DNA of 64,000 bases, from positions 248,001-312,000 of the forward strand of contig PMSM01000002.1 in the NCBI GenBank assembly GCA_003168335.1. The letters are read 5' to 3'. This DNA comes from Blastocatellia bacterium. GTDB lineage: Bacteria > Acidobacteriota > Blastocatellia > Pyrinomonadales > Pyrinomonadaceae. Both the position numbers and the translations under genes were made by a program. Positions 1-64,000 of the stretch are shown piece after piece; position 1 is the stretch's first letter, and the number at the start of each line of letters is the position of its first letter. Below the pieces are notes generated by a model. That model was not told the DNA's origin, ran no database searches, and was given only the letters and a program-made list of their open reading frames with translations.

Positions 1-948
1 CACTTCCACCTCGAGGTTTCTCAACGCTTCGCTGACATTGGCGGACGGCGAAGTCAATGCCTTATCCACCGCGGCAATCAAGCCGGGTAGCTCCATCTTC
101 TCACCTGCGCGATATCCTCTGATCTCGGCGGCGCTTTCGGGGTCACCTTCGAACGTACCGTCCTCGAACACGACTGCCTTAATCAAGATTTCCGGATTAG
201 AGAGTGTGCCGGGTGCATATCCGTTCGGCGTTTCCTGTGCTCTGACTGGCGCCGGGACTTGCAGTTCATAAGTCTTCCCGGCCGCTATTAGAGTCTTTCC
301 ATCCTGTGCTCGAGGTGTCGCCGTGGTCTCGATCTTCTTGCCGGTCGCCACGTCAACCGCCAACCCAACGATGTCCTTGCCTGATTGATTGAACAAGGTG
401 ATCCGGTAAGAGGGAAGCGTCATATCAACAGAAACAGCATTAATGACGACGAGGGATGCCACTCCTTTTAGAATCACAGGCGGGACAGGCGTGAGGTTTG
501 GCGCAACCCGGATCAATTTGATTCCGAAAGGCTCTATTCCAAACTGTCGCAACTCCTCAATATGGATTTTTTCGTTTTCCCGGATCAGGTAGCTTGCGAC
601 TCGCTGCTCGTTATTGAGCGCCTTTTCGCCCCACATGGTCGACACGATCACACGCACGGCATCTCCTTCGATCCGAGGAACCAGCCGCACGGCTCTGATC
701 ACCGGCGCGTCCGCTATTGGGCGCCACGAGGCTATGTGACCGAACAAGGCATACCAGCCCCCTTGTTGTTGCGAATCAGCCACCTGCACAGTCTGGTAAG
801 CGGGCTTTCTGCCGGGATAGTATGTGACTTCCAGCGCGAGTCTGGTTGGCGTCGGCGCGCTTTCTTGCGCGACCAGCACCTTTGGCGAAACTAAAAAGCA
901 AACTAGAATGAAGAGAACGGGGAAGCTCAGTGATCGGAGTATTCGCAT
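1..948 (-). CDS. Secreted protein of unknown function, 3' part beyond the left edge
   Basis: An open frame of 316 codons runs from an ATG at 948 to the first base of the window without a stop, so the C-terminus is missing. The product begins with a classic Sec signal peptide: MRILRSL, a hydrophobic run (VLFILVCFLVS), then a likely cleavage site after VLVAQ. The exported part contains short beta-strand-rich segments (for example YRITLFNQSGKDIVGLAVDV) that look like an immunoglobulin-like fold. I do not recognise a family or any catalytic motif. It is convergent with nothing nearby and lies 70 bp downstream of the mgtC-like gene on the same strand. Periplasmic or cell-surface location is inferred from the signal peptide only. 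Confidence 0.75.
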   Translation of the reverse strand, partial: MRILRSLSFPVLFILVCFLVSPKVLVAQESAPTPTRLALEVTYYPGRKPAYQTVQVADSQQQGGWYALFGHIASWRPIADAPVIRAVRLVPRIEGDAVRVIVSTMWGEKALNNEQRVASYLIRENEKIHIEELRQFGIEPFGIKLIRVAPNLTPVPPVILKGVASLVVINAVSVDMTLPSYRITLFNQSGKDIVGLAVDVATGKKIETTATPRAQDGKTLIAAGKTYELQVPAPVRAQETPNGYAPGTLSNPEILIKAVVFEDGTFEGDPESAAEIRGYRAGEKMELPGLIAAVDKALTSPSANVSEALRNLEVEV

Positions 949-1018
949 AAAGGTCCTCGACTTATGTTGTTTCTTGTCTCCGATTATTTGGGTCGTGTGT
1001 ATTCCAAGGGTGAAATCC

Positions 1019-1735
1019 TTACTCTGCCTTTGGAGGAACTGACTGCTGGCAATCCAGACGAGTCACGCCATCAATGTGAGCGAAAGACTGTACGAGCGAG
1101 TTCGCGCCGTCAACAGGCGCCGCGGATAATTCGAATGAGGCTTCAACTAATGTCTCGGTGGGGCCGGCCCGTTCCTCACGGTAGCGTGTAACTGACACGC
1201 CGAACTCCTGGACAAAATCCGACCAGACTTTTCGCACGCCCTCGATTTTCGAGGGCTCACAGCCCAGTGAGAGATGGTATGTGGGCAACGGTATCTTCAG
1301 TCCTGAACGTCTGTTGATGTAGTTGGTTGCCCATTGCAGCGAGAATTGTGTGATCAGCACGACACCCAAAATGTAAGAGGCGAGTTCATAGTAACCCTGG
1401 CCCAGCGCGAGCCCCATGCCGGCCGCCGCCCAAAGCGTCGCCGCGCTGTTGATTCCCTGCAAACTTGCGCCACGATGCATAATCACACCGGCGCCAATAA
1501 AGCCAACCCCGGTTACAACTCCGGCAGCTATTTGCGTCGGCTGGCTTCCCGGACCAAAGCCATGCAACGCGATCAGCCCGAAGGATGTAGCTCCAACCGA
1601 TACCAAAGCATTTGTCTTTAGTCCCGCATTCTTATGACGCCACTGTCGCTCGATGCCGACAAGGGTGCCAAACAGGGCCGACATTAATAGCTGCAGAGCT
1701 GGTTCAATATCACTCATCATCCTGGCATGCGCCAT
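1019..1735 (-). CDS. MgtC/SapB family membrane protein
   Basis: The 238-residue product matches the MgtC/SapB family: several membrane segments in the first 140 residues, with the family signatures GTLVGIERQWRHK, LKTNALVSVGA, VGFIGAGVIM and GINSAATLWAAAGMGLA, followed by a soluble ACT-like C-terminal domain. MgtC proteins are inner-membrane factors linked to growth at low magnesium and, in pathogens, to survival in macrophages; the transport activity once proposed is not established. ATG codons at 1735 and about 1717-1720 are both possible starts; the later ones leave MSDIEPALQLL, which fits the family better. It is transcribed divergently from the DUF2252 gene across a 100 bp gap. Confidence 0.88.
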   Translation of the reverse strand: MAHARMMSDIEPALQLLMSALFGTLVGIERQWRHKNAGLKTNALVSVGATSFGLIALHGFGPGSQPTQIAAGVVTGVGFIGAGVIMHRGASLQGINSAATLWAAAGMGLALGQGYYELASYILGVVLITQFSLQWATNYINRRSGLKIPLPTYHLSLGCEPSKIEGVRKVWSDFVQEFGVSVTRYREERAGPTETLVEASFELSAAPVDGANSLVQSFAHIDGVTRLDCQQSVPPKAE

Positions 1736-1837
1736 TGTACGCTACGCCACCGGCATTCAAAATGTCGTAAGAGTGCGGTAGAATCCATCTCCTTCTCCCG
1801 AAGCGGCGACCGCAGTACTAGTTAGTTCGCAAGCGTG

Positions 1838-2908
1838 ATGAACTGTAAAAAGGCCACAAAATCCTACGAAGCCTGGTTGGCGAAGCGAACTCGGATCGTC
1901 GAAGCTGACTTGAGGTCCAAACACCAGCAGATGTCCGCGGACATCTTCTCCTTTATGCGGGCGACCTTTTATCGCTGGGTCGAGCTCTGGGCCGAACACT
2001 GCGCTGATCTCGCGAAAGCCCCAGTCGTGTTAGCGGTTGGTGATCTGCACGTTGAGAACTATGGCACGTGGCGTGATCAGGAGGGCAGGCTGGTCTGGGG
2101 CATCAATGATTTCGATGAAGCGTTTGCTCTTCCGTACACGAACGATCTGGTCCGGCTTGCAGCTAGCGCGCATCTGGCAATTTCGTCAGATCATCTGGCC
2201 ATTCGGCCTGCCGATGCATGTAAGGCAATAGTCGAAGGATACTGCAATGGGTTGCAAGATGGTGGCAGTCCGTTTGTTTTGGCGGAACGGCACGAGTGGC
2301 TCCGAGCGACGGTCATGAGTGAGCTTCGTGATCCCGTTAGGTTCTGGGAAAAGCTAAATGCTCTCGCCGCGATCAAATCTCGCGTTCCCGCGAAAGCGAA
2401 GAAAGCTCTTGCGGTCGCACTGCCGGAGAAGAAATTGAAGTATCGCGTGTCCGATCGGGTTGCGGGGGTAGGAAGTTTAGGGCGACAACGGTTTGTCGCC
2501 CTGGCTGAATGGAAAGGTGCTCTGATTGCCCGCGAAGCCAAGGCGCTCGTGCCCTCGGCATGTGTGTGGGCCAGCGGACGAAAAGATGGTCGTCCTTACT
2601 ACGACAAAATCGTAGAGGAAGCAATCAGATGTCCAGACCCCTTTCTGAAGTTGAGCAGAGGCTGGGTCGTGCGACGACTCGCGCCGGACTGCAGTCGCGT
2701 CGAACTGGGAATGCTGCCAAAAGGTCGTGACGAGTACAAGCTGCTTGAAGCCATGGGTCGAGAGACCGCCAACGTGCATCTAGGCAGCAGGAGTGAGATC
2801 GCAAAGGTGAAGCGCGATTTGAATAAGAGACCACCGGGATGGCTACACGACGCGGCTAAGGAGATGGTCCAGGCAACGGTCGAGGACTGGCGGAACTGGT
2901 GTCGTTGA
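1838..2908 (+). CDS. DUF2252 family protein
   Basis: The 356-residue product carries the DUF2252 hallmark, a kinase-like block GDLHVENYGTW ... INDFDEA near residues 70-95, in which the H and D residues resemble the Brenner motif of aminoglycoside phosphotransferase and HipA-type kinases. An upstream FSFMRATFYRW segment also matches the FxFxRG-type motif of the family. The substrate is unknown and kinase activity is inferred from fold resemblance only. ATG at 1838 is preferred over a GTG three bases earlier; no strong ribosome binding site is visible. It stands alone, with a 450 bp low-coding gap downstream. Confidence 0.85.
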   Translation: MNCKKATKSYEAWLAKRTRIVEADLRSKHQQMSADIFSFMRATFYRWVELWAEHCADLAKAPVVLAVGDLHVENYGTWRDQEGRLVWGINDFDEAFALPYTNDLVRLAASAHLAISSDHLAIRPADACKAIVEGYCNGLQDGGSPFVLAERHEWLRATVMSELRDPVRFWEKLNALAAIKSRVPAKAKKALAVALPEKKLKYRVSDRVAGVGSLGRQRFVALAEWKGALIAREAKALVPSACVWASGRKDGRPYYDKIVEEAIRCPDPFLKLSRGWVVRRLAPDCSRVELGMLPKGRDEYKLLEAMGRETANVHLGSRSEIAKVKRDLNKRPPGWLHDAAKEMVQATVEDWRNWCR

Positions 2909-3029
2909 GCTTCGTAGCGACGATTAGCCGTCAAGCGCCGTCCCGGTAACCCGCCGAGAACGCAGCGTCAAGTCGGCTTTTCCACCACGTCGCGAGCGGA
3001 TCTTCATTATGGTCATGGCCAACTCGATC

Positions 3030-3200
3030 CTAGTCCGAATCGCTTTTATTTATCTTCAGATTTAGTCCGATCTGAGTCCAGCCTGATCCGATCCGGGCAA
3101 GGCCGAGTCCGATCCAGATCCGGATCGGAACCGAAGGGACAATGATCCAGGCGATCCGCATTCGGCCCGTGCGAATCTGATCTCCGATCCCACCGATCCG
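3030..3200. repeat. Degenerate GATCCG/TCCGATC-rich tract
   Basis: Within the gene-poor stretch 2909-3358, bases 3030-3200 are packed with degenerate copies of TCCGATC, GATCCG and GAGTCC in both orientations. The composition differs from the flanking DNA. The minus-strand open frame through it translates to IRIG/RIG-type low-complexity sequence and is not believable as a protein. No regular period is obvious. It may be a decayed simple repeat or a cluster of binding sites. Confidence 0.5.
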
Positions 3201-3358
3201 TGGTTGATTCATAACGAGGTACGGTTCTAAAATTAACAACCCGCTCAAGTTACTAAATATAGCGACACTTCTTGCGAAGTTCGGCGGTTTTGTATTAATC
3301 TGTGCGGGTCTTACCACCTGCGGTAGCGGGTGGGTTAACGAAAGAAAGGATCACTCTC

Positions 3359-3529
3359 GTGACCTACTACTATTACAAGGACGACAAAGGCGAATGGCGC
3401 TGGCGTTTGAATGCGGCCGATGGCCGCATCATCGCCGACTCAGGCCAGGGCTATGAGCACCTATCCGACTGCCTGGACGACATTCGCTTAGTAAAAAACT
3501 CGAAGGATGCGCCGGTGGTGCAGATTTGA
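3359..3529 (+). CDS. DUF1508 (YegP-like) small protein
   Basis: A 56-residue protein starting VTYYYYKDDKGEWRWRL and containing NAADGRIIADSGQGY matches the DUF1508/YegP fold, a short beta-hairpin unit in which a Y/F-x-D-x-x-G-x-WRWR strand is followed by NG-type turns. Many family members are tandem duplications; this is a single unit. I choose the GTG at 3359 because GAAAGAAAGGA lies 8 bases upstream and because the family starts at this strand; a longer frame from 3302 adds a proline- and glycine-rich leader with no support. Function is unknown; in Enterobacteria the family is stress associated. Confidence 0.78.
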   Translation: MTYYYYKDDKGEWRWRLNAADGRIIADSGQGYEHLSDCLDDIRLVKNSKDAPVVQI

Positions 3530-3707
3530 TGATGCCCTGGGCACGACAGCGCCTCGCAATCAAGTGGTAGTGCTACTGTGAAAAGGAAGCATCCACTTTT
3601 CTGCCGACCTTGTTCATTTCCGAGTTCTTCGAATTGACCTGTCCACGGCATTGCCGATTTGAAGATTACGCTCGTCGCAGGTGGCGGGCCTTTACCGCGC
3701 CAGATAA

Positions 3708-6341
3708 CTAAAACTTCAGTCGAAAAGAGAATTGAAGTCTTCGCGGCGGCTGCGAGGCAATAGCTTGACCGAAGAAGGGTGAGCTGAGATTGCCTATGAA
3801 GCTACTGTAATTTACTTCGTTCAGGACATTGAACGCGTCCACGGCCACAGTCGCCTTCACTCCTTCGTCTTTTTTCTTGCCTTTGCGTACAGAAAAATCT
3901 CGCGACCAACGCAGATCGAGATCGGCGTAGGCCGGGCCCTGCAAACTGTTTCGCGGAACTCCAGCCGGACGCGCGTTGGCAGTGCCGATGTGAAACTGAT
4001 CGAGGCCCGTAGTTAAAGTGTAAGGCTGTCCGGAATATAGCGACACCGAGGCCCCAAGATTGAACAGTTTTCCGGGGTTGATGGTTCCGAGCAACTCGAA
4101 CCGATGGCGGCGATCAAAATCAGAGCGTCCCCACTCGCCTGAAAGGTCATAAGCGTTGGGCGGAAAGTAAGTAATGCCACTCGTGTTGTCGTGAGCCGAC
4201 GCCAGCCGATATTGCGTCATGCCGTTGAAGAAACGGGTTACATTACCTCGCAAAGTGATTTCGAGTGCGTTCGTAAGCCGTCGCCCCTGGGACTCGATCT
4301 CGCGCAGCACTCCGATCGAGGAGTCGGGTCGGGCAGAGTAATTAGGCGGCAAGGGCGCGTTGATGTCGCGGGAACGAAATTGATCGACTCCGCGCGCACC
4401 CAGATAAGTAATTGCCAGGGTAGTTGTTTTCTGAAGCTGACGTTCCATGCTGAAGCTGTACTGGATGGTGTAAGGAATATTGATGTTGGGTGCCAATCGG
4501 GTCACGCTGACAGGTTGAGCGGTAAGGGTTCCGTTCGCGGCCAGCGGATCAGGGTAGGTCGGATTCAGAATCACATATTGCCGCAGTCTCGATCCGTTGA
4601 AGAGCAGGATATCCTGAATCGGCCGAGCGCCGGATCGATCATTGAAAATCCCGGCACCGCCACGGAAGACCGTCTTCTGACTGTTGCCTGGAGCATAAGC
4701 AAAAGAGAAGCGCGGCGCAAAATTATTGTTGTCATGGAAGTAATTCTGCCAATCATAGCGCAACCCAAAGGACAGCATGAGATTCTTGCGCAGATGGTAT
4801 TCATCCTGGGCAAACAACCCGATAGCCTTTTCGAGAAAAACAATGTGCCCGTTTCCCTGTTGGAGCACGAACGAGAAAGGACGGCCTTGGGCATAATCGG
4901 CCAAAGTTGAGAAGTAGAAAGTGCCCGCCGAGTTGATATTGTTGTCGAAACCGCGACGGCTCAGGTCCGGAACGTTGATGCCGCCTTTGATCAGGTGCTT
5001 GCCGGTTGAATAAGAGAGTACCTCCATCAACTGCGCATGGTATTCCGTCCGTAGATAATCGGCCTGCGCCCCGCCGCCGGTAAAGGCGTCAAGCACGACG
5101 ATTCTACGATTACGCGTTACGCTTTCTGCGGATTGACTTTCAACTCCCAGCAGAAGACGAAAGTTATTCACCAACTTTGGTGAGAGCACCGTCTGCTGGC
5201 TAAAGGTAATCTCCTGCTCCATGTTGCGAGAGTTAACACCTGCTTCTGCCAGCGTGGTCCCGCCAACGTTCTGATTATTTACGCTCTCGACGAGTAATGA
5301 TTCGCGAATGGAAAACGTATTAGTGTCGCTGACCGTGTGACTAATCTGACCGGAAAGCAGCAGAGTACGGGATGGCGCGGGGACGTTGGCCCTGATTGCT
5401 CCCGCCGGCCCCTCGGCGACGACTACTGACTGGAGATCCTCTTCTTTACGGCTCACCGAAAATAGAAACGAAGTCTTCTTGCTACTCCGGATGGGCCCGC
5501 TTAGATAACCTTCATAAATACGCCGCTGCTCCGGCGGGCGCGTAAGCGCAAATGGATCCCGGGCGTTGAGGTGGGCGTCGCGAAAGATAAAGTTAAGAGT
5601 TCCATGGTATTCAGGCGAGCCCGGCTTCGTAGTTACCTCGATGCGACCGCGGCCAGGACGCTGATATTCCGCCGAATACGGATCTTGATTGATTTTTATC
5701 TCTTTGATTGCGGAAGGAGAGACCCCGAGATTATTGACCTCCATTCCATTCACCACGAGCGTGACTCCATTGGTACCAACGCTACCGGGATCAAGGAATC
5801 GCGACATAGCGCCGATGTAGTCCTGATCGAACACCGGCAAGTTGCTCAGCGACTGCTCAGTCAACCCAACGGTGTCTTTATTGTCGGTCGCTTCCGTGCT
5901 GATTTTAGCGGGCTCGCTGGTTACGGTCGTTTCCTGGCGCAGACTAGCGACAGCCATTACCACTTGCAGTGGTGCGGGAGCTTGGGAACCGACAGTTACA
6001 TCGAGGGTGGTCGATTCGAATCCTTGAGAAGACACTCGCAGAGGATATTTGCCGGCCGCGATCCGCTTGAATTCAAATTGACCCGCCTGATCGGTAGTCG
6101 TGGATTGTATTCCGGGAATGTTCGGAGCGCCCAATTCAATACGCGCTCCGACAATGGCAGCTCCTGCCTGATCCTGGACCATTCCCGAGATTGAAAAACG
6201 CGCGGACGGTGACTGCGCATGGCCGGTGAAACAGCCAATTAGAACTAAAGCTGCAAGCAATGCCGCACGACTCATTGACTTAGGGTTCTCCAGGGTACTC
6301 AACTGTAAGTGCCTTAGAACAAAGCAAAGGAATCGAATCAT
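3708..6341 (-). CDS. TonB-dependent receptor, Oar-like, with carboxypeptidase-regulatory domain
   Basis: The 877-residue outer-membrane receptor has a signal peptide (MSRAALLAALVLIGCFTGHAQ), a CarboxypepD_reg/CNA-B-like domain at about residues 48-130 (FSISGMVQDQAGAAIVGARI), a plug domain (about 150-250, including VVNGMEVNNLGV) and a long beta-barrel ending in LQFSFRLKF, with the terminal phenylalanine typical of outer-membrane proteins. This architecture (Oar/SusC-like, TonB-linked) is greatly expanded in Acidobacteria and imports large or scarce nutrients; the ligand is unknown. An internal ATG at 6275 places the signal peptide at the N-terminus and is the likelier start; the upstream 22 residues are unusual. 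No TonB box is obvious. No SusD-like partner is nearby. Confidence 0.9.
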   Translation of the reverse strand: MIRFLCFVLRHLQLSTLENPKSMSRAALLAALVLIGCFTGHAQSPSARFSISGMVQDQAGAAIVGARIELGAPNIPGIQSTTTDQAGQFEFKRIAAGKYPLRVSSQGFESTTLDVTVGSQAPAPLQVVMAVASLRQETTVTSEPAKISTEATDNKDTVGLTEQSLSNLPVFDQDYIGAMSRFLDPGSVGTNGVTLVVNGMEVNNLGVSPSAIKEIKINQDPYSAEYQRPGRGRIEVTTKPGSPEYHGTLNFIFRDAHLNARDPFALTRPPEQRRIYEGYLSGPIRSSKKTSFLFSVSRKEEDLQSVVVAEGPAGAIRANVPAPSRTLLLSGQISHTVSDTNTFSIRESLLVESVNNQNVGGTTLAEAGVNSRNMEQEITFSQQTVLSPKLVNNFRLLLGVESQSAESVTRNRRIVVLDAFTGGGAQADYLRTEYHAQLMEVLSYSTGKHLIKGGINVPDLSRRGFDNNINSAGTFYFSTLADYAQGRPFSFVLQQGNGHIVFLEKAIGLFAQDEYHLRKNLMLSFGLRYDWQNYFHDNNNFAPRFSFAYAPGNSQKTVFRGGAGIFNDRSGARPIQDILLFNGSRLRQYVILNPTYPDPLAANGTLTAQPVSVTRLAPNINIPYTIQYSFSMERQLQKTTTLAITYLGARGVDQFRSRDINAPLPPNYSARPDSSIGVLREIESQGRRLTNALEITLRGNVTRFFNGMTQYRLASAHDNTSGITYFPPNAYDLSGEWGRSDFDRRHRFELLGTINPGKLFNLGASVSLYSGQPYTLTTGLDQFHIGTANARPAGVPRNSLQGPAYADLDLRWSRDFSVRKGKKKDEGVKATVAVDAFNVLNEVNYSSFIGNLSSPFFGQAIASQPPRRLQFSFRLKF

Positions 6342-6406
6342 TAAGTTGAGATTCGTTCAAGACCGAGTTGCGATACATAGGATCTTTAGCGCGACGGTAC
6401 AGGATG

Positions 6407-8011
6407 CTACTGCGAATTCCTTCGCCGCCGGACGAGATTCTTTGCTTTAACCCAGGGGTTCTTCTGCCACGTGAGCCTCATGGGTAGCCTTTGCGGACTA
6501 GTCCGGCGGAAGAAATAATTATGAAAACTAACGGCCGACTTGACGAGCATCCTGGTACCAAATCCCGCTTCCGTCCGGCGAACGCTGTCCGCTGCCATCC
6601 CATATCCAGCGTATGCCCGTCTGAATACCAGGCACGTAATCATATAGGCAATCCTCCCCGCCAGCGGCCACGCCTTTGCGGGCCCACGCCTCGTCCGCTT
6701 GAAGCTTTCCCGCAGCGAGTAAAAGCTGTCCCAGCAGTTCTTGTTTTCGGTATGCAAGTCATGCTTGGTGATATTCGGATGCTTGATAATGTCGACTGGT
6801 CTCAGGGGCGTCAGCCAGTATTCGTCACACAAGATTTGCGTCTTGTGTTTGGGACAGAACCCTGGCTTTCCAAGGTTCTTCTTATCGCTCATCATTTCAT
6901 AATAGTCTTTGGTGCCGGGATAGGGGTTATAGACCGTGAATTGCGCGAACATGGTGCCCGACTCGTTCGCAAACCGCTTCATGGTCTGAATCGTGCTGAC
7001 CGTATCGGATTCCAGACCACAAATAATTGAGCTCAACAGTAGGATGCCGCTTCCCTGGATTTGCTGAATAGTCTCTACCATCCTATCTCCCACCGGATTC
7101 CACTGCTTGCCGGCGCTCTTCAATCCCTCTTCGGAGAAGGATTCGACCCCAATGAGCGCCGCCCTGATTCTCATCTTCTGGTACATGGCGCGCAGGTACT
7201 CTTCATCACTGGTAACCTCGGTGGTGATCTGGGTAAAACCTAACATGTCTTTGGGGACCGATCGGTCATATTCCTCAAAAAACTTCAAGCGTTCCTGGCG
7301 GACTCGTTCCAACTCGCGTCTTGTTTGTGGGTTTGGCTCGCGAGCTATCCGGCCCAGGGTTGCCGGATTGAAATTATCATCGGCGAAGACAACGTAGCGA
7401 AAGCCCAATGCGTAGAGTTCGTTGACTTCCTCGATGACTTTGGTGTCAAGGCGCAGTCGCGGTTGGCGTCCCTCAGTCACCCAAACAGAGCAGAAGCTGC
7501 AATTCTCCGGACACCCCACGACGGTTTGCACGGAAGGGAAGAGGTATTTCGCCGGGTTGAGGAGATCCCATCTCGCCTTGAGCATGGCGTCGCCGGGTAT
7601 TCGGCCTCCGGCGTACTGGCGCTGCAAGCGATTCTCAAGCGCGTCCTTGATTACTTTGCTCCAAACCACTTCTCCATTGCCGGTGACCACGGCATCGGCA
7701 CCCATTCGGAGGGGCTCATCGGGGAAAATGGTGGTGTGAATGCCTCCCATAATCACGGTCGCGCCCTTGAGCTTGGCCTCTTTCAAAACGCGGTAGCCGG
7801 GAAGACAGTTGCCGCTGCTGATACCGATTCCGACGATGTCTCCCGGACGGAGAATATCGGGATTAAACCTTTCAATGGATTCGTCGACGACTATCGGGTC
7901 ACCGACCAAGTCGACCGGTGTTGCTTGAGCCATCACGTAGAGCCACCGCGGCGTGATAAAGCTGTAGCCCGCGGTTGACAGTGACGGATTAATTAGGACG
8001 ACCTTTGGCAT
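6407..8011 (-). CDS. B12-binding domain radical SAM protein
   Basis: The 534-residue enzyme has an N-terminal cobalamin-binding Rossmann domain (MPKVVLINPS to about residue 140, including VIMGGIHTTIFPDEPLRMGADAVVTGNGE) and a radical SAM domain whose cluster motif CPENCSFC gives Cys167, Cys171 and Cys174. The DxHxxG cobalamin-ligand motif is not visible, as in many members of this class. Such enzymes carry out methylations or rearrangements at unactivated carbons, for example in hopanoid or natural-product pathways; the substrate here cannot be told. The C-terminal 110 residues are basic and unlike the core. It lies 65 bp upstream of the TonB receptor on the same strand, so co-transcription is possible but a functional link is not shown. 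Confidence 0.88.
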   Translation of the reverse strand: MPKVVLINPSLSTAGYSFITPRWLYVMAQATPVDLVGDPIVVDESIERFNPDILRPGDIVGIGISSGNCLPGYRVLKEAKLKGATVIMGGIHTTIFPDEPLRMGADAVVTGNGEVVWSKVIKDALENRLQRQYAGGRIPGDAMLKARWDLLNPAKYLFPSVQTVVGCPENCSFCSVWVTEGRQPRLRLDTKVIEEVNELYALGFRYVVFADDNFNPATLGRIAREPNPQTRRELERVRQERLKFFEEYDRSVPKDMLGFTQITTEVTSDEEYLRAMYQKMRIRAALIGVESFSEEGLKSAGKQWNPVGDRMVETIQQIQGSGILLLSSIICGLESDTVSTIQTMKRFANESGTMFAQFTVYNPYPGTKDYYEMMSDKKNLGKPGFCPKHKTQILCDEYWLTPLRPVDIIKHPNITKHDLHTENKNCWDSFYSLRESFKRTRRGPAKAWPLAGRIAYMITCLVFRRAYAGYGMAADSVRRTEAGFGTRMLVKSAVSFHNYFFRRTSPQRLPMRLTWQKNPWVKAKNLVRRRRNSQ

Positions 8012-8202
8012 TCTTTCCTAATCGCTAAGGTCTACCTCGCCTTCAATGGCGGGCGCAGGGTGGTGGCGATGCGGTGAGGACGGTCGCCGCTTTCGTTCCG
8101 TAGGCTATCGAGTCGTAGGGCGCACATCCAGGAGTAGTCATTTCGCGACGACTAACTCGACAAACGACCCGGGCTTGATGCCGTAAAGGTTCATTTCAAT
8201 TC

Positions 8203-8673
8203 TTATTGAGGGCGCGCTAATCTCTCTCCGTTTGGCCCTACCTGAATTTCGGAGCGTTTCGTTCCGGTCTTCACCTGGGCTTCGTACGCCACCAGCTTCC
8301 CGCTTTTGGTAAGGGACTCTATCTTGCCGATGGTCCCGGCTCCCGCAGCCTTCCTGAGACCTTCCTGCACAGCCGCTGGTAAGGAATCCATTGTGACTTC
8401 TTCCTCGACCTCGACGACTTTGCCGTTCTTGTCCATCGAGATGTCTTTCGAACGTCCGCTGACCGTGAGTTCCACCTCATATAGTCGCTTGCCTCTTTCG
8501 ACTTCGGTGGCAAACCCGTTAATCGTTGCGCCCTGGCTTTCGGTTGCGACGGTCTTCTCAACCGCGGGCGGCAACTGCTCCCGCTTGAGCTTCTTCTCCT
8601 GCGCTTGAGCGACTGAAACCGTCGCGAGTCCAATTACCAGAGCCGCGAGGCTGAGCTTGCAAAATGGGTTCAT
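8203..8673 (-). CDS. Secreted PepSY-like protein
   Basis: The 156-residue product has a Sec signal peptide (MNPFCKLSLAALVIGLATVSVAQAQ) and two similar halves, each with the pattern LPPAV or LPAAV, a short helix, then a strand such as YEVELTVSGRSKDISMD or YEAQVKTGTKRSEIQV. That is the arrangement of PepSY/PF11396-like domains, small exported modules thought to inhibit or chaperone periplasmic enzymes. The start is well supported: GGAG lies 8 bases before the ATG at 8673. It is monocistronic by position, 190 bp downstream of the radical SAM gene start on the same strand. Confidence 0.75.
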   Translation of the reverse strand: MNPFCKLSLAALVIGLATVSVAQAQEKKLKREQLPPAVEKTVATESQGATINGFATEVERGKRLYEVELTVSGRSKDISMDKNGKVVEVEEEVTMDSLPAAVQEGLRKAAGAGTIGKIESLTKSGKLVAYEAQVKTGTKRSEIQVGPNGERLARPQ

Positions 8674-9033
8674 TTATTCTGTCTCCTTTGGTCCGACTAA
8701 TTCGAAGAAGGCTTATGCCTCTCGGACGTTCGAGAGTGGGCGCACCCGTCGGGTGTGTCGCGTGACTGCCGCGTTCCCACCGGCAAACCGTTCACCCATG
8801 ATGCACGAATTGGTGACAGTCGCTAACAATTTCGCCGTTCCAATTTTCGCGTCACTTGAGAGCGGCAAATCTTAGCATGGCGGAACTTAACAGAAGATGA
8901 ACGGGTGATAAGACCCCTGCAGGCGGCATTTCTGTCGACTGGGGCGTATGCTGCGCCAGAGCCAATGCATGAGAGATTTCGGCTGACTTCGGCTGACAAT
9001 GACGATGAGTGAGAGGCTGTTGACTCTACGCTG
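8674..9033. other. Non-coding interval
   Basis: This 360 bp stretch holds no believable gene on either strand. It presumably contains the promoter of the PepSY-like gene. The only visible structure is a short palindrome, CACCCGTCGGGTG, near 8745-8757. Confidence 0.5.
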
Positions 9034-9058
9034 AAAACGGCCACTCCAGGGTGGCCGT
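9034..9058 (-). terminator. Rho-independent terminator after the GAF gene
   Basis: Arms ACGGCCAC and GTGGCCGT (9037-9044 and 9051-9058) pair perfectly around a six-base loop. Read on the minus strand, the hairpin is followed by a run of T (AAAA on the plus strand at 9034-9037). It sits 36 bp beyond the stop codon of the minus-strand GAF gene. Confidence 0.75.
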
Positions 9059-9093
9059 CTTGCTTACTATCAATGGTGTTTTCTGGGGCGGCT

Positions 9094-10563
9094 TCAGCTT
9101 ACCGCCACTGCGGCGCCGGGGTAGCTGTCCCCGAGCTTTGCCGGATCACCTTCTGCCAAAGTGTTCACCAACTCCTGATGGAAATAGTCGTGGCGCGCGG
9201 CGACCGGCGGGGCGACGCGCTTGTTATACATCTGCCGCGATCGATCGATGTCTTCACGCAAACGATCATAAAGGTCGCCGTTGCTGCGCCCGTCCTTAAC
9301 TTTAGGCTCGTTGTAGAGTTTGATTTCAGAAACCAGCAGACGAGCAAACCGGCGAGCATCGTTGTGCAAGCGCCGCTCTTCTTCGCCGACGTCGATCGGT
9401 AAATCCGGTTCACTAACGCCATAGCGGCGAGCGCTTCCCAGCGGGGCCGCGTATTGCGTAGTAAAGCTCGGCGCGCCTGTTTCGATCGCCGGCGCCGCGG
9501 TTATCGGTTTGGGCGCGGAGGTTTCCGCGGCGGCTTCTTCAGGTCTTGCCAGGGGCTCAGGCTCTCGCTGGGCGGAAACTTCCTCAACCGCCGGCGCTGC
9601 GATGACTTCGGGAACACGCTCAGCCGTTGGGTCCGTCGAAACTTCCTCGACCACCGGTGCTGCGATGACTTCGGGAACATGCTCAGCCGTTGGTTCCGTC
9701 GAAACTTCCTCGACCACCGGGGCTGCGATGACTTCGGTAGTTTGCGGTTCGATCTCAGGTGTGTAGGCCGGCTCGGCAACGGCTGTTGGCGTCACCGCTT
9801 CAGGTTCGTCAGTCTGCGGCTCCGGCAGGGCGCGCGGCGCCGATGCCAGATTGACCGCCATCGCGGCAACTCGCGCCAGCAATTCAAGCGCGTCGACATT
9901 CACCGCGTTCGAATCGTGCGAAACTGAATCGGCGTAGAGGACCGCTACAACTTTCCCACGCACGACCAGAGGCACCGCTGCAACAGTCTGCGGGTCACCG
10001 CCAAGCTGATCGATCAAGAGACTATCTTCGGAATTTGATCCCGGTGCCCCGTTCCATGTCGAACGGGAGTGGGCCGCACGGCCCAGAAGCGTATCTGCGC
10101 TTAGCGGCAGAGAGACGCCGCCTATCAACTCGAAGTTGGCGGGATCGCCGGCTTCACACTCGCGCCAGCCTATTGCTTGTTCGTTCCTGATCACAAAGAG
10201 CGCGGCGCGCTCAGCGAACTGCGCGGCGCCCGTCAACAGTGAGCCAAGAATATCGGCGTGCGATTGTTGTCTTTCGATCTCCTCAACCGCGCGCTTGATG
10301 ACGGCGACCTCGCCTGAGCTTCGAGCGCGCTCCGGGCTGGCCCCGCTGAGTCTTTGCGATCGCGCCGTCTGCAAATGGGCGAAGATCGCGGCTGACAGTG
10401 GCGTTGCCGTTAAAGAATCGTTGGCCGAGCTTTCTCGCAGCCGCTTTAACGCCTCGTCAAAATCACTCTGCAGACGAGAAAGCTGTTCATCAATTGCGCC
10501 CAGACGCTTGCCGAGATAGCTCTCAATGGCTTGTTGCAGGCTGTTTTCTAATTCTTCGCTCAC
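9094..10563 (-). CDS. GAF-domain protein with repeat linker and conserved C-terminal domain
   Basis: A 489-residue cytoplasmic protein in four parts: a coiled coil (residues 1-110), a GAF-like sensor domain (about 110-250, including VAAVPLVVRGKVVAVLYADS), a low-complexity Pro/Glu/Val/Ala linker with three near-identical 21-residue repeats (core EVIAAPVVEEVS), and a C-terminal domain of about 85 residues (HNDARRFARLLVSEIKLY ... DIDRSRQMYNKR). I recall that C-terminal block from other acidobacterial regulators; this is memory, not a search. No output enzyme domain is present. The start is GTG at 10563, with GGAGG about 12 bases upstream. A terminator follows the gene. Function is unknown; a sensing or scaffolding role is plausible. 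Confidence 0.72.
   Translation of the reverse strand: MSEELENSLQQAIESYLGKRLGAIDEQLSRLQSDFDEALKRLRESSANDSLTATPLSAAIFAHLQTARSQRLSGASPERARSSGEVAVIKRAVEEIERQQSHADILGSLLTGAAQFAERAALFVIRNEQAIGWRECEAGDPANFELIGGVSLPLSADTLLGRAAHSRSTWNGAPGSNSEDSLLIDQLGGDPQTVAAVPLVVRGKVVAVLYADSVSHDSNAVNVDALELLARVAAMAVNLASAPRALPEPQTDEPEAVTPTAVAEPAYTPEIEPQTTEVIAAPVVEEVSTEPTAEHVPEVIAAPVVEEVSTDPTAERVPEVIAAPAVEEVSAQREPEPLARPEEAAAETSAPKPITAAPAIETGAPSFTTQYAAPLGSARRYGVSEPDLPIDVGEEERRLHNDARRFARLLVSEIKLYNEPKVKDGRSNGDLYDRLREDIDRSRQMYNKRVAPPVAARHDYFHQELVNTLAEGDPAKLGDSYPGAAVAVS
9572..9745 (-). repeat. 63-bp tandem repeat inside the GAF gene
   Basis: Three units spaced by 63 bp (for example CTGCGATGACTTCGG at 9598, 9661 and 9724) encode the 21-residue linker repeats. 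The first two are nearly identical and the third diverges. Being in frame, changes in copy number would alter linker length without a frameshift. Confidence 0.85.
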
Positions 10564-10725
10564 CGGACTTAGTGTCCTCCGATCAAATTATTGCTGCTCG
10601 ATTGGCGAGGGAGCAGGTTGTAACCCGGGAATCAAACAGCATCCGCGTGCCGTCAAATTGATTATGGAGGTCGCCGTGAAAGCGAGTCAAGAACTCTTTT
10701 TTGGTGGGTCGGGGACGTTGGTCTT

Positions 10726-10828
10726 ATCCACAGATTACGCAGATTTGACCAATCAGGGAATTAATAAGTGCGATGTATTCGCGCTAAGTCGCCGGCTTTT
10801 CTCTGTTTGCCCCGCGTAATCTGCGGAT
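10726..10828. repeat. REPIN-like inverted repeat
   Basis: ATCCACAGATTACGCAGATT at 10726 is answered by the near-complement CCCGCGTAATCTGCGGAT ending at 10828, about 65 bp apart. It fills most of the gap between the serine hydrolase stop and the GAF gene start. A partial relative of this arm lies near 53945. Confidence 0.65.
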
Positions 10829-10836
10829 CGGGTTGA

Positions 10837-12618
10837 TTACGAGGTGAAGGTGCGGTGAAACTCGACTCCGGAAAATGTCATCCGGGTGGCCCGTCCACGA
10901 ACGACCGGTCCGAAGCGCACACGCTCGGGCGACCAGTCTTCGGCACCCACGCGAAAATTGCCCTCGCCGAGCGCTGTCATGGGCGCGCCGTCAGCAGTCA
11001 GCTTGCCCTTACGCACAAAGATTCGCGTGCTCCCAAACCACGGGCTGTCGTTCCGGTAATGGCCCGCGAGTGCGTCCCACTCTTTTGGATAATCAAAGGT
11101 CTTCGGGCCGGTGTAGCGTTCGTTCGTGAACCAGCGCGGCCCGTGAAACGCTTCCACCACCGCGTTGCGTTCGCGGGCAAATTCCAGCGCGAACAAATCA
11201 TACGAAGGATGCTTGACGATAAAACGATCACCGCCCGCGCGTTCCAGCGCGACCTTCTGAGTGCCAACCGCCAGCCAGAGCTTGCCGTCTTCAGCCGCGA
11301 GCGTGAGCTTGGTTCCATCGGCGCTGGTGAACACTCCCGCGAAGTCCGCCGCATTCGGAACCTGGTCCGGCAGAGTTACCGTTGGCGGCGCAGCCGGCAA
11401 ATCCTTTCCGTCAATGGTCGCGCGCAAAAGATCCAGAGCGTATTTCGCGACGATGTTCGGGCGATAGCCAGCGAGATTGGCATTAACTGACGCGAACGCG
11501 CCGATGCCGCTGGTGACGTCAACGTGCATGGCCGAACTAAAAGCCACCATGCCGCCCGTGTGACGCAACAACGTGCGGCCTTCAACTTCGCTCACCCACA
11601 GACCATAGCCGTAACTGGCGTCTTCACCCCAGAATGGTGCTTTGATTGCGGGCGTTGTAAATAGTTTGAAACTCTCTTCGCCGACGATACGACCGCGATC
11701 TAAACCCTCCCTGACGATCGCGCTACTGCCCCGAACAACTCTGCCGCGATTGAGCAGCATGGCCAGGTACTTACCCATGTCTGTTGCCGTGGACGAAACG
11801 CTGCCTGCGCCTTCGCCAAATTCAACCCACGGTGCCTCAGCCAGCGTGCCGCGCAGCGGAAACGGGCGGTCGTCAAACATCGGCGCGTAGCCGATCGCCA
11901 TGCGCGGGCGAATGGCGTTGGTAATGACCGGCTCTGTCGCCGACATGCCGAGCGGATCGAGCACGCGCCGACGTAACACCGCGGCCAGCGGTTGCCGATC
12001 GATCGCTTCCAGCACGAGGCCGAGCAGGTCATAACCAACATTCGAGTAAGCAAAGTGTTCGCCCGGGGCAAAGCCGGTCCAGAGTGGCTGGTCCGGCCCG
12101 ATCAATTCCAGCGGCACGCCATCGGGTAATCCCGACGTGTGACTGAGCAGATGATGACCGGTGATGGGAGCATACTTTGAATCGATCTTCAGCCAGGGCA
12201 GGTAAGTCGTAATCGGCTGCCTCGGATCGAACTTGCCTTCTTCGCGCATCTGCATCAGCGCGAGCGCGACAAACGATTTCGAGATCGAGCCGATCTCGAA
12301 CAACGTGTCCGGCTGCACCTTTATGCCCGCTTTCATGTCAGCCAGACCGTAACTCGACGCGCGTAAGAAGCCATCACGCCGGGTCGCCAGGGCGAGAATC
12401 ATTCCCGGTGCGCCAATGTCGCGCAGGTGGGCGGCAATGAACTCATCCAAGCGCGCGACTGCAGGGGGCGAGAAGCCGATGTTCTGGGCAGAGACTTTCG
12501 CCGGCGTGAACGCAAACGCTTGCACCGTGCCGAGGTTCAGGCCCTTCCAGAGCGCGAGTCCGAAGCCTGCCCTAATCCCGCCGCCCAACAATTGCCTGCG
12601 GGTGATGCGTTGCGACAT
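10837..12618 (-). CDS. Tat-exported serine hydrolase (class C beta-lactamase family)
   Basis: The 593-residue enzyme starts with a twin-arginine signal (ITRRQLLGGG, hydrophobic core GFGLALWKGLNLG). The catalytic domain has the SxxK nucleophile SISK (Ser111, Lys114), a YSN motif around residue 200 (EHFAYSNVGYDLLG) and an HTGG triad near residue 355, as in class C beta-lactamases, DD-peptidases and esterases of PF00144. After about residue 410 there is a beta-rich C-terminal extension common in the Acidobacteria members. True beta-lactamase activity is not implied; most such proteins are peptidases or esterases. GGAG lies 7 bases before the ATG at 12618. Its upstream neighbours on the same strand are also exported proteins. 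Confidence 0.88.
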   Translation of the reverse strand: MSQRITRRQLLGGGIRAGFGLALWKGLNLGTVQAFAFTPAKVSAQNIGFSPPAVARLDEFIAAHLRDIGAPGMILALATRRDGFLRASSYGLADMKAGIKVQPDTLFEIGSISKSFVALALMQMREEGKFDPRQPITTYLPWLKIDSKYAPITGHHLLSHTSGLPDGVPLELIGPDQPLWTGFAPGEHFAYSNVGYDLLGLVLEAIDRQPLAAVLRRRVLDPLGMSATEPVITNAIRPRMAIGYAPMFDDRPFPLRGTLAEAPWVEFGEGAGSVSSTATDMGKYLAMLLNRGRVVRGSSAIVREGLDRGRIVGEESFKLFTTPAIKAPFWGEDASYGYGLWVSEVEGRTLLRHTGGMVAFSSAMHVDVTSGIGAFASVNANLAGYRPNIVAKYALDLLRATIDGKDLPAAPPTVTLPDQVPNAADFAGVFTSADGTKLTLAAEDGKLWLAVGTQKVALERAGGDRFIVKHPSYDLFALEFARERNAVVEAFHGPRWFTNERYTGPKTFDYPKEWDALAGHYRNDSPWFGSTRIFVRKGKLTADGAPMTALGEGNFRVGAEDWSPERVRFGPVVRGRATRMTFSGVEFHRTFTS

Positions 12619-12647
12619 TGGCTTTCTCCAACGGCGGATGTTTCAGC

Positions 12648-12681
12648 AAAAAGCGCCGTTCCCAATGACGGAGAACGGCGC
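12648..12681 (-). terminator. Rho-independent terminator
   Basis: GCGCCGTTC (12653-12661) and GAACGGCGC (12673-12681) form a nine-pair hairpin. On the minus strand it is followed by TTTTT (AAAAA at 12648-12652). It separates the small secreted protein gene from the serine hydrolase gene, so the two are probably separate transcription units. Confidence 0.75.
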
Positions 12682-12731
12682 CCGCATTTTGTCGTAATTT
12701 ACGTGGACTGACAATCAAAAAGATCGTTGCA

Positions 12732-13190
12732 TCAACGACCCTTGGGCTCGAGGATGACTTCGCGAGCCAGCCGGTCGCCAATTATTTCGCGAATCGCCAG
12801 ACGATCGTTATAGCCCTTCATCTGCGTCTCGTCGTTGCCGACCACTTTTTGCGCGACTGCCTCGGACTTATCCTCATTGGCTTCCATCGTCGCCAGGTTC
12901 TTGTACTCCGTCATCAGCATCAGGTTGAACTCGCCGGTCGTGTGGCCTTCTACCGACATCACTTTGTAAGAAAGAATGTTTCCATCTTTCTTTTGGGCCT
13001 CCTGCTCAGCCTTCCAACTTCCCGCCAGATAATTCATGTAGGCGGTGTCCATCCCCGGCTTAATCCTGATGAAAGAGATGTTCCACACCGTGCCGTTATG
13101 ATAGGGGCGATTAACCTGAGCATAAACCGAGATAGCAGCAATCATTAACACCACCGCAAACGAACCTATAGCTATACGTTTCATTTTCAT
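12732..13190 (-). CDS. Small secreted protein, NIPSNAP/ABM-like fold possible
   Basis: A 152-residue product from the ATG at 13190, which has GGAG five bases upstream; a longer frame from 13226 is not supported. It has a signal peptide (MKMKRIAIGSFAVVLMIAAISVYAQ). The mature part (GTVWNISFIRIKPGMDTAYMNY ... FNLMLMTEYKNLATM) has the strand-helix-strand pattern of dimeric alpha/beta-barrel proteins. The fold is a guess and I know no function. It sits between a PLP enzyme and a serine hydrolase, both also exported. Confidence 0.68.
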   Translation of the reverse strand: MKMKRIAIGSFAVVLMIAAISVYAQVNRPYHNGTVWNISFIRIKPGMDTAYMNYLAGSWKAEQEAQKKDGNILSYKVMSVEGHTTGEFNLMLMTEYKNLATMEANEDKSEAVAQKVVGNDETQMKGYNDRLAIREIIGDRLAREVILEPKGR

Positions 13191-13355
13191 TAAGTCTCCA
13201 TCCCGTACAAAATGGGGCCTGGGCAACGACGTACGGGATGCTCGCTGTCTTGAAGCCCTGAATGCGGCAGGTGAGTGTTGCCGAGGATTTTCGAATTGCT
13301 TATTGCGAGTGCAATCTATGAGAAACGCGCGGGGTGTGTCAATGGCGCCAAGGTT

Positions 13356-14672
13356 TCACGCTGCCGGCAATCCTTTTTGCGCGATCATCGCCATCACTTC
13401 ACAGAAACGATCCAGCTCTGGCAGCGTTGTGTAAAGATTCGGCGTAATGCGCAGGCCCTGAAACTCTTCGTGAACTATCGGCGTGGTGAAAATGTGGTGC
13501 TTGCTGAAGAGGTAGCCGCCAATCCTTCCCTGATCCAGCCCTTCGATTTGCACGTTTGCGATGGCGCACATCTGCGCCGGATCGAATGACGTGTTGAAGC
13601 GCACTTTTGGAATGTCTTTAAGTTTATCCATCCAGTAGCGCGACAGGTAACGCAGCCGCGCTTCCTTGCGTTTGCCGCCGATGCCGTTATGAAAAAGTAT
13701 TGCCTCGCCGATGGCCAGCTTCGGCGCGGCTGAATGCGTGCCGATCTCTTCGAACTTACGAATGTCAGTCTTTTGCTTTTCCTCGGCGGCAAACAGCGGC
13801 CAGACCTTCGCGATTTTTTCGCGCCTAATGTAAAGCAGACCCGTCCCTTTCGGCGCGTACAGCCATTTGTGCAGGCTGGTGCCGAAGTAATCGCAATCCA
13901 AATCCTCCTGTTTGAAGTAGAACTGCGCGAATGAATGCGCGCCGTCGACGATCGTCTCGACACCGTGGCGCCGCGCCATTTGACAGACCGCTTTGACTGG
14001 AGTGATTTGTCCGGTGAGGTTGATCTGATGCGCGATTTGAATCAGCCGTGTACGCGGGGTGATCGCTCTTTCAAAGGCCCCGGTAATCTCCTGAATATTT
14101 TTGGGCGGAATCGGAATCTTAATTAGGTTGAGCTTGATTCCTTCCCGTTGCTCACGCTGCCGGATGGTGGTGAGCATGCGGCCATAATCCTGGGTGGTCG
14201 TGAGGACCTCGTCGCCCGATTTCAGGTCCATACCGAGCAGCAGCGTCTCAAGGGATTCAGAGGCGTTACGTGTGATAGCAATCTCTTCGCGATCACAGCC
14301 GAACAGTTCCGCCAGGCCGGTGCGAATCGTTTCCGATTGCGGCTCGAGAATCTGCCACATGGTGTACGCGGTTGCGTCTTCCTGCTGCCAGATGTAGCGC
14401 ACCAGCGCTTCGGTGACGATGCGCGGGCTGGGCGAGACCCCGCCGTTGTTGAGGTTGATGATCCCGCGCGTGACCGTGAACGCCTGCTGGATTTCAAACC
14501 AGAAGTCTTCGTCCATGGCGACCTGCTCGGGCGTCAGATGCGCGACGCTCTTCGTGGCGGCTTGGATGTTCTTGAGCAGCGCGGCAACGCTCGATGACGA
14601 GAGCGCGGCGAGCCCGAGGCCTTTGCCGGTCAATGAAAGAAAGTTGCGGCGGTCGAGTGCGGGTGTTTTCAT
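13356..14672 (-). CDS. Tat-exported class V aminotransferase-fold PLP enzyme
   Basis: A 438-residue protein with a clear twin-arginine signal, RRNFLSLTGKGLGLAALS, then a class V aminotransferase fold of the isopenicillin-N-epimerase-like group: NLNNGGVSPSP near the start, AITRNASESLETLLLG, the aspartate in TIVDGAHSFAQ that contacts the PLP pyridine nitrogen, and the Schiff-base lysine in TSLHKWLYAPKG at about residue 270. It could be an epimerase, a cysteine-desulfurase-like lyase or an aminotransferase. Tat export fits a cofactor loaded before transport. Sulfur chemistry is hinted at by the CstB-like gene upstream on the same strand, but the two are 190 bp apart with a repeat element between them. 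Confidence 0.87.
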   Translation of the reverse strand: MKTPALDRRNFLSLTGKGLGLAALSSSSVAALLKNIQAATKSVAHLTPEQVAMDEDFWFEIQQAFTVTRGIINLNNGGVSPSPRIVTEALVRYIWQQEDATAYTMWQILEPQSETIRTGLAELFGCDREEIAITRNASESLETLLLGMDLKSGDEVLTTTQDYGRMLTTIRQREQREGIKLNLIKIPIPPKNIQEITGAFERAITPRTRLIQIAHQINLTGQITPVKAVCQMARRHGVETIVDGAHSFAQFYFKQEDLDCDYFGTSLHKWLYAPKGTGLLYIRREKIAKVWPLFAAEEKQKTDIRKFEEIGTHSAAPKLAIGEAILFHNGIGGKRKEARLRYLSRYWMDKLKDIPKVRFNTSFDPAQMCAIANVQIEGLDQGRIGGYLFSKHHIFTTPIVHEEFQGLRITPNLYTTLPELDRFCEVMAMIAQKGLPAA

Positions 14673-14728
14673 AGTCGGCCCTCGGAGTTGTGATTGAAAG
14701 AACCGGCGGAAGTTTGCGTCAAACTAGA

Positions 14729-14819
14729 GCTGGGACCGCGGACGTCCCGTCCGCTTCTGTCGCATCAATAATCTATTCGCGCTTCGCGCTCAATGCGGAC
14801 GAGACGTCGCGCTCCCAGC
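14729..14819. repeat. REPIN-like inverted repeat (GCTGGGA/TCCCAGC family)
   Basis: Outer arms GCTGGGA and TCCCAGC enclose internal hairpins (GCGGACGTCCCGTCCGC on the left, GCGGACGAGACGTCGCGC on the right) and a central CGCGCTTCGCGC palindrome. The same family occurs at 29875-30009, and a fragment appears to lie inside trpA. Confidence 0.8.
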
Positions 14820-14863
14820 AGCAAGAGGCGCCCGGCGGACGAGATGCCCGCGCTCTGCAGGTA

Positions 14864-16267
14864 TTAATGAACTTGCGCACGCGTCTCGACTTCATAACCC
14901 GCATCAATCCACGCCTTGGTGCCCCCGGTTACGTTGAGCAGATCATTGAAACCGAACTGCTGCAGGATACTGGTTCCAGCACTGGAGCGATAGCCTCCGG
15001 CGCAGATGACTGCCGTCTGCTTGTTTGGATTCAGGTTCAGATGGGGGAGCACCTCTCGCAATGTTGCCAGCGGTGAGTTGATCGCGTGCGGCGCGTGGCC
15101 ACTGTCGTGCTCACCCGGACGGCGCACATCGATAAGCTGAAGATCGGATCGAGTATCGGTCAGCTCTTTCAATTCGGCGACGGTGATTTGCTGAACGGCC
15201 GCCCGTTCGAGTCCGGCTTCCTGCCACGCGTTCATCCCGCCCGCCAAATAGCCCTGAACGTTTTCCAGACCCACGCGCGCCAGCCGCAGTTGAGCTTCTT
15301 CAATTCGCTCATCGTCGTCGGCCACGATCAGAATCGGCGAAGTCATAGGGATCAGAGAACCGGCCCACGACGCGAACTGACCGTCGAGCCCGATGTTCAG
15401 CGCGCCGGGAATATGGCCGGCGCCGAAATCGTTTGCATCGCGCACATCGAGAATCACACAACCCTGCGCCGCAAGTTTGCAGACTTCAGCGGGCGATAGC
15501 GCCGGGGCTGGCGGAAGGAGGGTCAGGGCTTCGGCGCCGGTGCGATTAATCTCTGCGTCTTTAGAAAAATAAGCCGGCGCTTCGGGCAGATCGGTGGTCA
15601 TCACACGGACGAACTCTTCTTTGGTCATCGGCTGAAGCGCGTAATTGACTTTGCGTTGCTCGCCTATCGTCGAAGAAGTTTCCGTGGAAAGATTCTTACC
15701 GCACATCGAGCCCGCGCCGTGCGCCGGATAAACTTCTACGGCATCATCAAGCCGCAAAAGCTTTGCGTGCAGACTGTCATACATCAACGCGGCCATCGTC
15801 TGTGGCGTGTACCCCTTTCCGCCGGCGAGATCGGGACGGCCTACATCGCCGATAAACAAAGTGTCGCCAGTCAGGACCCTCTGTGGTTGATCCGAAACTT
15901 CCGTGTCGATCACCAGCACACAGATGCCTTCCGGAGTGTGACCGGGAGTTTCCAGAAAACGCAGCTTCACTTTACCCACTGCCAGTTCATCGCCGTCTTT
16001 GACTGGGCGATGTGGAATCGTCGCTGCGGCTTGCTGGCCGAAAACGATTTCCGCGCCCGTGCGGGCGGCCAGCTCGCGATGCCCGCTGACAAAATCAGCA
16101 TGCAGATGAGTCTCGATTACGTACTTGATCTTCAATCCTGCGATTTCGGCCTCCTCGAGGTACTGGTCGACGTCGCGCTGCGGGTCGACGACGACGGCTT
16201 CACCATCTGAACCAATCAGATATGAAGCATGAGCGAGACAGTTGAGATAGAACTGCTTGAAGAACAT
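14864..16267 (-). CDS. CstB-like persulfide dioxygenase with two rhodanese domains
   Basis: A 467-residue fusion. Residues 1-240 are a metallo-beta-lactamase domain of the persulfide dioxygenase type, with HLHAD (His54, His56, Asp58), a further His63 and a distal ETPGHTPEG block. Then come a rhodanese domain that lacks a catalytic cysteine (VILDVRDANDFGAGH; the active loop reads ILIVADDDER) and a second rhodanese with the active loop CAGGYRSSAG. The order dioxygenase, pseudo-rhodanese, rhodanese is that of Staphylococcus CstB, which oxidises low-molecular-weight persulfides and yields thiosulfate. It starts 23 bp after the molybdopterin oxidoreductase gene, so one transcript is likely. Sulfide detoxification or thiosulfate metabolism is inferred. 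Confidence 0.87.
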   Translation of the reverse strand: MFFKQFYLNCLAHASYLIGSDGEAVVVDPQRDVDQYLEEAEIAGLKIKYVIETHLHADFVSGHRELAARTGAEIVFGQQAAATIPHRPVKDGDELAVGKVKLRFLETPGHTPEGICVLVIDTEVSDQPQRVLTGDTLFIGDVGRPDLAGGKGYTPQTMAALMYDSLHAKLLRLDDAVEVYPAHGAGSMCGKNLSTETSSTIGEQRKVNYALQPMTKEEFVRVMTTDLPEAPAYFSKDAEINRTGAEALTLLPPAPALSPAEVCKLAAQGCVILDVRDANDFGAGHIPGALNIGLDGQFASWAGSLIPMTSPILIVADDDERIEEAQLRLARVGLENVQGYLAGGMNAWQEAGLERAAVQQITVAELKELTDTRSDLQLIDVRRPGEHDSGHAPHAINSPLATLREVLPHLNLNPNKQTAVICAGGYRSSAGTSILQQFGFNDLLNVTGGTKAWIDAGYEVETRAQVH

Positions 16268-16290
16268 AGGTCAAATAGGCCCTATTAGTC

Positions 16291-19161
16291 TTATTCTCTT
16301 TCCGGCAATTTATAAAACTCTCGCGCCGGTTTCAAGGGCCGCAGCATCCAGTAAGGCCGCCGGGTCCCATCCGGTGAATAATTGTCTGCCGGCCGTGTCT
16401 GCGCGAGCCATTTCCTGTAGACCTCGCGAGACTTCTCAGTATCGACATGAATGTCGCCATAGTTGTCAGTCGGTTCAGCTTGGCGCACGCGCACGGCCTG
16501 GTGCCAGCAGTGCATGCCCGAAATCGGATCAGGGTGAACAGGGAAAGTCAGGTTCTGATGCACGCCGACATCATTCCACCAGATGCGCAACGTGTCCGCA
16601 TCACTCGACTCGTAGGGGCCAGCTCCACGCTCACGCTTCAACCCCCACTCGTCGCCTTCATGATCCAGCCTGACAGTGGCCATCATTTGTTTTTGCCCAT
16701 TCTCATGCGTCTTCCATCGCCCCATGTGATGGCTGCAGGCCACGATGCCGGGCTTGATGCCTTCATTGACCCATGCCTTCACGACGAAATAACCAATCTC
16801 AGTTTCCACCCGCACCAGATCGCCGGTGCGCACGCCCAACTTCGCCGCGTGGCTCGTATGCAGCCAGAGCGGATTTGTGTGCGCGATTTCATTCAGCCAC
16901 TTCGCATTCGCGCTACGCGTGTGAATCTGAATCGGTAGACGAAATGTCGAGATCAAAATCGTCTGATCTTCTTCGAGATTATCAGGATGTACATGGCTCT
17001 TGATGTAAGTCGGAATCGCGTATTCATGCCAGCCCCAATCAGTCAGCGTTTTGGAAAAGAATTCGAGCCGGCCACTCGGAGTAGGGAAGCCGCGTTTGAT
17101 CTCTCCGTCAACTTTCACTCCGACAAGTCGACGACCATCCGCATCGCCATCGGGACTGGGAATTGGAACCACGTTTGGCGACGCAGGTTTCGCCGCCCGT
17201 GTGAACACACGACCAAAATGATCTTCGGCGACATCGTCGAGCTCTTCGCCTGGCACGGTCTCTTCATAGATCGCCCCGACTTTCCTGGCGATCTCAAACG
17301 AGCCGTAGCGCCGCATGTATTCGAGCGGTTTCAAATTCTCTTCAGCCGCCTTTTCAGGTAATCCCGGCACTGAGTTCTCAAAGATCCATCCGTAGTATTC
17401 ATCTACCCCGAGGCGCTCGCCAGGGTTTTTCTTGGATTCAACGAATTGGCGAATGCCAAGCGAGCCATCGCGATCGATGCGCCAGGTCAGCTCCATCCAG
17501 AATTCGTTTTCTTCCCAGACTTCGCCGGGGTTTACCTCACGGGTGTCGCTGATGTCTTCGCCGTTGCGTTGTCGCGCGGCGCGCATCACCGGTTGGCGAA
17601 AGCCGAGCCACTGCGAGTCGTGCGTTTCGTAAGAATGCAGATCGTGCCTCTCTGGGCCCAAACCCATGGGCAAGATGTAGTCCGCGAAGTACGACGTCTC
17701 GTTCCACACCGGCGTCAACGCGACATGACAGCCGATTAGTTTTTCGTCAGTCAGCGCTTCGATCCAGGAGAACCCGTCAGGATTTGTCCACACCGGGTTG
17801 TAGACACGGGTGAAGTAGGTGTCGAGGCGACCGCGCCCTTCCTTTAGAAAGTGCGGCAGCAGAAAAGACATCTCGTGCATCGCGAGCGGAAATTCCCGCG
17901 GCCAGGTTTTTTCGTTCCACATCTTCGGATGCGGCGGCGTGTAGATCGGCTTTGGCACAAACTTGTTCCACGCATTCGGAAACACTCCGCCTTCGGTGGC
18001 CACGGCGCCAAGCAAAGCGTTCAGCATGAACAGGCAGCGCGCGACTGACCAGCCATGGCTGATACCTGAAGTCGCGCTGCGCCAGTTGTGGCTCGAGAAA
18101 CGCGTGCCTGCCGTGGCTACCACCTTCGCGATTTCTTCGAGCGCGCTCGCTTCCACTCCTGATTCCGTCGCCGCGAACTCGAAGGTGTAAGACTTGTAAA
18201 GCTCCTTCAAAGCGCTTTCAAAATCTGCGAACTCACGATTACTCCCGTTTGCCTCTGACCTCTGATCTCCGATCTCTGACCTCTGTTCCAAATATTCTTC
18301 CCAGTTCCACCAACGCCGCACGAAATCGCGATTGTAAAGATTGTTTTGAATCAGGTAATTCGCGATTGATAACAGAATTGCAGCTTCCGATCCGGGATAA
18401 GGCGCGATGAAATGATCGGCGTGCGTCGCCGTGTTTGAGAGCCGCGTGTCAAAGACGATCAGCTTCGCGCCGCCCGTCTTGCCATCGATGATGCGCTGCG
18501 CGTGCGGATTGAAGTAATGACCTGACTCGAGGTGGGCGCTGATCAACAGAATGACTTTCGCATTCGCATGATCGGGGCTCGGTCGATCCAATCCCATCCA
18601 TAACTGATAACCTTCGCGCGCGCCCGAAGAGCAGATGTTCGTGTGCGAGTTGTGGCCGTCCACACCCCACGCCGCGAGAATGCGTTCAGTGAAACCGTCC
18701 TCGCCCGGCCGCCCGACGTGATACATGATTTCGTCGCGGCGATCTTCGACGATCGCTTTGCGGATGCGCGCGGCGATGTCGTCGAGTACGGTATCCCAAT
18801 CGACGCGTTCCCATTTTCCTTCGCCGCGTTTGCCCGCGCGCTTCAGCGGATAAAGAATGCGATCGGGATCGGTAATCTGATTCAGCGTCGCCGGCCCCTT
18901 CGCGCAGTTGCGTCCACGGCTCCCCGGGTTCTCAGGATTGCCTTCGAACTTCTGGACCTGTCCGGTCTCTTTGTCGATGTAAGCGAGCAAACCACACGCC
19001 GACTCGCAGTTGAAACAAGTCGTCGGCACCAATGAATAATGCCGCTCCTTGCGCCGCGGCCAGGCCTGCGAATCCAGCTCAGTCCAATCATCCCAGCGTT
19101 CCTTGGGCGGAAACGCCGCGAGATGGATGCGCGAAGGACCGGGATAGAAAGTTTCACTCAT
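16291..19161 (-). CDS. Molybdopterin-dependent oxidoreductase, DMSO-reductase family, no Tat signal
   Basis: A 956-residue catalytic subunit. An N-terminal [4Fe-4S] motif (CFNCESAC, Cys49/52/56, plus Cys86) is followed by molybdopterin domains; NICSSGAREG places Cys177 where the Mo ligand sits in cysteine-ligated members such as polysulfide and thiosulfate reductases. The C-terminal dinucleotide-binding beta-barrel includes HTRSANAKWLNEI and LGVRTGDLVRVETEIG. Start: ATG at 19161, one base after the TIR gene stop; the frame upstream lies inside the TIR gene. There is no Tat signal, so the active site should face the cytoplasm. The probable electron-transfer partner is the FeS/NrfD fusion at 24245-25906. 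The substrate is unknown; the CstB-like neighbour suggests sulfur compounds. An EQRSEIGDQRSEAN stretch looks repeat-derived. Confidence 0.88.
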   Translation of the reverse strand: MSETFYPGPSRIHLAAFPPKERWDDWTELDSQAWPRRKERHYSLVPTTCFNCESACGLLAYIDKETGQVQKFEGNPENPGSRGRNCAKGPATLNQITDPDRILYPLKRAGKRGEGKWERVDWDTVLDDIAARIRKAIVEDRRDEIMYHVGRPGEDGFTERILAAWGVDGHNSHTNICSSGAREGYQLWMGLDRPSPDHANAKVILLISAHLESGHYFNPHAQRIIDGKTGGAKLIVFDTRLSNTATHADHFIAPYPGSEAAILLSIANYLIQNNLYNRDFVRRWWNWEEYLEQRSEIGDQRSEANGSNREFADFESALKELYKSYTFEFAATESGVEASALEEIAKVVATAGTRFSSHNWRSATSGISHGWSVARCLFMLNALLGAVATEGGVFPNAWNKFVPKPIYTPPHPKMWNEKTWPREFPLAMHEMSFLLPHFLKEGRGRLDTYFTRVYNPVWTNPDGFSWIEALTDEKLIGCHVALTPVWNETSYFADYILPMGLGPERHDLHSYETHDSQWLGFRQPVMRAARQRNGEDISDTREVNPGEVWEENEFWMELTWRIDRDGSLGIRQFVESKKNPGERLGVDEYYGWIFENSVPGLPEKAAEENLKPLEYMRRYGSFEIARKVGAIYEETVPGEELDDVAEDHFGRVFTRAAKPASPNVVPIPSPDGDADGRRLVGVKVDGEIKRGFPTPSGRLEFFSKTLTDWGWHEYAIPTYIKSHVHPDNLEEDQTILISTFRLPIQIHTRSANAKWLNEIAHTNPLWLHTSHAAKLGVRTGDLVRVETEIGYFVVKAWVNEGIKPGIVACSHHMGRWKTHENGQKQMMATVRLDHEGDEWGLKRERGAGPYESSDADTLRIWWNDVGVHQNLTFPVHPDPISGMHCWHQAVRVRQAEPTDNYGDIHVDTEKSREVYRKWLAQTRPADNYSPDGTRRPYWMLRPLKPAREFYKLPERE
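18241..18290. repeat. Repeat-derived in-frame insert in the molybdopterin oxidoreductase gene
   Basis: Bases 18241-18290 consist of alternating CTCTGACCTCTG and ATCTCCGATCTCTG units, quite unlike the rest of the gene, and encode EQRSEIGDQRSEANGS. This resembles a common intergenic repeat type built from GAGGTCAGAG units. It lies on a surface-like linker between NWEEYL and FADFESAL, and the reading frame is kept. Confidence 0.65.
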
Positions 19162-19162
19162 T

Positions 19163-20233
19163 CTACTTCGCCGCTCTCTTGGTTGTTGTCTTGCCTGCCT
19201 TTCGCGATCTCTTCTCTGATTTCTCCATAGCTCTGAAGAAGTACCTTTCGACAATATCTGGTAACTCTCGAACTATGACGTAACTTTCTTTATCACGCAT
19301 TTTATCGATGAATGGTCCGTGTCTCGTGAAATCGAGCGCCATCATCAAGGGTTTCATGGCATTTTGTATCTGCGTCTGGTTCCCACCTTTAATGGCCCTG
19401 TAAAACTCCATTCCAAGTTCGTGAAGCCAGGGCAATTCCTCGCGAAAGAGCCCGATAACAAAAAGCAATCCCGTTGGGTCATCAAAATCGCTAGACATGT
19501 GACGGAACTCGTCCATCATCATCATTGGATGAAGCCGATGACGTTTCCGACGCATTGGATCGAGTCTTCCCTCAATTCGCGAAGGTAAATCCTGAAACAT
19601 AACCTTCACTTCCTCGAACAACTTTGCGACCGATGTTTCATCAATCGCTTGTTGAGTTTCTTCGTTTGCGCTCTCTCCAAGCTTCTCAAGCACAGACTTG
19701 GCTTTCTCGGTAAAGCTACGAACCTGCATCGCAATCGCATCACGATCCGGTTCCGAATTCGGAATACGATCGACGAGCTGCATCACCAACTTAGTCAGAT
19801 CGTCCTCCTTAGCTTCGCAGTTTTGAAACTGCGCAAATGGTCCCGTTGCAGCGCGAGAAAGAGGAATGCCAAGCGCTATTCCGAAAACTGGCGTGCCCAG
19901 TTTTCCTTTCGCGACACCGGCTTCGTATAGTATCCAAGGGCGCTCAACGCTTCGCTGAGTTAACAGACAAACAACATCCGACGCGGTACTAAGCCTTTTC
20001 ATCAGCTCGGGGTACCACTCAGTTCCGTATTCGATTCCTTGGGATCCTTTTCGGTCCGACGAACGGAACGACTTCAGAACGCCAGCGCTAACGCTGCTCA
20101 ATAGTTTACTGAATGCTTCTGCAAGTTCGGCGTCGCGAGAGTCGTGGCTGATAAAAACCAATGAGCCTGTCTGCGAGGGCATTAGTTCGGCAGGTTCTTC
20201 TGGCTTAGCTTTCCTTTTTGTTGATGAGGCCAT
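19163..20233 (-). CDS. TIR-domain protein, probable NAD-consuming effector
   Basis: A 356-residue protein from the ATG at 20233, with GGAG 8 bases upstream; a longer frame from 20281 reaches back into the toxin gene. TIR domain at residues 24-150: LVFISHDSRDAELAEAF opens it, and WILYEAG puts Glu104 at the position of the catalytic glutamate of TIR NADases. The C-terminal 200 residues are helical with a MMMMDEFRHM segment and a lysine-rich tail (KRSRKAGKTTTKRAAK), not a recognised sensor domain. TIR NADases act in bacterial antiphage defence or cell suicide; no Thoeris ThsA, CBASS cyclase or Argonaute partner is nearby. It follows a ParE toxin gene by 29 bp and precedes the molybdoenzyme by one base. 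Confidence 0.82.
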   Translation of the reverse strand: MASSTKRKAKPEEPAELMPSQTGSLVFISHDSRDAELAEAFSKLLSSVSAGVLKSFRSSDRKGSQGIEYGTEWYPELMKRLSTASDVVCLLTQRSVERPWILYEAGVAKGKLGTPVFGIALGIPLSRAATGPFAQFQNCEAKEDDLTKLVMQLVDRIPNSEPDRDAIAMQVRSFTEKAKSVLEKLGESANEETQQAIDETSVAKLFEEVKVMFQDLPSRIEGRLDPMRRKRHRLHPMMMMDEFRHMSSDFDDPTGLLFVIGLFREELPWLHELGMEFYRAIKGGNQTQIQNAMKPLMMALDFTRHGPFIDKMRDKESYVIVRELPDIVERYFFRAMEKSEKRSRKAGKTTTKRAAK

Positions 20234-20262
20234 GGTCGTGCTCCAGTTCGTGTCGTTGAGAT

Positions 20263-20553
20263 CTAGACTCGATCCTCCCAATAATTCGGTTCGCGATGAA
20301 GATGCATCACCGCTAATATTCGAATCTCGTCAGTCTTTACTCGGTAAACAATACCGTAAAGAAAGGTTTTCAATGAACGGCGGCGAGTGTTTTGCGATAG
20401 CCGTTGCCAAGCGTTTGGAAAGTCGAGGATTCGCGAGATTGCCATTTCAGTCTCAGCGCGAAATCGGTTACCTAACTCCTCACGGATGTTGTCGTAGTAC
20501 TTCTCGACCTCTTCGAGTTCTTTCTCGGCGTGAGGGTGAAAGGAGTAGTTCAT
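20263..20553 (-). CDS. ParE/RelE-superfamily toxin
   Basis: A 96-residue protein beginning MNYSFHPHAEKELEEVEKYYD, with RRSLKTFLYGIVYRV, ILAVMHLHREPNYWEDR at the end: the compact fold and conserved HxxRxPxYW tail of the ParE-like group of type II toxins. Members poison gyrase or cleave mRNA; which applies here is unknown. Its ATG overlaps the antitoxin stop (ATGA), the usual arrangement. A homologous pair lies at 53394-53911. Confidence 0.87.
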   Translation of the reverse strand: MNYSFHPHAEKELEEVEKYYDNIREELGNRFRAETEMAISRILDFPNAWQRLSQNTRRRSLKTFLYGIVYRVKTDEIRILAVMHLHREPNYWEDRV

Positions 20554-20780
20554 CCCTTATATCGAGCGCGCAATCTATTCATCACTTCCTCGCCCGGAAT
20601 CGGCGTTACTACACCATCTTCTATTTCCTTGTCACGTCGCTCAGCCTCTTCCGCCCACAGCGCGTCAATCCTCTTCTGATCCTGAGCGTCCAGGCTTTCA
20701 AGCAGATGCTCCGCCAGCATCGCCCGAGTACCCGGAGGCAGAGACAAGGCGGCGCTAATTATTTCTTCGTAGGTGCTCAT
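20550..20780 (-). CDS. Addiction-module antitoxin (TIGR02574-like)
   Basis: A 76-residue helical protein from MSTYEEIISAALSLPPGTRAM; the block LSLPPGTRAMLAEHLLESLD followed by an acidic WAEEAERRDKEIEDG helix is the signature of the 'putative addiction module component' antitoxins that pair with ParE/RelE toxins. It overlaps the toxin gene by four bases. A longer frame starting at 20798 begins inside the preceding small gene and is less likely. Confidence 0.85.
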   Translation of the reverse strand: MSTYEEIISAALSLPPGTRAMLAEHLLESLDAQDQKRIDALWAEEAERRDKEIEDGVVTPIPGEEVMNRLRARYKG

Positions 20781-20943
20781 CGTTTCCTCCATCCACAATT
20801 ATCGTATCGAGCAGCTCAGCATAAACATCGTCTTCGCAATTGTCCCAGATTGCAGCGAGCGATGGTTCGCTGGCCTTTAACCAGAAATCGTCGCAGGCAG
20901 CGGAAGACTCACATGGGCGGACGTTAGGCTGCGACTTGTTCAT
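20755..20943 (-). CDS. Small conserved protein, putative antitoxin-like
   Basis: A 62-residue protein from the ATG at 20943 (MNKSQPNVRP). Its core, DFWLKASEPSLAAIWDN followed by EDDVYAELL, is a short pattern I associate with small proteins found next to toxin or DUF2283 genes, but I cannot name the family. It overlaps both neighbours, DUF2283 upstream by 20 bp and the antitoxin downstream by 26 bp, which suggests translational coupling across the run. Confidence 0.6.
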   Translation of the reverse strand: MNKSQPNVRPCESSAACDDFWLKASEPSLAAIWDNCEDDVYAELLDTIIVDGGNDEHLRRNN

Positions 20944-21121
20944 AGGAAAAGCGCGGGATGTCTGCACGCTGACTGGCGTGCTCGACCGTAATGCCGCAGA
21001 TGTTGCCGCTCTGATCGAGATCCAAGACGGTGTTCTCGTCCAAATCTTTCGATTCGGCTACTTCGGCTGCCTTGAACTCGATATAGAGCGTGTCAGTGTC
21101 CTGAAAATATTTGACGTTCAT
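20924..21121 (-). CDS. DUF2283 family protein
   Basis: A 65-residue protein with the DUF2283 signature: MNVKYFQDTDTLYIEF, then a DENTVLDLDQSGNICGITVEHAS block. Family members are small beta-rich proteins, often next to DUF4258 toxins, and are suspected antitoxins. No DUF4258 gene is present here; the partner may be the overlapping 62-residue protein. It is the first gene of the tightly packed run that ends in the TIR and molybdoenzyme genes. Confidence 0.8.
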   Translation of the reverse strand: MNVKYFQDTDTLYIEFKAAEVAESKDLDENTVLDLDQSGNICGITVEHASQRADIPRFSYEQVAA

Positions 21122-21324
21122 GGTGTAAATGATCGGTCAAAGAAAGCGTTGTGAACAGTCTGTCACGAAACGTAAGCCTGCGTCAGTCTAACATGCGTCG
21201 CAAGCAGCATATAGCATTGCATCGAGGCCGTTTCACGTCGGCGGCATTGGCGCAATTCCGGGTTGAGCGTTTGACCCGGTCGCTACTGCTTCCGGTTCTG
21301 ACCCTTTCCATTTGCATTCACTGC

Positions 21325-22317
21325 TCACTTCGGCAATGCCTGAACTTTCGCAATCGTCGTGAAGTACACCTGTGTCTTGTCAACGGCCAGGTAATGGTTC
21401 CATGAATCTGCACCCCGATCGAGGGTCACGGGCTCGCCACCGCTCGTGGCGATCTTGCGCAGGGCATAGTTGCTCGCCGACTCGCGGTCAAAGTAATAGA
21501 TGTGATCGTCAGCGGCAACAAACTCCATCACCTCACTGATACTCGGCGCCAGTTTGGTGGGCTCGCCGCCTTTCTTCGAGATCTTCATCAGCACCCAGTT
21601 ATTGCTGTTGTCCATCTGCGCATAGAAGAGATTCTCAGCGTCAGAAACCATATCCGACATCGGCCCCTTGTTCGGATTGCGATAGACGAACGTATCTGCG
21701 CCGCCCGTTTTCGGAGCTTTCCTGATGCCGGTGGCCGCGATCCAGTAAACAAAATCACGATCGACACAAAGCCCGCTGTACCCTTCTTGCCCGGTAGCAA
21801 GTTGTTTGGAACTGCCGCCTGTTTTTTTCGCGAACATTACGGGCAGGTTATGCGAGGCCGCGCCGCCCCAGACCAACCAGTAGATGTTCTCGTCATCGAC
21901 CACCATCTCGTCGGGCTTGCCGGGCGCGTCTGAGACGATGGTCTCACTTTCGCCACCCGTTTTCGGCACGCGATAGATGTGGCCAGGGTCGGACCAGTAC
22001 AAGAACTTTTCATCCACAGCCAGCGTTGCGCTGATAAAGTGCTCGCCGCCCTTGACCAGCACTGACACGCTCCCGTCTTTGAGCGAGATGCGGTTGACGT
22101 TGTTTGTGCCGGCCTCCTGAGCGGCTATCGTTCCGCCCGTGACGTAGAAAACGAATGAACCGTCGGAAAGGATCTTGGATGGATGGTCCTGGTTGTCAGA
22201 CAACACCCTGGCTTTCCAAACCGGTGATTTGCAAGCCAGGATACACGCCAGCAGCAGCGCCAGAGCCAACCATAGAGACAGGCGGCCCTGGTTATTTTGG
22301 GAAGCACATTTAGTCAC
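21325..22317 (-). CDS. Lipoprotein with beta-propeller repeats
   Basis: A 330-residue lipoprotein: the signal sequence LWLALALLLACILAC ends in a lipobox with the modified cysteine near residue 29. The rest consists of about six repeats of roughly 45 residues with the pattern 'YW- - -G-I-K-PKTGG-S- - L' (for example FLYWSDPGHIYRVPKTGGES and YWIAATGIRKAPKTGGAD), like the DUF5050/TolB-type propellers that bind peptides or act as scaffolds. The start is GTG at 22317, with GGAG six bases upstream. It is the last of three lipoprotein genes on this strand. Confidence 0.78.
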   Translation of the reverse strand: MTKCASQNNQGRLSLWLALALLLACILACKSPVWKARVLSDNQDHPSKILSDGSFVFYVTGGTIAAQEAGTNNVNRISLKDGSVSVLVKGGEHFISATLAVDEKFLYWSDPGHIYRVPKTGGESETIVSDAPGKPDEMVVDDENIYWLVWGGAASHNLPVMFAKKTGGSSKQLATGQEGYSGLCVDRDFVYWIAATGIRKAPKTGGADTFVYRNPNKGPMSDMVSDAENLFYAQMDNSNNWVLMKISKKGGEPTKLAPSISEVMEFVAADDHIYYFDRESASNYALRKIATSGGEPVTLDRGADSWNHYLAVDKTQVYFTTIAKVQALPK

Positions 22318-22434
22318 GCTAGTCTCCGCTCAAATTCCGGATCAGCGGTTTAGCTGAATACGCAAAGAACAACCGCTGTAGAGTTAAAGCGCGGAAGCAT
22401 CCCACGCAGGCAGTCCACGTGGGATGCCTGGACG

Positions 22435-22992
22435 TCATGACTTGAATATATCCGGGTTATCTTTCTGGAGTTTGTCGGCTTGCTCTGCCAGATCGTCCGC
22501 CTCTTTACTCAGCCTGTCGACGCGATCGGTGTTGGCGTTCGCCATGCTGATGAAACTCTCGCGGCTTTGGCTGTCAATCAAAGCTTGCGGGGTGCCTTTC
22601 GCGGTCTCGACCCACTCCGCGCGCTTGTCCCATTCTTTCATTTTGAGCGTCAGGTATTCCTTGAACTTGTCCTTGACCTTGAGCTTGCTGGCCTCTTCGT
22701 ACTTCTTGGACGCTTCCTTGCATTGTTCTTTGGCCTTGTCGTAAGCCGCGATCGCTTCTTTGGCAGTCGCCCGCGCGTCTGCCAGTTCGGCTACCGGGGT
22801 CTTAAGCATTTTCTGCTTCTTCTCTTCAGCGTCGGCCACATGTTTCTTGGCTTCCTTAACCGCCGAGTTGCCTTCATCGACAAGTTTGTTGGCCTTCTCC
22901 GTTTCATCGCCCGAACTGCACGCCAAAACGGCCACGACCAATATCAGCAACGCCATGACCGCGGTCCAGTAACGTTGGTTGTTCATCTTCAT
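22435..22992 (-). CDS. Coiled-coil lipoprotein
   Basis: A 185-residue lipoprotein. Signal sequence VMALLILVVAVLAC with a lipobox at VLAC, then an almost wholly helical, Lys/Glu/Ala-rich coiled coil (AVKEAKKHVADAEEKKQKM, and the like) with no recognisable domain. GGAG lies 8 bases before the ATG at 22992. Function unknown. It lies 117 bp from the propeller lipoprotein and 88 bp from the HEAT-repeat lipoprotein, all in one direction. Confidence 0.72.
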   Translation of the reverse strand: MKMNNQRYWTAVMALLILVVAVLACSSGDETEKANKLVDEGNSAVKEAKKHVADAEEKKQKMLKTPVAELADARATAKEAIAAYDKAKEQCKEASKKYEEASKLKVKDKFKEYLTLKMKEWDKRAEWVETAKGTPQALIDSQSRESFISMANANTDRVDRLSKEADDLAEQADKLQKDNPDIFKS

Positions 22993-23080
22993 CTGCTGTT
23001 CTCCTGTTCCAATTTAGTGTTTGACCTTCTTACGCAACATCCCACTACTCGCAATGCACGCGAAAACTTTCCGGCCGAGG

Positions 23081-24205
23081 TTAACCACCGTGCTCTTTTA
23101 ACCACTTTTTCGCAAACGCCACGGCGTCTGCGCCGCGGATGCGCCCCTCGAAATCGCTGATCGGATTTTTGCCGTTGTTCATGAAACTCAGCATGTATTC
23201 GCACTCGTCCTGTTCTGAACTCACTTCCGGCTTTCGGCGCGGGTCGGTGCTGAGGTTGCCTGTCCCGATCTCGTCGATGCAAACATGAACAAACTCGGAG
23301 TTCGGTTCCTGCTTGATCCCCCACACCCAACGGCTAAAAACGCTGAAGCCCTCATCGCGAATCTTACTTTTTCCGCGCACCAGCACGAACAGAAACTTTG
23401 TCAGGATCGGATCCGGCGTCGTGAACAACGCCAGGTTGTCGAAGAAGTGCAGATAAAGTGTATCGCGAGCTTCCTTCAAATTCTCAATGGCCTTGACCAC
23501 GACTTTGGCGGCGTTGGCATCGTTCGTGCGAATAAGCGACTTGGCGAGAGAGATGAACGTGTCTTCGTCCTTCTCTCTACTGATCATCTCAGTCAGGCGC
23601 GGCAGCAATTCGCGAATGTCATCCGGCAGCAGACCGCTGACCGCCGCGGCGCGCACCTTGCCGTCCGCGTGATCGAGATACTTGCGCGCCAGCTCGCGAA
23701 TGCCGGGATAGTTTGACAAGGCGCCGGCGCGTAAACCAACCGAGAGCGTGTCCGGATCCTTGCCCCCCAGCGCTTCCTTGATCATGTCGGGGCGTTTGCC
23801 CGCCAGCTCGGGTTCTTTCTCCAGCAGATCATCCATCAGGATCGCCCAAACACCGACGTCCTTTGTTTCCAGCAGAGCTTTATGTTGCAGTTCAACCGCG
23901 TTGCCTTTGATCGTTGAAATCAGCAGCCGCGCGGCGTTGCGCCGTTTGTTCTCACTCGAGCTGCTGGTCGCTTCATAGATGTACTGCACTTCCTCTGCCT
24001 TCACTGAACCATGATCGCGCAGCGCTTCGCTGGCGTCGCGCTTTGTCGTAGCCTCAAGGATCCGATCGATATCAGGATTCGACGAGCCGCAGCCAAGGAC
24101 CGCGCTGATCAGAATTACCAGAGCCAGCGTCATGGTTGAGAACGATGCGCGCCGGAGAGGTCCGATGCTTAACTCAAGATGCGATGCTGGTCGGTCAACT
24201 TTCAT
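23081..24205 (-). CDS. HEAT-repeat lipoprotein
   Basis: A 374-residue protein. The N-terminus has basic residues (LRRASFS), a hydrophobic stretch (TLALVILISAVLGC) and a lipobox cysteine followed by GSSNPD, so it should be lipid-anchored. The rest is made of alternating helix pairs such as LRAGALSNYPGIRELARKYLD and VRAAAVSGLLPDDIRELLPR, a HEAT/Armadillo-like solenoid that would bind another protein. ATG at 24205 is used; the frame six bases longer starts with TTG. Partner unknown; it lies directly downstream of the FeS/NrfD gene with a 39 bp gap. Confidence 0.75.
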   Translation of the reverse strand: MKVDRPASHLELSIGPLRRASFSTMTLALVILISAVLGCGSSNPDIDRILEATTKRDASEALRDHGSVKAEEVQYIYEATSSSSENKRRNAARLLISTIKGNAVELQHKALLETKDVGVWAILMDDLLEKEPELAGKRPDMIKEALGGKDPDTLSVGLRAGALSNYPGIRELARKYLDHADGKVRAAAVSGLLPDDIRELLPRLTEMISREKDEDTFISLAKSLIRTNDANAAKVVVKAIENLKEARDTLYLHFFDNLALFTTPDPILTKFLFVLVRGKSKIRDEGFSVFSRWVWGIKQEPNSEFVHVCIDEIGTGNLSTDPRRKPEVSSEQDECEYMLSFMNNGKNPISDFEGRIRGADAVAFAKKWLKEHGG

Positions 24206-24244
24206 TTGCAATCCGCGTGAGCCTTAAGCAGCTTGCGCTACAGA

Positions 24245-25906
24245 TCAAGCCAACGGCACTGACTGTCCTGCTTGCACGTAAGCATGTTCGAACATCATTA
24301 ATCCAATCAGCGCCAGCGGCGCTCCGCCGATACCGATAGATGTGCTTGCGAATCCCAGGAGCGCCAGCCACGGCAGCGCGCCGCCAAGTATCGATAACAA
24401 GATTCCCATCCAGAACTCGGTCTTGTATCGGCCACTGGTCATCTCCCAGACTGCCAGACGTGCGTGCGCGGTCGAATGGGTGAGCGAAACCTCGCCCCAG
24501 ATCATTAGCAGGTGCAGCAGACTAGTGATTGCAAGTACCCAGAGCAAAGCCATAACTGGCGGCGGGACCGTGTCGATGAATGTCATCGGCGAACGCGTTC
24601 CCTCAAGGCGGGCCGCAATTGGCAAGAGTACGGCCGACCCGAGCAGCAGCGCCTGCACGAACAGATGCGGCGGCAGTAAAGGATTTTGCCAAAGGTCGCG
24701 CGCCTTGGCTTGCGCAAAAAGATAAGCGGTATAAATCGCCGTCAGAATCGCTAGCGGGATTCCCGGAATCATCAGCCAACTCTGAGAGCGCGTGGCCCAG
24801 GGATCAATGCTGACGGGAAGATTGACTACTCGGGGAAAGAGTGAGGTCGGACCGCGATGACCCAGGCTGCTTACAACGAAATGGGCGAGCAGCACCAGCG
24901 AATACCCCGCGATGATAAACGCTCCCTTCACTAACCAACTCTTCCATTGCGGCCGCGTGAAAATCATGTAGAAGCGCGCTGGATGTTCGAGGTCCCAGAG
25001 CAATAACGCACCCGTAATTCCAAGAAACGCTCCCGAGACAACCGGCGTCACCCACAACCACAGCGCGCTGTCCGTTTTTAGAAATCCGAAAAGCACCAGC
25101 AAGGCCGCGACCAGATAAACTCCCGAAGCAATCCCTTTCGTCCAGGTATAAAGACTCACCCGCCAGTCCCACGGAATCGAATGCGCCACGTCGTAACTCA
25201 GCAGCGCGGCGGCCGAGCTGTTATTGAAAGTCGGATTGCCTGAGACGACGTGCTCGCTGTCCATTTGCTGCTCGCTCCACATGAACAGTCCGGCTTCGGG
25301 CCGACGAGCGGCGAGCGGATCGAGCGTGGCCTGGTGCGCGCCTTTGTAGAAAAGTTTTGGCAGCGTTTCTTTCTCCGGCCGGCGCACGTTCACCGCCTCG
25401 CGATTAATGATCTGCGCGACGTAAGACGATTGATCGTTCATGTCGCCGATCAGGATTGCCTGTGTTGGGCAGACGACGACGCAGGCGGGCTCCAGTCCAA
25501 CATCGATGCGATGCGCGCAGAAGTTACATTTCTCAGCCGAATGATCTTCCGGGTTGATGAAGATCGCGTCGTAAGGGCAGGCGGCCATGCAGGCCTTGCA
25601 TCCGATGCAGATCGACTTATCGAAATCGACAATGCCGTCAGGCCGCTTGAACATCGCCGTCGTCGGACACGCCGTCACACACGGGGCGTGCGCGCACTGG
25701 TTGCAGCGCGTTACCTGATGCGCCCGGCGTACCTGTGGGAACACGCCCACGTCGACGTGCTTGACGTAGGTACGCGTGACGCCAATCGGCACGACGTTCT
25801 CAGACTTGCAGGCCGTCGTGCATGCATGGCAACCGATACAGCGGGTTTGGTCGATCACCTTGGCCCACTGGACCGGGGTCTGGCGAGCTGGCTCTGGCTC
25901 GATCAT
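24245..25906 (-). CDS. Ferredoxin-type four-cluster subunit fused to NrfD membrane subunit
   Basis: A 553-residue fusion. Residues 1-190 carry four [4Fe-4S] sets: CIGCHACTTAC (Cys23 onward), CNQCAHAPCVTAC, CIGCKACMAAC and CNFCAHRI...PACVVVC, the pattern of the PsrB/DmsB/NrfC electron-transfer subunits. From about residue 230, eight or nine membrane segments (IASGVYLVAALLVLFGFL onward) form an NrfD/PsrC-like quinone-reactive subunit. The ATG at 25906 is chosen; an upstream TTG extension is weak. This would connect the quinone pool to a molybdoenzyme, most plausibly the one at 16291-19161, although 5 kb of other genes separate them. Confidence 0.87.
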   Translation of the reverse strand: MIEPEPARQTPVQWAKVIDQTRCIGCHACTTACKSENVVPIGVTRTYVKHVDVGVFPQVRRAHQVTRCNQCAHAPCVTACPTTAMFKRPDGIVDFDKSICIGCKACMAACPYDAIFINPEDHSAEKCNFCAHRIDVGLEPACVVVCPTQAILIGDMNDQSSYVAQIINREAVNVRRPEKETLPKLFYKGAHQATLDPLAARRPEAGLFMWSEQQMDSEHVVSGNPTFNNSSAAALLSYDVAHSIPWDWRVSLYTWTKGIASGVYLVAALLVLFGFLKTDSALWLWVTPVVSGAFLGITGALLLWDLEHPARFYMIFTRPQWKSWLVKGAFIIAGYSLVLLAHFVVSSLGHRGPTSLFPRVVNLPVSIDPWATRSQSWLMIPGIPLAILTAIYTAYLFAQAKARDLWQNPLLPPHLFVQALLLGSAVLLPIAARLEGTRSPMTFIDTVPPPVMALLWVLAITSLLHLLMIWGEVSLTHSTAHARLAVWEMTSGRYKTEFWMGILLSILGGALPWLALLGFASTSIGIGGAPLALIGLMMFEHAYVQAGQSVPLA

Positions 25907-25972
25907 ATTCGTTTTGTCCGTTGGAATTACGCGGCGCAATATATCACGGAACGTGAGTACTGCGGAGATGAA

Positions 25973-26060
25973 GTCAGTACCACCCGCGTGAGCTGGTGGA
26001 GTAAGGACTCAACGCGCCGGTTGCCCCCAAGATCCACCTGCTAACGCAGGTGGTACTGAC
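25973..26060. repeat. REPIN-like inverted repeat between divergent genes
   Basis: Arms GTCAGTACCACC (from 25973) and GGTGGTACTGAC (to 26060) enclose a perfect inner hairpin, CCACCTGC-TAAC-GCAGGTGG. The right arm ends three bases before the methyltransferase ATG at 26064, so the element forms that gene's leader. Confidence 0.85.
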
Positions 26061-26063
26061 CTC

Positions 26064-27107
26064 ATGGCGCAAGATGCGCGTGCCACCGACTTATGCGATA
26101 GTTACAATCGCTTGAAAGAAAAACTGCTGCAATATCTCTCATGCCCATCGTGCGCCGGCGCGATTACTCTGGTGTCCGCTGAGCGCGAAGGTGAGGAAAT
26201 CATCGGTGGTCAACTAACGTGCGCTTCATGCACGCGCGCATGGCCCATCGTGCGCGGCGTTCCGCGCTTTGCTTCGATCGAAGAGGTCGAAGAGGACAAA
26301 GCCGCGACCGCCGCCGGCTTCGGCTGGCAATGGACCCACTTTACTCAGATTGATGAGAAGTATGAAGAGCAGTTTCTTGGTTGGATCGCTCCGGTCACGC
26401 GCGAGTTCTTCAAAGATAAGGCCGTGCTCGAAGGTGGTTGCGGCAAAGGACGTCATACGCTACTGACCGCACAGTGGGGTGCGCGTGATGTGATCGGAAT
26501 TGACTTGAGCGCAGCAGTTGAAACTGCGTTCACAGCGACTCGTCATCTTCCGAACGCTCACATCGTCCAGGCTGACATTTACAATTTGCCGTTCGCCCGC
26601 GCGTTTGATTACGCGTTTTCGGTCGGCGTGTTGCATCACTTACCCGATCCGCGCGGCGGGTTCAAGTCACTGGCATCGAAGGTCAAACCCGGTGGCCACA
26701 TTTCGGCCTGGGTCTATGGCGCCGAGAACAACGAATGGATCACGCGCTGGGTAAACCCTCTGCGCGAGCGTCTGACCTCGCGCATGAACCCGCGGGCGCT
26801 ATTACAGCTTTCAAAAGTCCCAACTGCGGTTGTGTTCGCGGCGACCAGGCTAATCTATGGTCCACTTAACGCTTCGGCCGGTGGCGCTAAGCTGGCGCGG
26901 CATCTTTTTTACAACGACTATCTAAACGCGATCGCCGGCTTTGGCTGGCGAGAACAACACACCATCGTCTTTGATCACCTGGTGGCGCCCACGGCGTTCT
27001 ACATTTCCCGCGAAGAATTTGCCGAGTGGTGGCCAGAGATAGACGCACAAGATGTGACCATTAGCTGGCACAATCGCAATAGTTGGCGCGGATTTGGACG
27101 GATCTGA
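26064..27107 (+). CDS. SAM-dependent methyltransferase with N-terminal zinc ribbon
   Basis: A 347-residue protein: a Trm112-like zinc ribbon at about residues 26-70 (CPSC ... CASC, ending WPIVRGVPRF) followed by a class I SAM-binding domain (VLEGGCGKGRHTLL, then VIGIDLS, and FSVGVLHHLPDPRGGF at the substrate side). This arrangement is common in methyltransferases acting on small molecules, lipids or sugars linked to surface-polysaccharide genes; the target here is unknown. The start codon abuts a repeat element and no ribosome binding site is visible. Confidence 0.85.
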   Translation: MAQDARATDLCDSYNRLKEKLLQYLSCPSCAGAITLVSAEREGEEIIGGQLTCASCTRAWPIVRGVPRFASIEEVEEDKAATAAGFGWQWTHFTQIDEKYEEQFLGWIAPVTREFFKDKAVLEGGCGKGRHTLLTAQWGARDVIGIDLSAAVETAFTATRHLPNAHIVQADIYNLPFARAFDYAFSVGVLHHLPDPRGGFKSLASKVKPGGHISAWVYGAENNEWITRWVNPLRERLTSRMNPRALLQLSKVPTAVVFAATRLIYGPLNASAGGAKLARHLFYNDYLNAIAGFGWREQHTIVFDHLVAPTAFYISREEFAEWWPEIDAQDVTISWHNRNSWRGFGRI

Positions 27108-27216
27108 TTTGGAGTGCGGTGGCAAGCGCAGCGCGACACCGCTTTGGATCGTTTGCAATTGAGCCTCTCAATATCCAAAGCGCCGTCGCCGCGTCGCTCT
27201 GCCGGCGCACTCCAAA
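27108..27216. repeat. REPIN-like inverted repeat (TTTGGAGTGC family)
   Basis: TTTGGAGTGCGGTGGC directly after the methyltransferase stop is answered by GCCGGCGCACTCCAAA ending at 27216, with a second inner pair (CGCTTTGGAT and ATCCAAAGCG). Same family as 38891-39019 and 62721-62779. Confidence 0.85.
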
Positions 27217-27370
27217 TTCGTTGACGGCGCTTCCAGCGAACCGCTATGATGCTTGTGGTTTAAGGCGTTCGTGCCCAACCAAAGCTGACGCTTAGACCTC
27301 TCGGTTTCTTGCCCTTAACCCTCTCAAATTTTTTCGAGAAACCCGAAACGGAATTCCTACGAGTACTTCT

Positions 27371-28540
27371 ATGCCTGTTAAGATTGACGACCTCCTGGTC
27401 ACAGCTATTGCTCACTTTGCCTCAGACTTACACCTGAAGGTCGGTTCCTCTCCCGTGATGCGCATCAGCGGCGAACTCCATCCGATTGTCGAGGCGCCAA
27501 AACTTTCACCGGAAGACACCCTCGACATAGCGTTTTCAATGATGTCGAACCGGCAAAAGCAGAAGCTGAAAGAAGTTTCGGAAGTAGACATCGCCTACAG
27601 CGTCAACGGCCTGGGCCGATTTCGCGCGAACATTTTTCAGCAGCGCGGATCGGTGAGCATCGTTCTGCGCGTGATTCCTGATCAAAGCCGGAGCACGGCG
27701 GCGCTGGGGCTGCCCCCGGTGATCGATCGAGTTTCCGAAGAACGCCGGGGCTTGATCCTGGTGACGGGCGCGACCGGTTCAGGAAAGTCAACGACGCTGG
27801 CGGCAATGATCGACCGCATCAACTCGACGCGCTCCGGACACATCGTGACCATCGAAGACCCGATCGAGTTTCTGCACCGCGACAAGAAAGCTTTTGTCAC
27901 GCAACGCGAAGTCGACGTCGATACCCGGTCGTTTGCGGAAGCTCTCCGCAGTGCGCTGCGACAGGATCCGGACGTAATTCTGGTGGGTGAAATGCGCGAT
28001 CTGGAAACGATCGAAACAGCGTTGACGGCCGCTGAAACCGGCCACCTGGTGCTCTCAACTCTACACACGCTGGATGCGACGGAAACAATTACCCGTATCG
28101 TTTCGTCATTCCCATCGCACCAGCAGAAATCAGTGCGGATTCAACTGGCCGGAATTTTGAAAGCGGTGATCTCGATGCGTCTGGTGCGCGCGGCAAGAGG
28201 TCCAGGCCGCGTCCCGGCCGTTGAGGTGATGGTCTGTACGGGCCTGATTCGCGATTACATTATCAACGAGGAAAAGACCTATTTGATCCGCGAAGCCATC
28301 GCCAATGGAGCTTCACAGTATTCCATGCAGACTTTCGATCAATCGCTGTTCCGGCTCTTGCAGTCGCGCCTGATAAGTTTTGAAGAGGCCGTGCACAACG
28401 CCACGAACCCGGACGAGTTCAAGATGCGAGTGTCGGGGATCTTGTCGACTGAGCAGACGATCGACGATGACGATCGTGGCAACCGGGGCGCTGCTGAGCC
28501 GCGGCGTGAAGAATTTGAGTCGCTGATCGTGAAGCTCTGA
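27371..28540 (+). CDS. PilT-family twitching ATPase
   Basis: A 389-residue member of the PilT/PilU group of secretion ATPases: ASDLHLKVGSSPVMRI at the N-terminus, Walker A GATGSGKST at about residue 136, an Asp box (VTIEDPIEFLH), Walker B DPDVILVGEMRD and the His box ETGHLVLSTLHT. PilT hexamers retract type IV pili; PilU-like paralogues assist them. The AIRNLIRE-type retraction motif region reads LIREAIANG, consistent with PilT/PilU. No other pilus gene lies in the window. ATG at 27371. Confidence 0.92.
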   Translation: MPVKIDDLLVTAIAHFASDLHLKVGSSPVMRISGELHPIVEAPKLSPEDTLDIAFSMMSNRQKQKLKEVSEVDIAYSVNGLGRFRANIFQQRGSVSIVLRVIPDQSRSTAALGLPPVIDRVSEERRGLILVTGATGSGKSTTLAAMIDRINSTRSGHIVTIEDPIEFLHRDKKAFVTQREVDVDTRSFAEALRSALRQDPDVILVGEMRDLETIETALTAAETGHLVLSTLHTLDATETITRIVSSFPSHQQKSVRIQLAGILKAVISMRLVRAARGPGRVPAVEVMVCTGLIRDYIINEEKTYLIREAIANGASQYSMQTFDQSLFRLLQSRLISFEEAVHNATNPDEFKMRVSGILSTEQTIDDDDRGNRGAAEPRREEFESLIVKL

Positions 28541-28548
28541 AGTGGCAC

Positions 28549-28797
28549 AGACTTCAGGAAACTCTGATCAAGTACTTTCGACGCGTAGCGTCGGTATGAA
28601 TTTAGCCCGGCCTTTCAAGGCCGGGAAGGGGCAACGAGGTGTTCGCGTCGCGTAGCGACGCCTGAAACCAAGGGATTCAATCGTCGCTACGCGACGAGAA
28701 CAGAGACTAACCTGATCCCGGCGTTGAAACGCCGGGCTAAGTTCATGCGGACGCTACGCGTCCAAGACACTTAGTCAGAGGTTCCTTCAGTCTGTGA
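28549..28797. repeat. Large nested palindrome made of several REPIN families
   Basis: About 250 bp forms concentric inverted repeats: GGCACAGACTTCAGGAAACT pairs with AGGTTCCTTCAGTCTGTG on the outside, then CGACGCGTAGCGTC with GACGCTACGCGTC, then TTTAGCCCGGC with GCCGGGCTAA, and in the middle TCGCGTAGCGACG with CGTCGCTACGCGACG. It follows the pilT stop codon directly. The layers belong to different repeat families, as expected if one element inserted into another. Confidence 0.85.
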
Positions 28798-28810
28798 AGA
28801 CTGATACCCA

Positions 28811-28958
28811 TTTTCCATTTCTCATTTTTCATCTGCCATTGACGATTGAGGTTTAGAGTGCCGACTTTAGTCGGGTCTTTGTTGTTGCGAAAAGCCCAAC
28901 TGAAGTTGGTACTCTAAACACCGTCCTTGATGTGAAATGAAAAATGAGAAATGGAAAA
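28811..28958. repeat. Nested REPIN pair
   Basis: Outer arms TTTTCCATTTCTCATTTTTC and GAAAAATGAGAAATGGAAAA enclose a second complete element, GTTTAGAGTGCCGACTTTAG (28851) to GTTGGTACTCTAAAC (28919), with its own CCGACTTTAGTCGG hairpin. The two families occur separately elsewhere, so this is one element within another. Confidence 0.88.
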
Positions 28959-28982
28959 TGGATTCTGAATCCTGAACACGAA

Positions 28983-29813
28983 TCACCGCTCCATTCGCTT
29001 AGCTTCCTGCCAGAGCTCTTCCAATTCGTCCAGCGTAGTCTCTTCGAACTTGCGGTCCTGCTCGCGCAGCCTGTTTTCGATATGACTGAAACGGCGCCGG
29101 AATTTACGGTTGCTAAGCTTCAAAGCTGCTTCCGGCTCAACGTTCAGGCGCCGCGCAATATTCGTTACCACGAATAGTAAATCGCCGATCTCTTCACGGA
29201 CGTGCGCGTGATCGGCCTCGTCTTGCGAGTCGGCGTGCTTGCTAATCGCTTCGCGCAACTCTCCGACCTCTTCCTGTAACTTTTCGAAGATGTCTTTGAT
29301 TTGGGTCCAGTCAAAACCGACGCGCGCTACTTTGGTCGAGATTTGATGCGCCTCCATCAGCGCCGGCGCTTTGGTCGAGACGCCGTCGAGGATGGATGGG
29401 TGGTCGGGTTTGCCCGCGACCTTACCGGCGGCGCGTTTCTCTTCAGCTTTGATTGCTTCCCAATTGCGCAGCACTTCGGCAGAGTCGCCGGCTTTCGTGT
29501 CGCTGAAAACGTGCGGATGCCGGCGCACCATCTTGGCGTGCACTTCGTCAATCACATCGTCGATGTTGAATTCGCCCCGCTCGCTCGCGACGCGTGCGAA
29601 GAAAGTGATCTGGAATAGCAGGTCGCCCAGTTCTTCACGCAGCGCATCGGGGCGTCCCTCGCGCGCTTCTTCGAGGGCGTCGAACGCCTCATACGCTTCT
29701 TCCAGGAGCATCGGCGCGAGTGTCGCGTAGGTTTGCTCGCGGTCCCACGGGCAACCGTCCGGCGATCGCAGGCGGTCCATCAGTTCGACCAGGTCAGTGA
29801 AGGTTTTCGGCAT
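28983..29813 (-). CDS. mazG: Nucleoside triphosphate pyrophosphohydrolase MazG
   Basis: A 276-residue MazG with two all-alpha MazG domains. The first has CPWDREQTYATLAPMLLEEAYEAFDAL with the metal-binding ELGDLLFQITFFAR block; the second has VGFDW, EEVGELREAI and EEIGDLLFVVTNIAR. Both helices carry the ExxE and ExxD metal ligands. It hydrolyses (d)NTPs and aberrant nucleotides to monophosphates. ATG at 29813 gives the family N-terminus MPKTFTDLVELMDRLRSPDGCPWD; a longer frame begins inside a repeat and is rejected. Confidence 0.93.
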   Translation of the reverse strand: MPKTFTDLVELMDRLRSPDGCPWDREQTYATLAPMLLEEAYEAFDALEEAREGRPDALREELGDLLFQITFFARVASERGEFNIDDVIDEVHAKMVRRHPHVFSDTKAGDSAEVLRNWEAIKAEEKRAAGKVAGKPDHPSILDGVSTKAPALMEAHQISTKVARVGFDWTQIKDIFEKLQEEVGELREAISKHADSQDEADHAHVREEIGDLLFVVTNIARRLNVEPEAALKLSNRKFRRRFSHIENRLREQDRKFEETTLDELEELWQEAKRMER

Positions 29814-29874
29814 GGGCTTGATTGTCCAGAATCGGGGACGTTGATTCAAGTTCAAACGAGCCGTGGCTTCATAT

Positions 29875-30009
29875 CGCTGGGAGCGCGGACGTCCCGTCCG
29901 CATTGAGCGCGGAGCGCGAACAACCGTGGACGATTTGGGACCTCAAGGTCCAAACGAATTGAGCTGGCTTCGCTCGCTCCGGCGGACCGGGACGTCCGCG
30001 CTCTCAGCG
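29875..30009. repeat. REPIN-like inverted repeat upstream of mazG
   Basis: CGCTGGGAGCGCGGACGTCC (from 29875) pairs with GGACGTCCGCGCTCTCAGCG (to 30009); the centre holds GGACCTCAAGGTCC. Same family as 14729-14819. It occupies the 370 bp gap between the divergent mazG and DUF1844 genes. Confidence 0.85.
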
Positions 30010-30187
30010 CTGAGTTGTCGCGAACTTTCAAATCGAAGCTTTCCCAACTATCGCCGTGAGAGTTCGCGGTCACTTTGCGATCAAATGAACGGCGGTGCTA
30101 ACATCGCTGCTGTCTTAATAACCTATTTTCAATCAGGGCGTGCGAGGGTTTGGAATGACCTGTTTGCACGCCGGTGTTTCAAGCACA

Positions 30188-30766
30188 ATGGATGAAGAGC
30201 AACCAACATTTAAAGTAGTCGACCGCCGGCCATTTAATCCGGACGGCACTCCGCGCGAGCTTTCACCGGAGGAAAAGGAAGAGTCCGAGCGCGCCGCGGC
30301 CGCCGCCAAAGCCGCTCTCGCTGCTGAGATCGCTCAGCCCCAGCCGGCGCCGGCACAATCCGCAGCACCGACGGCAGGCTCGGCGCATCGTGAACCTCAG
30401 GCCGGACCAACAACGTCTGTTCCGCGGGCGGCCAGCGAACCGGCGCCCGCCGGCCGCGATCCGCTGGATGATCCGACGAGCTTCCTGAGCCTGATCATGT
30501 CGCTGGCGTCGAATGCGGCGGCTTCCCTGGGAATGATGCCTCATCCGGGGACCGGTGAAACCGGCGTCGATCTCACGACGGCTAAGCACTGGATTGATGT
30601 GCTGGGAATGCTGGAGCAAAAAACGCACGGGAATCTCGACGGTCAGGAAGCACAGGTGGTCGAGAGCTTATTGGCTGATCTGCGGATGCAGTACGTTTCG
30701 TTTACCAGCGCACCCACGCCTCCGCCATCGAAGTTTAGCGCCAGCGACATCACCGGCGGGAAGTGA
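30188..30766 (+). CDS. DUF1844 family protein
   Basis: A 192-residue protein from the ATG at 30188 (MDEEQPTFKVVDRRPFNPDG). A disordered Ala/Pro-rich middle (residues 40-105) precedes the DUF1844 domain: FLSLIMSLASNAAASLGM, DLTTAKHWIDVLGMLEQKT and a helical end LLADLRMQYV. DUF1844 proteins are short, helical and found widely in Acidobacteria and Deltaproteobacteria with no known function. The longer frame from 30140 is not supported. Confidence 0.85.
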   Translation: MDEEQPTFKVVDRRPFNPDGTPRELSPEEKEESERAAAAAKAALAAEIAQPQPAPAQSAAPTAGSAHREPQAGPTTSVPRAASEPAPAGRDPLDDPTSFLSLIMSLASNAAASLGMMPHPGTGETGVDLTTAKHWIDVLGMLEQKTHGNLDGQEAQVVESLLADLRMQYVSFTSAPTPPPSKFSASDITGGK

Positions 30767-30794
30767 CAAGTTCGTTGGCAGCGGTCCGATTTTA

Positions 30795-30951
30795 TTTTCC
30801 ATTTCAAGTTTGCCATTGTTCATTTGCTGGATTTATTTCGCGTCGCTTCGTGGATCGTTCGCTTGACTGAAGAGTGAAGAACGATCCATGAAATCACCCG
30901 AACGGACAACAAAGAATAGCAAATGAAAGATGTCAAATGACAAATGGAAAA
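30795..30951. repeat. Nested REPIN pair
   Basis: Outer TTTTCCATTT (30795) and AAATGGAAAA (to 30951), as at 28811, enclose a GTGGATCGTTCGC/GAACGATCCATG inner element of the family also found at 44050-44235 and 50880-50944. It lies between the DUF1844 and PhnP-like genes. Confidence 0.82.
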
Positions 30952-30974
30952 TGAGCGGTTATTTCTAAGCTAAG

Positions 30975-31742
30975 ATGCGACTGACCTTTCTCGGCACCGG
31001 TACATCAACCGGAGTTCCTTCGATCGGCTGCGACTGCGAGACCTGCACCTCCGACGACCCGCGCGATAAGCGCCTGCGCGTATCAGTTCTGATCGAACAC
31101 GCCGGCCAGACTGTGATCGTTGATACCTCCACTGACTTTCGTCAACAAGCTCTACGACATGGACTGAAGCATCTCGACGCAGTTCTGGTCACGCACTGTC
31201 ATGCCGATCACATCTTTGGCCTCGACGATATTCGTCCGCTAAATTTTCGTCATGGCGCGCTGGGCCTCTATGCCAACGAACGAGCGTGGGTCGACATCCG
31301 CCGCATTTTCAAATACGTCTTTGAGCCGTCGCATTTTGGCGGCGGCCTGCCGCAGATTGTTCCGCACACGGTGGTGGCCGGCGCTCCGTTTTGCCTGGGC
31401 CACGATTTTGAAGTGACGCCTCTTGAAGTCATCCACGGGCGTCTGCCGGTGGTTGCCTATCGCTGCAACGATTTTGCCTATGCGACTGATTTGAATGAGA
31501 TTCCGGCGGACACCATCGACGGTCTGCGGGGTTTGAAAGTGCTGGTGCTCGATTGTCTGCGCATTCGCCCACATACGACGCACCTTTGGCTGGAACGCGC
31601 GCTGGAATATGTCGAGCAGCTGAAGCCGGAGCGCACCTATTTCACGCACATCACGCACGACGTAAAGCACGCGCGCGATTCAGCGCTGCTGCCTGAGAAT
31701 GTTGAGTGGGCGTACGATGGGTTGGTGGTGAGTGATGAGTGA
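30975..31742 (+). CDS. PhnP-like metallo-beta-lactamase-fold hydrolase
   Basis: A 255-residue MBL-fold protein: LTFLGTGTSTGVPSIGCDCETC at the N-terminus, the metal site THCHADHIFGLDDIRPL, and further histidines in the C-terminal half (VIHGRLPVVAY, THITHDVKH). The conserved C-x-C-x-x-C near the start and the overall pattern match PhnP/RomA-like phosphoribosyl cyclic phosphodiesterases, but no phn genes are here, so the substrate is open. Confidence 0.87.
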   Translation: MRLTFLGTGTSTGVPSIGCDCETCTSDDPRDKRLRVSVLIEHAGQTVIVDTSTDFRQQALRHGLKHLDAVLVTHCHADHIFGLDDIRPLNFRHGALGLYANERAWVDIRRIFKYVFEPSHFGGGLPQIVPHTVVAGAPFCLGHDFEVTPLEVIHGRLPVVAYRCNDFAYATDLNEIPADTIDGLRGLKVLVLDCLRIRPHTTHLWLERALEYVEQLKPERTYFTHITHDVKHARDSALLPENVEWAYDGLVVSDE

Positions 31743-31767
31743 GCCGGCGAGCAGCTCTCATCTTCCT

Positions 31768-31871
31768 TGCTCCCTTCTCCCTTTGGGAGAAGGGCTGGGG
31801 AAGAGGGGCATAGCTGATGACAGCGGAAGCCGTAAGCCCTCTCCCCAACCCTCTCCCAGGGGGAGAGGGAG
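31768..31871. repeat. CCCTCTCCC-type inverted repeat
   Basis: CCCTTCTCCCTTTGGGAGAAGGG and CCCTCTCCCAGGGGGAGAGGG are each self-complementary, and the two halves also pair with each other. This CCCTCTCCC/GGGAGAGGG type is widespread in unrelated bacterial genomes. It precedes ribF. Confidence 0.82.
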
Positions 31872-31934
31872 TTCAGAAAATGACGAATGGAAAATGAAAT
31901 CAAACCCCCAGCCAAGTCGTGACGAGCCTTTGTG

Positions 31935-32888
31935 ATGCGCCTATTTCACGGAACCGACAACGCCAAGATTGCTCGCCCGACGGTAGTGACTCTCGGCGTG
32001 TTCGACGGCCTCCACCTGGGGCATCAGCTCATCATGCAGACCGTGGTCGAACGCGCGCGCACGATTGGCGCCGTGCCGACCGTGATCACGTTTGAGCCCC
32101 ACCCGCGGGCGCTGCTACACCCTGAATCCGCGCCACCGCTCCTGCAAACTTTTGATCAGAAAATCGAAGCATTGGGCGCGCTGGGCATCGAACAAACAAT
32201 CGTTATTCACTTCGATGAAAACTTTGCGCAGATTCGTGCCGAAGATTTCCTGCGCGATGTAATTGTCGATCGCTTGCACGCCAGGGAGGTTTATCTCGGC
32301 TGCGGTTTTGCTTTCGGCCATGGCCGTGAAGGCAACATCGATCTCTTACGAACGGTTAGTCAAAGTCTCGGCTTTTTTGCTGACGAGGTGACCGAGCTCC
32401 GTCTGCGTGGACGCCGCGTCAGTTCCAGTCGCATTCGCGAACTGTTGCAGCAGGGCCGGGTGGGGATCGCGCGCCGCATGCTCGGCCGGCCTTATGGAGT
32501 GGAGGGACGGGTCGTGCGTGGCGCTGAACGTGGTCTCAAATTGGGATTTCCGACCGCCAATCTCCACCCACAGAATCGGGTGATTCCGTGCAATGGCGTG
32601 TATGTCACGGCCACTTTGATCGACGGCCAGTGGCGGCGCAGCGTGACCAATATCGGGACCCGCCCAACCTTCGGTGCGAGCAACGAGAGTTCCGTGGAGA
32701 CCTTCGTGATGAACTGGTCCGGCGATCTCTATGGCGACGTGGTGCGGGTGCGCTTTCTGTATCGTTTGCGCGCGGAAAAGAAATTCAGCTCCATCGACGA
32801 GTTGAAATCTCAAATCAAGAGCGACGTGGCGCGCGCGGAACACTATTTCGAACATTCGGGAGTGAAGAGGGAGCTGTCAGTAATCTGA
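31935..32888 (+). CDS. ribF: Bifunctional riboflavin kinase/FAD synthetase RibF
   Basis: A 317-residue enzyme making FMN and FAD from riboflavin. The N-terminal nucleotidyltransferase domain shows VTLGVFDGLHLGHQ, a DFLRDVIVDRL helix, the GCGFAFGHGREGN loop and a VSSSRIRELLQQG segment. The C-terminal riboflavin-kinase domain has GLKLGFPTANLHP and IGTRPTF. A GTG three bases upstream gives an equal frame; ATG at 31935 is chosen. Confidence 0.95.
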   Translation: MRLFHGTDNAKIARPTVVTLGVFDGLHLGHQLIMQTVVERARTIGAVPTVITFEPHPRALLHPESAPPLLQTFDQKIEALGALGIEQTIVIHFDENFAQIRAEDFLRDVIVDRLHAREVYLGCGFAFGHGREGNIDLLRTVSQSLGFFADEVTELRLRGRRVSSSRIRELLQQGRVGIARRMLGRPYGVEGRVVRGAERGLKLGFPTANLHPQNRVIPCNGVYVTATLIDGQWRRSVTNIGTRPTFGASNESSVETFVMNWSGDLYGDVVRVRFLYRLRAEKKFSSIDELKSQIKSDVARAEHYFEHSGVKRELSVI

Positions 32889-32921
32889 AGGTCGCCCGCT
32901 GGTTTGGCGACCGCGTTTCGG

Positions 32922-32945
32922 AGCACCGACTTTAGTCGGGTCTTT
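32922..32945. repeat. Solitary half-REPIN
   Basis: GAGCACCGACTTTAGTCGGG repeats the left half of the inner element at 28851, but no right half follows. It follows ribF. Confidence 0.7.
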
Positions 32946-33137
32946 ATTAATTGAGAACGCCTTGGAGTGTCCGTTGCACGTTTGGCCCGCTCAAGCTTAG
33001 TCGACTTACCGGCCGGCCCTGACGACAAGTTTGAGCAGGCTGCGGAGTACGTATTAAAGAAAAATGAGGAACTTCACGCCGACTCGCCTAATGCGTTACC
33101 TCACACTGGAGCGACCGGTTCGGAAACAAAGAGTCGA

Positions 33138-35318
33138 CTACTTGACTGACGTCTTCTCGCCATTCGGCCCCGGCAGATTGAGCCGGTCGCGAAACAGATT
33201 CAGCAGCAACAACGTGCCGATTCCGCCGCCGCCATCGCTCCCGCCGCCGGAAGCCATCACGTCGGGGGTAATGCGCACCCCCTTCTCGCCGATCACCTTC
33301 AACGTTTCGATCAACGCCACGCCTTGCGCGCCCAACGCGTTTACCTGTTCATGATAGGCGACGCCCTGCGCTTCGCCCATCAGACGGACTTTCTCAGCCT
33401 CGGCGCGGCCTGTTTGCAGGATGTAGTGAGCTTCTCCTTCACCTTCAGCCTTGCGCTGTTCGGCGCGCTTGCCGGAAATCTCGACGCCTACGGTTGCGGC
33501 CATCAGGTCTCTCTGGTTGTCGGCTTGCGATTTTGTTCTTTCCAGTTGAATGCGCTTGTCTTCCGCCTCGCGCTGCGCGTTGTACATGCTCTGCCGTTGT
33601 TCGGCCAGAATCTTTTCGGTCTGCGTTTTCATCAACTCTTCGGGCAGATGAATGTGGCATATCAGAACATTCACGACATCGACATGGTACTTGAGCAGGT
33701 GAGCGCGCACGCGAGCCTCGGCGCGCTCCTGCTCTTCGTGTCGGTTTTGCAGATAAGCCATGGCCGAAGATTCCGACGCCTGGTTGCGGAAAATCGAGTC
33801 GATCAGTGGATGCATCACGTTCTGAATCAAACGATCGATGCCGCCGATCTTGGCGACCATGAACGGTGCGTCTTCGGGCTTGACGCGAAACACCACGCGC
33901 ACTTCCAACTGCATCGTGAAGCCGTCTTTTGAGATCACTTCGAAGGGATTGAAAGTGTTGACGACTTCGCCCGAAGTCCATTCAACTGTCTGGTTGGTGG
34001 TGGGAATAACAATCGGAGTGATCGCCAGGGTGTTGACATAGTAGCGGCCGGGCCCGACCACGGTTTCCTGGATCCCACGATAACCTTCGGGCACGACATA
34101 GGCTTCGTGGGCTCCTTCGTCGAGCCGCCGATCAGCCGGGTCGCCGCTCATCAGTTCAGTCTTGATTTCTTCCGCGTCGGCCTGGTTCAGGTGCTTCGCT
34201 GACTGTGCAGCCTGTTCCTTTTCTTCGCGCTCCATTCGCTCGCGCACTTTCGCGGCCATCTGGCGGCGAATGTCATCCGAAGGATCTTTGCCGGTGTTCG
34301 AGACGATCACCGCGACCTCTCCCGGCTTAATCTCTTTGGCCGATTCCAGAATTACTTTGAACAACAGTGGATTGATGTAGTAGGTGCCGGGCAGCAGGAT
34401 GTCTTTCTGGGGACCGCGTTGCCCTTTGCTGTCGATGAACTCATGGCCATCCTGAAAGTTGTCGTGGCCCGTAACGGATTCGGCGACGTAATCGCCGGGA
34501 TTCAAGGGCGCACCATCCAATGCTTCGACCAGACCGATTTGGTTTTCGCTGATCACGGTGGCGTCATAAAGTCTGACCGTGAACAAACCGGGTTTGACTT
34601 CCGTGCCCCCCTCGAGCGGAACTGACTGTGACAGGATGCGATAGGTGCCGGGCGTGAGGATGTCGACCTGCGGACCACGCTGACCGCCGGAGGATACAAA
34701 CAACTCGGCGTTCTGATAGCTGAGGTGATCCTTGATCGCTTTGCCGAGCAGACGGCCCGGATCAAGCGGCGCACCGTCGGCGGCGGTGATGATACCGACC
34801 TTGCCCTGCGGAATGACCGTCGTCTTGCCAACCGAAACGCGAAAGAGATAAGGATGGATGGGCCACAAGCCCGGAGGCAGGACTCGCAGTTGGATGCCTT
34901 TGACGCCGCCCTGTTTGATGAAGGCAATCGGATCCTGAAAGTTGTTGTGGGCGTTCTGCGCGCGGTCAGGCGCGAAGATTCTGCCGGGCGACATTGGTTC
35001 GCCGTCGACCGCTTCAACAATTCCGAGCTCGTCGGCGCCGATCTCGATCAGCGGCACCTTACGCACGATGCGTTCGAACGGATACTTGATCAAGTGCAGG
35101 CCCGGCTTGAGCACCTCTGCCTGAATGCCTACCTCGCCTTCGGTAGCCACCACCCGGCCGGGAGGCATCCGGCGTCCCATGTAGCGGCGTTCTTTGATCG
35201 CGATTTCCCGCGCGCCCACGTTGACGAAGATGCGTCGCAGGATGACCAGCAGGACGATCAAAAGAACGAAGACAACAATCACGACGGGGAGAATTGAAAA
35301 GATGTCGATGTTATTCAT
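33138..35318 (-). CDS. SPFH (flotillin/prohibitin-like) protein with N-terminal MVP-like repeats
   Basis: A 726-residue membrane-anchored protein. Residues 8-30 form one membrane segment. Residues 98-170, 174-256 and 260-335 are three copies of a module with the pattern 'GIVEA-DG-P-PGR ... GGQRGPQ-DIL-PGTY-INP-LF'. The SPFH/band 7 domain follows (about 400-580: VVNTFNPFEVISKDGFTMQL, FMVAKIGGIDRLIQNVMHPL), then a long coiled coil (KTQTEKILAEQRQSMYNAQR to KAEGEGEAHYILQTGRAEA) and a Gly/Ser-rich tail. The repeat-then-shoulder order recalls eukaryotic major vault protein. SPFH proteins form large membrane rings that organise proteases or domains; the job here is unknown. The upstream gene at 35374 is probably in the same operon (55 bp apart). 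Confidence 0.85.
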   Translation of the reverse strand: MNNIDIFSILPVVIVVFVLLIVLLVILRRIFVNVGAREIAIKERRYMGRRMPPGRVVATEGEVGIQAEVLKPGLHLIKYPFERIVRKVPLIEIGADELGIVEAVDGEPMSPGRIFAPDRAQNAHNNFQDPIAFIKQGGVKGIQLRVLPPGLWPIHPYLFRVSVGKTTVIPQGKVGIITAADGAPLDPGRLLGKAIKDHLSYQNAELFVSSGGQRGPQVDILTPGTYRILSQSVPLEGGTEVKPGLFTVRLYDATVISENQIGLVEALDGAPLNPGDYVAESVTGHDNFQDGHEFIDSKGQRGPQKDILLPGTYYINPLLFKVILESAKEIKPGEVAVIVSNTGKDPSDDIRRQMAAKVRERMEREEKEQAAQSAKHLNQADAEEIKTELMSGDPADRRLDEGAHEAYVVPEGYRGIQETVVGPGRYYVNTLAITPIVIPTTNQTVEWTSGEVVNTFNPFEVISKDGFTMQLEVRVVFRVKPEDAPFMVAKIGGIDRLIQNVMHPLIDSIFRNQASESSAMAYLQNRHEEQERAEARVRAHLLKYHVDVVNVLICHIHLPEELMKTQTEKILAEQRQSMYNAQREAEDKRIQLERTKSQADNQRDLMAATVGVEISGKRAEQRKAEGEGEAHYILQTGRAEAEKVRLMGEAQGVAYHEQVNALGAQGVALIETLKVIGEKGVRITPDVMASGGGSDGGGGIGTLLLLNLFRDRLNLPGPNGEKTSVK

Positions 35319-35373
35319 GTAAACCTCTACTTCATCGGGCGAGCATTATTCCCGGGGCTGGAAGAGCGTTGGT

Positions 35374-36057
35374 TCATTTCTTCACGCCGGCCGCCGCTTC
35401 CAGTTCGCGGCGCGCGCTTTCGAGGGTGAGCTTCAAAACAAAACCTGCGCCTGAGCTTCTTGAGCGGGAAGAGAGTACCCAAAACTCTCCGTCAAATAAA
35501 GCTCGCAGCTCAAGCGGCGAAATCCCCGCGATTTTTGCCTCCCGCCATGACCGCAACGCGCTCTCCACCGCCCCGCGAAAGATATCCGGATCGTCACTCA
35601 GGGCGGCGAAGTGAAGGGCCTTTGCGGTTCCACTTCGATCCGGAGACTGCTGCCATGACACGATCACGGCTTCGGCCAGAGTGTTGTTGACCGGCAACTC
35701 GTGTTGACCGACATAAGACATTAGCGAGAGCAGCTTTGGATCTGAATCCGAGTATGCGACGAGTTCAGTGAGCACTCGATCGTACAGAGCAGCATCGCCG
35801 CTCACGTGTGCTTCATCAAGAGTGGATCGCTCACCGCTTCTGGCTTCTTCAATCAGTTCTTGCTGCCGGCGAGCCATCAGGGCCAACTGTTCGTTGTCGG
35901 CCGGTTCGTCAGAAAATTCTCCGGCGAACAATCCGCGCCCGGTCGGTTGTGGAGGCAGTGTGTTTATGTAGTGGTCAGGCGCGGGCCTTTGCCAGACGTA
36001 AAGTCCGATTCCAATCAGGGCGAGAATAGCGACTGCGGTAATGAGAAGCGTGAGCAT
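35374..36057 (-). CDS. Membrane-anchored protein of unknown function
   Basis: A 227-residue protein. A single N-terminal membrane segment (LLITAVAILALIGIGLYVW) is followed by a soluble, largely helical domain with regular helix pairs (DRVLTELVAYSDSDPKLLSLMSYVG, AKALHFAALSDDPDIFRGAVES), a TPR/HEAT-like character that fits a scaffold. No motif of an enzyme is seen. It lies directly upstream of the SPFH gene on the same strand and may act with it. Confidence 0.7.
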   Translation of the reverse strand: MLTLLITAVAILALIGIGLYVWQRPAPDHYINTLPPQPTGRGLFAGEFSDEPADNEQLALMARRQQELIEEARSGERSTLDEAHVSGDAALYDRVLTELVAYSDSDPKLLSLMSYVGQHELPVNNTLAEAVIVSWQQSPDRSGTAKALHFAALSDDPDIFRGAVESALRSWREAKIAGISPLELRALFDGEFWVLSSRSRSSGAGFVLKLTLESARRELEAAAGVKK

Positions 36058-36221
36058 TTTGCTCCCAACAAAAGCGGCTTACTGACTTTCGCCGTTCGGC
36101 TGTCGGTGGCCTGGATTATACGCCCAACTCCTTTTAAAGGTTCAGGGCTTGTTGCCGATCGACTAGTCAATTGCGGCCGGCAGCTTTCTGGGCGCGAAAT
36201 CCTGATAGGCGCGCGGGCCAG

Positions 36222-36341
36222 TTCCGAGACGTGCCCGCCACCGCCGGGCTCCACTCCTACCTCCGGAAACGCTTCGCAGATTTCGACCAGGCGCGTGCGG
36301 CGTAGTGTTGATGCGGAGAGTTGGTTCGACGTGAGAGTCAT
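36222..36341 (-). pseudogene. Possible truncated MmcQ/YjbR-family remnant
   Basis: On the minus strand, about 40 codons translate as LRRTRLVEICEAFPEVGVEP then GGGGHVSE, which resembles the start of MmcQ/YjbR DNA-binding-like proteins (helix LRxICLALPEV, then a GGH strand). After HVSE the similarity stops. The rest of 36058-36410 holds no gene. The likeness is by eye and may be chance. Confidence 0.3.
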
Positions 36342-36410
36342 TATTATTTCGCGGATCGTTCCTCTTATCTTCGCCCACCCTCAACATTTTTCAGCAGCCG
36401 GTCAGGTCTC

Positions 36411-36962
36411 TCACGTGAAGTCGCTGTAACCACCGACCTTCTGACAATGCAAGCACCGGAACACGTAGGCAGTCGGCTGATCTTCCTTATCGAGTCCTTT
36501 GAAATACTCTTCCCATTCCTTGCCGTCCAATGTCGATTCCACTCTAATCGCCTCGATCGCGCCAGCTCCGAGAGCCAGCAATTCCTTGTATCCTGCACGT
36601 CCGATAAAGCACGCGCCATCTTTACAGCAAGTGAACCACTTCGCGTCTTGCCAGCCGGTGAATCCGGGAGTTCGGCAGGCCACTTCGTCACTGACCGCAG
36701 TGGGTACATCATCCCAATCGCCGTAGCCACCGACACCGGCTGCGTCAGTGAACTCGACGCCGAGTTTCTGGTGCGCACTGCCGTCGGCTATGCACCACGG
36801 GCAGATATCATCCTCGTGATCGTCTTCGCTGTAGACTGGGCCGGTGTAGATGTACCCGCGGGCCTGCTCGCAGCAGACGCATTCGTTATCGGATAGCACC
36901 ACGCTTCCAGTGGCGACCGGATCCGCGTGATATCGAAATGATGGCAGTGGCTCTGTTGTCAT
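36411..36962 (-). CDS. CbrC family protein
   Basis: A 183-residue protein of the CbrC (UPF0167) family: FRYHADPVATGSVVLSDNEC near the start, CVCCEQARGYIYTGP, DDICPWCIADGSAH, TPGFTGWQDAKWFTCCKDGA and a final FRCLHCQKVGGY. The four cysteine pairs would bind zinc. In E. coli cbrC is linked to colicin E2 tolerance and is CreBC-regulated; its biochemical role is unknown. It is the last gene of a GNAT, P450, CbrC cluster, 21 bp after the P450 gene. Confidence 0.88.
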   Translation of the reverse strand: MTTEPLPSFRYHADPVATGSVVLSDNECVCCEQARGYIYTGPVYSEDDHEDDICPWCIADGSAHQKLGVEFTDAAGVGGYGDWDDVPTAVSDEVACRTPGFTGWQDAKWFTCCKDGACFIGRAGYKELLALGAGAIEAIRVESTLDGKEWEEYFKGLDKEDQPTAYVFRCLHCQKVGGYSDFT

Positions 36963-36983
36963 GACTAGTTTTCTTCCTTTAAA

Positions 36984-38366
36984 TTAACCCCGATTCTTTA
37001 CTACGATCTTAATCCCATCCTTTGGCCTCAGCGACATCGCCGGAAAAATACTCACCGGATGATCGGGAACCAGCTCAAGTCGAAACTGCTGTCCAATCGT
37101 TGCCAGGCACAAAACAATTTCCATCATCGCAAACGAAGCGCCGATGCAGACTCTCGGCCCACCGCCGAACGGGAAGTAGGCGTATTTCGGTAATCGCTCA
37201 ACGAAGTCCTCAGTCCACCGTTCAGGTTTAAACGCGAGAGGCTCATCATAAAAGCGCGGGTCGCGTTGCGTGGCCCACTGAAACATGAACACCTGAGTTC
37301 CGGCCGGCACGCGATAACCGCCAATTTCGCAATCGTCGATCGCTTCGCGTCCCAGACCATAGGCCGGCGGATAAAGGCGCATCGACTCTTTGGCAATCTG
37401 TTCGGTGAATTTCAAGCGCGGCAGATCCGCTGCGGTGGGCGCGCGATCGCCCAGCACCTGATCCAGTTCCGCGTGGAATTTTCTTTCCGCCTCCGGATGT
37501 GTGCCCAGCAGATACCATGCCCAGGCCAACGTCAACGCGGTGGTTTCGTGGCCGGCGAGAAACAGCGTCATCACTTCGTCGCGCAATTGCCGGTCACTCA
37601 TTTGACTACCGTCTTCATCTCGCGCTGCCAGCAGCATGGAAAGCAGATCACCCGCGTCTTTTCCGGTGGCGCGCCGCTCGGCAATGATCCGATAAACGAC
37701 GTTGTCGATCTTTCTTGCCAATCGATGAAAGCGCAGGTGAGTGGGTGTTGGCAAGCGATTGTTCAGAATCCACTTCAGTGTCGCCTGCGCAGCAAACGGC
37801 CGCACCAATTCTTTCAACGTCGCGCCGACGGCATCTACGTCGTGCGAAACATCGGCGCTGAACAGACATTGCACGACGATCTCCAGCGTCAGACGCATCA
37901 TGTCCGTGTGAACGTCGCGCGTTTCTCCCTCCCGCCATTTGGAGGTCAGACGTTTCGTGTAATCGACCATGACGTCGCCATATGACGCCACGCGCTCACG
38001 ATGAAAAGCCGGTTGCGACAGACGGCGCGCGCGTTTCCACTCTTCGCCCTGGCTGGTGAGCAGGCCATTGCCGACTAGTCGCTGAAAGAAATTCGATCGC
38101 AGCGACATCGACTTGATGAAGTTCTTCGGATTCGTCACCAGTACGTATTCGACATCATCCGGGTGATAAAGAAAGATCGCCGGTACGTACAGGAAGCGCA
38201 TCCAGACAATGTCGCCGTATTCACGCTGAGCGCGCTCAATAAAGCCGAGTTGGTCGCGATTGAACTCACGCATCACGCCCATAATCGGCGCGCCCTTCGG
38301 GCCAGGCGGACGAGATGCCTTCGCTGACGTCTTACTAACGGTCGGGAAACGTGTGACTTCGTTCAT
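36984..38366 (-). CDS. Cytochrome P450
   Basis: A 460-residue soluble P450. Landmarks: a proline-rich N-terminus (RPPGPKG), the I-helix oxygen-binding motif AGHETT, the K-helix ExxR in KESMRLYPPAYG, PERW and the heme loop FGGGPRVCIG with its cysteine ligand. The PPGP start and overall pattern are those of the CYP102/CYP110-like fatty-acid or terpenoid hydroxylases. No ferredoxin or reductase gene is adjacent, so its redox partner must come from elsewhere. 24 bp separate it from the upstream GNAT gene. Confidence 0.93.
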   Translation of the reverse strand: MNEVTRFPTVSKTSAKASRPPGPKGAPIMGVMREFNRDQLGFIERAQREYGDIVWMRFLYVPAIFLYHPDDVEYVLVTNPKNFIKSMSLRSNFFQRLVGNGLLTSQGEEWKRARRLSQPAFHRERVASYGDVMVDYTKRLTSKWREGETRDVHTDMMRLTLEIVVQCLFSADVSHDVDAVGATLKELVRPFAAQATLKWILNNRLPTPTHLRFHRLARKIDNVVYRIIAERRATGKDAGDLLSMLLAARDEDGSQMSDRQLRDEVMTLFLAGHETTALTLAWAWYLLGTHPEAERKFHAELDQVLGDRAPTAADLPRLKFTEQIAKESMRLYPPAYGLGREAIDDCEIGGYRVPAGTQVFMFQWATQRDPRFYDEPLAFKPERWTEDFVERLPKYAYFPFGGGPRVCIGASFAMMEIVLCLATIGQQFRLELVPDHPVSIFPAMSLRPKDGIKIVVKNRG

Positions 38367-38390
38367 GACTCAATAAGCGGAGAGCCGCGC

Positions 38391-38849
38391 TCACTTTAAA
38401 AGGTCCCGATAGATTCCCGGCTCGCTCTCCGGAATCGTAGCGGCGCCGACCGCGCGTTCATAAAAATCCGTCGGCCCGGCGCCGCCGATGAACCCATAAA
38501 CGTAACCAAGCTCGCGTAATCCCCAGAGGCTCGCAATTAGCAGCGCTGTGCCGATGCCGTGACCCCGTTCATTTGCCGCGACACCGGTCGGACCAAAGAA
38601 CGCTTTGCGGGTGCACTCGTAGCCAGCGAAGCCGATCACGCGAGCATCGCGAGTGGCGATGACTACCGTTACCGGCTTGTTAGCAAAGCCTACCGAAATC
38701 TCGTCGGCCCAGGCGGCGGAAAAATTCTGCTCAATGAACTTACGCACGGGAGTGATCTCAAACGGATTGGCTCGCCGGATGTTGACGCCCTCGTCATTCA
38801 AACGATCGAGCGACGGCAGCTTCAGTAGATTGATCAGCATGTCGGGCAT
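38391..38849 (-). CDS. GNAT family N-acetyltransferase
   Basis: A 152-residue acetyltransferase: VTVVIATRDARVIGFAGYE gives strands beta2-4 and VAANERGHGIGTALLIA the acetyl-CoA pyrophosphate loop (motif A, RGxGxG-like as RGHGIG), followed by a short C-terminal half (GYVYGFIGGAGPTDFYERA). It opens the cluster with P450 and CbrC and probably carries the shared promoter. Substrate unknown. Confidence 0.88.
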   Translation of the reverse strand: MPDMLINLLKLPSLDRLNDEGVNIRRANPFEITPVRKFIEQNFSAAWADEISVGFANKPVTVVIATRDARVIGFAGYECTRKAFFGPTGVAANERGHGIGTALLIASLWGLRELGYVYGFIGGAGPTDFYERAVGAATIPESEPGIYRDLLK

Positions 38850-38890
38850 GGCGAAGTCAGTTTAGCTGAGAAGTGTGTCCGACGCGAGAC

Positions 38891-39019
38891 TTGGAGTGCG
38901 CCTTTGGATGTCCGACAAACTTCAGTTTGTCGACGCTCTTAGCTTCTGAACTTGAAACGACAAACTGAAGTTTGTCGGACATTGCGCCGTCCCCGCCTAG
39001 CTCTGCCGGCGCACTCCAA
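38891..39019. repeat. Nested REPIN pair
   Basis: Outer TTGGAGTGCG (38891) and GCACTCCAA (to 39019) enclose an inner element (38909-38982) with CGACAAACTTCAGTTTGTCG on the left and CGACAAACTGAAGTTTGTCG on the right, each a perfect hairpin. It fills the gap between the GNAT and lysozyme genes. Confidence 0.88.
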
Positions 39020-39023
39020 ACTG

Positions 39024-39770
39024 TCACTTGTCAAACGGCCATCTGCTTCTCAGCTCTTCAATCGTCCCGTTATACACGTCAATGTCCATGTCATATTCAG
39101 TGCCGGGAACGGTGTACAGGCAGGCACTTCGTTTGGCGGGGCTGCAATTCTGTTCGCTTGAGAATTGCCAGAGCGTGTAGGTCTTCCAAGTACCTTGCGG
39201 AAAGTCCGTGACGCTCCGCTTAAAGCGCGCATACCACAGATGTGTCTGCGCAAAGACATCATCCGCGCCGTATTGCCGTGAGATCGCTTGGGCCACTTCA
39301 TTGTTGGCGTAGATCAAAGGGTAGCGTCCGGTCTTTTCCCTGATGCGTTTGATGAAGACGCGGGCTTCGTCAAGGCTCATGTCCTTCGCGTCCGTGCTTT
39401 CCAGGTCAAGTGCGATCAGATCGTCTTTCCCCGGCTTTACCGTATCGAGGAAGAAATCTGCCTGCTTGATCGGATTACCGGGCTTTCCGAAATGATAAGC
39501 GCCCCACTTATAGCCGCGCTTCCTGGCTTCGTCCCGGCGCTCGGCGTACTTGCGATCCGCGCGATCGCCGATCGTGGCGCGGTGAATGATCGCCACCACG
39601 CGCGAATCTGTGGCCAGCAGATCCCAATCAATTTCGTTTCTTTCATAGGGATCAATCGCGATGGCGATGTTCGGATTCTTCCACGGTTCGCTGAATCCGG
39701 GTGACTGGGCGAAGGCTGCGAACGGGCAGCATAGGAATACCAAAAGGAATCTTGGCAGAGTTCGTTTCAT
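39024..39770 (-). CDS. Secreted GH25-like lysozyme
   Basis: A 248-residue secreted muramidase of glycoside hydrolase family 25. Signal peptide MKRTLPRFLLVFLCCPFAAFAQ. Catalytic pattern: AIAIDPYERNEIDW near the start (strand 1), YKWGAYHFG, LIALDLES with the Asp and Glu of the family, RYPLIYANNE and a TLWQFSS strand near the end. ATG at 39770 gives the signal peptide directly at the N-terminus; the 32-residue longer frame is repeat-derived. It probably cleaves peptidoglycan of competitors, prey or the cell itself. Confidence 0.86.
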   Translation of the reverse strand: MKRTLPRFLLVFLCCPFAAFAQSPGFSEPWKNPNIAIAIDPYERNEIDWDLLATDSRVVAIIHRATIGDRADRKYAERRDEARKRGYKWGAYHFGKPGNPIKQADFFLDTVKPGKDDLIALDLESTDAKDMSLDEARVFIKRIREKTGRYPLIYANNEVAQAISRQYGADDVFAQTHLWYARFKRSVTDFPQGTWKTYTLWQFSSEQNCSPAKRSACLYTVPGTEYDMDIDVYNGTIEELRSRWPFDK

Positions 39771-39830
39771 CTTCGTCGTGAAATTGTAGCAGACGGAAAG
39801 CCTCTCTTGCGTCGAGGGTCTTCGAGTCAG

Positions 39831-40065
39831 AGCGCCAAAGGCGCGAAATGCAAAAGCCTGGGGCAACGCCCCAGGTTAGATGTAAAGAGAAGATTCGCTT
39901 AGCGCTGAAGGCGCGAAATAGATCGGCATCCCATTAGTACTTTGGCTTAGCGGGGAACCAGATTATCGACTCTCTTATTTCGCTCCTTCAGAGCTGGGTT
40001 GACTCAGGTGGCGTGATCCTGGGCCGTTGGCCCAGGCTTTTGCATTTCGCACCTTCGGCGCTTAG
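39831..40065. repeat. Long nested inverted repeat upstream of RNase J
   Basis: About 235 bp: GCGCCAAAGGCGCGAAATGC and AAAGCCTGGGGCAACGCCCC on the left pair with GGGCCGTTGGCCCAGGC, TTTTGCATTTCGC and CCTTCGGCGC on the right. An inner pair, CTGAAGGCGCGAAATAGATC with TATTTCGCTCCTTCAG, lies between. Whether it belongs to the leader of the downstream RNase J message depends on the promoter position; TATACT at 40127-40132 is a possible -10 box below it. Confidence 0.82.
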
Positions 40066-40164
40066 TGGCGGTTACCTTCCGGCTCAGACCAACACCCCGG
40101 TCGCGGGTCATCACGCCTTGATCTGTTATACTGCTGGTTTGTTTACCGGTCCTGGTTGCGCCTT

Positions 40165-41880
40165 ATGAGTAACGTCCTCGAAATCATTCCCCTCGGCGGT
40201 ATCGGCGAGTTTGGGATGAATTGCACGCTCCTGCGCTTTGGCGACGAGATGATCGTTGTCGATGCGGGCATGGGCTTTCCTGAAGAGAGCGTCTATGGCG
40301 TAGATATCTGTATTCCGGATTTCGAGGTGCTCGAACAATATCGCGACAGTATCACGGCCATCATCCTCACGCACGGGCACGAAGATCATCTGGGCGCGCT
40401 GCCTTACATCCTGAAAAAGTTCAACGTTCCGGTTTACGCGTCGCGGTTTACCCTCGGTCTGGCCGAAAGCAAACTCGATGAGCACAATATTCTCGGTGAT
40501 GTGATGCTGCACCGCGTCGAGCCGCGCGATGTGGTCACCATCGGTTCATTCACGATCGAGTTCATTCGCGCGTCTCATTCGCTGATCGATTGTTTCTCGC
40601 TGGCTATCAAGACGCCGGTCGGCACGATCATTCACACCGGCGATTACAAGGTTGACGAGACCCCGGTGATCGGCGAGCCGATTGATTTACGAACCCTCCG
40701 CCGCTATGGACAGGAAGGCGTGCTGGCGCTGCTCTCGGACTCGACCAATGCTACGGTGCCCGGCCGCACCCCTTCAGAACGCGCCGTGATACCCGCCTTC
40801 GAAGAGATTTTCGCTGAAACTAAGGGACGGATCATCGTCGCCGGTTTTGCTTCTTCAATTCATCGCATACAGATCGTGTTCGACGTTGCCCAACAGTTCA
40901 ATCGTAAGGTCTGTGTGCTCGGTCGCTCGATGCAAAAGAACGTCGAGATCGCGGACCGGCTCGGCTATCTGGATATTCATGACGGCTTACTGATCGGCAT
41001 CAACGATACGAAGCACTTGAATGATGACGAGATCGTTTTTCTGGTTACCGGTTCGCAGGCCGAACCGCGGGCGGCGCTTTACCAAATGGCCACGCAGGTT
41101 TACAAGGGCCTGACAATTGAGGAGAGCGACACCGTCATACTTTCGGCGCGAATCATTCCCGGCAACGAGCGGGCCATCTCAAGAATGATTGGGTTCATAT
41201 ACAAACGCGGCGCCAACATCATCGAAGAGAAGCGACGCCTGATTCACGTCAGTGGCCACGCGTCACAGGAAGACATTCGCATCATGACCGAAGCCGTGCG
41301 ACCAAAGTTCCTGGTGCCGATTCATGGCGAGTATCGCATGCTGTTTCGCCACAAAGAGTTTGTCAAAAACCACCTGGGCTTTCCCGAAGCGAACATTATT
41401 CTGATCGAAAACGGCGACGTGCTCGAGTTGGACGGCGAGCGCGCGGCCGTCATCGATCGTCGCGAAATCAAGCGAACGTTCATCGACGATACCGGATTTG
41501 AAGAGATCGATTACGAAACCGTGCGTGAGCGGAAGAAGATGGCTTACGAAGGCATGGTTACATTGGTTGTGACTATTGACGGCCAGACCGGAGAACTGGA
41601 AGGGCTGCCGCAGATCGTCGCCCAGGGTGTGCGTGGCTTTGAATCGACGAACGGGAACTCGGGTTCAAAACGCAAGGCACAAGTCTCGAGTTACGAAGGC
41701 TCGAAGCAACTGGTGAAGGACGCGCAGCGCGTCGTGGCTGCGGCCATTGCCGGATCCTCAAAACAAATGCTCGATGATCTATCTTTGCTGAAAGAACATC
41801 TGCGCGTCGAACTCAAGCGATTCATTCAAAAAGAGACCGGAGCGCGGCCCGTGATTGTGCCGGTCATACAACAAATCTAG
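40165..41880 (+). CDS. rnj: Ribonuclease J
   Basis: A 571-residue RNase [15 protein letters not shown] at the start, the metal site [38 protein letters not shown] (beta-CASP motif C) and PIHGEYRML, with a C-terminal domain ([18 protein letters not shown] onward). It is a 5'-to-3' exonuclease and endonuclease that matures and degrades RNA. ATG at 40165 is preferred to the TTG nine bases upstream. No strong ribosome binding site is visible. Confidence 0.95.
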
Positions 41881-42281
41881 CTTCAGGCTCCCGCGGCCAG
41901 GTGCGGCTAAAAGCCCCAGTAGCCATGCTGTTGCCGATATGGCTAAACTACGGCTGGAGTTACGGATAGCTATTGAGTCAAAGTTGGCCACCTCAAGAAC
42001 TCGAGCATTAATCGGACCTGTTTGATTTCGAACCAAAGATTTCTATCGCTCGCATCGACAGGTTTTGGTATTCTTAGCTTCGTACCCGGCCCCGCCGGGG
42101 CCACTGAGCCGCCACCGTCAGCGGCGCTCCCGGCGTGGCATCTCGTTGGGGAGATGCTTAAGACGACTCATTCAAACTTGACGGCGCTATCCCTTGGCAT
42201 TCTGATCTCTACCTCAACATCGCGGCCATGCTCGCCTCGAAGAATCATTCACCACTGGAAAAGTCCCGCGTCTAAACGATT
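41881..42281. other. Non-coding interval with a palindrome
   Basis: This 400 bp gap has no believable gene. A GGCCCCG-C-CGGGGCC palindrome lies at about 42090-42104, and GTCTAAAC close to the following ATG resembles a REPIN arm, so decayed repeats are likely. It must also hold the promoter of the SDR gene. Confidence 0.5.
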
Positions 42282-43046
42282 ATGGAGTGGTCCGAAAAAG
42301 TTGTGCTAATCACCGGTGCTTCCTCAGGCATTGGGCGCGGGTTTGCCGTTGAGTTCGCCCGGCGTGGAGCGGCAGTTGGCCTGCTCGCTCGCCGCGCAGA
42401 TGCTTTGGCAGAGGTGGTCGAAGAGATCGAAGCAGCCGGCGGTCGGGCGATTGCTCTTCCGGCGGACGTGACCGATGCGGATGCGGTGCGCTTCGCCGCT
42501 TGTGCGTTGCGGCAAAAGTTCGGCTACATTGACTTGCTAATCGCGAACGCCGGGGTTGGCGGCACGACCTATGCGGCCGATCTGTGCGAAAAGGAAGTTG
42601 CCGAGCTGATCAAAGTCAACGTGATCGGCGTAGTGAATAGCGTGACCGCAGTGATTCCGCACATGATTGAGCGAGGCACCGGACAATTGGTGGCGATTTC
42701 CAGTCTCGCGGCTTATCGCGGGCTGCCTAAATCGGCAGCGTATTGCGCCAGCAAAGCCGGCGTGTCGGCGCTCTTTGAAAGTCTGCGAATCGATTTGATG
42801 GGCACCGGGGTTGCGGTGACGATTATTCATCCAGGTTTTATCAAGACGCCGCTGACCGCGGGTCGCAGTCACATGCCGTATCTGATGGAGCTTGATGGCG
42901 CGGTAAAGAAAATGGTGCACGCGATCGAGAAGCGGAAGAAGAGTTATTCTTTTCCCTGGCAACTGGCGAACATCGTGCGCGCGTGCATGCTTCTGCCGAT
43001 TCCATTGTATGATTGGATTGCAGCGCGGAATTCGTTTCGAGAATAA
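42282..43046 (+). CDS. Short-chain dehydrogenase/reductase
   Basis: A 254-residue SDR: VLITGASSGIGRGFAVEFA is the TGxxxGxG cofactor loop, LIANAGVGG the NAG motif, AISSLAAYRGLPKSAAYCASKAG the Ser-Tyr-Lys catalytic set, and IIHPGFIKTPLT the PG motif. The following basic residue cannot be used to choose NADP or NAD with confidence. The substrate is unknown. It starts at ATG 42282. Confidence 0.93.
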   Translation: MEWSEKVVLITGASSGIGRGFAVEFARRGAAVGLLARRADALAEVVEEIEAAGGRAIALPADVTDADAVRFAACALRQKFGYIDLLIANAGVGGTTYAADLCEKEVAELIKVNVIGVVNSVTAVIPHMIERGTGQLVAISSLAAYRGLPKSAAYCASKAGVSALFESLRIDLMGTGVAVTIIHPGFIKTPLTAGRSHMPYLMELDGAVKKMVHAIEKRKKSYSFPWQLANIVRACMLLPIPLYDWIAARNSFRE

Positions 43047-43049
43047 TCT

Positions 43050-43146
43050 GATTTTAGATTTGTGATTTGCGATTGATCGTGTGGCATACTACGCCCTCGA
43101 ATCGCAAATCTCAGGTCTTCAAATCAAGAATCGCAAATCTAAAATC
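43050..43146. repeat. REPIN-like inverted repeat upstream of uppP
   Basis: GATTTTAGATTTGTGATTTG (43050) pairs with AGAATCGCAAATCTAAAATC (to 43146); the central part has GATTTGCGATT and AATCGCAAATC. It ends 11 bp before the uppP ATG at 43158 and follows the SDR stop by three bases. Confidence 0.85.
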
Positions 43147-43157
43147 GAGAATCACTA

Positions 43158-44036
43158 ATGACTCTTCTGCAAGCCATTCTGCTCGGCATTGTTCAAGGCA
43201 TCACTGAATTCATACCCGTCAGCTCTACGGCGCATTTAGTCCTGGCCAGCCGGGTAATGAATTTGACGCTTAGTCCCGAGCAACTGACGTCGTCAATCGC
43301 GGTGATTCAACTCGGCACCCTGGTGGCGGTAATCCTTTATTTCATAGGCGACATCTGGAATATCACGCGGGCGTTCATTCACGATCACCTGGTTCTGCTG
43401 AAAGACGGCCGGCGCGATCAATTCAATCGCACCAATGCAAACGCGCGGCTCTCGCCTGATGCGTGGCTGGGCTGGCTGATAATCATCGGTTCGGTGCCGG
43501 TGGCCGTGGTTGGCCTCGCCTTCAAAAAGCAGATTGAGGGGACCTTCACAAAAAATCTTTGGGTGATCGCGACGATGATGATCGTGGTGGCGTTGTTTCT
43601 GGCAATCGCCGAAGCCGTTGGCAAGAAGCAGCGGCGCATGCAGGAGCTGGGAGTCGGCGACGCGCTCGCGGTCGGCTTTGCTCAGTGCCTCGCTTTGATT
43701 CCCGGATCGAGCCGTTCCGGTTCGACCATCATGGCCGGGCTGTTTGCCGGCGAGACGCGTGAGACCGCCGCCCGTTTTTCATTTCTGCTGTCCATGCCGG
43801 CCATAGCTGCCAGCGGTTTGTTGGAATTGAAAGAAGCACTGCACCGGCTGCCGCACGGCAGTCTAATGACCCTGGCGGTCGGTACAATTATTTCCGGCAT
43901 CGTGGGCTATGCGTCGATCTGGTTCCTGCTTCGTTACCTGCGCACGCACACCACCGGAGTTTTCATCGGCTATCGTCTGATTGTGGGCGGCGCGATCCTG
44001 ATCATGCTGCTCAACGGCCGCATTAATCCGTTGTAA
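43158..44036 (+). CDS. uppP: Undecaprenyl-diphosphatase
   Basis: A 292-residue polytopic membrane enzyme that recycles undecaprenyl pyrophosphate for peptidoglycan and other envelope polymers. It has GITEFIPVSSTAHL (the E-x-x-P-V-S-S catalytic block) near residue 15 and ALIPGSSRSGSTIMAGLFAG, the second signature, near 180. About eight membrane segments are visible. Start at ATG 43158, right after a repeat element. Confidence 0.95.
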   Translation: MTLLQAILLGIVQGITEFIPVSSTAHLVLASRVMNLTLSPEQLTSSIAVIQLGTLVAVILYFIGDIWNITRAFIHDHLVLLKDGRRDQFNRTNANARLSPDAWLGWLIIIGSVPVAVVGLAFKKQIEGTFTKNLWVIATMMIVVALFLAIAEAVGKKQRRMQELGVGDALAVGFAQCLALIPGSSRSGSTIMAGLFAGETRETAARFSFLLSMPAIAASGLLELKEALHRLPHGSLMTLAVGTIISGIVGYASIWFLLRYLRTHTTGVFIGYRLIVGGAILIMLLNGRINPL

Positions 44037-44049
44037 GAAGCCCAAGTCA

Positions 44050-44235
44050 TTTTCCATTTCTCATTTGACTCGATTCATTTGTCATTTGTGGGCCTCTGGT
44101 TCGTGTTCGTTCGTGTGATTTCGTGGATCGTTCTTCATGTGTCGGGCAAGCAAGCGATCCACGAAGTAACACGAAGCATCACGAAATGAGATCCACGAAA
44201 TGCCAAATGACCGTTGACAAATGAAGAATGGAAAA
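44050..44235. repeat. Nested REPIN pair upstream of recJ
   Basis: Outer TTTTCCATTTCTCATTTG (44050) and CAAATG...AATGGAAAA (to 44235) enclose GTGATTTCGTGGATCGTTC and GATCCACGAAGTAACACGAA, i.e. the same two families as at 30795. It fills the gap between uppP and recJ. Confidence 0.85.
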
Positions 44236-44276
44236 TCTCGTGGCTCTTCTGTCCAACAAGAAGTAGACTCCCACTG

Positions 44277-46010
44277 ATGAGTGCAAAGCGTTGGATAGTG
44301 CGTGGTTACTCGCACGCGTCGGCAGGAGAGTTGGCGTCCGCTTTGGGCGTCTCGCCGATCGTCGCGGGGTTACTCGTCGCGCGCGGCCATCTCTCCCCGG
44401 ATTCCGCGCAAGCTTTTCTCAAACCCAGTCTCGATCAACTCCATGATCCGTTTCTGATGCTCGGCATGTCAGACGCCGTAAAGCGTCTGCTGCACGCGAT
44501 CGATAACCAGGAACCGGTTCTGATTTACGGCGACTACGACGTTGATGGCACGACCGGCACAGCGGTGCTGCTGCGAGCGCTGCGCATGTTGGGAGGCACG
44601 GCCGGTTATCACGTGCCGCATCGTTTCACTGAAGGCTATGGAATTCAGCAGGCAGGTCTGGAGAAAGCGGTCAGCGACGGGTACAAGCTGGTCGTCAGCG
44701 TCGATTGCGGCATACGCGCGCACGAACCTCTGCACTGGGCGCGGGCGAATGGACTGGACATCATCATCACTGATCATCATCTGCCTGATGACGATGAAGG
44801 ATCGCCACCGGCATTAGCGGTCTTGAATCCTAATCAACACGGCTGTAACTATCCGGATAAAGATCTCGCGGGAGTCGGCGTCGCCTTCAAACTGATCCAC
44901 GCGTTGTTTCGCGAACGCGGACGTGAAGCGCAGGTGCCGGGCTTTCTCAAGATGGTGGCCATTGGCACCGTTGCTGACGTCGCGAAACTTGTCGGCGAGA
45001 ATCGATCGATAGTCGCCCTGGGACTTGCCGATCTCCGGCACGCGGTTAATCCGGGGCTGCGCGCGCTCATTGATATTGCCGGCTGCGGTGATGACGGCGA
45101 GTTGACTGCTTACGATTTGGGTTTTCGCATCGGGCCGCGAATTAACGCGGCGGGACGGATGGATGCAGCGCGGGCCGTCATCGAATTATTTGAAGCGAAA
45201 GAGAAACAGGACGCCCGGCGTTTGGCCGAGCACCTGGATACTCGTAATCGCGAACGCAAAGAAGCTCAGCGCGAGATCTTCAACCGGGCGATTGAAGAGT
45301 TTGAAACCGGCGTCGAGCGCGAGGCCCAGACGCATGCCGCGGTCATCGCCGGAGATGGATGGCATCGCGGGGTCATCGGCCTGGCGGCTTCAAAGATCGC
45401 CGAGCGCTTGAATCGACCGTGCGTGGTCATCTCGCTCGACGGCGACGTGGGCCATGGCTCAGCGCGCAGTATCGAAGCCTATCACCTCTTCGATGGGCTG
45501 ACCGCGTGCCGCGATTTGCTGGATAAATTCGGCGGCCATTCGCACGCCGCCGGGCTGACTATCCGCCGTGAACACATCCCGGAATTCCGTCGCCGCTTGA
45601 ACGAACATGCGGCCTCGTGTTTGACTGAAGCGGACCTTGAGCCGGTGCTCGCGATCGACGCGGAAGTGCCGCCGGCAGCACTGGGGTTCCAGCTTTGGCA
45701 GGATCTGAGTTCGCTCGAGCCGTTTGGCGCCGGCAATCCGCGCCCGGTTTTCGCGACTCGCGGCTTTCGAGTACTCAGCGAGCCGCAGATCATTAAGGAG
45801 CAGCATCTAAAACTCCGCGTTGCCGGCCCCGACAATCGCCCGCTGGAAGCGATTTGGTGGCGGGGCGTCGAGACCATCGGGGAGGACGCTGAGCAAACGC
45901 CAAAGGCCAATCAGCGCATCGATCTCGCATACGAGTTGGAAACAAACCGCTGGAACGGCGATATCAGGTTGCAGTTGAATGTGAGAGATATGAGAGTGGC
46001 TGGAAGCTAG
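44277..46010 (+). CDS. recJ: Single-strand DNA exonuclease RecJ
   Basis: A 577-residue RecJ: DHH-family motifs DYDVDGTTG (I), SVDCGIRAHE (II), TDHHLPDD (III, the DHH triad) and AAGVGVAFKLIH, then DHHA1 with GRMDAARAVI and GDGWHRGVIGLAASKI, a GGHSHAAGLTI segment and an OB-type C-terminus. It degrades 5'-ended ssDNA in recombination and base-excision repair. ATG at 44277 (MSAKRWIVRGYSHA) is chosen; the longer frame reaches into the repeat. Confidence 0.95.
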   Translation: MSAKRWIVRGYSHASAGELASALGVSPIVAGLLVARGHLSPDSAQAFLKPSLDQLHDPFLMLGMSDAVKRLLHAIDNQEPVLIYGDYDVDGTTGTAVLLRALRMLGGTAGYHVPHRFTEGYGIQQAGLEKAVSDGYKLVVSVDCGIRAHEPLHWARANGLDIIITDHHLPDDDEGSPPALAVLNPNQHGCNYPDKDLAGVGVAFKLIHALFRERGREAQVPGFLKMVAIGTVADVAKLVGENRSIVALGLADLRHAVNPGLRALIDIAGCGDDGELTAYDLGFRIGPRINAAGRMDAARAVIELFEAKEKQDARRLAEHLDTRNRERKEAQREIFNRAIEEFETGVEREAQTHAAVIAGDGWHRGVIGLAASKIAERLNRPCVVISLDGDVGHGSARSIEAYHLFDGLTACRDLLDKFGGHSHAAGLTIRREHIPEFRRRLNEHAASCLTEADLEPVLAIDAEVPPAALGFQLWQDLSSLEPFGAGNPRPVFATRGFRVLSEPQIIKEQHLKLRVAGPDNRPLEAIWWRGVETIGEDAEQTPKANQRIDLAYELETNRWNGDIRLQLNVRDMRVAGS

Positions 46011-46014
46011 TATT

Positions 46015-46102
46015 GTTTAGCGGCGGGCTACCGCCCGCCTTTTTTGTTATAGAGTAAGATTTAGCAGGCGCCAAAAGGGCGGGCGGTGGCCCGCCGCTAA
46101 AC
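46015..46102. repeat. REPIN-like inverted repeat (GTTTAG family)
   Basis: GTTTAGCGGCGGGCTACCGC (46015) and GCGGTGGCCCGCCGCTAAAC (to 46102) with hairpin GGCGGGC-TACC-GCCCGCC; the left half is also a transcription terminator. Same family as 48475, 55304, 57523 and 59009. Confidence 0.9.
46022..46045 (+). terminator. Rho-independent terminator formed by a REPIN half
   Basis: GGCGGGC (46022-46028) and GCCCGCC (46033-46039) pair around TACC, and TTTTTT follows immediately (46040-46045). It lies 12 bp after the recJ stop. The hairpin is the left half of the REPIN at 46015. Confidence 0.85.
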
Positions 46103-46117
46103 GAGCACGGGAACATA

Positions 46118-48451
46118 ATGCAGGCAGTAACCCGAAAGAAACGAATTAGCGCGGTTGATTTGCGCGCGAGATTTCCGGCGATAGCTCGGGGGTTGGCGCT
46201 ATTCCTGTTCTTTGGCGGCGCAATCTTTGTGGGCGTGTCTTACTACAAGATGCGCAACAACCAGCCATTTCGTTTGAAATCGGAAGCGCCCGCGCTGTCC
46301 AAAGAAATTACCGGAATCATCGACGGTTACGAGCGCCGCATCACCAAAGACAATCGGTTGTATCTGTGGCTGCGCGCGGCGCGCGACATTTCTTATGCGG
46401 ACGGTCATCACGAACTCGAGACGGTCAACCTCCAGGTCTTTCCGCCGGCGGGTGACAAGCCGGACCAGATCATTTCAGATCGGGCAATCTACGATGAGAA
46501 GAGTGGATCCGGCCAGTTCAACGGCAACGTGCAAATCGAAACCCATGAGTCTTTGAAAGTAAAAACCGATTCGTTCATCTATCACGAGGACACCAAAATA
46601 GGGGAAACGTCCTCGCCGGTTACCTTTGAACGCGAGAACGTTACCGGAAGCTCTGTCGGCGCGCTGGTGGATAACGAGAAGAAGCGAATGGAACTGCGCA
46701 GCCAGGTCGAGGTTACGGTAGCGCCCGAGGCTTTTAAGGATCCTAAAGCCAAAGACGCCAAGCCTCTGAAGGGTTCGCGCGCGAAACCGGTGACGATTCA
46801 TTCGGCGCAGGCGGTATTCGAGCAAACCTCGATGCGTCTGACTTTCTCGGGCGGCGCCACCGCCGAACAGGATCAGGACATCATGAGCGGTGACAATCTG
46901 ACCGCCATCCTGTCTGATAAAAAGAAGCTGGAAAAGCTCGAGATGCGCGGCAATTCATATCTGCGTTCGATGGATGAAGGGCACGCGGCCGAAGCGCACT
47001 CGGTGGACATGGATTTTTTCTTCGATGGCGATCAGCGTCTGCAACGGGCTTACGGTTCGCGCGACATTCGCGCCCAAACTCTCAACGCGGAGTCCGACAT
47101 GCAACTCAGCGGCGCCAGCGGTCTGGAAATAACCTTTCAGGCCCAGGGCGATCGCAGCCTGCTGAAAGAAATGCGCGCTGACGGGCGTTCCGTCGTTACG
47201 TTGTCAGCGCCGAAGTCGCGGGCAAACGATCCCAGATCGGCGAGCAAGCGACTAACCGCCGATGCGATTAAGATGAGTTGGCGCGCTACCGGCAAAGATT
47301 TGGACAAGGCAGAGGCCGTGGGCAACGCCGAGTTGTATATCGAACCGGTGCAGAAAACCGCGAAGACGGATCGCAAAACGCTCACCGCGTCCCGCCTTGA
47401 TTGCGACTTTTTCGAGAGCGGAAATATCGTGCGAAACTGCACGGCCACCGGTGGCGCGAAAGCGGTCTTCGATCCTTTTCAGCCGAGCGAAAAGCATGGG
47501 GTTCAGACCATGACCGCGCAGAAGATGGCCACGCTATTTGTGCGCGAGACCCAGGATGTCGACAAGGTCGACGCGACCGGCGACGCCAAGTTCAACGAAA
47601 ACGATCGCAACGGAACTGCCAACCTCATGTCGTATAGCGCGTCTGACGCGACCGTGCGCCTGCGCGGAGGCGACCCGACGGTTTGGGATTCGCGCGCGCG
47701 CACCAAAGCCGTTGAGATCGATTCGAATAATGCCACGCACATTTCGTCCTGTCGCGGCAAAGTGCAGACCACCTATTACAGTCAGGAGCAAACGAACGGC
47801 GCCGCGCCGTTTCAGAAAGTTAAGAGCCCGGTCTATTTGCTGGGCGATCGCGCTGAGCTCAATCATGATTCCGGCATGGCGACTTACACCGGCAATGCGC
47901 GCATGTGGCAGGACGATAACTTTGTTCGCGCCGACACGATCGTCCTTTATCGCGAACAGAAGCAAATGGAAGGACGCGGCCACGTGCAGAGCGCGCTTTA
48001 TCAGGCTAAACAGAAGACAGGTAGTTCAATCGCCGTCGTTCCGGTTTTTGCCACGGCTGAGTTCCTGAAGTACTCCGATCCGGATCGCCTGCTGCACTAT
48101 GAAACCAATGTGGATATCAAGCAGGGGACTGATCGAATGACTTCAGGTATTGCTGATGTCTACTTGCAGAAAGACGGCAACGAGGTCGAGCGCACGATCG
48201 CCCAACGCAACGTCGTCATCGTACAACCTGGCAAGCGCGGCACCGGAGATTGGTGCCAGTACACAAACATCGACGAGGTCGCGGTGCTGAAAGGCAATCC
48301 GGCGCACGTCGAAGACGCCGAACAGGGCACGACCGACGGCAATCGTCTGACGATGTACCGGCGCGAGAATAAGGTCGTCGTGGATGACAATCGCGGATCC
48401 CAATCGCCGGGTCGCGTGCGTTCGACCCACAAAATTAATAAGAATCCTTGA
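46118..48451 (+). CDS. LptC-LptA-like fusion protein
   Basis: A 777-residue protein combining an LptC-like N-terminus (one membrane segment at about 22-42, then a YKMRNN..FRLKSEAPALSK region) with OstA/LptA repeats. In the first 200 residues an LptC-like fold is suggested by IISDRAIYDEKSGSGQFNGNVQI; later stretches (GDNLTAILSDKKKLEKLEMRG, YTGNARMWQDDNFVRADTIVLY, RMTSGIADVYLQKDGNEVERT) are LptA-like beta-jellyroll motifs, probably two units. It would form the periplasmic bridge for lipopolysaccharide transport from LptB2FG to LptD. Separate LptA and LptC in E. coli are each about 185-190 residues, so this fusion is much longer. No other lpt gene is in the window. Confidence 0.8.
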   Translation: MQAVTRKKRISAVDLRARFPAIARGLALFLFFGGAIFVGVSYYKMRNNQPFRLKSEAPALSKEITGIIDGYERRITKDNRLYLWLRAARDISYADGHHELETVNLQVFPPAGDKPDQIISDRAIYDEKSGSGQFNGNVQIETHESLKVKTDSFIYHEDTKIGETSSPVTFERENVTGSSVGALVDNEKKRMELRSQVEVTVAPEAFKDPKAKDAKPLKGSRAKPVTIHSAQAVFEQTSMRLTFSGGATAEQDQDIMSGDNLTAILSDKKKLEKLEMRGNSYLRSMDEGHAAEAHSVDMDFFFDGDQRLQRAYGSRDIRAQTLNAESDMQLSGASGLEITFQAQGDRSLLKEMRADGRSVVTLSAPKSRANDPRSASKRLTADAIKMSWRATGKDLDKAEAVGNAELYIEPVQKTAKTDRKTLTASRLDCDFFESGNIVRNCTATGGAKAVFDPFQPSEKHGVQTMTAQKMATLFVRETQDVDKVDATGDAKFNENDRNGTANLMSYSASDATVRLRGGDPTVWDSRARTKAVEIDSNNATHISSCRGKVQTTYYSQEQTNGAAPFQKVKSPVYLLGDRAELNHDSGMATYTGNARMWQDDNFVRADTIVLYREQKQMEGRGHVQSALYQAKQKTGSSIAVVPVFATAEFLKYSDPDRLLHYETNVDIKQGTDRMTSGIADVYLQKDGNEVERTIAQRNVVIVQPGKRGTGDWCQYTNIDEVAVLKGNPAHVEDAEQGTTDGNRLTMYRRENKVVVDDNRGSQSPGRVRSTHKINKNP

Positions 48452-48474
48452 CCGGCTTAGAAGAATCCTAATCT

Positions 48475-48531
48475 GTTTGGAGCGGGGCTACCGCCCCGCT
48501 TAGTTGGCGGGCAGTAGCCCGCCTCTAAAAC
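48475..48531. repeat. REPIN-like inverted repeat upstream of trpB
   Basis: GTTTGGAGCGGGGCTACCGC and GGCGGGCAGTAGCCCGCCTC, ending in CTCTAAAAC at 48531; hairpins GCGGGG-CTAC-CGCCCCGC-type on both halves. It ends 30 bp before the trpB ATG. Confidence 0.85.
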
Positions 48532-48560
48532 TTAACGCACCGCATTTCGGCGCTCACCGG

Positions 48561-49763
48561 ATGAAACCAGCAACACAACCTGACTCGCTCGGCCATTGGG
48601 GCCCTTACGGCGGTCGTTTTGTGCCTGAGACTTTGATGGCGCCGCTCGAAGAATTGACGGCAGCGTACGAAGCCGCGCGCGCGGACGAAAGTTTTCAAGC
48701 CCAACTCGATGTGCTCTTGCGAGATTTTGCCGGACGCCCGACGCCGCTTTTCCCGGCTCAGCGTTTGACCGAACACGCCGGCGGCGCGCGGATCTATCTC
48801 AAGCGCGAAGACCTCCTGCACACCGGCGCGCACAAAATCAATAACACTTTGGGCCAGATACTGCTCGCTCGCCGCATGGGAAAGACGCGCATCATTGCTG
48901 AGACCGGCGCGGGCCAGCACGGTGTAGCGACCGCGACGGTCTGCGCGTTGTTTGGTTTGGAATGCGTCGTCTACATGGGCTCGGAAGACATGCGGCGACA
49001 GGAGTTGAATGTTTTTCGCATGCAACTACTCGGCGCTGAAGTGCGCGCCGTTGATACCGGGTCGCGCACGCTGAAAGATGCGATTAACGAAGCTCTGCGC
49101 GACTGGGTGACGAATGTTGCCGACACTTATTATCTTCTGGGCAGTGCGCTCGGTCCGCATCCGTATCCGGTGATGGTCCGCGATTTTCAAAGCGTGATTG
49201 GTGTGGAAGCACGCCAGCAGATTCTTGAGAAGGAAGGACGCTTGCCTGACTGTCTGGTGGCCTGCGTGGGCGGTGGATCGAATTCGATCGGTTTGTTCCA
49301 TCCGTTTCTCTCCGACGAAGCTGTCCGAATGATTGGCGTCGAAGCCGGCGGCACCGGCAGCGAGTTAGGCCAACACGCGGCGCGATTCAATACCGCGGGC
49401 GGCGGGCGCCCGGGAGTTTTGCAAGGCACGATGAGTTACGTGCTTCAGGATGAACGCGGCCAGATTGCGGCGACGCATTCAATCTCGGCGGGTCTTGATT
49501 ATCCTTCGATTGGCCCCGAGCACGCGTTCCTTCATGACGTGGGACGGGTCGAATATACCTCGGTCTCAGACGATGAAGCTTTGGCAGCTTTTCAAACTTT
49601 GTCGAAGTTGGAAGGGATTATTCCCGCGTTGGAATCGGCGCACGCGGTGGCGCACGCTTTGAAAGTTGCGGGCGAGATGAAGAGTGATCAGATTTTGATT
49701 GTTAATCTTTCCGGCCGCGGTGACAAGGACGTGGACACGGTTCGGGAAAGGCTCGGAGTATGA
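48561..49763 (+). CDS. trpB: Tryptophan synthase beta chain
   Basis: A 400-residue PLP enzyme that condenses indole and serine: [13 protein letters not shown] at the N-terminus, [16 protein letters not shown] with the PLP lysine (HK), [24 protein letters not shown] phosphate-binding loop and a final NLSGRGDKD. The first 19 codons of the longer frame lie in a repeat element, so the ATG at 48561 (MKPATQPD) is used. No tryptophan leader or attenuator is seen. The gene order trpB, trpA is standard, though 259 bp separate the two here. Confidence 0.96.
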
Positions 49764-49793
49764 TTGCGGTCAATCAGAGGGGAAGTTTCAACC

Positions 49794-49985
49794 AGCCCGC
49801 AAAGCGGGCGGCATGTTAATAGCCCCGGGCGTGAGCCCGGGAAATCGAAGACCAGAACCGTGGTGAGCCCCGTCAGGGGCGACACACACACCGCGTCGCT
49901 TAGCTTGCTCATTTCTGCCGCCCGCTGCGCGGGCTTAGGATATTCTTAAGGACATCCAACCACGGGCTTACGCCCGTGGCTATTA
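49794..49985. repeat. Composite repeat array between trpB and trpA
   Basis: Several short palindromes in tandem: AGCCCGCAAAGCGGGC, CCCGGGCGTGAGCCCGGG, GCCCCGTCAGGGGC, GCCCGCTGCGCGGGC and CCACGGGCTTACGCCCGTGG, the first pairing with the fourth. It separates the two trp genes and runs to just before the trpA start region. Confidence 0.85.
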
Positions 49986-50022
49986 CATGTCGCGCCTTCG
50001 GCGCTTTGCTGGAGTCAAACTC

Positions 50023-50856
50023 TTGGGTCAAATCTCCGAAGCGTTTTCTAATCTCAAACGCGAAGGGAAGAAAGGTTTCATTCCCTTCATCACCGCCGGC
50101 GATCCGGATCTTGAAACTACTCTTGAGCTGATCGTTGAACTGGCCCGGGCCGGCGCGACGTTAATCGAGTTGGGCGTGCCGTTCACCGATCCCATGGCCG
50201 ACGGCCCGGTCATCCAGCGCGCTTCTGAGCGGGCCCTTCGTCATCCTTTTGGTCTGACCGAGATTCTGCAAGTCGTCGCCGAGGCCCGAAAGCAAACTGA
50301 CGTTCCGATCCTTCTCTTCAGTTACTTCAATCCTTTGCTGCAGTTCTGTGCGCATGAACGAGCGAGCAAGACCTCCGCGCTCCCAGCATTCAGCTTTGAG
50401 ATCCTTGCTCGCGAAGCCAAGCGCGCGGGCGTCGACGGCATCCTCGTGACCGATCTGGTGCCCGAAGAAGCGAGCGAGTTTGCGTCCGCCTTACGAGCAA
50501 ACGATCTTGACACGATCTTTCTGGTGGCGCCGACTTCAACGGACGAGCGTTTGCAGATGGTCGCCGAACGCGCGAGCGGTTTCATCTACGCCGTGTCGCG
50601 GGCCGGGGTCACCGGCGCGCGCGAAGAGATGAGTGCTGAAGCCGAGAAACTCGTTCGCCGCGTTCGTCAGTATTCAGATTTGCCGGTGGCGGTTGGCTTT
50701 GGAATATCCAAACCGGAGCAGGTTGCTGATGTCTGGCGATATGCCGATGCAGCCGTGGTCGGCTCGGCAATCGTCGGCGAGATCGAGCAGGCCAAGTCAG
50801 CGGCCGATGCGGTTTCCAGGGTTGGACAGTTCGCGCGGCAACTGATTTCGAGTTGA
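50023..50856 (+). CDS. trpA: Tryptophan synthase alpha chain
   Basis: A 277-residue alpha/beta barrel that cleaves indole-3-glycerol phosphate for TrpB. Signatures: GFIPFITAGDPD, IELGVPFTDPMADGP (catalytic Glu and Asp), GVDGILVTDLVPEEA and VSRAGVTGARE. I prefer the TTG at 50023 because GGAG lies eight bases upstream and MGQISEAF matches the family start; an ATG at 49987 also fits the frame, but its first codons (MSRLRRFAGV) come from a palindromic repeat. Between LLQF and FEILAREAK there are 16 extra residues, CAHERASKTSALPAFS, absent from the usual family and apparently repeat-derived. Confidence 0.94.
   Translation: MGQISEAFSNLKREGKKGFIPFITAGDPDLETTLELIVELARAGATLIELGVPFTDPMADGPVIQRASERALRHPFGLTEILQVVAEARKQTDVPILLFSYFNPLLQFCAHERASKTSALPAFSFEILAREAKRAGVDGILVTDLVPEEASEFASALRANDLDTIFLVAPTSTDERLQMVAERASGFIYAVSRAGVTGAREEMSAEAEKLVRRVRQYSDLPVAVGFGISKPEQVADVWRYADAAVVGSAIVGEIEQAKSAADAVSRVGQFARQLISS
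50347..50394. repeat. Repeat-derived 16-codon insert in trpA
   Basis: The 48 bp between the codons for LLQF and FEIL include GACCTCCGCGCTCCCAGCA, closely matching the right arms of the repeats at 14729 (GACGTCGCGCTCCCAGCA) and 29875 (GACGTCCGCGCTCTCAGC). The length is a multiple of three, keeping the frame. Confidence 0.65.
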
Positions 50857-50879
50857 GAAATAGCCTGCCCAGGTAGAAG

Positions 50880-50944
50880 GATCCACGAAAGTGCACGAAG
50901 AGGAAGTAGTAATGTTCGCGCGAGTTGGTGTGATTTCGTGGATC
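50880..50944. repeat. REPIN-like inverted repeat downstream of trpA
   Basis: GATCCACGAAAGTGCACGAA (50880) pairs with GGTGTGATTTCGTGGATC (to 50944). Same family as the inner elements at 30795 and 44050. Confidence 0.82.
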
Positions 50945-51156
50945 GTTCGTGTCGGGCGGAGAGTAAGCACGAAACAGTTCGCGATAGTTGCAACAGTCAT
51001 TAACTACTTCTAGTTTGATAAGTTGTTTGCTGATTAAAAGGTGCTCGACGAGGGTAACATCTTAGAGTATTCTTACGCGTCATTTTACGAGCTATGACGC
51101 GCCTCACCTTCGGGTTGCGCAGAGAGGGCTGCCGAGGCGGGAGTCGCTTGGTTTCA

Positions 51157-51201
51157 GGTTTCCAAACCCTCCCGGAAATATTTCTGTTTCATGCGTGAAA
51201 C
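51157..51201 (+). promoter_or_regulatory. Two palindromes upstream of recA, possible operators
   Basis: GGTTTCCAAACC (51157-51168) and GTTTCATGCGTGAAAC (51186-51201) are perfect dyads located about 100-145 bp before recA. No E. coli or Bacillus SOS box is present. Spacing and symmetry suit a repressor such as LexA, but they could also belong to the repeat-rich context. The recA promoter itself is not certain. Confidence 0.4.
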
Positions 51202-51302
51202 TCTGTTCCATTCTTGCTTGAGTTGTGTTATCCTCGGCCCCATAAAGCTGTGGGATGCCCCGAAACACGACTCAATGACCAGAAGAGGAGCAGAAGAAAG
51301 AG

Positions 51303-52391
51303 ATGCCCGTTATGCCTGAAGATCGCATTGCAGAGCGCAGTCGCGCCATCGAAGCCGCGCTGCTCAACATTGAAAAGAGATTTGGCAAAGGATCGATCAT
51401 GCGCCTAGGCGAGCGCGAGATTTCCGACATCCCGGCGATATCCACGACTTCTTTGTCGCTGGATGCGGCGGTTGGCGTCGGCGGCGTGCCGCGCGGCCGC
51501 ATCTGCGAAATCTACGGGCCGGAAAGTTCCGGCAAGACCACGCTGGCGCTGCACATCGTGGCCGAAGCTCAAAAGGCCGGCGGTGTGGCTGCCTATATCG
51601 ACGCTGAGCACGCGATGGACGCGGAGTATGCCGGAAAGCTGGGCGTGAACGTTGACGAGCTGTTGATTTCACAGCCTGACTCAGGCGAGCAGGCGCTGGA
51701 AATCGCGGAAGCTCTGGTGCGTTCGAATGGCGTCGATGTAATCGTGATTGATTCGGTCGCGGCGCTGGTGCCCCGCGCCGAGTTGGACGGAGAGATGGGC
51801 GATTCGCTGCCCGGGTTACAGGCGCGCCTGATGTCCCAGGCGCTGCGCAAACTGACGGCGATCGTGGCCCAGTCGGGCACTTGTTTCATCTTTATCAATC
51901 AGATTCGCGAGAAGATTGGCGTGATGTTCGGCAGCCCCGAGACGACCACGGGCGGACGGGCACTGAAGTTTTATGCGTCTTTGCGGCTGGACATCCGGCG
52001 CATCGGCGCCATCAAAGACGGCGATCGCGTCGTCGGTAATCGCACCAAGGTCAAAGTTGCCAAGAACAAAGTCGCGCCGCCGTTCCGCGAGGCCGAGTTC
52101 GACATCATGTATGGCGAGGGCATTTCACGCGAAGGCGATCTGCTGGACCTGGCTGCCAACAATCGCGTGGTTGAAAAAAGCGGCGCGTGGTTTTCTTATA
52201 AAGGCGAGCGCCTGGGCCAGGGTCGCGAGAACTCCAAACAAACTTTGAAAGACAATCCTGAGGTGCTCAAGCGAATTGAAAATGACGTGAGGCGCGCGCT
52301 GGGCATGCCGGTGCGCGGTGAAGCGGCGACCGCGGAAGCGCCGCCGGTCGAACAGAAGAAGGCTGCGGCCGCTTCGGCTGATAAGAAGTAG
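51303..52391 (+). CDS. recA: Recombinase RecA
   Basis: A 362-residue RecA: Walker [10 protein letters not shown], the [15 protein letters not shown] start block, [35 protein letters not shown] (Walker B), [32 protein letters not shown] (L2/ATPase) and [11 protein letters not shown]. The Ala/Lys-rich C-terminal tail is longer than in E. coli RecA. GAGGAG lies about 13 bases before the ATG at 51303 ([15 protein letters not shown]). Confidence 0.97.
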
Positions 52392-52427
52392 TTATGCGTC
52401 TACTCGATAAGGGAGGTTTCAAACTCT

Positions 52428-52802
52428 ATGGATACTGTAAAACTCGCGCCGGATACTTCCGGCGATAAGAAACTCGCTCTATGGGCCGCCAACAAAGTCT
52501 CAGTATTTGTCATCTTCAAGCTTTCTGGGGAATCCGGTGGCTCCACTCCATGTGTGATTGATGAATTCTCTCCCGAGGTTTTGCGACTGAAGTGGTCTCT
52601 GGAACCCTCCGACACCGTGCGGGGAGAACTTGTGATATCACTCCAGGGCGCTTCGAGGATCGTTTCCGATATCGACGTCCGCGCATTAGTCTCCGGTTCC
52701 AATCTCATTGACCCTAACGAAGCCTTCGTGCTCGTTACAGTTCCGTCGGGCGATAGGTATTGGCTGGCGATGATGCGCCCTTCCGAATTGGACGACGCAT
52801 AA
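52428..52802 (+). CDS. Hypothetical protein
   Basis: A 124-residue product with no signal peptide and no recognised family. It is predicted to be mostly beta (VFVIFKLSGESGG, GELVISLQGASRI, AFVLVTVPSGDRYWLAMM). GGGAGG lies 11 bases before the ATG at 52428. It follows recA by 36 bp and could be read through from it, though nothing connects the two functionally. Confidence 0.55.
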   Translation: MDTVKLAPDTSGDKKLALWAANKVSVFVIFKLSGESGGSTPCVIDEFSPEVLRLKWSLEPSDTVRGELVISLQGASRIVSDIDVRALVSGSNLIDPNEAFVLVTVPSGDRYWLAMMRPSELDDA

Positions 52803-52894
52803 CAAGTCGTTGGACCCCGAGCGCGGATGGCCTGTTTCTCAACTTGATTGGTTACGATGCGGCAATAGTTGAATCAAGGATAAAGGAGTTACTC

Positions 52895-53311
52895 ATGTCA
52901 AAGCTCACACTCTATTTGGCCTTCTATGGCGCTCTTCTTTCAACGCTCGTTTTTCTTTGGGAGATCCTGAAGTTCTATAAGGACAGACCTAAAATTCGCG
53001 TCGAAACAAATCTCCGAATGCTCATTGGCGAGTCAGGCTCCGCACAGAAAATCGGGATAGACATGATTAGTGATGGAAAGCGGCCAGTAACCATTGTTAG
53101 TTCCGGTTTCAAACTTGACACTGACTCCCACGAAGACGTCGCGACTGTCTATGACATCAATCTGCCCGTCGAGATACACGAGGGTCAGCGCCACACGAGC
53201 TTTGTAAATCCCGGCACGCTTGAAGGTCGTAAAATACTTTATGCTTGGGTGCGTGATGCGACGGGCCGAGAATATCATTCAAGAAAGCGTCCTCTGCAAC
53301 CTGTTTATTAG
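52895..53311 (+). CDS. Small membrane protein with soluble domain
   Basis: A 138-residue protein from the ATG at 52895, which has GGAG seven bases upstream; a longer frame overlaps the previous gene and is not preferred. One membrane segment (YLAFYGALLSTLVFLWEIL) is followed by a beta-rich domain (KIRVETNLRML, PVTIVSSGFKLDTDS, YAWVRDATGREYHS). It resembles small phage- or defence-linked membrane proteins in shape only. No family is recognised. Confidence 0.6.
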   Translation: MSKLTLYLAFYGALLSTLVFLWEILKFYKDRPKIRVETNLRMLIGESGSAQKIGIDMISDGKRPVTIVSSGFKLDTDSHEDVATVYDINLPVEIHEGQRHTSFVNPGTLEGRKILYAWVRDATGREYHSRKRPLQPVY

Positions 53312-53393
53312 AGGCAGCCCATGGCCGAGGTGAAATGCGGCCAAATTGAAGAGCTTTCTTGACGAGTGAAGGCATACTCGATACCTTCTCGCT

Positions 53394-53624
53394 ATGAGTA
53401 CCGAACAACTTATCGCAGACGCGATGGCGCTGCCGCTTGCAGAACGAGTCTTACTCGCGCAGGCGCTGTGGGAGAGCATTGACGGAGGACTGCCGGATAC
53501 AGAGGAACGTGCTGCCGTTAAAGAGGCTATCCAGCGCGATGAAGAACTTTCGTCAGGCAAAGTAACTGGTCGCACACATGAAGAAGTCATGCAAGCGGCG
53601 CGACGCGCGCTCGAATGCGACTGA
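53394..53624 (+). CDS. Addiction-module antitoxin (TIGR02574-like)
   Basis: A 76-residue protein: MALPLAERVLLAQALWESID, then EERAAVKEAIQRDEELSSGKV, the same helical antitoxin family as at 20550-20780 and the same length. It overlaps the toxin start by 10 bases. Confidence 0.85.
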   Translation: MSTEQLIADAMALPLAERVLLAQALWESIDGGLPDTEERAAVKEAIQRDEELSSGKVTGRTHEEVMQAARRALECD

Positions 53625-53911
53625 TCTACCATCCCGATGCTGAAAACGAACTAATCGAGGCAGCGCAATATTACGAAGGCCGCGTCGCGACGTTGGGCGT
53701 TCAATTTTTCAATGAAGCGGACCGAGCGGTTGCGGCGATTCTTGAAGCGCCTGAACGTTGGAAAATCATCGAGAAAGGTGTGCGCAGCTATTCGATGCCC
53801 CGCTTCCCTTACGCAGTCTACTATCGCGATTTTCCCGACCGTCTTCACATTCTTGCTTTCAAACATCACCGGCGACACCCTGATTACTGGCGATATCGCA
53901 TTTCTGAGTAA
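53615..53911 (+). CDS. ParE/RelE-superfamily toxin
   Basis: A 98-residue toxin: MRLIYHPDAENELIEAAQYY at the start, VRSYSMPRFPYAVYYR in the middle and LAFKHHRRHPDYWRYR at the end, the same family as the toxin at 20263-20553. The pair sits after two unknown small genes and before the amidohydrolase. Confidence 0.88.
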   Translation: MRLIYHPDAENELIEAAQYYEGRVATLGVQFFNEADRAVAAILEAPERWKIIEKGVRSYSMPRFPYAVYYRDFPDRLHILAFKHHRRHPDYWRYRISE

Positions 53912-53974
53912 AGCATTAACGCTTTACAGACCTTCGCATATCCCCGCATAATCCGCGCGGCCTGATATTAATTC

Positions 53975-55309
53975 ATGAGCGCATCGATTCTCATCAAAGG
54001 CGGCACTTTAGTGACGATGGACGAAAAAGATTCCATCGTGCGCGGCGATGTGTTGATTCGTGACGGGCGCATTGCTGAGATCGCCGGACATATTGAAGCT
54101 GGCGGGAGCGATGTGATCGACGCGGTAGGCTGTGCGGTGCTGCCGGGCTTTGTGCAGACACACTTGCATCTCTGTCAGACTTTGTTTCGCGGGGCGGCGG
54201 ACGATCTCTCTTTGATTGATTGGCTGAGAAAACGCGTGTGGCCGCTGGAAGCCGCGCACACGGCTGAATCAATTCGCGCCTCGGCGCGATTAAGTATCGC
54301 GGAGCTGATCAAGGGTGGCACGACCTGCGCGCTCACGATGGAAACCGTCAGACACACCGAAGAAGTTCTGCGCGTTGTCGAAGAAACCGGGTTCCGCGCC
54401 ACCGTCGGCAAGTGCATGATGGACAAGGGCGACGGTGTCCCCGCCGGGCTTTGCGAAAACACCAGCGAATCGATTCGTGAGTCGGTGGCGCTGATCGCAG
54501 AATGGCACGGACGCGCCGGCGGACGCGTGCGTTGTTGCTTCGCCCCGCGCTTCGCGATTAGCTGCACGCGCGAACTGTTAAGTGAGGTCTCGGAACTTTC
54601 AAAGAAGCATCAAGTGATGATCCACACGCACGCTGCTGAAAATAAAAACGAATGCGAGATTGTCGAAGGCGAGACTGGCCTGCGGAATGTTGCTTATCTC
54701 GATTCGCTGGGAATCTCGGGGACGCATGTGGTGCTCGCGCACTGTGTCCAGCTCGACGATGAAGAGATGGAAACGCTCGCGCGGACAAAGACGAACGTGG
54801 CGCACTGTCCGTCGTCGAATTTGAAACTCGGATCAGGCGTGGCGCGCATCACCGAAATGTTGTCGCGCGGGATCTCAGTTTCGCTGGGCGCGGACGGCGC
54901 TGCCTGCAACAACCGGCTCGACATGTTCACGGAAATGCGCACCGCGGCTTTGCTGCAGAAAGTTGTTCACGGCCCGGAGGCCCTGCCGGCAAAGCGCACT
55001 TTGCGGATGGCCACGATCGATGGGGCGCGGGCGCTGGGTCTGGAAAAGGAAATCGGCAGCCTCGAGACAGGCAAGCGCGCGGATGTGATCGTGGTCGATG
55101 TAGCTCAATTGCATTCGAGCCCGCGGCACGACGATGTGGTTTCAGCTTTGGTTTATTCGGCCGTCGCCGCAGACGTGCGGACCACAATAATTGACGGGCA
55201 AGTGTTGATGCTCGACGGCGAGTTGCTGGCGTTGGATGAAAGCGTCGTGATTGAGGAAGCGAATCGCGAAGCAGACGCATTGCGCGCGCGCGCTGGCATC
55301 TCGGTTTAG
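53975..55309 (+). CDS. Amidohydrolase, TRZ/ATZ or deoxyadenosine deaminase group
   Basis: A 444-residue amidohydrolase: the metal motif QTHLHLCQ at about 65, [15 protein letters not shown] and [12 protein letters not shown], and [15 protein letters not shown], the active-site aspartate region. This set and the [14 protein letters not shown] loop are typical of the chlorohydrolase/5'-deoxyadenosine deaminase (DadD/MtaD) branch, which deaminates adenosine-like compounds. The stop codon TAG (55307-55309) lies inside the left arm of a repeat element. Confidence 0.88.
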
Positions 55310-55371
55310 AGGCGGGCTACTGCCCGCCAGACATTTTGCGGAAGTCGGCGGGCGGTAGCCCGCCGCTAAAC
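55304..55371. repeat. REPIN-like inverted repeat providing the amidohydrolase stop
   Basis: GTTTAGAGGCGGGCTACTGC (55304) and GCGGTAGCCCGCCGCTAAAC (to 55371), hairpins GGCGGGC-TACT-GCCCGCC and GGCGGGC-GGTA-GCCCGCC. TAG in GTTTAG is the amidohydrolase stop, and ispE begins 14 bp after the right arm. Confidence 0.9.
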
Positions 55372-55384
55372 GTTTTCCTGACAG

Positions 55385-56317
55385 ATGCCCAGCCTGACCC
55401 TAACACTTCCAGCCTTCGCCAAGATCAATCTGAACTTGCGCGTCCTCGGCAAGCGCGCTGATGGCTATCACGAAATCGACACTGTCTTTCAAACGATCAG
55501 TCTTCACGACACGATTACCCTGACAGCCCGCGATAGTCCAGAGATCGTTTTGTCATGCGACGACCGCTCTTTGTCATCCCGCTTGGACAATCTCGTCTAT
55601 CGCGCTGCGCAGGCTTTGCAAGCTCGCTTTGCGCCGGATAAAGGCGCTCACATTCGTCTGTTCAAGCGAATTCCGGCGCAGGCCGGACTGGGCGGAGGCT
55701 CGTCAGACGGGGCCGTGACGTTACTCGCGCTGGCGTATCTATGGCAGACGAAAGCAGAGCCGCAAGAACTTTTGGAAATCGCGAGCAGTCTGGGAGCCGA
55801 TGTGCCGTTTTTCTTTTTCGGAGGCACAGCGCGAGGAAGGGGCATCGGTAAGGACCTGGCGCAGTTGGATGACGCGCCTGATAAGTTCCTGCTGGTGGTT
55901 AAACCTAACGCGAATGTGGCCACGGCAGCGGCTTACGAATCGCTAAATGCTGGTTCCTTGACAACCGCGGAGGCCAAAACTATTCTTTCTAGTTCGGAAC
56001 GGAGCGGAATCTCGAACAGTTTCGATTCTAAAGCCCTGCAAAACGATTTCGAACCGGCAGTGTTTGAGCTTGAGCCGGAGATCGCGAGGGCGAAAGTCGC
56101 GCTAATGAATGTCGGCGCCGGCGCGGTGCTACTAGCGGGAAGCGGCTCGGCGGTGTTTGGGATTTTTGACAACGAGGATGCGCAGAAGCGGGCCATTCAG
56201 TTGATTGAACTTGAATCTGGTTGGCGCGTCTTCCCCTGTTGCACGGTTGGGCGCAGCCACTATCGAAGCGCAATGGGTCCCTGTGGCGCGATTGTTGGGC
56301 GCTTCAACGGGCCATGA
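55385..56317 (+). CDS. ispE: 4-diphosphocytidyl-2-C-methyl-D-erythritol kinase
   Basis: A 310-residue GHMP kinase of the MEP isoprenoid pathway: AFAKINLNLRVLGKRADGYHE at the start, KRIPAQAGLGGGSSDGA as the ATP-binding motif, SLGADVPFFFFGGTARGRG and a C-terminal GAGAVLLAGSGSAVFGIF motif. Its start is ATG 55385. The downstream tRNA-Gln and prs are its conserved neighbours in many bacteria. The last 30 residues look atypical. Confidence 0.95.
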   Translation: MPSLTLTLPAFAKINLNLRVLGKRADGYHEIDTVFQTISLHDTITLTARDSPEIVLSCDDRSLSSRLDNLVYRAAQALQARFAPDKGAHIRLFKRIPAQAGLGGGSSDGAVTLLALAYLWQTKAEPQELLEIASSLGADVPFFFFGGTARGRGIGKDLAQLDDAPDKFLLVVKPNANVATAAAYESLNAGSLTTAEAKTILSSSERSGISNSFDSKALQNDFEPAVFELEPEIARAKVALMNVGAGAVLLAGSGSAVFGIFDNEDAQKRAIQLIELESGWRVFPCCTVGRSHYRSAMGPCGAIVGRFNGP

Positions 56318-56320
56318 TGT

Positions 56321-56395
56321 TGGGGCGTCGCCAAGTGGTAAGGCACCGGTCTTTGGATCCGGCATTCGTAGGTTCGAATCCTTCCGCCCCAGCCA
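56321..56395 (+). tRNA. tRNA-Gln (anticodon TTG)
   Basis: A full cloverleaf: acceptor TGGGGCG pairs with CGCCCCA, D-arm GCC-AAGTGGTAA-GGC, anticodon loop CTTTGGA with anticodon TTG, T-arm around TTCGAAT, and an encoded CCA end. It starts three bases after the ispE stop. The CCGG stem with a U-U pair next to the loop is typical of bacterial tRNA-Gln. Confidence 0.95.
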
Positions 56396-56403
56396 ATTTT
56401 AGA

Positions 56404-56471
56404 AGTGGCACAGACTTCAGTCTGTGAGTTCGACCTCTGATCGATATGCACAGACTAAAGTCTGTGCCACT
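56404..56471. repeat. REPIN-like inverted repeat (AGTGGCACAGAC family)
   Basis: AGTGGCACAGACTTCAGTCT and AGACTAAAGTCTGTGCCACT (to 56471), with a CACAGACTTCAGTCTGTG hairpin. It ends five bases before the prs ATG. Same family as 59905-59970. Confidence 0.9.
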
Positions 56472-56476
56472 GACTA

Positions 56477-57424
56477 ATGGGTACGACCGGCGGCATCAAA
56501 ATCTTCTCCGGCACTGCGCATCGCGCCCTGGCCGACGAGATTTGTCACGAACTGGGTTGTGATCTGGGCAAAGCAACTGCGGCGCGCTTTTCCGACGGCG
56601 AGTTTAATTTTCAGGTCGAAGAGAATGTTCGTGGCGGCGATGTCTTCATCGTGCAGCCGACATGCCCGCCGACGGATGCGTATTTGATGGAGTTGCTGGT
56701 GATGCTCGACGCCTTTCGTCGTTCATCAGCCGGACGTCTCACCGCGGTGCTGCCATATTACGGTTACGGGCGTTCTGATAAGAAAGATCGGCCGCGGGTG
56801 CCGATTGCGGCGAAGATGGTCGCGAATCTGTTGACGACCGCCGGCGCCGATCGCATTGTGACAATGGATCTGCACGCGGCCCAGATTCAGGGGTTCTTTG
56901 ATATTCCGGTGGATCACTTGTATGCGGCGCCGGTCATGATTCGTTACTATCAGGAGCGGCCGCTGCCGGATTTGACCGTGGTTGCGCCGGACACGGGCGG
57001 AGCGGAACGGGCCCGCGCTTACGCGAAACGGTTGGATGCCGAACTCGCCCTTTGTGACAAGCGTCGCGACAAGCCCAATGTTGCCGAGGTGATGAACGTC
57101 GTCGGCGATGTGGAAGGTCGAAATTGTTTGATTGTCGACGACATGTGCGACACGGGCGGATCGCTGACCAAGGTTTCGCTGGCCTTAAAGCAAGCAGGCG
57201 CCGCACGTGTTGACGCGTGCTTCACCCATCCGGTACTGTCTGGACGTGCGGCACAGCATCTGGGAAACTCGGGAATTGAGCAGATCGTGGTGACGAACAC
57301 TATTCCGCTGAACGCAAAAGCAGCGGAACTGAAGAACATTAGAGTCTTAAGCATTGCGCCTCTTTTGGCGAAAGCGATCAAGTCGATCCACGAAGAGACC
57401 AGCGTCTCTTCGCTCTTTGTATAA
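56477..57424 (+). CDS. prs: Ribose-phosphate pyrophosphokinase
   Basis: A 315-residue PRPP synthetase: KIFSGTAHRALADEI near the start, RFSDGEFNFQVEENVRGGDV, the catalytic loop region YYGYGRSDKKDRPRVPI, DLHAAQIQGFFDIPVDHL, and the PRPP-binding block NCLIVDDMCDTGGSL. It makes PRPP for nucleotides, histidine and tryptophan. The start directly follows a REPIN and shows no ribosome binding site. Confidence 0.96.
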   Translation: MGTTGGIKIFSGTAHRALADEICHELGCDLGKATAARFSDGEFNFQVEENVRGGDVFIVQPTCPPTDAYLMELLVMLDAFRRSSAGRLTAVLPYYGYGRSDKKDRPRVPIAAKMVANLLTTAGADRIVTMDLHAAQIQGFFDIPVDHLYAAPVMIRYYQERPLPDLTVVAPDTGGAERARAYAKRLDAELALCDKRRDKPNVAEVMNVVGDVEGRNCLIVDDMCDTGGSLTKVSLALKQAGAARVDACFTHPVLSGRAAQHLGNSGIEQIVVTNTIPLNAKAAELKNIRVLSIAPLLAKAIKSIHEETSVSSLFV

Positions 57425-57463
57425 AAACTGGGCCTGATGGCGCAGTCAAACGAAGGGCAAAAA

Positions 57464-57574
57464 CTGAAAGCTAAGTAGCCGTCAACCCTCAGCTTTCAGC
57501 AAGACAATTTGAGTTGTGTCGGGTTTAGAAGCGGGCTACGGCCCGCTTGGTCGGGCGGTAGCCCGACTCTAAAC
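57464..57574. repeat. Two adjacent inverted repeats before rplY
   Basis: A short pair CTGAAAGCT/AGCTTTCAG (57464-57499) is followed by a GTTTAG-family element (57523-57574) with hairpins GCGGGC-TACG-GCCCGC and TCGGGC-GGTA-GCCCGA. It ends 34 bp before the rplY start. Confidence 0.85.
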
Positions 57575-57608
57575 GGGTGCGCGAGTTTTCTATTTTGGGA
57601 GAGCAATT

Positions 57609-58310
57609 ATGGCCGAGAAAAAAGACATTGTGGTGCGCGCCGTGCGGCGCGATGGTCGAGGAAAAAATGACGCGCGCCGGGCACGCCGCAACGGGCAAGT
57701 GCCGGTGACCATGTATGGCGGCGCGGGCGAGGCCGTGTCTGCGCTGGCGGAGTTACGCGACCTGGCGGCAATCCTGCGATCCGATACGGGCCGCAACACC
57801 ATCTTCACGCTCGACGTGGAAGGTGTCGAAGCTGCCGAGGTGATGTTTGCCGATCGGCAGATTCATCCGGTTCGCATGCGCTTGATCCATGCTGATTTCA
57901 AGCGACTGGTAAAAGGCGAGAAGATCGAAGCGACCGTACCGCTGCGTTTGATCGGAGAACCGATCGGCGTGCGCGAGCAGGCCGGAATGCTGGAGCAGAT
58001 CGTGCGCGAGGTTGAAATTCGTTGCGAGCCGCGCGAAATCCCCGAGGCCCTGGAAGTCGACGTCACAAATCTTGGGGTTCACGAAGTCCTGCACGTCTCA
58101 GACATTCCGATCGGCGAAGGGATTGAAATTCTGGAACCACCCGATACCGTGATTGCGACCGTCGGCGTGATTAAGGAAGAGGTGGTAGCCGTAGCGCCGG
58201 TTGAAGGCGAAGGGCTAGCCGAGCCGGAAGTAATCGGCAAGGGCAAGAAGGAAGACGAGGGCGAAGGCCCGGGCGCGGAAGAAAAAGAGAAAGAGAAAGA
58301 GAAGAAGTAA
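57609..58310 (+). CDS. rplY: Ribosomal protein L25 (Ctc family)
   Basis: A 233-residue L25/TL5 protein: the N-terminal 5S rRNA-binding domain (RRDGRGKNDARRARRNGQVP, then VTMYGG) and the C-terminal TL5 domain (VPLRLIGEPIGVREQAGMLEQ, EVLHVSDIPIGEGIEIL). A Glu/Lys-rich repeat tail (KEKEKEKK) is encoded by a short GAGAAA microsatellite. GGGAG lies seven bases upstream of the ATG. It is followed by pth, as in many genomes. Confidence 0.93.
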   Translation: MAEKKDIVVRAVRRDGRGKNDARRARRNGQVPVTMYGGAGEAVSALAELRDLAAILRSDTGRNTIFTLDVEGVEAAEVMFADRQIHPVRMRLIHADFKRLVKGEKIEATVPLRLIGEPIGVREQAGMLEQIVREVEIRCEPREIPEALEVDVTNLGVHEVLHVSDIPIGEGIEILEPPDTVIATVGVIKEEVVAVAPVEGEGLAEPEVIGKGKKEDEGEGPGAEEKEKEKEKK

Positions 58311-58314
58311 CGAG

Positions 58315-58425
58315 ATTGCCGATTTACGAATACCAATTGCCGATTGGCTATTGAAGCTGGGCCTTACGCTTCAGTCGGTGCCACGACATTGGTAGGTTTC
58401 ATTCGGCAAGCGGCAATTGGCAATG
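58315..58425. repeat. REPIN-like inverted repeat overlapping the pth start
   Basis: ATTGCCGATT ... CCAATTGCCGATTGG on the left pairs with GGCAAGCGGCAATTGGCAAT on the right; the inner part has GAAGC-TGGGCCTTAC-GCTTC. The right arm runs into the pth start codon (ATG at 58423). Confidence 0.8.
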
Positions 58426-59004
58426 CATTTGATTGTTGGACTCGGTAATCCGGGCAGTGAATACGAGTGGACCCGGCACAACGTCGGTTTCATGCTCATT
58501 GATAAGTTGGCCGCCGATGCAGGCGTGACGGTGAAGCGACGTGAATGTCGTTCACTGGTAGGGAGCGGGGTAATCGAAGGCGAGCGGTTAAGGCTGGTAA
58601 AGGCGCAGACCTTCATGAATTTGAGCGGCGAAGCCGTCGCTTGTCTGGTCGCAAAAGGCGAACCGGGTGAAGTCGGCAAATCGCTAATTGTCCTTAGTGA
58701 CGACCTCGCCTTGCCCTTCGGAACGATTCGCTTGCGCGCCCGCGGCAGCGCCGGCGGGCACAATGGTTTGAAGTCGATCATCGCGGCGTTGGGGACCAAC
58801 GAGTTCATCCGCCTACGGATCGGAATTCAGCCTGATCATCCGGTGAGCGAGGCCAGGAAGTTTGTTCTGGATGAATTTGCGCCGGCGGAAAGACGCGCAT
58901 TGAAAGAGATTCTGGATCGTAGCGCCGACGCAGTGCGCACGGTTTTGCGAGAGGGCATCGTGAAAGCGATGTCGCTGTACAAACAGGGAATCGAAAACGC
59001 TTAG
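58423..59004 (+). CDS. pth: Peptidyl-tRNA hydrolase
   Basis: A 193-residue enzyme that releases stalled peptidyl-tRNA: IVGLGNPGSEYEWTRHNVGF (catalytic His in TRHN), KAQTFMNLSGEAV with the Asn, LSDDLALPFGTIRLRARGSAGGHNGLKSI. ATG 58423 is chosen; its ribosome binding site is masked by a repeat arm. Confidence 0.95.
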   Translation: MHLIVGLGNPGSEYEWTRHNVGFMLIDKLAADAGVTVKRRECRSLVGSGVIEGERLRLVKAQTFMNLSGEAVACLVAKGEPGEVGKSLIVLSDDLALPFGTIRLRARGSAGGHNGLKSIIAALGTNEFIRLRIGIQPDHPVSEARKFVLDEFAPAERRALKEILDRSADAVRTVLREGIVKAMSLYKQGIENA

Positions 59005-59008
59005 TTTT

Positions 59009-59070
59009 GTTTGGCTGGCGGACTTTCTCCGCCAGACCTGGTCGCAGCCGGACAAATCCGGCTTCTAAAC
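59009..59070. repeat. REPIN-like inverted repeat between pth and rpsF
   Basis: GTTTGGCTGGCGGACTTTCT and AATCCGGCTTCTAAAC (to 59070), with hairpins GGCGGA-CTTTC-TCCGCC and GCCGGA-CAAA-TCCGGC. The rpsF ribosome binding site begins two bases later. Confidence 0.85.
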
Positions 59071-59082
59071 TGGAGGTTGAAG

Positions 59083-59496
59083 TTGGCGGAAAAAAGAACT
59101 TACGAAGTGGTTTTCATCATTGACCCCGGGGCGGGCGATGATGAAGTAATGCGGCTCAGCGAAGGCGTGCAGAAAATCATCACCGGACAGGGCGGCAGCA
59201 TTACCAAGACCGAAGTCATGGGAAAGCGGCAGCTCGCCTATGAAATCAATCACAAGAAGGACGGCACCTACGTGCTGCTGGAGGTGGAAGGGTCGGGCGC
59301 TGAAATTGCCGAGTTGGAACGGCGCATGCGCGTTAACGACCAGATTCTCCGGTACATGACCATCCGGGTGGATGAGGATCGGCAGCGCGCAGACAAACTT
59401 AAAGAACGGCGCGCGCGCAAGGCAGCTCGAAAGACTGGATTGAAGAACAAAGGGAGCGCTGCGAGTTCCGGCTCGGGCCCCGGGGCTGAAGATTAA
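59083..59496 (+). CDS. rpsF: Ribosomal protein S6
   Basis: A 137-residue S6: RTYEVVFIIDPGAGDDEVMRL, then TKTEVMGKRQLAYEINHKKDGTYVLLEVEG and the ILRYMTIRVDED strand. It starts at TTG 59083, with GGAGG six bases upstream, giving the family N-terminus; a longer frame lies in the repeat. The C-terminal Lys/Arg/Gly-rich tail is longer than in E. coli. Followed by rpsR and rplI, the usual order, with no ssb between. Confidence 0.94.
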   Translation: MAEKRTYEVVFIIDPGAGDDEVMRLSEGVQKIITGQGGSITKTEVMGKRQLAYEINHKKDGTYVLLEVEGSGAEIAELERRMRVNDQILRYMTIRVDEDRQRADKLKERRARKAARKTGLKNKGSAASSGSGPGAED

Positions 59497-59601
59497 GCAG
59501 GTCAAGCGACTTTGCTGGTCGCCAGCGTGTCGTTGACTCGGCGGGAAACTCTTTGAGAAGGATCTCGAAGTTCGCCGGTGGATGGATAGAAGGGAAAGAA
59601 T

Positions 59602-59898
59602 ATGTCATCAAACTACGAAGAGCGCGAAAACTCATACGGATTTGAGCGCGAATACGAAAGACCCATGCCGGGTCGCGGCGGTCGCCGCATGATGCGGCGG
59701 AAGATTTGCCGGTTTTGCATCGAAAAGGTCGATCTGATCGACTTTAAAGATGTGAAGCTCCTGCAGTCTTATATTCCTGAGCGCGGCAAGATCCTGCCGC
59801 GGCGCATCTCGGGAGCTTGTGCTGCACACCAGAGCATGCTGGCCGAAGCGATCAAGCGCGCGCGCAACATCGCGCTACTGCCTTATGCGGCCGACTGA
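59602..59898 (+). CDS. rpsR: Ribosomal protein S18
   Basis: A 98-residue S18: [21 protein letters not shown], then [22 protein letters not shown] and [13 protein letters not shown]. The N-terminus carries an extra Gly/Arg-rich region ([12 protein letters not shown]). AGGG lies about 10 bases before the ATG. Confidence 0.95.
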
Positions 59899-59904
59899 GT
59901 TTAG

Positions 59905-59970
59905 AGTGGCACAGACTTTCGGTCTGTGATCTCGAGCCGAAGAAACCACAGACCGAAAGTCTGTGCCACT
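59905..59970. repeat. REPIN-like inverted repeat between rpsR and rplI
   Basis: AGTGGCACAGACTTTCGGTC (59905) and GACCGAAAGTCTGTGCCACT (to 59970), the family of 56404, preceded by GTTTAG. It lies 24 bp before the rplI start. Confidence 0.9.
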
Positions 59971-59994
59971 GTTGATTAAGGGGAGTTCATCGAA

Positions 59995-60564
59995 ATGTCA
60001 CATAAACAGGTTCTATTACGGGAAGATATCGATAATCTGGGCGCCCGCGGTGAGATTGTGCGCGTCAAGGCGGGTTACGCGCGAAATTATTTGTTGCCAA
60101 GAAATCTCGCGGTCGAAGCCACTTCCAACAATCTCCGGCAGATTCAAGGTGAGCGCGCGGCGCTGGCAAAGCGCGAGGCGAAGGATCGCTCGTCGGCAGA
60201 ATTACAAGCCGCCGCATTGCGCAGCCTGGCGTTGAAGTTCGAACGAAGAATCGGCGAAGCCGGCGTGCTCTACGGTTCAGTGACGTCGATGGACATTGCC
60301 CACGCGTTGAAAGAGCAGGGCTATGAAATCGATCGCCGGCGCATAGTCTTACGCGAGCCTATCAAGCGATTCGGCAATTATGAGGTGCCCGTGCGTTTGC
60401 ACCGCGACGTGACGGTCGAATTGCCCGTGAGCGTTCTGGGCGAAGGCGGCGTTGAGATTAACATAGCGGCGCTGGATGAAGACGCCGGCGGCGAAGGTGC
60501 TGCAAAACAAGCGCCGGCGAGGGAAGCGACGGCGCCAGGCGAAGAATCCGCAACGGACGAATAA
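59995..60564 (+). CDS. rplI: Ribosomal protein L9
   Basis: A 189-residue L9: QVLLREDIDNLGARGEIVRVKAGYARNYLLPRNLA at the start (the L9 signature), a long connecting helix (ALRSLALKFERRI) and the C-terminal rRNA domain (LYGSVTSMDIAHALKEQGYEIDRRRI). The Ala/Glu-rich tail is an extension of about 40 residues. GGGGAG lies 10 bases before ATG. Confidence 0.95.
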   Translation: MSHKQVLLREDIDNLGARGEIVRVKAGYARNYLLPRNLAVEATSNNLRQIQGERAALAKREAKDRSSAELQAAALRSLALKFERRIGEAGVLYGSVTSMDIAHALKEQGYEIDRRRIVLREPIKRFGNYEVPVRLHRDVTVELPVSVLGEGGVEINIAALDEDAGGEGAAKQAPAREATAPGEESATDE

Positions 60565-60584
60565 CGTTAGAAGAACCGGTCAAC

Positions 60585-60695
60585 GAGCCTGCGCAGCAGG
60601 CGAAAGAGTTTAGCCCAGGGTGAAGCGAGCAAAGCGAGCGGAACCCTGGGTACAAACCGTTAAAGAATTCAAGCCCGCTTTAGCGGGCGACAGAC
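60585..60695. repeat. Composite repeat array after rplI
   Basis: GCCTGCGCAGCAGGC, then CCCAGGGTGAAGCGAGC followed by GCTCGC-like GAGCGGAACCCTGGG, then GCCCGCTTTAGCGGGC; three adjacent palindromes. It fills most of the 290 bp gap before the next gene. Confidence 0.85.
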
Positions 60696-60855
60696 GTAGT
60701 TGTTTATGAGTCTGTCGCTCGGAAAGGCGGGCATCTTTGATCCTATTTTCCTGGCTGCGGATATAACCCAAGGTGAAATTGGTAAACGTTCTCCAGGGAT
60801 AAGACTTTGTGCTATACGTTTTCGGTCCGAAAGACGAGCGCACGGAGGAATTGCA

Positions 60856-61047
60856 ATGGCGGCTTGGATCGTTATCTTGGGAATTGGAGGCTTTGTTATC
60901 TATGAGCTCGATAGTCTCATTGATAGTTTCACGGAGCTCAATGTGGGACGGGCTTGGCTGCGACTAAAGTTTGCACGGGATAACAAGCGATTAGTAAAAA
61001 CCCGCCACGCAAAGCGCCCGGCGCGAAGGAAACAGGTGAAAAATTAG
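60856..61047 (+). CDS. 63-residue membrane protein
   Basis: A short protein, MAAWIVILGIGGFVIYELDS then a basic tail KRPARRKQVKN. One membrane segment. GGAGG seven bases before the ATG at 60856 is a strong ribosome binding site, and the longer frame upstream has no support. It is located between rplI and dnaB. No family recognised. Confidence 0.62.
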   Translation: MAAWIVILGIGGFVIYELDSLIDSFTELNVGRAWLRLKFARDNKRLVKTRHAKRPARRKQVKN

Positions 61048-61266
61048 ATGTCATGGTTTCTCCACCATGTTGTTGAAGTTCCGTGCCGCATACAAATTAC
61101 TGCGCCGGGCGTAACTATTTCGGCGATCTCCTTCTTGGAGATAAAACCTAACGTGCGGTTCAGTAGTTAACGAGTTGCAGTTACCTTGTAGTATATTCCG
61201 CACTCCTACAAACTAAATCTTCGAGCGGATTCGCATTCGTTGCGATGAAATCTCAGTTCTTATTCA

Positions 61267-62694
61267 ATGGCAACGCCAAATCCCATTCGCGATCCGCTTC
61301 TAGAACGTCCTTTACCAAGCAGCCCTGACACTGAGCGCGCGATATTGGGTTCAATCCTCCTTGATAATTCGCTGATTGCCCAGGCCGTTGAGTTATTGAA
61401 GCCCGAGAACTTCTATGTACCATCGCACCGACGCATTTTCATGGCGATGATTGCTCTGTTCGAAAGGGGCTCGGAGATTGATCACGTTTTGATTGGTGAA
61501 GAACTGCGTCGGGACAACTCCCTTGAGTCTGCGGGAGGGATGCTCTTCCTAAGCAACTTGCCGTTCGGCCTTCCTCGTGTAACAAGTCTCGTTCAATACT
61601 CAAAAGTTGTTCGCGGGAAACATCTGATGCGCCAACTGGTCAAGGTCGCGAACAAGATCACCGCTGAGGCGTTGGAAGAAGAAGATGAACCGCAGCACAT
61701 TCTGGATCATGCCGAGCATGCGATTTTCGCGCTGGCCGACGAGCGCATTCGGCAGGGTTTCGAGCACATCAAGCACGCGGCGGAACGCGTGCTGGAAAAG
61801 GCCGAAGCCGTCGAGCATCGGGACATGGTGGTTACCGGCGTGGCTACCGGTTTTCGCGGGCTCGACGCGTTGACTTCGGGTTTCCAGAAGCAGGATCTCG
61901 TGGTAATCGCGGCGCGGCCTTCGATGGGCAAGACCAGCCTGGCGCTGACCTTGGCCCAGCACGCGGCGATTGAAGGTAAGGCGGTCGTCGGGATATTTTC
62001 GCTGGAAATGTCAGCGGAAGCGCTGGCGATGCGCATGCTTTGCTCGGAAGCCAGCGTGGACGCGCAAAAGTTCCGCAGCGGCTACCTCTCCAACGAAGAA
62101 TGGTCACGTCTGGGCAAGGCGCTGGGCAAACTTGCCGATGCGCGGATCTTTATTGATGATACCGCAGCGATATCGGTGCTTGAGATGCGCGCAAAAGCGC
62201 GGCGGCTGGCAACAGAACAGAAGCAGCTCGACATGATCGTGGTTGATTACCTGCAACTTATGTCCGGTTCGTCGAACCGTTTTGAGTCGCGGCAACAGGA
62301 AGTCTCGCAAATTTCGCGCGAGCTGAAAGCCCTGGCCAAAGAATTGAACATCCCGATGGTTGCGCTCTCACAATTATCGCGCGCGCCTGAGAACCGCACC
62401 GACCACCGGCCGCAGCTTGCTGACCTGCGCGAATCGGGTGCGATCGAACAGGACGCCGACGTGGTGGCGTTCATCTATCGTGAAGAGCAGTACCACAAGA
62501 GCGATGAGAACAAGAACATCGCCGAACTGATCGTGGCCAAGCAACGCAACGGCCCCACCGACACTGTCTATCTCGCGTTCCTGAATCAGTTCGCCAAATT
62601 TGCCGACCTTGATCGAGATGCGCTGGGCTCTTATCTCGCCAGGTTCGATCGTTCCAAGGGCTCGCCACGAATCGCCCGCGGTGATGAGTTCTAG
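61267..62694 (+). CDS. dnaB: Replicative DNA helicase
   Basis: A 475-residue hexameric helicase: the N-terminal domain (DTERAILGSILLDNSLI, FYVPSHRRIFMAM), then the RecA-like motor: Walker A RPSMGKTSLALTLA, ALEMSAEAL-type FSLEMSAEALAMRMLCSEA, MIVVDYLQLMSG (Walker B), ALSQLSRAPENRTDHRP and SGAIEQDADVVAFIYREEQY. No intein is present. Order rplI, dnaB, alr is conserved in many bacteria. Confidence 0.97.
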   Translation: MATPNPIRDPLLERPLPSSPDTERAILGSILLDNSLIAQAVELLKPENFYVPSHRRIFMAMIALFERGSEIDHVLIGEELRRDNSLESAGGMLFLSNLPFGLPRVTSLVQYSKVVRGKHLMRQLVKVANKITAEALEEEDEPQHILDHAEHAIFALADERIRQGFEHIKHAAERVLEKAEAVEHRDMVVTGVATGFRGLDALTSGFQKQDLVVIAARPSMGKTSLALTLAQHAAIEGKAVVGIFSLEMSAEALAMRMLCSEASVDAQKFRSGYLSNEEWSRLGKALGKLADARIFIDDTAAISVLEMRAKARRLATEQKQLDMIVVDYLQLMSGSSNRFESRQQEVSQISRELKALAKELNIPMVALSQLSRAPENRTDHRPQLADLRESGAIEQDADVVAFIYREEQYHKSDENKNIAELIVAKQRNGPTDTVYLAFLNQFAKFADLDRDALGSYLARFDRSKGSPRIARGDEF

Positions 62695-62720
62695 AATCTC
62701 CCCTATTACCAGTCAACAAA

Positions 62721-62779
62721 TTTGGAGTGCGGCGACTTGTCGCCGCTTTTAAAAGCGCTGACAAGTCAGCGCACTCCAC
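62721..62779. repeat. REPIN-like inverted repeat between dnaB and alr
   Basis: TTTGGAGTGCGGCGACTTGT (62721) and GACAAGTCAGCGCACTCCA (to 62779), hairpins GCGAC-TT-GTCGC and GCTGAC-AA-GTCAGC. Same family as 27108 and 38891. Confidence 0.88.
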
Positions 62780-62832
62780 ACCGGACGTTTCTGTTTGCAC
62801 CGATCTGTGATTGACTGTTACACAAATCAACG

Positions 62833-63984
62833 ATGACGATAACGGAAGACAACAACGCTCGCCGCCCAACCTGGGCCGAGATCGATCTTGATGCACTCGC
62901 GGAAAACCTGCGCGTGATTCGCGAGCGGGTTGGCCGCGAGGTAAAGGTCATGGCCGCCGTCAAAGCTGACGCCTACGGCCACGGCGCGGTGCCCTGCGCG
63001 CGGCGTTTGGAAGCGGAGGGCGTCGAATGGTTTGGCGTGGCTTTGCCCGAAGAGGGCATCGAGTTGAGACGGGTCGGAATCACCAAACCAATTCTTTGTC
63101 TCGGAGGATTTTGGGAAGGCCAGCAAAAGGCTTGCTTGCAGCAGAACCTGACGCCGGTTGTCTACCGTTTGGACATGATCGAATCGCTGGATCGCTTCGC
63201 GCGAGACGCGGGTGTCATCGCCGATGTTCACGTTAAGATCGATACCGGCATGGGGCGTTTGGGAGTGCGCGCCGATGACGTTTCACAATTCTGTGCGGCG
63301 CTGCAGGGTTTGCGTCACATCAGGGTTGATGGTTTGATGACGCATCTGGCTGCGGCCGACGATCCGGCGCAGGACGATTTCACGAAAGGCCAATTGGCGC
63401 GATTTGAACTGGCGGTCGAAATATTTCGTGAACGCGGCTTTGCGCCGAGTCATGTTCACGCGGCAAACTCGGCCGCCGCGTTTGCTTATCCAACAGCGCG
63501 CGGAGAAATGGTGCGACCCGGCGCCACTCTTTATGGTTTCAGTCGGGACGTCCTATCGCCGAACATTACGCCGCCGCGACTGCGACCGGTGATGTCTTTG
63601 CACTCGCGCATAATGCTTTTGAAAACGGTCGGCAAGCGAGAGAAGCTGGGTTACGGCTGCAGTTTTGAAACCTCGCGCGAAAGTTTGATTGCCACTATTC
63701 CAATCGGTTACGACGATGGTTACCGAAGGGCGTTGTCCAATCGCGGCCGCGTCATTGTAGGTGGAAAACTTGCGCCCGTAGTTGGCCGCATTTCGATGGA
63801 TCTGACGTTGATTGATGTCACGGACGTGCCGGGAGTTTCGCTGCGCGACCAGGTGACTTTGCTGGGGCGGCACGGCGCCCTGACGATCACTGCCGCAGAG
63901 GTTGCTGAACTTGCCGGAACGATCTCTTACGAGATCACCTGCGCGATTAGTAGTAGAGTTCCCAGAATTTATGCCAACGTGTAA
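62833..63984 (+). CDS. alr: Alanine racemase
   Basis: A 383-residue PLP racemase making D-alanine for peptidoglycan: AEIDLDALAENLRVIR, the Schiff-base lysine in VKADAYGHGAVP, HVKIDTGMGRLGV, PGATLYG, LGYGCSFETSRESLIATIPIGYDDGY with the catalytic tyrosine, and VVGRISMDLTLIDVTDV. It follows dnaB by 138 bp. Confidence 0.95.
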   Translation: MTITEDNNARRPTWAEIDLDALAENLRVIRERVGREVKVMAAVKADAYGHGAVPCARRLEAEGVEWFGVALPEEGIELRRVGITKPILCLGGFWEGQQKACLQQNLTPVVYRLDMIESLDRFARDAGVIADVHVKIDTGMGRLGVRADDVSQFCAALQGLRHIRVDGLMTHLAAADDPAQDDFTKGQLARFELAVEIFRERGFAPSHVHAANSAAAFAYPTARGEMVRPGATLYGFSRDVLSPNITPPRLRPVMSLHSRIMLLKTVGKREKLGYGCSFETSRESLIATIPIGYDDGYRRALSNRGRVIVGGKLAPVVGRISMDLTLIDVTDVPGVSLRDQVTLLGRHGALTITAAEVAELAGTISYEITCAISSRVPRIYANV

Positions 63985-64000
63985 AACCAGTCCTTCGTTT

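What the first reader, a model, noticed from the sequence alone, without database searches (positions are those of the whole stretch)
25973..62779. Dense population of REPIN-like bipartite inverted repeats
Seen directly: nearly every intergenic space from about 26 kb onward, and a few earlier, holds a 55-250 bp element made of two short perfect hairpins in opposite orientation inside longer complementary arms. At least six arm families can be told apart: GTTTAG/CTAAAC, TTTGGAGTGC, AGTGGCACAGAC, TTTTCCATTT, GTGGATCGTTC and GCTGGGA. The hairpin stems vary in sequence between members while both halves of one element agree, so structure seems to be kept by compensatory change or by copying of one half. 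This is the architecture of REPINs mobilised by RAYT (Y1 REP-associated) transposases. No such transposase lies in the window. The density (about 28 in 64 kb) and number of co-existing families are unusual.
Basis: partly seen in the sequence, partly recalled or inferred. Interest (0 to 1): 0.7.

Follow-up and report, generated by a model that had tools for sequence, protein, structure and literature searches.

The report
Three mobile-repeat kinds share these gaps
The gaps between genes here are packed with remnants of three kinds of tiny jumping DNA; two belong to known single-strand-DNA transposases, and the third, whose ends are short words repeated in mirror image, turns out to surround two widespread bacterial genes of unknown function in many phyla.

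Summary
In detail: window plus a 400-kb sample of its genome has 93 inverted-arm elements against 2 and 8 in Markov controls. The REPIN reading fits most families, not all. (1) GTTTAG, TTTGGAGTGC, GTGGCACAGAC and GTCAGTACC arms flank Y1/RAYT genes elsewhere in the genome; GCTGGGA-type arms flank one in a congener. (2) Other elements are gene-less relatives of subclass-1.2 TnpA_Y1 genes, a subclass published as lacking REPs; 22 of 24 such loci have matched hairpin ends, and Rfam's 'Acido-Lenti-1 sRNA' is such an end. (3) TTTTCCATTT and GTGGATCGTTC arms are not REPs but tandem 7- to 10-bp words in inverted arms. In coding form such arms enclose one gene: 23S-IVS/four-helix-bundle (PF05635; 117 of 141 loci, many phyla) or the GxxExxY nuclease (PF13366; 24 of 26). 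Two copies in one genome match over just arm-ORF-arm (447 bp, 95%), with unrelated flanks and pN/pS 0.08; congeners show filled, gene-less, solo-arm and empty sites. Kind 3 looks like an undescribed transposase-less mobile element that could explain heptanucleotide repeats. How it moves is inferred only.

The parts
10726..10828 (.). Periodic-arm element, GxxExxY type, gene-less: ATCCACAGATTACGCAGATT ... CGCGTAATCTGCGGAT
   Evidence: read by eye; word shared with the own-genome GxxExxY gene L195 (ATCCGCAGATTACACAGATT) and gene-less copies L029:19521, L033:1089; not found by the scan
14729..14819 (.). F7 REPIN-like element, GCTGGGA..CGCGGACG arms, degenerate
   Evidence: F7-like REPINs flank a RAYT in congener G004 (L089)
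25968..26065 (.). F6 REPIN, ATGARGTCAGTACC arms
   Evidence: same arms flank the Y1 gene at G000:C1:31017 (L022)
27108..27216 (.). F5 REPIN, TTTGGAGTGCG arms
   Evidence: same arms flank Y1 genes L020 and L021
28541..28796 (.). F4 outer arms (CACAGACTTCAG, right end incomplete) enclosing a subclass-1.2 type double-hairpin element (CGTCGCG .. TTTAGCCCGGC)
   Evidence: inner type flanks the Y1 gene at C13:438980 (L015)
28808..28961 (.). Periodic-arm (7-bp) element CCATTTTCCATTTCTCATTT, gene-less, enclosing a GTTTAGAGTGCC-ACTT (F2) REPIN at 28851-28919
   Evidence: lag 7, score 26; F2-like arms flank a Y1 gene in congener G004 (L113)
29875..30009 (.). F7 element, CGCTGGGAGCGCGGACG arms
   Evidence: F7-like REPINs flank a RAYT in G004 (L089)
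30794..30952 (.). Composite periodic-arm element: outer 7-bp type (ATTTTCCATTT), inner TTCGTGGATCGTTC type at 30837-30902; gene-less
   Evidence: not found by the scan
31772..31869 (.). Two CCCTCTCCC hairpins, not assigned to any family
38891..39020 (.). F5 REPIN with an F3 element (ATGTCCGACAAACTTCAG, 38908-38982) inside it
   Evidence: no Y1 gene found for F3
39831..40062 (.). Gene-less subclass-1.2 TnpA_Y1 element (AGCGCCAAAGGCGCGAAATG + AAAAGCCTGGGGC hairpin); its left arm is an Rfam Acido-Lenti-1 hit
   Evidence: same ends flank the Y1 gene at C14:770283 (L009)
43049..43154 (.). Periodic-arm (7-bp) element GATTTTAGATTTGTGATTTGCGATT, gene-less; same word at the orthologous gap of congener G003
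44042..44243 (.). Composite periodic-arm element: 7-bp outer arms, 10-bp TTCGTGGATCG inner arms; gene-less
   Evidence: score 35
46015..46102 (.). F1 REPIN, GTTTAGCGGCGGGC arms; F1 also at the orthologous gap of congener G005
   Evidence: same arms flank the RAYT at C8:359975 (L018)
48475..48530 (.). F1 REPIN, diverged; F1 also at the orthologous gap in G005
49817..49985 (.). Gene-less subclass-1.2 element (TAATAGCC-hairpin ends); right end is an Rfam Acido-Lenti-1 hit (49960-50005)
   Evidence: similar ends flank L010 and L012
50876..50948 (.). Periodic-arm element GATCCACGAA .. TTTCGTGGATCG (GxxExxY type), gene-less
   Evidence: word CCACGAA/CACGAA as in GxxExxY loci L184, L198; not found by the scan
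55304..55371 (.). F1 REPIN; F1 also at the orthologous gap in G005
56404..56471 (.). F4 REPIN, AGTGGCACAGACTTCAG arms, after tRNA-Gln; F4 also at the orthologous gap in G005
57523..57574 (.). F1 REPIN; the orthologous gap in G005 holds a periodic-arm element instead
58333..58420 (.). Weak periodic-arm (7-bp) element CCAATTGCCGATTGG; the orthologous gap in G005 holds an F2 REPIN
59905..59970 (.). F4 REPIN; one half only at the orthologous gap in G005
62721..62778 (.). F5 REPIN; the orthologous gap in G005 holds a TGATTCA periodic tract instead

Best explanation
The population is a mixture of non-autonomous mobile elements of three kinds. Kind 1: REPINs, pairs of REP hairpins in opposite orientation, each family served in trans by its own class-2 Y1 HUH transposase (TnpA_REP/RAYT) that cuts and rejoins single-stranded DNA at the hairpin foot. 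Kind 2: gene-less relatives of subclass-1.2 TnpA_Y1 elements, whose ends are double hairpins. Kind 3: periodic-arm elements, in coding form about 440-630 bp: an upstream arm of about 30 bp made of 7- to 10-bp words, one short ORF (23S-IVS/four-helix-bundle, or GxxExxY PD-(D/E)XK nuclease), and the inverted arm downstream; the window copies have lost the ORF. Shown: arms, gene content, gene-specific words, a bias to the strand of both neighbouring genes, and for the four-helix-bundle type one pair of near-identical copies with unrelated flanks plus presence/absence among congeners. Inferred: that the encoded protein recognises the words of its own arms and drives copying (of a hairpin-forming single strand or a transcript), that gene-less copies move in trans, and that the ORF is expressed from host-operon transcription.
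For: Kind 1: 14 PF01797 matches in the genome plus two more loci found with NF047646; window arms flank them. NCBIfam names C8:359975, C1:347591 and C9:518372 REP-associated tyrosine transposases above the cut-off, C14:83432 below it, C1:31017 not at all. F4: 24 exact pairs genome-wide, 0 for the control pattern. Kind 2: 7 open own genes plus one with an in-frame stop carry Y---Q--HH; 22 of 24 subclass-1.2 loci have matched flanks above the 95th percentile of mismatched pairs (medians 27.5 and 9). Kind 3: PF05635 flanks matched in 25 of 30, 60 of 79 named loci, 117 of 141 over all sets, upstream arm G>C in 109 and C>G in 5 of the 117; PF13366 24 of 26. Control: of 2982 positions of the own genome with the same geometry one passes IR >=14 with lag-7 >=9 on both sides, and it is a PF05635 gene; three reach IR >=18: that one, the own GxxExxY gene (L042) and one unexplained (L032). 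447-bp arm-ORF-arm duplicate, unrelated flanks; 14 synonymous, 4 non-synonymous changes. Filled, gene-less, solo-arm and empty states around nuoI in 7 congeners. Gene-less copies of the own GxxExxY word in sample and window.
Against: No movement was observed. For kind 3 one near-identical within-genome pair was seen, no target duplication was defined, and no GxxExxY duplicate with unrelated flanks was found among the loci compared. Protein-word correlation (rho 0.156 overall; 0.32 within genomes, 1 of 2000 permutations) may be co-inheritance. No sense-strand G-U wobble excess in the arms (153 sense, 187 antisense), so no sign that RNA pairing is selected. 24 of 141 PF05635 loci lack matched arms by this test, own L143 among them; of six GxxExxY genes on plasmids only two show clear arms. 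GxxExxY upstream arms show no G/C polarity (11 G>C, 9 C>G, 3 ties). Ends with an 8-bp period (GGGGTCAGGCCTGCGATTTTTGCGATT) also flank one Y1 gene (C14:83432), so periodic ends are not exclusive to kind 3. F3 has no Y1 gene in any locus examined; F2, F7 and F8 only in congeners, F2 and F8 by similar, not identical, arms. No own-genome coding copy shares the window's CATTTTCC word. Several loci are orthologs or neighbours, so counts are not independent.
Confidence: 0.8

Rival explanations
1. All elements are REPINs/REPs of RAYTs, the TTTTCCATTT and GTGGATCGTTC families included; their RAYTs are missing from the assembly or extinct.
For: The genome carries many Y1 genes with diverse ends; RAYTs of F2 and F7 are missing here but present in congeners; one Y1 gene has ends with an 8-bp period; the assembly has 14 contigs and is 96.6% complete.
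Against: Arms of these two families have no apical hairpins with a foot; they are tandem words. The same architecture encloses PF05635 and PF13366 genes in 117 of 141 and 24 of 26 loci.
Confidence: 0.07
2. Heptanucleotide arms arise locally by polymerase slippage (7 nt has been proposed as the length that favours slippage), and inverted arms are kept alike by template switching; PF05635 and PF13366 genes merely tolerate or use them.
For: Arms differ in word and length from locus to locus, and arms of one locus agree, as slippage plus quasi-palindrome correction would give. Passages of PMC4679880 report the slippage proposal.
Against: Does not explain why inverted periodic arms in the own genome centre on two gene families, the 447-bp duplicate with unrelated flanks, or the fixed G-rich/C-poor polarity of PF05635 arms (109 to 5).
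Confidence: 0.12
3. Ordinary operon genes whose inverted arms are regulatory sites or RNA hairpins (for example RNase III processing sites or binding sites of a regulator), not mobile.
For: PF05635 genes lie on the strand of both neighbours in 48 of 64 named loci and 21 of 25 relatives with clear neighbours; Geobacter paired hepta/octanucleotide repeats were read as regulator sites (PMC2700814 passages); RNase III cuts the Coxiella IVS stem (PMC4990558 passages).
Against: Presence/absence, gene-less and solo-arm states at one locus in a genus; sparse copy number that varies from 0 to 17 per genome; no G-U excess; near-identical copies at two unrelated sites.
Confidence: 0.1
4. Ordinary intrinsic terminators.
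For: A few elements match the terminator pattern, e.g. 46022-46039 and 59965-59947.
Against: Terminator-like sites in 44000-63500: 33 against 25.1 (sd 4.8) in shuffles, and most listed sites lie outside the elements; copies share arms genome-wide and flank transposase genes.
Confidence: 0.02

Closest known systems
REPIN/REP with RAYT (TnpA_REP), class 2 of Quentin et al. 2018 (PMC6006769, sections 12 and 15 part 1 read)
   Same: Paired hairpins in opposite orientation with a conserved foot; families tied to their own Y1 gene; intergenic, multi-copy.
   Different: Feet are GTTTAG, GTGG, GTGC, GTACC rather than only GT[AG]G; eight or more families coexist, several RAYTs are broken or missing here and intact in congeners.
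TnpA_Y1 subclass 1.2 (PMC6006769)
   Same: Y---Q--HH motif, short protein, low copy number.
   Different: The paper's table gives REP 'no' and Cyanobacteria/Bacteroidetes; here 22 of 24 loci have matched double-hairpin ends and gene-less copies exist.
Acido-Lenti-1 RNA (Rfam RF01687; PMC2864571, one table passage seen)
   Same: Window hits 39831-39875 and 49960-50005 and hits beside 7 of 20 subclass-1.2 loci.
   Different: Rfam lists it as an sRNA; the position and inverted pairing around Y1 genes say it is the end of a transposable element.
23S rRNA intervening sequence (IVS) with S23 ORF, Leptospira/Coxiella (PMC4990558, passages seen)
   Same: PF05635 ORF, terminal inverted repeats; the Coxiella IVS has a 28-bp stem and tandem heptameric repeats before the ORF, and its origin as a mobile element had been suggested.
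   Different: Here the unit is dispersed outside rRNA genes, each copy with its own word on both arms, in many phyla, with gene-less forms.
Heptanucleotide repeats: cyanobacterial STRRs (recalled), TAACTGA repeats of Beggiatoaceae (PMC4679880, passages), Geobacter paired repeats (PMC2700814, passages)
   Same: Tandem 7-8-bp words in intergenic DNA; in Geobacter paired on opposite strands.
   Different: No owner gene was named in the passages seen; here the arrays are the arms of PF05635 genes, in four of six cyanobacterial plasmid loci plainly so.
Diversity-generating retroelement protein Avd
   Same: Weak profile match of one own PF05635 protein to bAvd and DivGenRetAVD (below curated cut-off for the latter).
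   Different: No reverse transcriptase or template repeat was looked for or seen beside the loci.

Membership tests
REPIN/RAYT | Two REP hairpins in inverted orientation, many copies, intergenic | tested here: met
   F1-F8 pairs in 464 kb: 9, 4, 7, 4, 10, 8, 5, 2, control 0 each
REPIN/RAYT | A Y1 gene of the REP-associated class flanked by the same arms | tested here: met
   Own genome: F1, F5, F6 (the F6 protein has no NCBIfam match), F4 as broken gene/remnant; congeners only: F2, F7, F8; none for F3
REPIN/RAYT | Canonical GT[AG]G foot | tested here: inconclusive
   GTGG in F4; GTTTAG, GTGC, GTACC feet elsewhere, read by eye
REPIN/RAYT (TTTTCCATTT and GTGGATCGTTC families) | Foot plus apical hairpin in each half; linked Y1 gene | tested here: not met
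   Arms are tandem 7-10-bp words; no linked Y1 gene in the loci examined
TnpA_Y1 subclass 1.2 | Y---Q--HH motif in an IS200-like short protein | tested here: met
   7 open genes and one with a stop, read; two tested proteins match NF033573
TnpA_Y1 subclass 1.2 | No REP-like flanks (as published) | tested here: not met
   22 of 24 loci with matched hairpin flanks
23S rRNA IVS | PF05635 ORF between inverted arms | tested here: met
   117 of 141 loci
23S rRNA IVS | Inserted in a 23S rRNA gene and excised from the transcript by RNase III | not tested
   Neighbouring ORFs were seen at most loci; rRNA context was not searched; excision needs RNA data
Mobile genetic element (kind 3) | Copies at unrelated sites with boundaries at the arms | tested here: met
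   L305/L307, one pair only
Mobile genetic element (kind 3) | Occupied and empty orthologous sites | tested here: met
   nuoI locus, 7 genomes, read by eye
Mobile genetic element (kind 3) | Protein shown to mobilise the unit | not testable with these tools
   needs experiment
PD-(D/E)XK nuclease (GxxExxY) | Conserved D ... E-x-K | tested here: met
   D71, E81, K83 invariant in 20 aligned proteins

The most novel reading that the evidence does not exclude
Inverted arrays of short words with either a four-helix-bundle (23S-IVS/S23) gene or a GxxExxY nuclease gene between them are one new class of transposase-less mobile element, found across bacterial phyla and some archaea. The protein recognises its own word, so each gene carries its own address on both arms. 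The heptanucleotide repeats known from cyanobacteria and other groups, and the 23S rRNA intervening sequences, are arms, relics or rRNA-borne members of this class.
Probability: 0.45. Interest if true: 0.9.

Novelty: new variant of a known kind. Interest (0 to 1): 0.8.

Why it matters
It gives an owner to repeats that were noticed for decades without one: passages of PMC4679880 ask for the protein that binds heptanucleotide repeats, and Geobacter's paired arrays were assigned to an unidentified regulator (PMC2700814 passages). It also gives a setting to two large protein families of unknown function and makes a prediction that can be tested at once: each protein should bind the word of its own arms. 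Separately, an Rfam sRNA family is reassigned to transposon ends, and a TnpA_Y1 subclass thought to lack REPs is shown to have its own hairpin families. For the window it means that one bacterial genome carries at least eleven palindromic families plus periodic-arm elements competing for the same gaps.

Tried and rejected
RNA-level maintenance of the periodic arms: no excess of sense-strand G-U pairs (153 against 187 antisense). Within-element copying of REPIN halves as a general rule: not seen for F1, F3, F4, seen for F6. Terminators. Rfam on 20 RAYT, PF05635 and GxxExxY loci: no hit. A Y1 gene for F3: not found in the loci examined; its pair pattern is in 3 of 7 congeners. GxxExxY on plasmids for other phyla: 8 records, 6 examined, arms clear in 2. 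A solved structure for GxxExxY: none at E <= 1; PF05635 matches 2gsc and 2rld. Structure prediction was not run. Lag-7 tracts that stay unpaired: window 18252-18285 and L034:18095.

Literature: nine searches gave no paper, in the listings seen, that links PF05635 or GxxExxY genes to periodic arms in general. The exception is Coxiella: PMC4990558 (passages) reports heptameric repeats and terminal inverted repeats in one IVS. The library lacks most subscription papers, so this is not proof of absence.

Dropped rows: five of 35 PF05635 loci, four of 30 PF13366 loci and one of 80 named loci had cut flanks; one search also left out L239, L250, L254, cut loci and four duplicates; one search left out loci with a stop in the match. 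Loci were the best-scoring ones returned, and the named set was found through one motif (S[IV][PMA][AS]NIAEG; best 80 of 581), so it is not a random sample. Some loci are orthologs or near neighbours.

Full report
What is there. The window is C13:248001-312000 of an unnamed 5.16-Mb genome in 14 contigs. Inverted-arm elements are far above chance: 16 in the window against 0-2 in five controls, and 93 in window plus sample (464 kb) against 2 and 8. The sample is 20 stretches of 20 kb, so genome-wide figures are extrapolations. Eleven arm families with a fixed sequence give 57 inverted pairs in 464 kb and none in a control, about 630 if the sample is typical. Genes around the window elements include recJ, an LPS-transport gene, tRNA-Gln, prs, ribosomal L9 and dnaB.

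Kind 1, REPINs. The genome has 14 PF01797 matches and two more loci found with NF047646. Their flanks carry window arms: GTTTAG-GCGGGC at C8:359975, TTTGGAGTGCG at C9:518372 and C9:589049, GTCAGTACC at C1:31017. GTGGCACAGAC-type arms flank a broken RAYT at C7:525240, in diverged form, and a RAYT remnant at C14:380754 between intact arms; a congener has a RAYT frame between such arms (L099). Arms like the second GTTTAG family, GCTGGGA and CAGTAGCCCGACC flank Y1 genes in congeners, the first and last by similarity only. TGTCCGACAAACT has none. So families outlive their transposase genes in this genome. Y1 genes occur in 35 of 40 relatives and RAYT-type genes in 7 of 7 genomes of the genus.

Orthologous gaps in congener G005 keep F1 at 46015, 48475 and 55304 and F4 at 56404, half of it at 59905. 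Other gaps hold a different family or none. Elements are therefore both inherited and replaced.

Kind 2. Eight Y1 genes of the genome (one with an in-frame stop) carry the Y---Q--HH motif that Quentin et al. give for subclass 1.2, with REP 'no' in their table (PMC6006769, sections 12 and 15 part 1). In 22 of 24 loci of this type, own and relatives, the flanks match as inverted copies above the 95th percentile of mismatched pairs. The ends are two hairpins, the second after a TAG-like foot. Gene-less versions are 39831-40062, 49817-49985 and the inner part of 28541-28796. Rfam calls two of these ends Acido-Lenti-1 RNA; 7 of 20 subclass-1.2 loci have such hits, and in L010, L015 and L057 they lie on both sides of the gene in opposite orientation. 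Twenty loci of the other kinds have none.

Kind 3. The remaining window families have arms built of tandem words. Lag 7 leads all lags from 4 to 30 in the 464 kb: 12 tracts of score >=14 against 0 in a second-order control; lags 6 and 14 have 7 each. Most lag-7 tracts are paired with an inverted partner. A scan for inverted arms that are periodic gives 20 places (lag 7: 7, lag 9: 6, lag 10: 3, lag 6: 4) against 0 and 0 in controls; a few of the 20 are other families or coding sequence.

In sample stretch L024 two such pairs enclose a short ORF each. Both are PF05635, 23S rRNA intervening-sequence or four-helix-bundle proteins. The genome has five PF05635 genes, none in the window; four pass the arm test and L143 does not. 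PF05635 occurs in 51 of 60 relatives, 0 to 17 per genome. With complete flanks, 25 of 30 loci have matched arms above the 95th percentile of mismatched pairs (18; median 24 against 9).

A scan of named genomes gave 80 loci from many phyla, including Bacteroidota, Chloroflexota, Bacillota, Nitrospirota, Planctomycetota, Proteobacteria, Gemmatimonadetes, candidate-phyla bacteria and Methanophagales archaea. Of 79 testable, 60 pass the 95th percentile (14) and 39 the 99th (20); among the 60 the arm period is 7 in 49, 8 in 8, 9 in 1. Over all sets 117 of 141 pass, and 36 of 40 in a set taken from five genomes. The upstream arm is G-rich and C-poor in 109, the reverse in 5. The same geometry slid over the own genome passes once in 2982 positions at the double threshold, at a PF05635 gene. 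At IR >=18 it passes three times: that gene, the own GxxExxY gene, and one place in L032 that I cannot explain.

From memory I suspected that GxxExxY genes (PF13366, PD-(D/E)XK nuclease fold by family name) carry similar arms, and tested it. They occur in 29 of 40 relatives; 24 of 26 loci have matched arms (medians 24.5 and 10, 95th percentile 16), with 8-9-bp words such as CCACAGAGGACACAGAG, CCGCAGATTACGCAGATT and CCACGAACAAACACGAA. The window's TTCGTGGATC and CAGATTACGCAGATT elements use such words, the latter shared with the own gene L195. D71, E81 and K83 are invariant in 20 aligned proteins. On plasmids only 2 of 6 GxxExxY loci show clear arms, whereas four of six cyanobacterial PF05635 loci have plain heptanucleotide arms, among them genes sitting between cas6 and cas4 and between ribonucleotide reductase genes.

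Mobility of kind 3. In genome G056 two copies on different contigs are 94.9% identical over 447 bp that begin and end in the arms; DNA outside is unrelated. The ORF starts directly after the upstream arm and its stop codon lies in the downstream arm; 14 synonymous and 4 non-synonymous differences give pN/pS 0.08, so the protein is under selection. Around nuoI in seven congeners the upstream gap holds a PF05635 unit (G000, G001, G005), a lone arm (G004, G006) or nothing (G002, G003). The downstream gap holds a PF05635 unit (G000, G002, G004), a gene-less periodic pair of another word (G003, G006) or a kind-2-like element (G001, partly unread, and G005) (read by eye).

Mechanism. Words vary with the protein: similarity of words and proteins correlates (rho 0.156 overall, none of 500 permutations; 0.32 within genomes, 1 of 2000). 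That fits recognition of the word by the protein but also simple co-inheritance. Genes lie on the strand of both neighbours in 48 of 64 named loci (opposite to both in 4) and in 21 of 25 relatives (0 opposite to both); ordinary operon genes would show such a bias too. I infer a promoterless ORF read from the host operon, with the G-rich upstream arm as a possible ribosome-binding region. The related Xanthomonas S23 protein is a homopentamer (PMC4990558 passage; PDB 2gsc matched). A ring that reads several tandem words is an attractive but untested model. Whether the copying intermediate is a folded single strand or a transcript is open; arms show no G-U excess.

Comparison with the known. The Coxiella 23S IVS has a 28-bp terminal stem and heptameric repeats before its S23 ORF, and a mobile origin had been suggested (PMC4990558, passages). 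Geobacter's paired hepta/octanucleotide arrays were read as regulator sites (PMC2700814, passages), and heptanucleotide repeats were called the commonest class, perhaps through polymerase slippage (PMC4679880, passages). What is added here is the common rule: arms on both sides, a gene-specific word, two gene families, gene-less forms and duplicated units. I found no statement of it in nine literature searches of an open-access library.

Verdict. Its REPIN reading holds for most families, with the refinement that part belong to subclass 1.2. Two of its six families are something else, and that part is the most interesting.

Noticed in passing
window 39831-39875 (-) and 49960-50005 (+); L010, L015, L057: Rfam Acido-Lenti-1 'sRNA' hits are the terminal double hairpins of subclass-1.2 TnpA_Y1 elements.
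   Followed up: yes
L117 (C14:379754-381918): A RAYT C-terminal fragment lies between intact GTGGCACAGAC repeats, a fossil that ties family F4 to a lost transposase.
   Followed up: partly
L017 (C14:82232-85258) and L121: A 324-aa Y1 gene with a C-terminal extension has ends GGGGTCAGGCCTGCGATTTTTGCGATT, like published TIRYT ends with GGGGWSAS (PMC3733652 section 16), with an 8-bp period; a gene-less copy is in L033:1769.
   Followed up: partly
window 30794-30952 and 44042-44243: Both have CATTTTCC arms outside and TTCGTGGATC arms inside, in the same order, as if one composite had spread; 28808-28961 encloses a REPIN instead.
   Followed up: no
L342, L344, L345: PF05635 genes sit between cas6 and cas4 in two cyanobacterial plasmids and between cas10 and a cmr3-like gene in a third.
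   Followed up: no
L324-L330 (nuoI locus of seven congeners): The two gaps beside nuoI are hit by three different element kinds in one genus, a natural test bed for insertion-site work.
   Followed up: partly
window about 53395-53912: Two short overlapping reading frames look by eye like an antitoxin and a RelE/ParE-type toxin; no search was run.
   Followed up: no
window 31772-31869: A CCCTCTCCC...GGGAGAGGG hairpin pair; I recall similar hairpins in many bacteria; not assigned.
   Followed up: no
window 18252-18285: A 7-bp periodic tract (CCTCTGACCTCTGATCTCCG) without an inverted partner within 3 kb, within the span of a long ORF.
   Followed up: no

Follow-up and report, generated by a model that had tools for sequence, protein, structure and literature searches.

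A REP hairpin split on its symmetry axis by an IS5-type miniature element with probable IS200/IS605-type cargo in a soil acidobacterium

The 250-bp palindrome that lies between pilT and mazG (genes named from their translations) is best read as a nest of three generations: a REP hairpin cut on its axis by an IS5-type miniature element, which in turn carries the ends of an IS200/IS605-type element. The probability of this reading is estimated at about 0.85. The palindrome occupies positions 28546-28796 of the window, which is the whole 64,000-nucleotide stretch of DNA that was analyzed, and shares the pilT-mazG interval with a second palindrome at 28808-28961. Its arms of 81 nt are 83% complementary and contain further inverted repeats, and in a fold computation the single strand forms one long stem (-100 kcal/mol, z = -15.5). 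A palindrome of concentric inverted repeats 3' of pilT had been described in an earlier sequence-only reading; it is real and its layers had been read correctly. The REP hairpin is outermost, the 229-bp IS5-ended miniature element lies in the middle and the IS200/IS605-type end hairpins are innermost. The components are as follows.

28541..28556, + strand: left half of the REP, AGTGGCACAGAC followed by TTCA (28553-28556, first copy of the target duplication)
28557..28785, + strand: miniature element of 229 bp, bounded by terminal inverted repeats of IS5 type, GGAAACTCTGATCAAG ... CTTAGTCAGAGGTTCC
28576..28767, + strand: cargo, comprising hairpins from the left and right ends of an IS200/IS605-type element that lacks tnpA
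28786..28796, + strand: TTCA (28786-28789, second copy of the target duplication) and the right half of the REP, GTCTGTG
56404..56471, + strand: intact REPIN belonging to the family that is split at 28541-28796, serving as a paralogous empty site

Insertion of the miniature element on the REP axis

The outer layer at 28541-28796 is the REP hairpin GTGGCACAGAC-TTCA-GTCTGTG, and the point at which the 229-bp element splits it is exactly its symmetry axis, with the 4 bp TTCA duplicated. Joining the flanks CACAGAC-TTCA and TTCA-GTCTGTG, with the duplication counted once, gives AGTGGCACAGACTTCAGTCTGTG, which stands intact at 56404-56426. A search of the element's own genome (5.16 Mb in 14 contigs) with the 250-bp palindrome returned four near-identical copies, two remoter full-length copies, one partial copy and shorter matches to the core only. 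Among named records the PilT protein is most similar to those of Acidobacteriota, the closest bearing the labels gp4 or Pyrinomonadaceae, and on this basis the genome is regarded as related to Pyrinomonadaceae. Relative to the element at 28557-28785, four further copies are 98-99% identical and two are 85-89% identical. When eight copies from the genome were aligned, the shared part ran from GGAA to TTCC and ended at one point, outside which different REP halves were found; TTCA, TGAA, TTTA or TCAA was repeated on both sides in most copies. Further copies split GTCCGACAAAC REPs and are flanked by duplicated TGAA or TTTA. One copy (L113) has unlike repeats, TGAA and TTTA, and halves derived from two REPINs, as expected from recombination between copies. 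Five copies of the middle and inner layers are 97-99% identical and each lies in a different REP, which shows that the two layers move as one unit.

For the 250-bp palindrome, the 4-bp duplications and the many independent sites thus establish the proposal that one element had inserted precisely between the halves of a hairpin. The three layers are also found apart: the outer REP is intact at 56404, the core occurs without the middle layer, and the middle layer occurs with other contents. The duplications expected at inner boundaries were found in part, as TTCA at the 250-bp palindrome, with none visible at the REPIN at 28851-28919 in the neighboring palindrome. The flanks are also compatible with a duplication of 2 bp, in which case the element would be one base longer at either end; the match of the element ends to IS5 favors 4 bp.

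Cargo, element ends and transposase

The 229-bp middle layer has ends of IS5 type (GGAA..TCTGA.CAAG). ISKpn26, a member of the IS5 family, has the left inverted repeat GGAAGGTGCGAACAAGTTCCTGA and duplicates TTAA (PMC10569121), and by our own count the element ends (GGAAGCTCTGAACAAGTTGCTGA) agree with this repeat at 19 of 23 positions. An IS5-family transposase gene was found behind the same kind of end in a relative, G014 (NF033581, 352 bits, cut-off 140); its product also matches a Pfam DDE domain, and the end itself is located at a REP axis. The G014 contig stops inside the apparent second end of this copy, so that one end is visible and an intact autonomous element was not seen. The genome under study contains no relative of the G014 transposase at E 1e-20, and the copies are therefore either orphans or have a partner in unassembled sequence. 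Its own DDE transposases were considered as partners and rejected, as they have no matching ends. Three IS5 relatives on plasmids were examined, and readable ends were present in one, from a Cupriavidus plasmid, with a TTAA duplication.

The core is about 190 bp long and contains no gene. Its left part can be aligned to the upstream region of a disrupted Y1 tnpA (G000:C13:438980), with which it has end hairpins in common, and the cargo is accordingly read as joined IS200/IS605-type ends. As the core has no gene and the disrupted tnpA fragment scores 47 bits against a cut-off of 55, the cargo is termed an IS200/IS605-type derivative rather than a member. A further two hairpin sets surround Y1 genes scoring above the IS200/IS605 cut-off. 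IS5-type ends also enclose several unrelated hairpin sets, with contents ranging from almost nothing to about 350 bp. A similar composite of frame and core is present in the relative G004, and the combination therefore occurs outside this genome as well. Because the core sits inside and copies of it without the outer ends exist (L118-L125), it would appear that the cargo went into the miniature element rather than the miniature element into the cargo. Elsewhere in the window, a palindrome with AGCGCCAAAGGCGC ends (39831-40062) resembles the hairpins around an IS200/IS605-family tnpA at another locus of the genome (L198).

In the proposed order of events, the cargo would have entered the miniature element at an earlier stage by single-strand transposition, and an IS5-family transposase absent from the assembly would have moved the element in trans. 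This transposase would choose palindromic sites with an ACT-NN-AGT center, supplied by REP hairpins. The miniature element cuts such a hairpin on the symmetry axis with duplication of the central 4 bp, TNNA, and spreads together with its cargo into different REPs.

Target choice and the second palindrome

The generality of the axis rule was examined with end-pattern searches of the genome and of five relatives from the same family. Two sets of paired ends were assembled, 51 pairs with looser ends and then 41 pairs with a stricter required end; both comprise pattern hits and fetched loci, are non-exhaustive and may include a few chance matches. In the 41 paired elements (own and related genomes) the restored target is palindromic about the center of the duplication and at no other tested offset, with 5.02 of 8 positions paired at that center versus 1.6-2.8 at each other offset. 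At least 7 of 8 positions were paired at the duplication center in 16 of the 41 elements, and at other offsets in none. The looser set gave the same outcome, and among random TNNA sites 20 of 18,945 had at least 7 of 8 pairs. At most 4 of 8 positions were paired in 15 of the 41, so that a good part of the elements occupy sites where an extended palindrome is slight or absent. Duplications are imperfect in about half of the 41 pairs: the 4 bp are identical in 20, and 3 of 4 bases agree in 11 more.

Targeting of hairpin loops, suggested earlier as a rule of transposition, thus holds for one family of IS5-type elements and not for repeats in general. In four other families (B, C, D and E), REPIN flanks are for the most part non-palindromic, which excludes a general rule that REPINs insert in hairpin loops; most of these REPINs occur by themselves, and loop targeting is therefore a property of the IS5-type element.

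The comparison of orthologous intergenic regions that had been recommended was carried out, and the relatives proved too distant for it; neither the pilT-mazG interval nor a second nested locus yielded an empty orthologous site, other palindromes being present there, and paralogous empty sites were used instead. The region 3' of mazG in the window (28541-28982) and at L002, L003, L004, L005, L006, L007 and L010 carries largely unrelated palindromes, e.g., GGCACAAA, AAACAGTGAACAG and CCCTCTCCC, the seven relatives being those in which a palindrome was read downstream of mazG. This gene end looks as if a hairpin persists while its sequence is replaced. A four-layer nest was also observed, in the G000:C9:156891 region (L133), consisting of a TTGGAGTGCG REPIN, a GTCCGACAAAC REPIN, the IS5-type element and the IS200/IS605-type core.

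What the transposase recognizes can be explained in more than one way. It could read a short symmetric core such as ACTNNAGT, the hairpin or cruciform being irrelevant and REPs being struck as common intergenic carriers of that core; this is an alternative to recognition of structure and not to insertion itself, and its chances are only slightly below even. Several copies outside REPs retain a CT-NN-AG-like core, and both ISKpn26 and the IS5-family relative on the Cupriavidus plasmid use the symmetric 4-bp target TTAA, as sequence preference would predict. However, an extended REP stem is present at only 7 of 22 intergenic ACTNNAGT sites (464-kb sample, crude coding mask), and nearly all copies in the genome with a restored ACTNNAGT target have one, although these numbers are small and the REPs are those of the present day. 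The counts lean towards recognition of more than the ACTNNAGT core. That the transposase recognizes the extruded hairpin or cruciform itself, such that each inserted palindrome can become the next target, is nevertheless unlikely. If it were so, serial nesting would renew intergenic hairpins and would explain why one and the same gene end carries unrelated palindromes in the relatives. Growth of the nest with no transposition at all, through palindrome extension by template switching or recombination of neighboring repeats, is highly improbable. Hybrid flanks such as the TGAA/TTTA of L113 do show that element copies recombine, but the 4-bp duplications contradict such growth, and the terminal repeats, the near-identical copies at different sites and the matching transposase gene also argue against it. 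Insertion by an IS5-type transposase remains the preferred reading.

The second palindrome, 28808-28961, has outer arms of 32 nt that are 91% complementary and enclose a REPIN (GTTTAGAG...CTCTAAAC). The features relevant to it, and to the loci at which the same combination had been reported, are listed below.

28808..28839, + strand: left arm of the TTTTCCATTT palindrome
28851..28919, + strand: REPIN of GTTTAGAG type, made up of an inverted pair of REP hairpins and occupying the loop between the TTTTCCATTT arms, with no target duplication visible
28930..28961, + strand: right arm of the TTTTCCATTT palindrome
30795..30951, + strand: TTTTCCATTT palindrome containing a TTTCGTGGATCG palindrome
44050..44235, + strand: TTTTCCATTT palindrome containing a TTTCGTGGATCG palindrome
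38891..39019, + strand: TTGGAGTGCG REPIN containing a GTCCGACAAAC REPIN (about 38909-38980)

One complete element does lie inside another at 28811-28958, a GTTTAGAG REPIN within a TTTTCCATTT palindrome, and the GTTTAGAG REPIN is present at further loci apart from this nest, as had been claimed. The claimed recurrence of the combination did not stand: at 30795 and 44050 the TTTTCCATTT arms hold another inner palindrome, of GTGTGATTTCGTGGATCGTTC type, and at 38891 the pair is a GTCCGACAAAC REPIN in a TTGGAGTGCG REPIN. The TTTTCCATTT palindrome is paired with the GTGTGATTTCGTGGATCGTTC-type one in five of the six genuine TTTTCCATTT copies in the window and a 400-kb sample (repeat counts are based on this 464-kb total and on fetched loci), and the two may constitute one family.

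A REPIN probably entered the loop of an older palindrome to form the nest at 28811-28958, a plausible reading of one copy with no duplication. It is also possible, if somewhat doubtful, that at this locus the REPIN replaced the inner segment and no insertion nesting took place, the outer family normally holding another palindrome there. The TTTCGTGGATCG inner palindrome occupies five of six outer copies and the REPIN this one only, which favors replacement; against it, the REPIN sits symmetrically in the loop with 10-11 nt on each side, and the same REPIN stands alone at most of its other loci. With a single nested case that lacks a duplication, insertion and replacement are inseparable here.

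The arms of the palindromes at 30795-30951, 44050-44235 and 50876-50948, and of those at L179, L188, L195 and L197, are degenerate word repeats (TTTTCCATTTCTCATTT, TTCGTGTTCGTGTGATTTCGTGGATCG). At L328 (G115:C11), one arm of a TTTTCCATTT palindrome contains a DDE transposase gene that has TCCCAACGTTAGTT ends and is flanked by a CAGTACTG repeat.

Comparison with known systems

REPINs and their RAYTs (PMC3116915) are the comparison system for inverted REP pairs. The intact pair at 56404-56471 consists of two inverted REP hairpins, and at 28541-28796 itself a single, split REP is seen. As in that system, inverted REP pairs occur here and two REP families of this genome flank RAYTs that score above the curated cut-off; unlike it, the two split REP families had no RAYT found beside them in the genome. 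For the outer REP family, none of the 14 Y1 transposase genes detected in the genome has a REP copy next to it, and a RAYT could conceivably exist in another species. REP-like hairpins were also seen around two REP-associated tyrosine transposase genes and a Y1-like gene (L207, L209 and L211), and the GAGGTCAGTACC hairpin of the Y1-like gene (L211) resembles window positions 25968-26065.

The cargo resembles IS200/IS605-type elements in its paired end hairpins, which elsewhere in the genome flank a Y1 transposase gene, and differs from them in having no tnpA and in being carried in an IS5-type frame. The middle element and ISKpn26 agree in the terminal repeat at 19 of 23 positions, and both duplicate 4 bp; ISKpn26 duplicates TTAA, whereas the copies described here duplicate TTCA, TAAA, TTTA, TGAA or TCAA and have no transposase gene.

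A limited literature search found no earlier description of an IS5-type miniature element in this phylum, of its single-strand transposon-end cargo, or of so many independent sites that follow the rule. The many natural insertion sites offer a means of distinguishing a transposase that reads palindromic structure from one that reads sequence alone, and the stacked repeats yield an order of arrival.

That IS elements insert on REP axes has itself already been published. ISRm22 and ISPsy8 insert at the REP symmetry axis with short direct repeats (Tobes and Pareja 2006, PMC1525189), and hybrid direct repeats were ascribed in that paper to recombination between copies; the middle element is like them in all three respects. 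They differ from it in being full-length IS, from Sinorhizobium and Pseudomonas, whose repeats measure 6 bp and 3 bp, and neither a miniature element nor cargo from another transposon is described for them (PMC1525189). As similar targeting is known for full-size transposons, the case in this soil acidobacterium is of value chiefly as a good worked example and less as a new principle. It shows that remains of a single-strand-type transposon can be carried into REP hairpins by an IS5-type miniature element, which links three families that are usually studied separately.

Follow-up and report, generated by a model that had tools for sequence, protein, structure and literature searches.

An in-frame insert in the tryptophan synthase alpha subunit of a soil-type acidobacterium, most probably derived from a mobile palindromic repeat

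How does a core metabolic enzyme come to carry a stretch of residues that nearly all of its relatives lack? The question is raised by trpA in a 64,000-nucleotide stretch of DNA (the window; G000:C13:248001-312000) from the 5.16-Mb genome (14 contigs) of a soil-type acidobacterium. The gene, which encodes the tryptophan synthase alpha subunit (49987..50856, forward strand; 289 codons as an open reading frame), lies behind trpB and was assigned by TIGR00262, Pfam Trp_syntA and an alignment of TrpA homologues. Its product scores 265 bits with NCBIfam TIGR00262 (cut-off 102) and 4e-88 with Pfam Trp_syntA, and in alignment with homologues the catalytic motif ELGVPF[ST]DPMADG is intact. The TrpA fold is preserved in an AlphaFold2 model (mean pLDDT 82.6), for which 5ey5 is the best structural match (TM 0.91 by target). 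By family score, catalytic motif and fold alike the product is a TrpA, and judged from its sequence the enzyme would be intact, with the insert tolerated. The first 12 codons may be untranslated, because homologues start near the TTG at 50023, which suggests that this TTG is the true start. Another short repeat, GGCTATTACATGTCGCGCCTTCGGCGCTT, at window positions 49978-50006, makes up the apparent first codons of the gene.

The extra stretch, encoding CAHERASKTSALPAFS, is located at 50347..50394 on the forward strand. Its 16 residues sit between LLQF and FEILAREAK in the trpA frame and have no counterpart in the homologue alignment, which comprised 150 loci, 148 of them spanning the insertion site unbroken. 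A long insertion at this site was found in only two of the 148, the window TrpA (16 residues) and that of the congener G117 (25 residues), while a few betaproteobacterial TrpAs have 4-5 additional residues there. When an insert-less TrpA was used as query against 119 genomes of the order, only the matches in the window and in G117 were split by an insertion at this position, and a contig scan for TrpA beyond the known set gave distant TrpAs only, with no additional congener. The site is empty in the nearest relative, the sister species G113, and in G118. Measured against G113, the TrpA of the window is longer by 15 residues (45 bp) and not by 16, because the stretch replaces the Gly of nearly all relatives, so that F-G-L becomes F-[16 aa]-F. 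The 16 extra residues described in the earlier note are therefore a real stretch, matched in position by a long insertion in G117 alone among the 148 homologues, with the excess corrected to 15. In the alignment the insert is not conserved across relatives. No clean target duplication was found at the insert beyond a 3-bp TTC. Two further observations concern TrpA in related genomes. At G038:C125:12422-12691 (L233) the protein is apparently about 18 residues short at the same site (PLLQFGLEILAREAKRAG), which seems to be a deletion or an assembly fault, and trpA was not found in the genus genomes G114, G115 and G116, though two of the three are more than 90% complete.

In the structural model, residues 119-134 have a pLDDT below 50 and lie between a helix at 114-119 and another at 137-147. 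By alignment the insert comes just after the equivalent of Salmonella TrpA Asn109, and so adjoins Asn108-Gly110. Asn104 and Asn108 of the Salmonella protein are residues that we take to face TrpB, and the insert may thus be near the alpha-beta interface, making 'surface loop' too simple a label. Of the proposal that the element landed in frame in a surface loop, the reading frame stands; the site is disordered in the model, but it adjoins residues that probably face TrpB.

The 3' part of the insert resembles a repeat that is abundant in the genome, denoted here family A. Positions 50362..50387 (forward strand) hold an apparently decayed repeat arm, GCGAGCAAGACCTCCGCGCTCCCAGC, read in the GTSALPA frame and identical at 22 of 26 positions to GCGGACGAGACGTCCGCGCTCCCAGC. 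A genome search found a second exact copy of the overlapping 20-mer AGACCTCCGCGCTCCCAGCA (50369..50388, forward strand) in an element around G000:C13:538834-538851 (L120). With at most one mismatch, GACNTCCGCGCTCCCAGC has 133 matches in the genome (68 + 65) compared with 0 for a reversed control, and the best alignment of the trpA arm scores 40, whereas none of 300 shuffles exceeded 31. The claim that a repeat arm lies in frame within trpA is well borne out by these matches, and the many homologues found by the genome search dispose of the concern that the insert might have none elsewhere. Two inverted dimers of the family lie in the window itself, at 14729..14819 (left arm 14729-14754, right arm about 14795-14819) and at 29876..30008 (left arm 29876-29901, right arm end 29991-30008). 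These are the intergenic repeats, placed at 14729 and 29875, to which the insert had been called nearly identical; both are real copies, the second beginning at 29876, though the likeness of the insert to the family covers only about 26 bp, at the 3' end of the 48 insert bases. The 5' portion of about 18 bases was compared with element interiors, and 122 of 500 shuffles did equally well.

Most family A copies are inverted dimers with arms about 100 bp apart, whereas trpA holds just one arm. The arm consensus, TGCGGACGRGACGTCCGCGCTCCCAGC, was drawn from 116 collected arms. A family A arm folds at -14.4 kcal/mol (z -2.57), whereas the trpA copy folds no better than shuffles (z +1.16), its hairpin having been lost either by decay or by selection against hairpin formation. 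As a 20-40 bp hairpin palindrome present in high copy number and as inverted dimers, family A shares these features with REP/REPIN elements. Like these (PMC3116915; PMC2817692), the repeats are short, high-copy palindromes, often inverted dimers and mostly intergenic, and repeats of the A-like, B and C families of the genus flank genes for REP-associated tyrosine transposases (RAYTs). Differences are that the GTAG end tag is absent from the family A consensus, that the trpA copy is a solitary decayed arm, and that no RAYT flanked by family A was found in G000 within about 1 kb of its 14 Y1_Tnp matches.

All seven genomes of the genus contain members of the Y1_Tnp family, and three RAYT genes, each above the NF047646 cut-off, are abutted on both sides by a repeat: a family A variant in G113 (L277, 1330-2160), family B in G116 (L278, 695-1321) and family C in G000 (L275, 897-1551). 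This is the arrangement of REPtrons, in which a RAYT gene has repeats on both sides (PMC3733652). In the G113 gene the last codons of the transposase come from the flanking repeat. RAYTs resemble the enzymes of IS200/IS605 elements, which, as outlined in PMC6006769, act on DNA in single-stranded form and recognise the element by secondary structures at its ends; such a mode would fit the absence of a clean target duplication in trpA, and a RAYT is the probable agent by which the trpA copy moved.

Insertion of family A into coding sequence is not restricted to trpA. Intragenic copies in G000 were judged in genes recognised by Pfam or NCBIfam. PurL (L291; NCBIfam 1024 bits) has about 47 in-frame residues from the family, and alpha-2-macroglobulin (L286) has two dimers, the first within the bait-region domain. 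Further copies occur within the DAO domain of an FAD-dependent oxidoreductase (L132), the N-terminal domain of a carbamoyltransferase (L293), the linker of a MoaD-MoaE fusion (L019) and an M14 peptidase-family protein (L289), and at two sites in an ActB-like oxidoreductase (L288). MurI (L011) and a membrane protein without an assigned family carry copies in frames other than that of the majority. Ten of 12 insertions, trpA included, are read in the AGSADV / GTSALPA frame (P = 5e-4 under equal frames; the null has three equal frames because the palindrome makes both strands equivalent). The trpA case is no lone accident: about ten genes carry insertions of this kind.

Orthologous sites in the other species of the genus may be empty, filled or differently filled. 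The oxidoreductase site is empty in G115 and G118 and that of the M14 peptidase in G118, while family A is present at the orthologous site of both genes in G113 and of alpha-2-macroglobulin in G116; the M14 peptidase of G116 has another repeat-like peptide in the same place (GGTGVSPVNGDTGRMPVP). The sites in PurL, ActB and the carbamoyltransferase are linker-like and variable in all species, which fits a filter for tolerance. A genome search with a 32-residue peptide returned mostly known copies or short spurious frames. Several candidates were dropped: open frames over intergenic copies, since most frames of a palindrome are open and these had no family support, and copies upstream of an aldehyde dehydrogenase (L010) and before LpxD, DUF72 and cyclophilin domains, which are probably 5' of the true starts.

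The second long insertion in TrpA has a different source. The 25 residues in G117 are coded by GGAGGACAAGTCCTCCCTCTAAACAAATTGGTTTAGAGGCCGGACTTGTCCGGCC plus short flanks, an intact palindrome of family B that is unrelated in sequence to family A and folds at -40.2 kcal/mol (z -5.2). The 25-mer arm of this family, GTTTAGAGGCCGGACTTGTCCGGCC, has two more exact copies in G117. A tree of TrpB-TrpA did not settle the branching order within the genus; a tree of protein stretches from PurL, MurI and ActB placed G113 as sister to the window genome (support 99/98) and G117 elsewhere. Two independent insertions are the simplest account, because G113, with its empty site, adjoins the window genome while G117 stands apart, and the G117 palindrome was thus probably acquired independently.

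Taken together, these data make it very likely that the trpA insert arose from a single arm of a REP/REPIN element of family A, spread by a RAYT, tolerated and since decayed. Family A probably spread through an IS200-like RAYT acting on single-stranded hairpins, and an arm would have entered trpA between the codon for Phe120 and the next, that of the near-universal Gly. The inserted length would have been a multiple of three bases and its frame the one that codes a mild, small-residue peptide (..TSALPA..), which could be tolerated as a disordered excursion in the segment that runs from beta strand 4 and its short helix to the following helix. The hairpin would later have eroded while the frame stayed open, with a presumably neutral effect on the enzyme. 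By the same process some ten genes of the genome would have received family A in frame, and sister species would have gained other REP families at the matching permissive sites, these being independent RAYT-type insertions into permissive loops that selection then filtered. The proposal that a mobile palindrome was tolerated in a core enzyme is therefore supported, both by the distribution of the insert among relatives and by its homologues in the genome.

A different history, in which one ancestral REP insertion at the trpA site had its repeat swapped between lineages and was precisely lost in G113 and G118, appears rather unlikely. It draws on the fact that the window and G117 inserts both start with FC (TTYTGYGYS) and both have Phe just after the insert, a position that in relatives is Leu or another residue; with both opening on Cys and followed by Phe-Glu, a single old insertion with later replacement is conceivable. 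However, the position of the empty-site G113 beside the window genome would require clean losses, and the two repeats are unrelated in sequence. There is very little to suggest that trpA simply has a longer loop here and that its 16 residues resemble the repeat by chance: although the match covers just 26 of 48 bases, the insert has no excess folding and some betaproteobacterial TrpAs are extended at this site, chance would hardly give an exact 20-mer together with a one-mismatch 18-mer to a family with 133 matches and none in the control, nor the recurrence of that element, read in one frame, in many other genes of the genome. Retention of the insert as something useful, whether as a TrpB contact, a hairpin regulating the mRNA or a flexible linker, is improbable. 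The neighbourhood of the Asn108-Gly110 equivalents, near the presumed alpha-beta interface, and the preferred coding frame across many genes would favour it, but the trpA hairpin has decayed, the model shows a disordered loop and sister species lack the insert.

Insertion of a family A arm, as preferred here, has parallels elsewhere. Intragenic GTAG and CGTC REPs have been found in open reading frames of several species, with different REPs at about the same recB site in two Xanthomonas species (Di Nocera et al., 2013; PMC3733652). Likewise trpA holds different palindromes at the same site in two species, although the repeat sequences, phylum and genes are other ones, and that study emphasised DNA repair genes where the genes here are mostly metabolic. 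Compared with the CGTC REPs as described there (these include RPE-4 and RPE-6), the consensus of family A does not fit the combination of a terminal CGTC, an 8-9 bp stem opening with A-T pairs and a CCA-type tail. Rickettsia palindromic elements occur in frame in unrelated metabolic genes and give a recurring peptide (Ogata et al., 2000, 2002, as described in PMC10969869). Family A is similarly in frame in otherwise conserved genes and absent from relatives. By the description in PMC10969869 the Rickettsia elements are about 150 bp long and belong to families of that genus, whereas those seen here, in a 5.2-Mb acidobacterial genome, are arms of about 26 bp or dimers of about 100 bp.

Among the papers searched, none described palindromic repeats within genes of Blastocatellia. 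What these data add is a new lineage with a dozen cases and a measured frame bias, and a site in core metabolism that holds two unrelated palindromes in two species and is empty in the nearest relative. Protein-coding palindromes were earlier seen as a peculiarity of Rickettsia and then of scattered REPs; here they occur in some ten genes of a mid-sized genome outside Rickettsia, and sister species show the orthologous sites vacant, occupied by the same element or occupied by another. Which sites are open to mobile repeats, which frames survive and whether such loops gain a function is now directly testable on TrpA, PurL and MurI. More tentatively, this genus may harbour several unrelated palindrome families, linked to RAYTs, that repeatedly move into and out of the same tolerant codons in genes of core metabolism and displace one another there, with a preference for one coding frame; the palindromes would then act as a recurrent, shared source of protein loops. 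A third palindrome family, GTTTAGCGGCGGGCTACCGCCCGCC, forms four inverted pairs in the window (46015-46102, 48474-48531, 55304-55371 and 57523-57574), one of which stands just before trpB.
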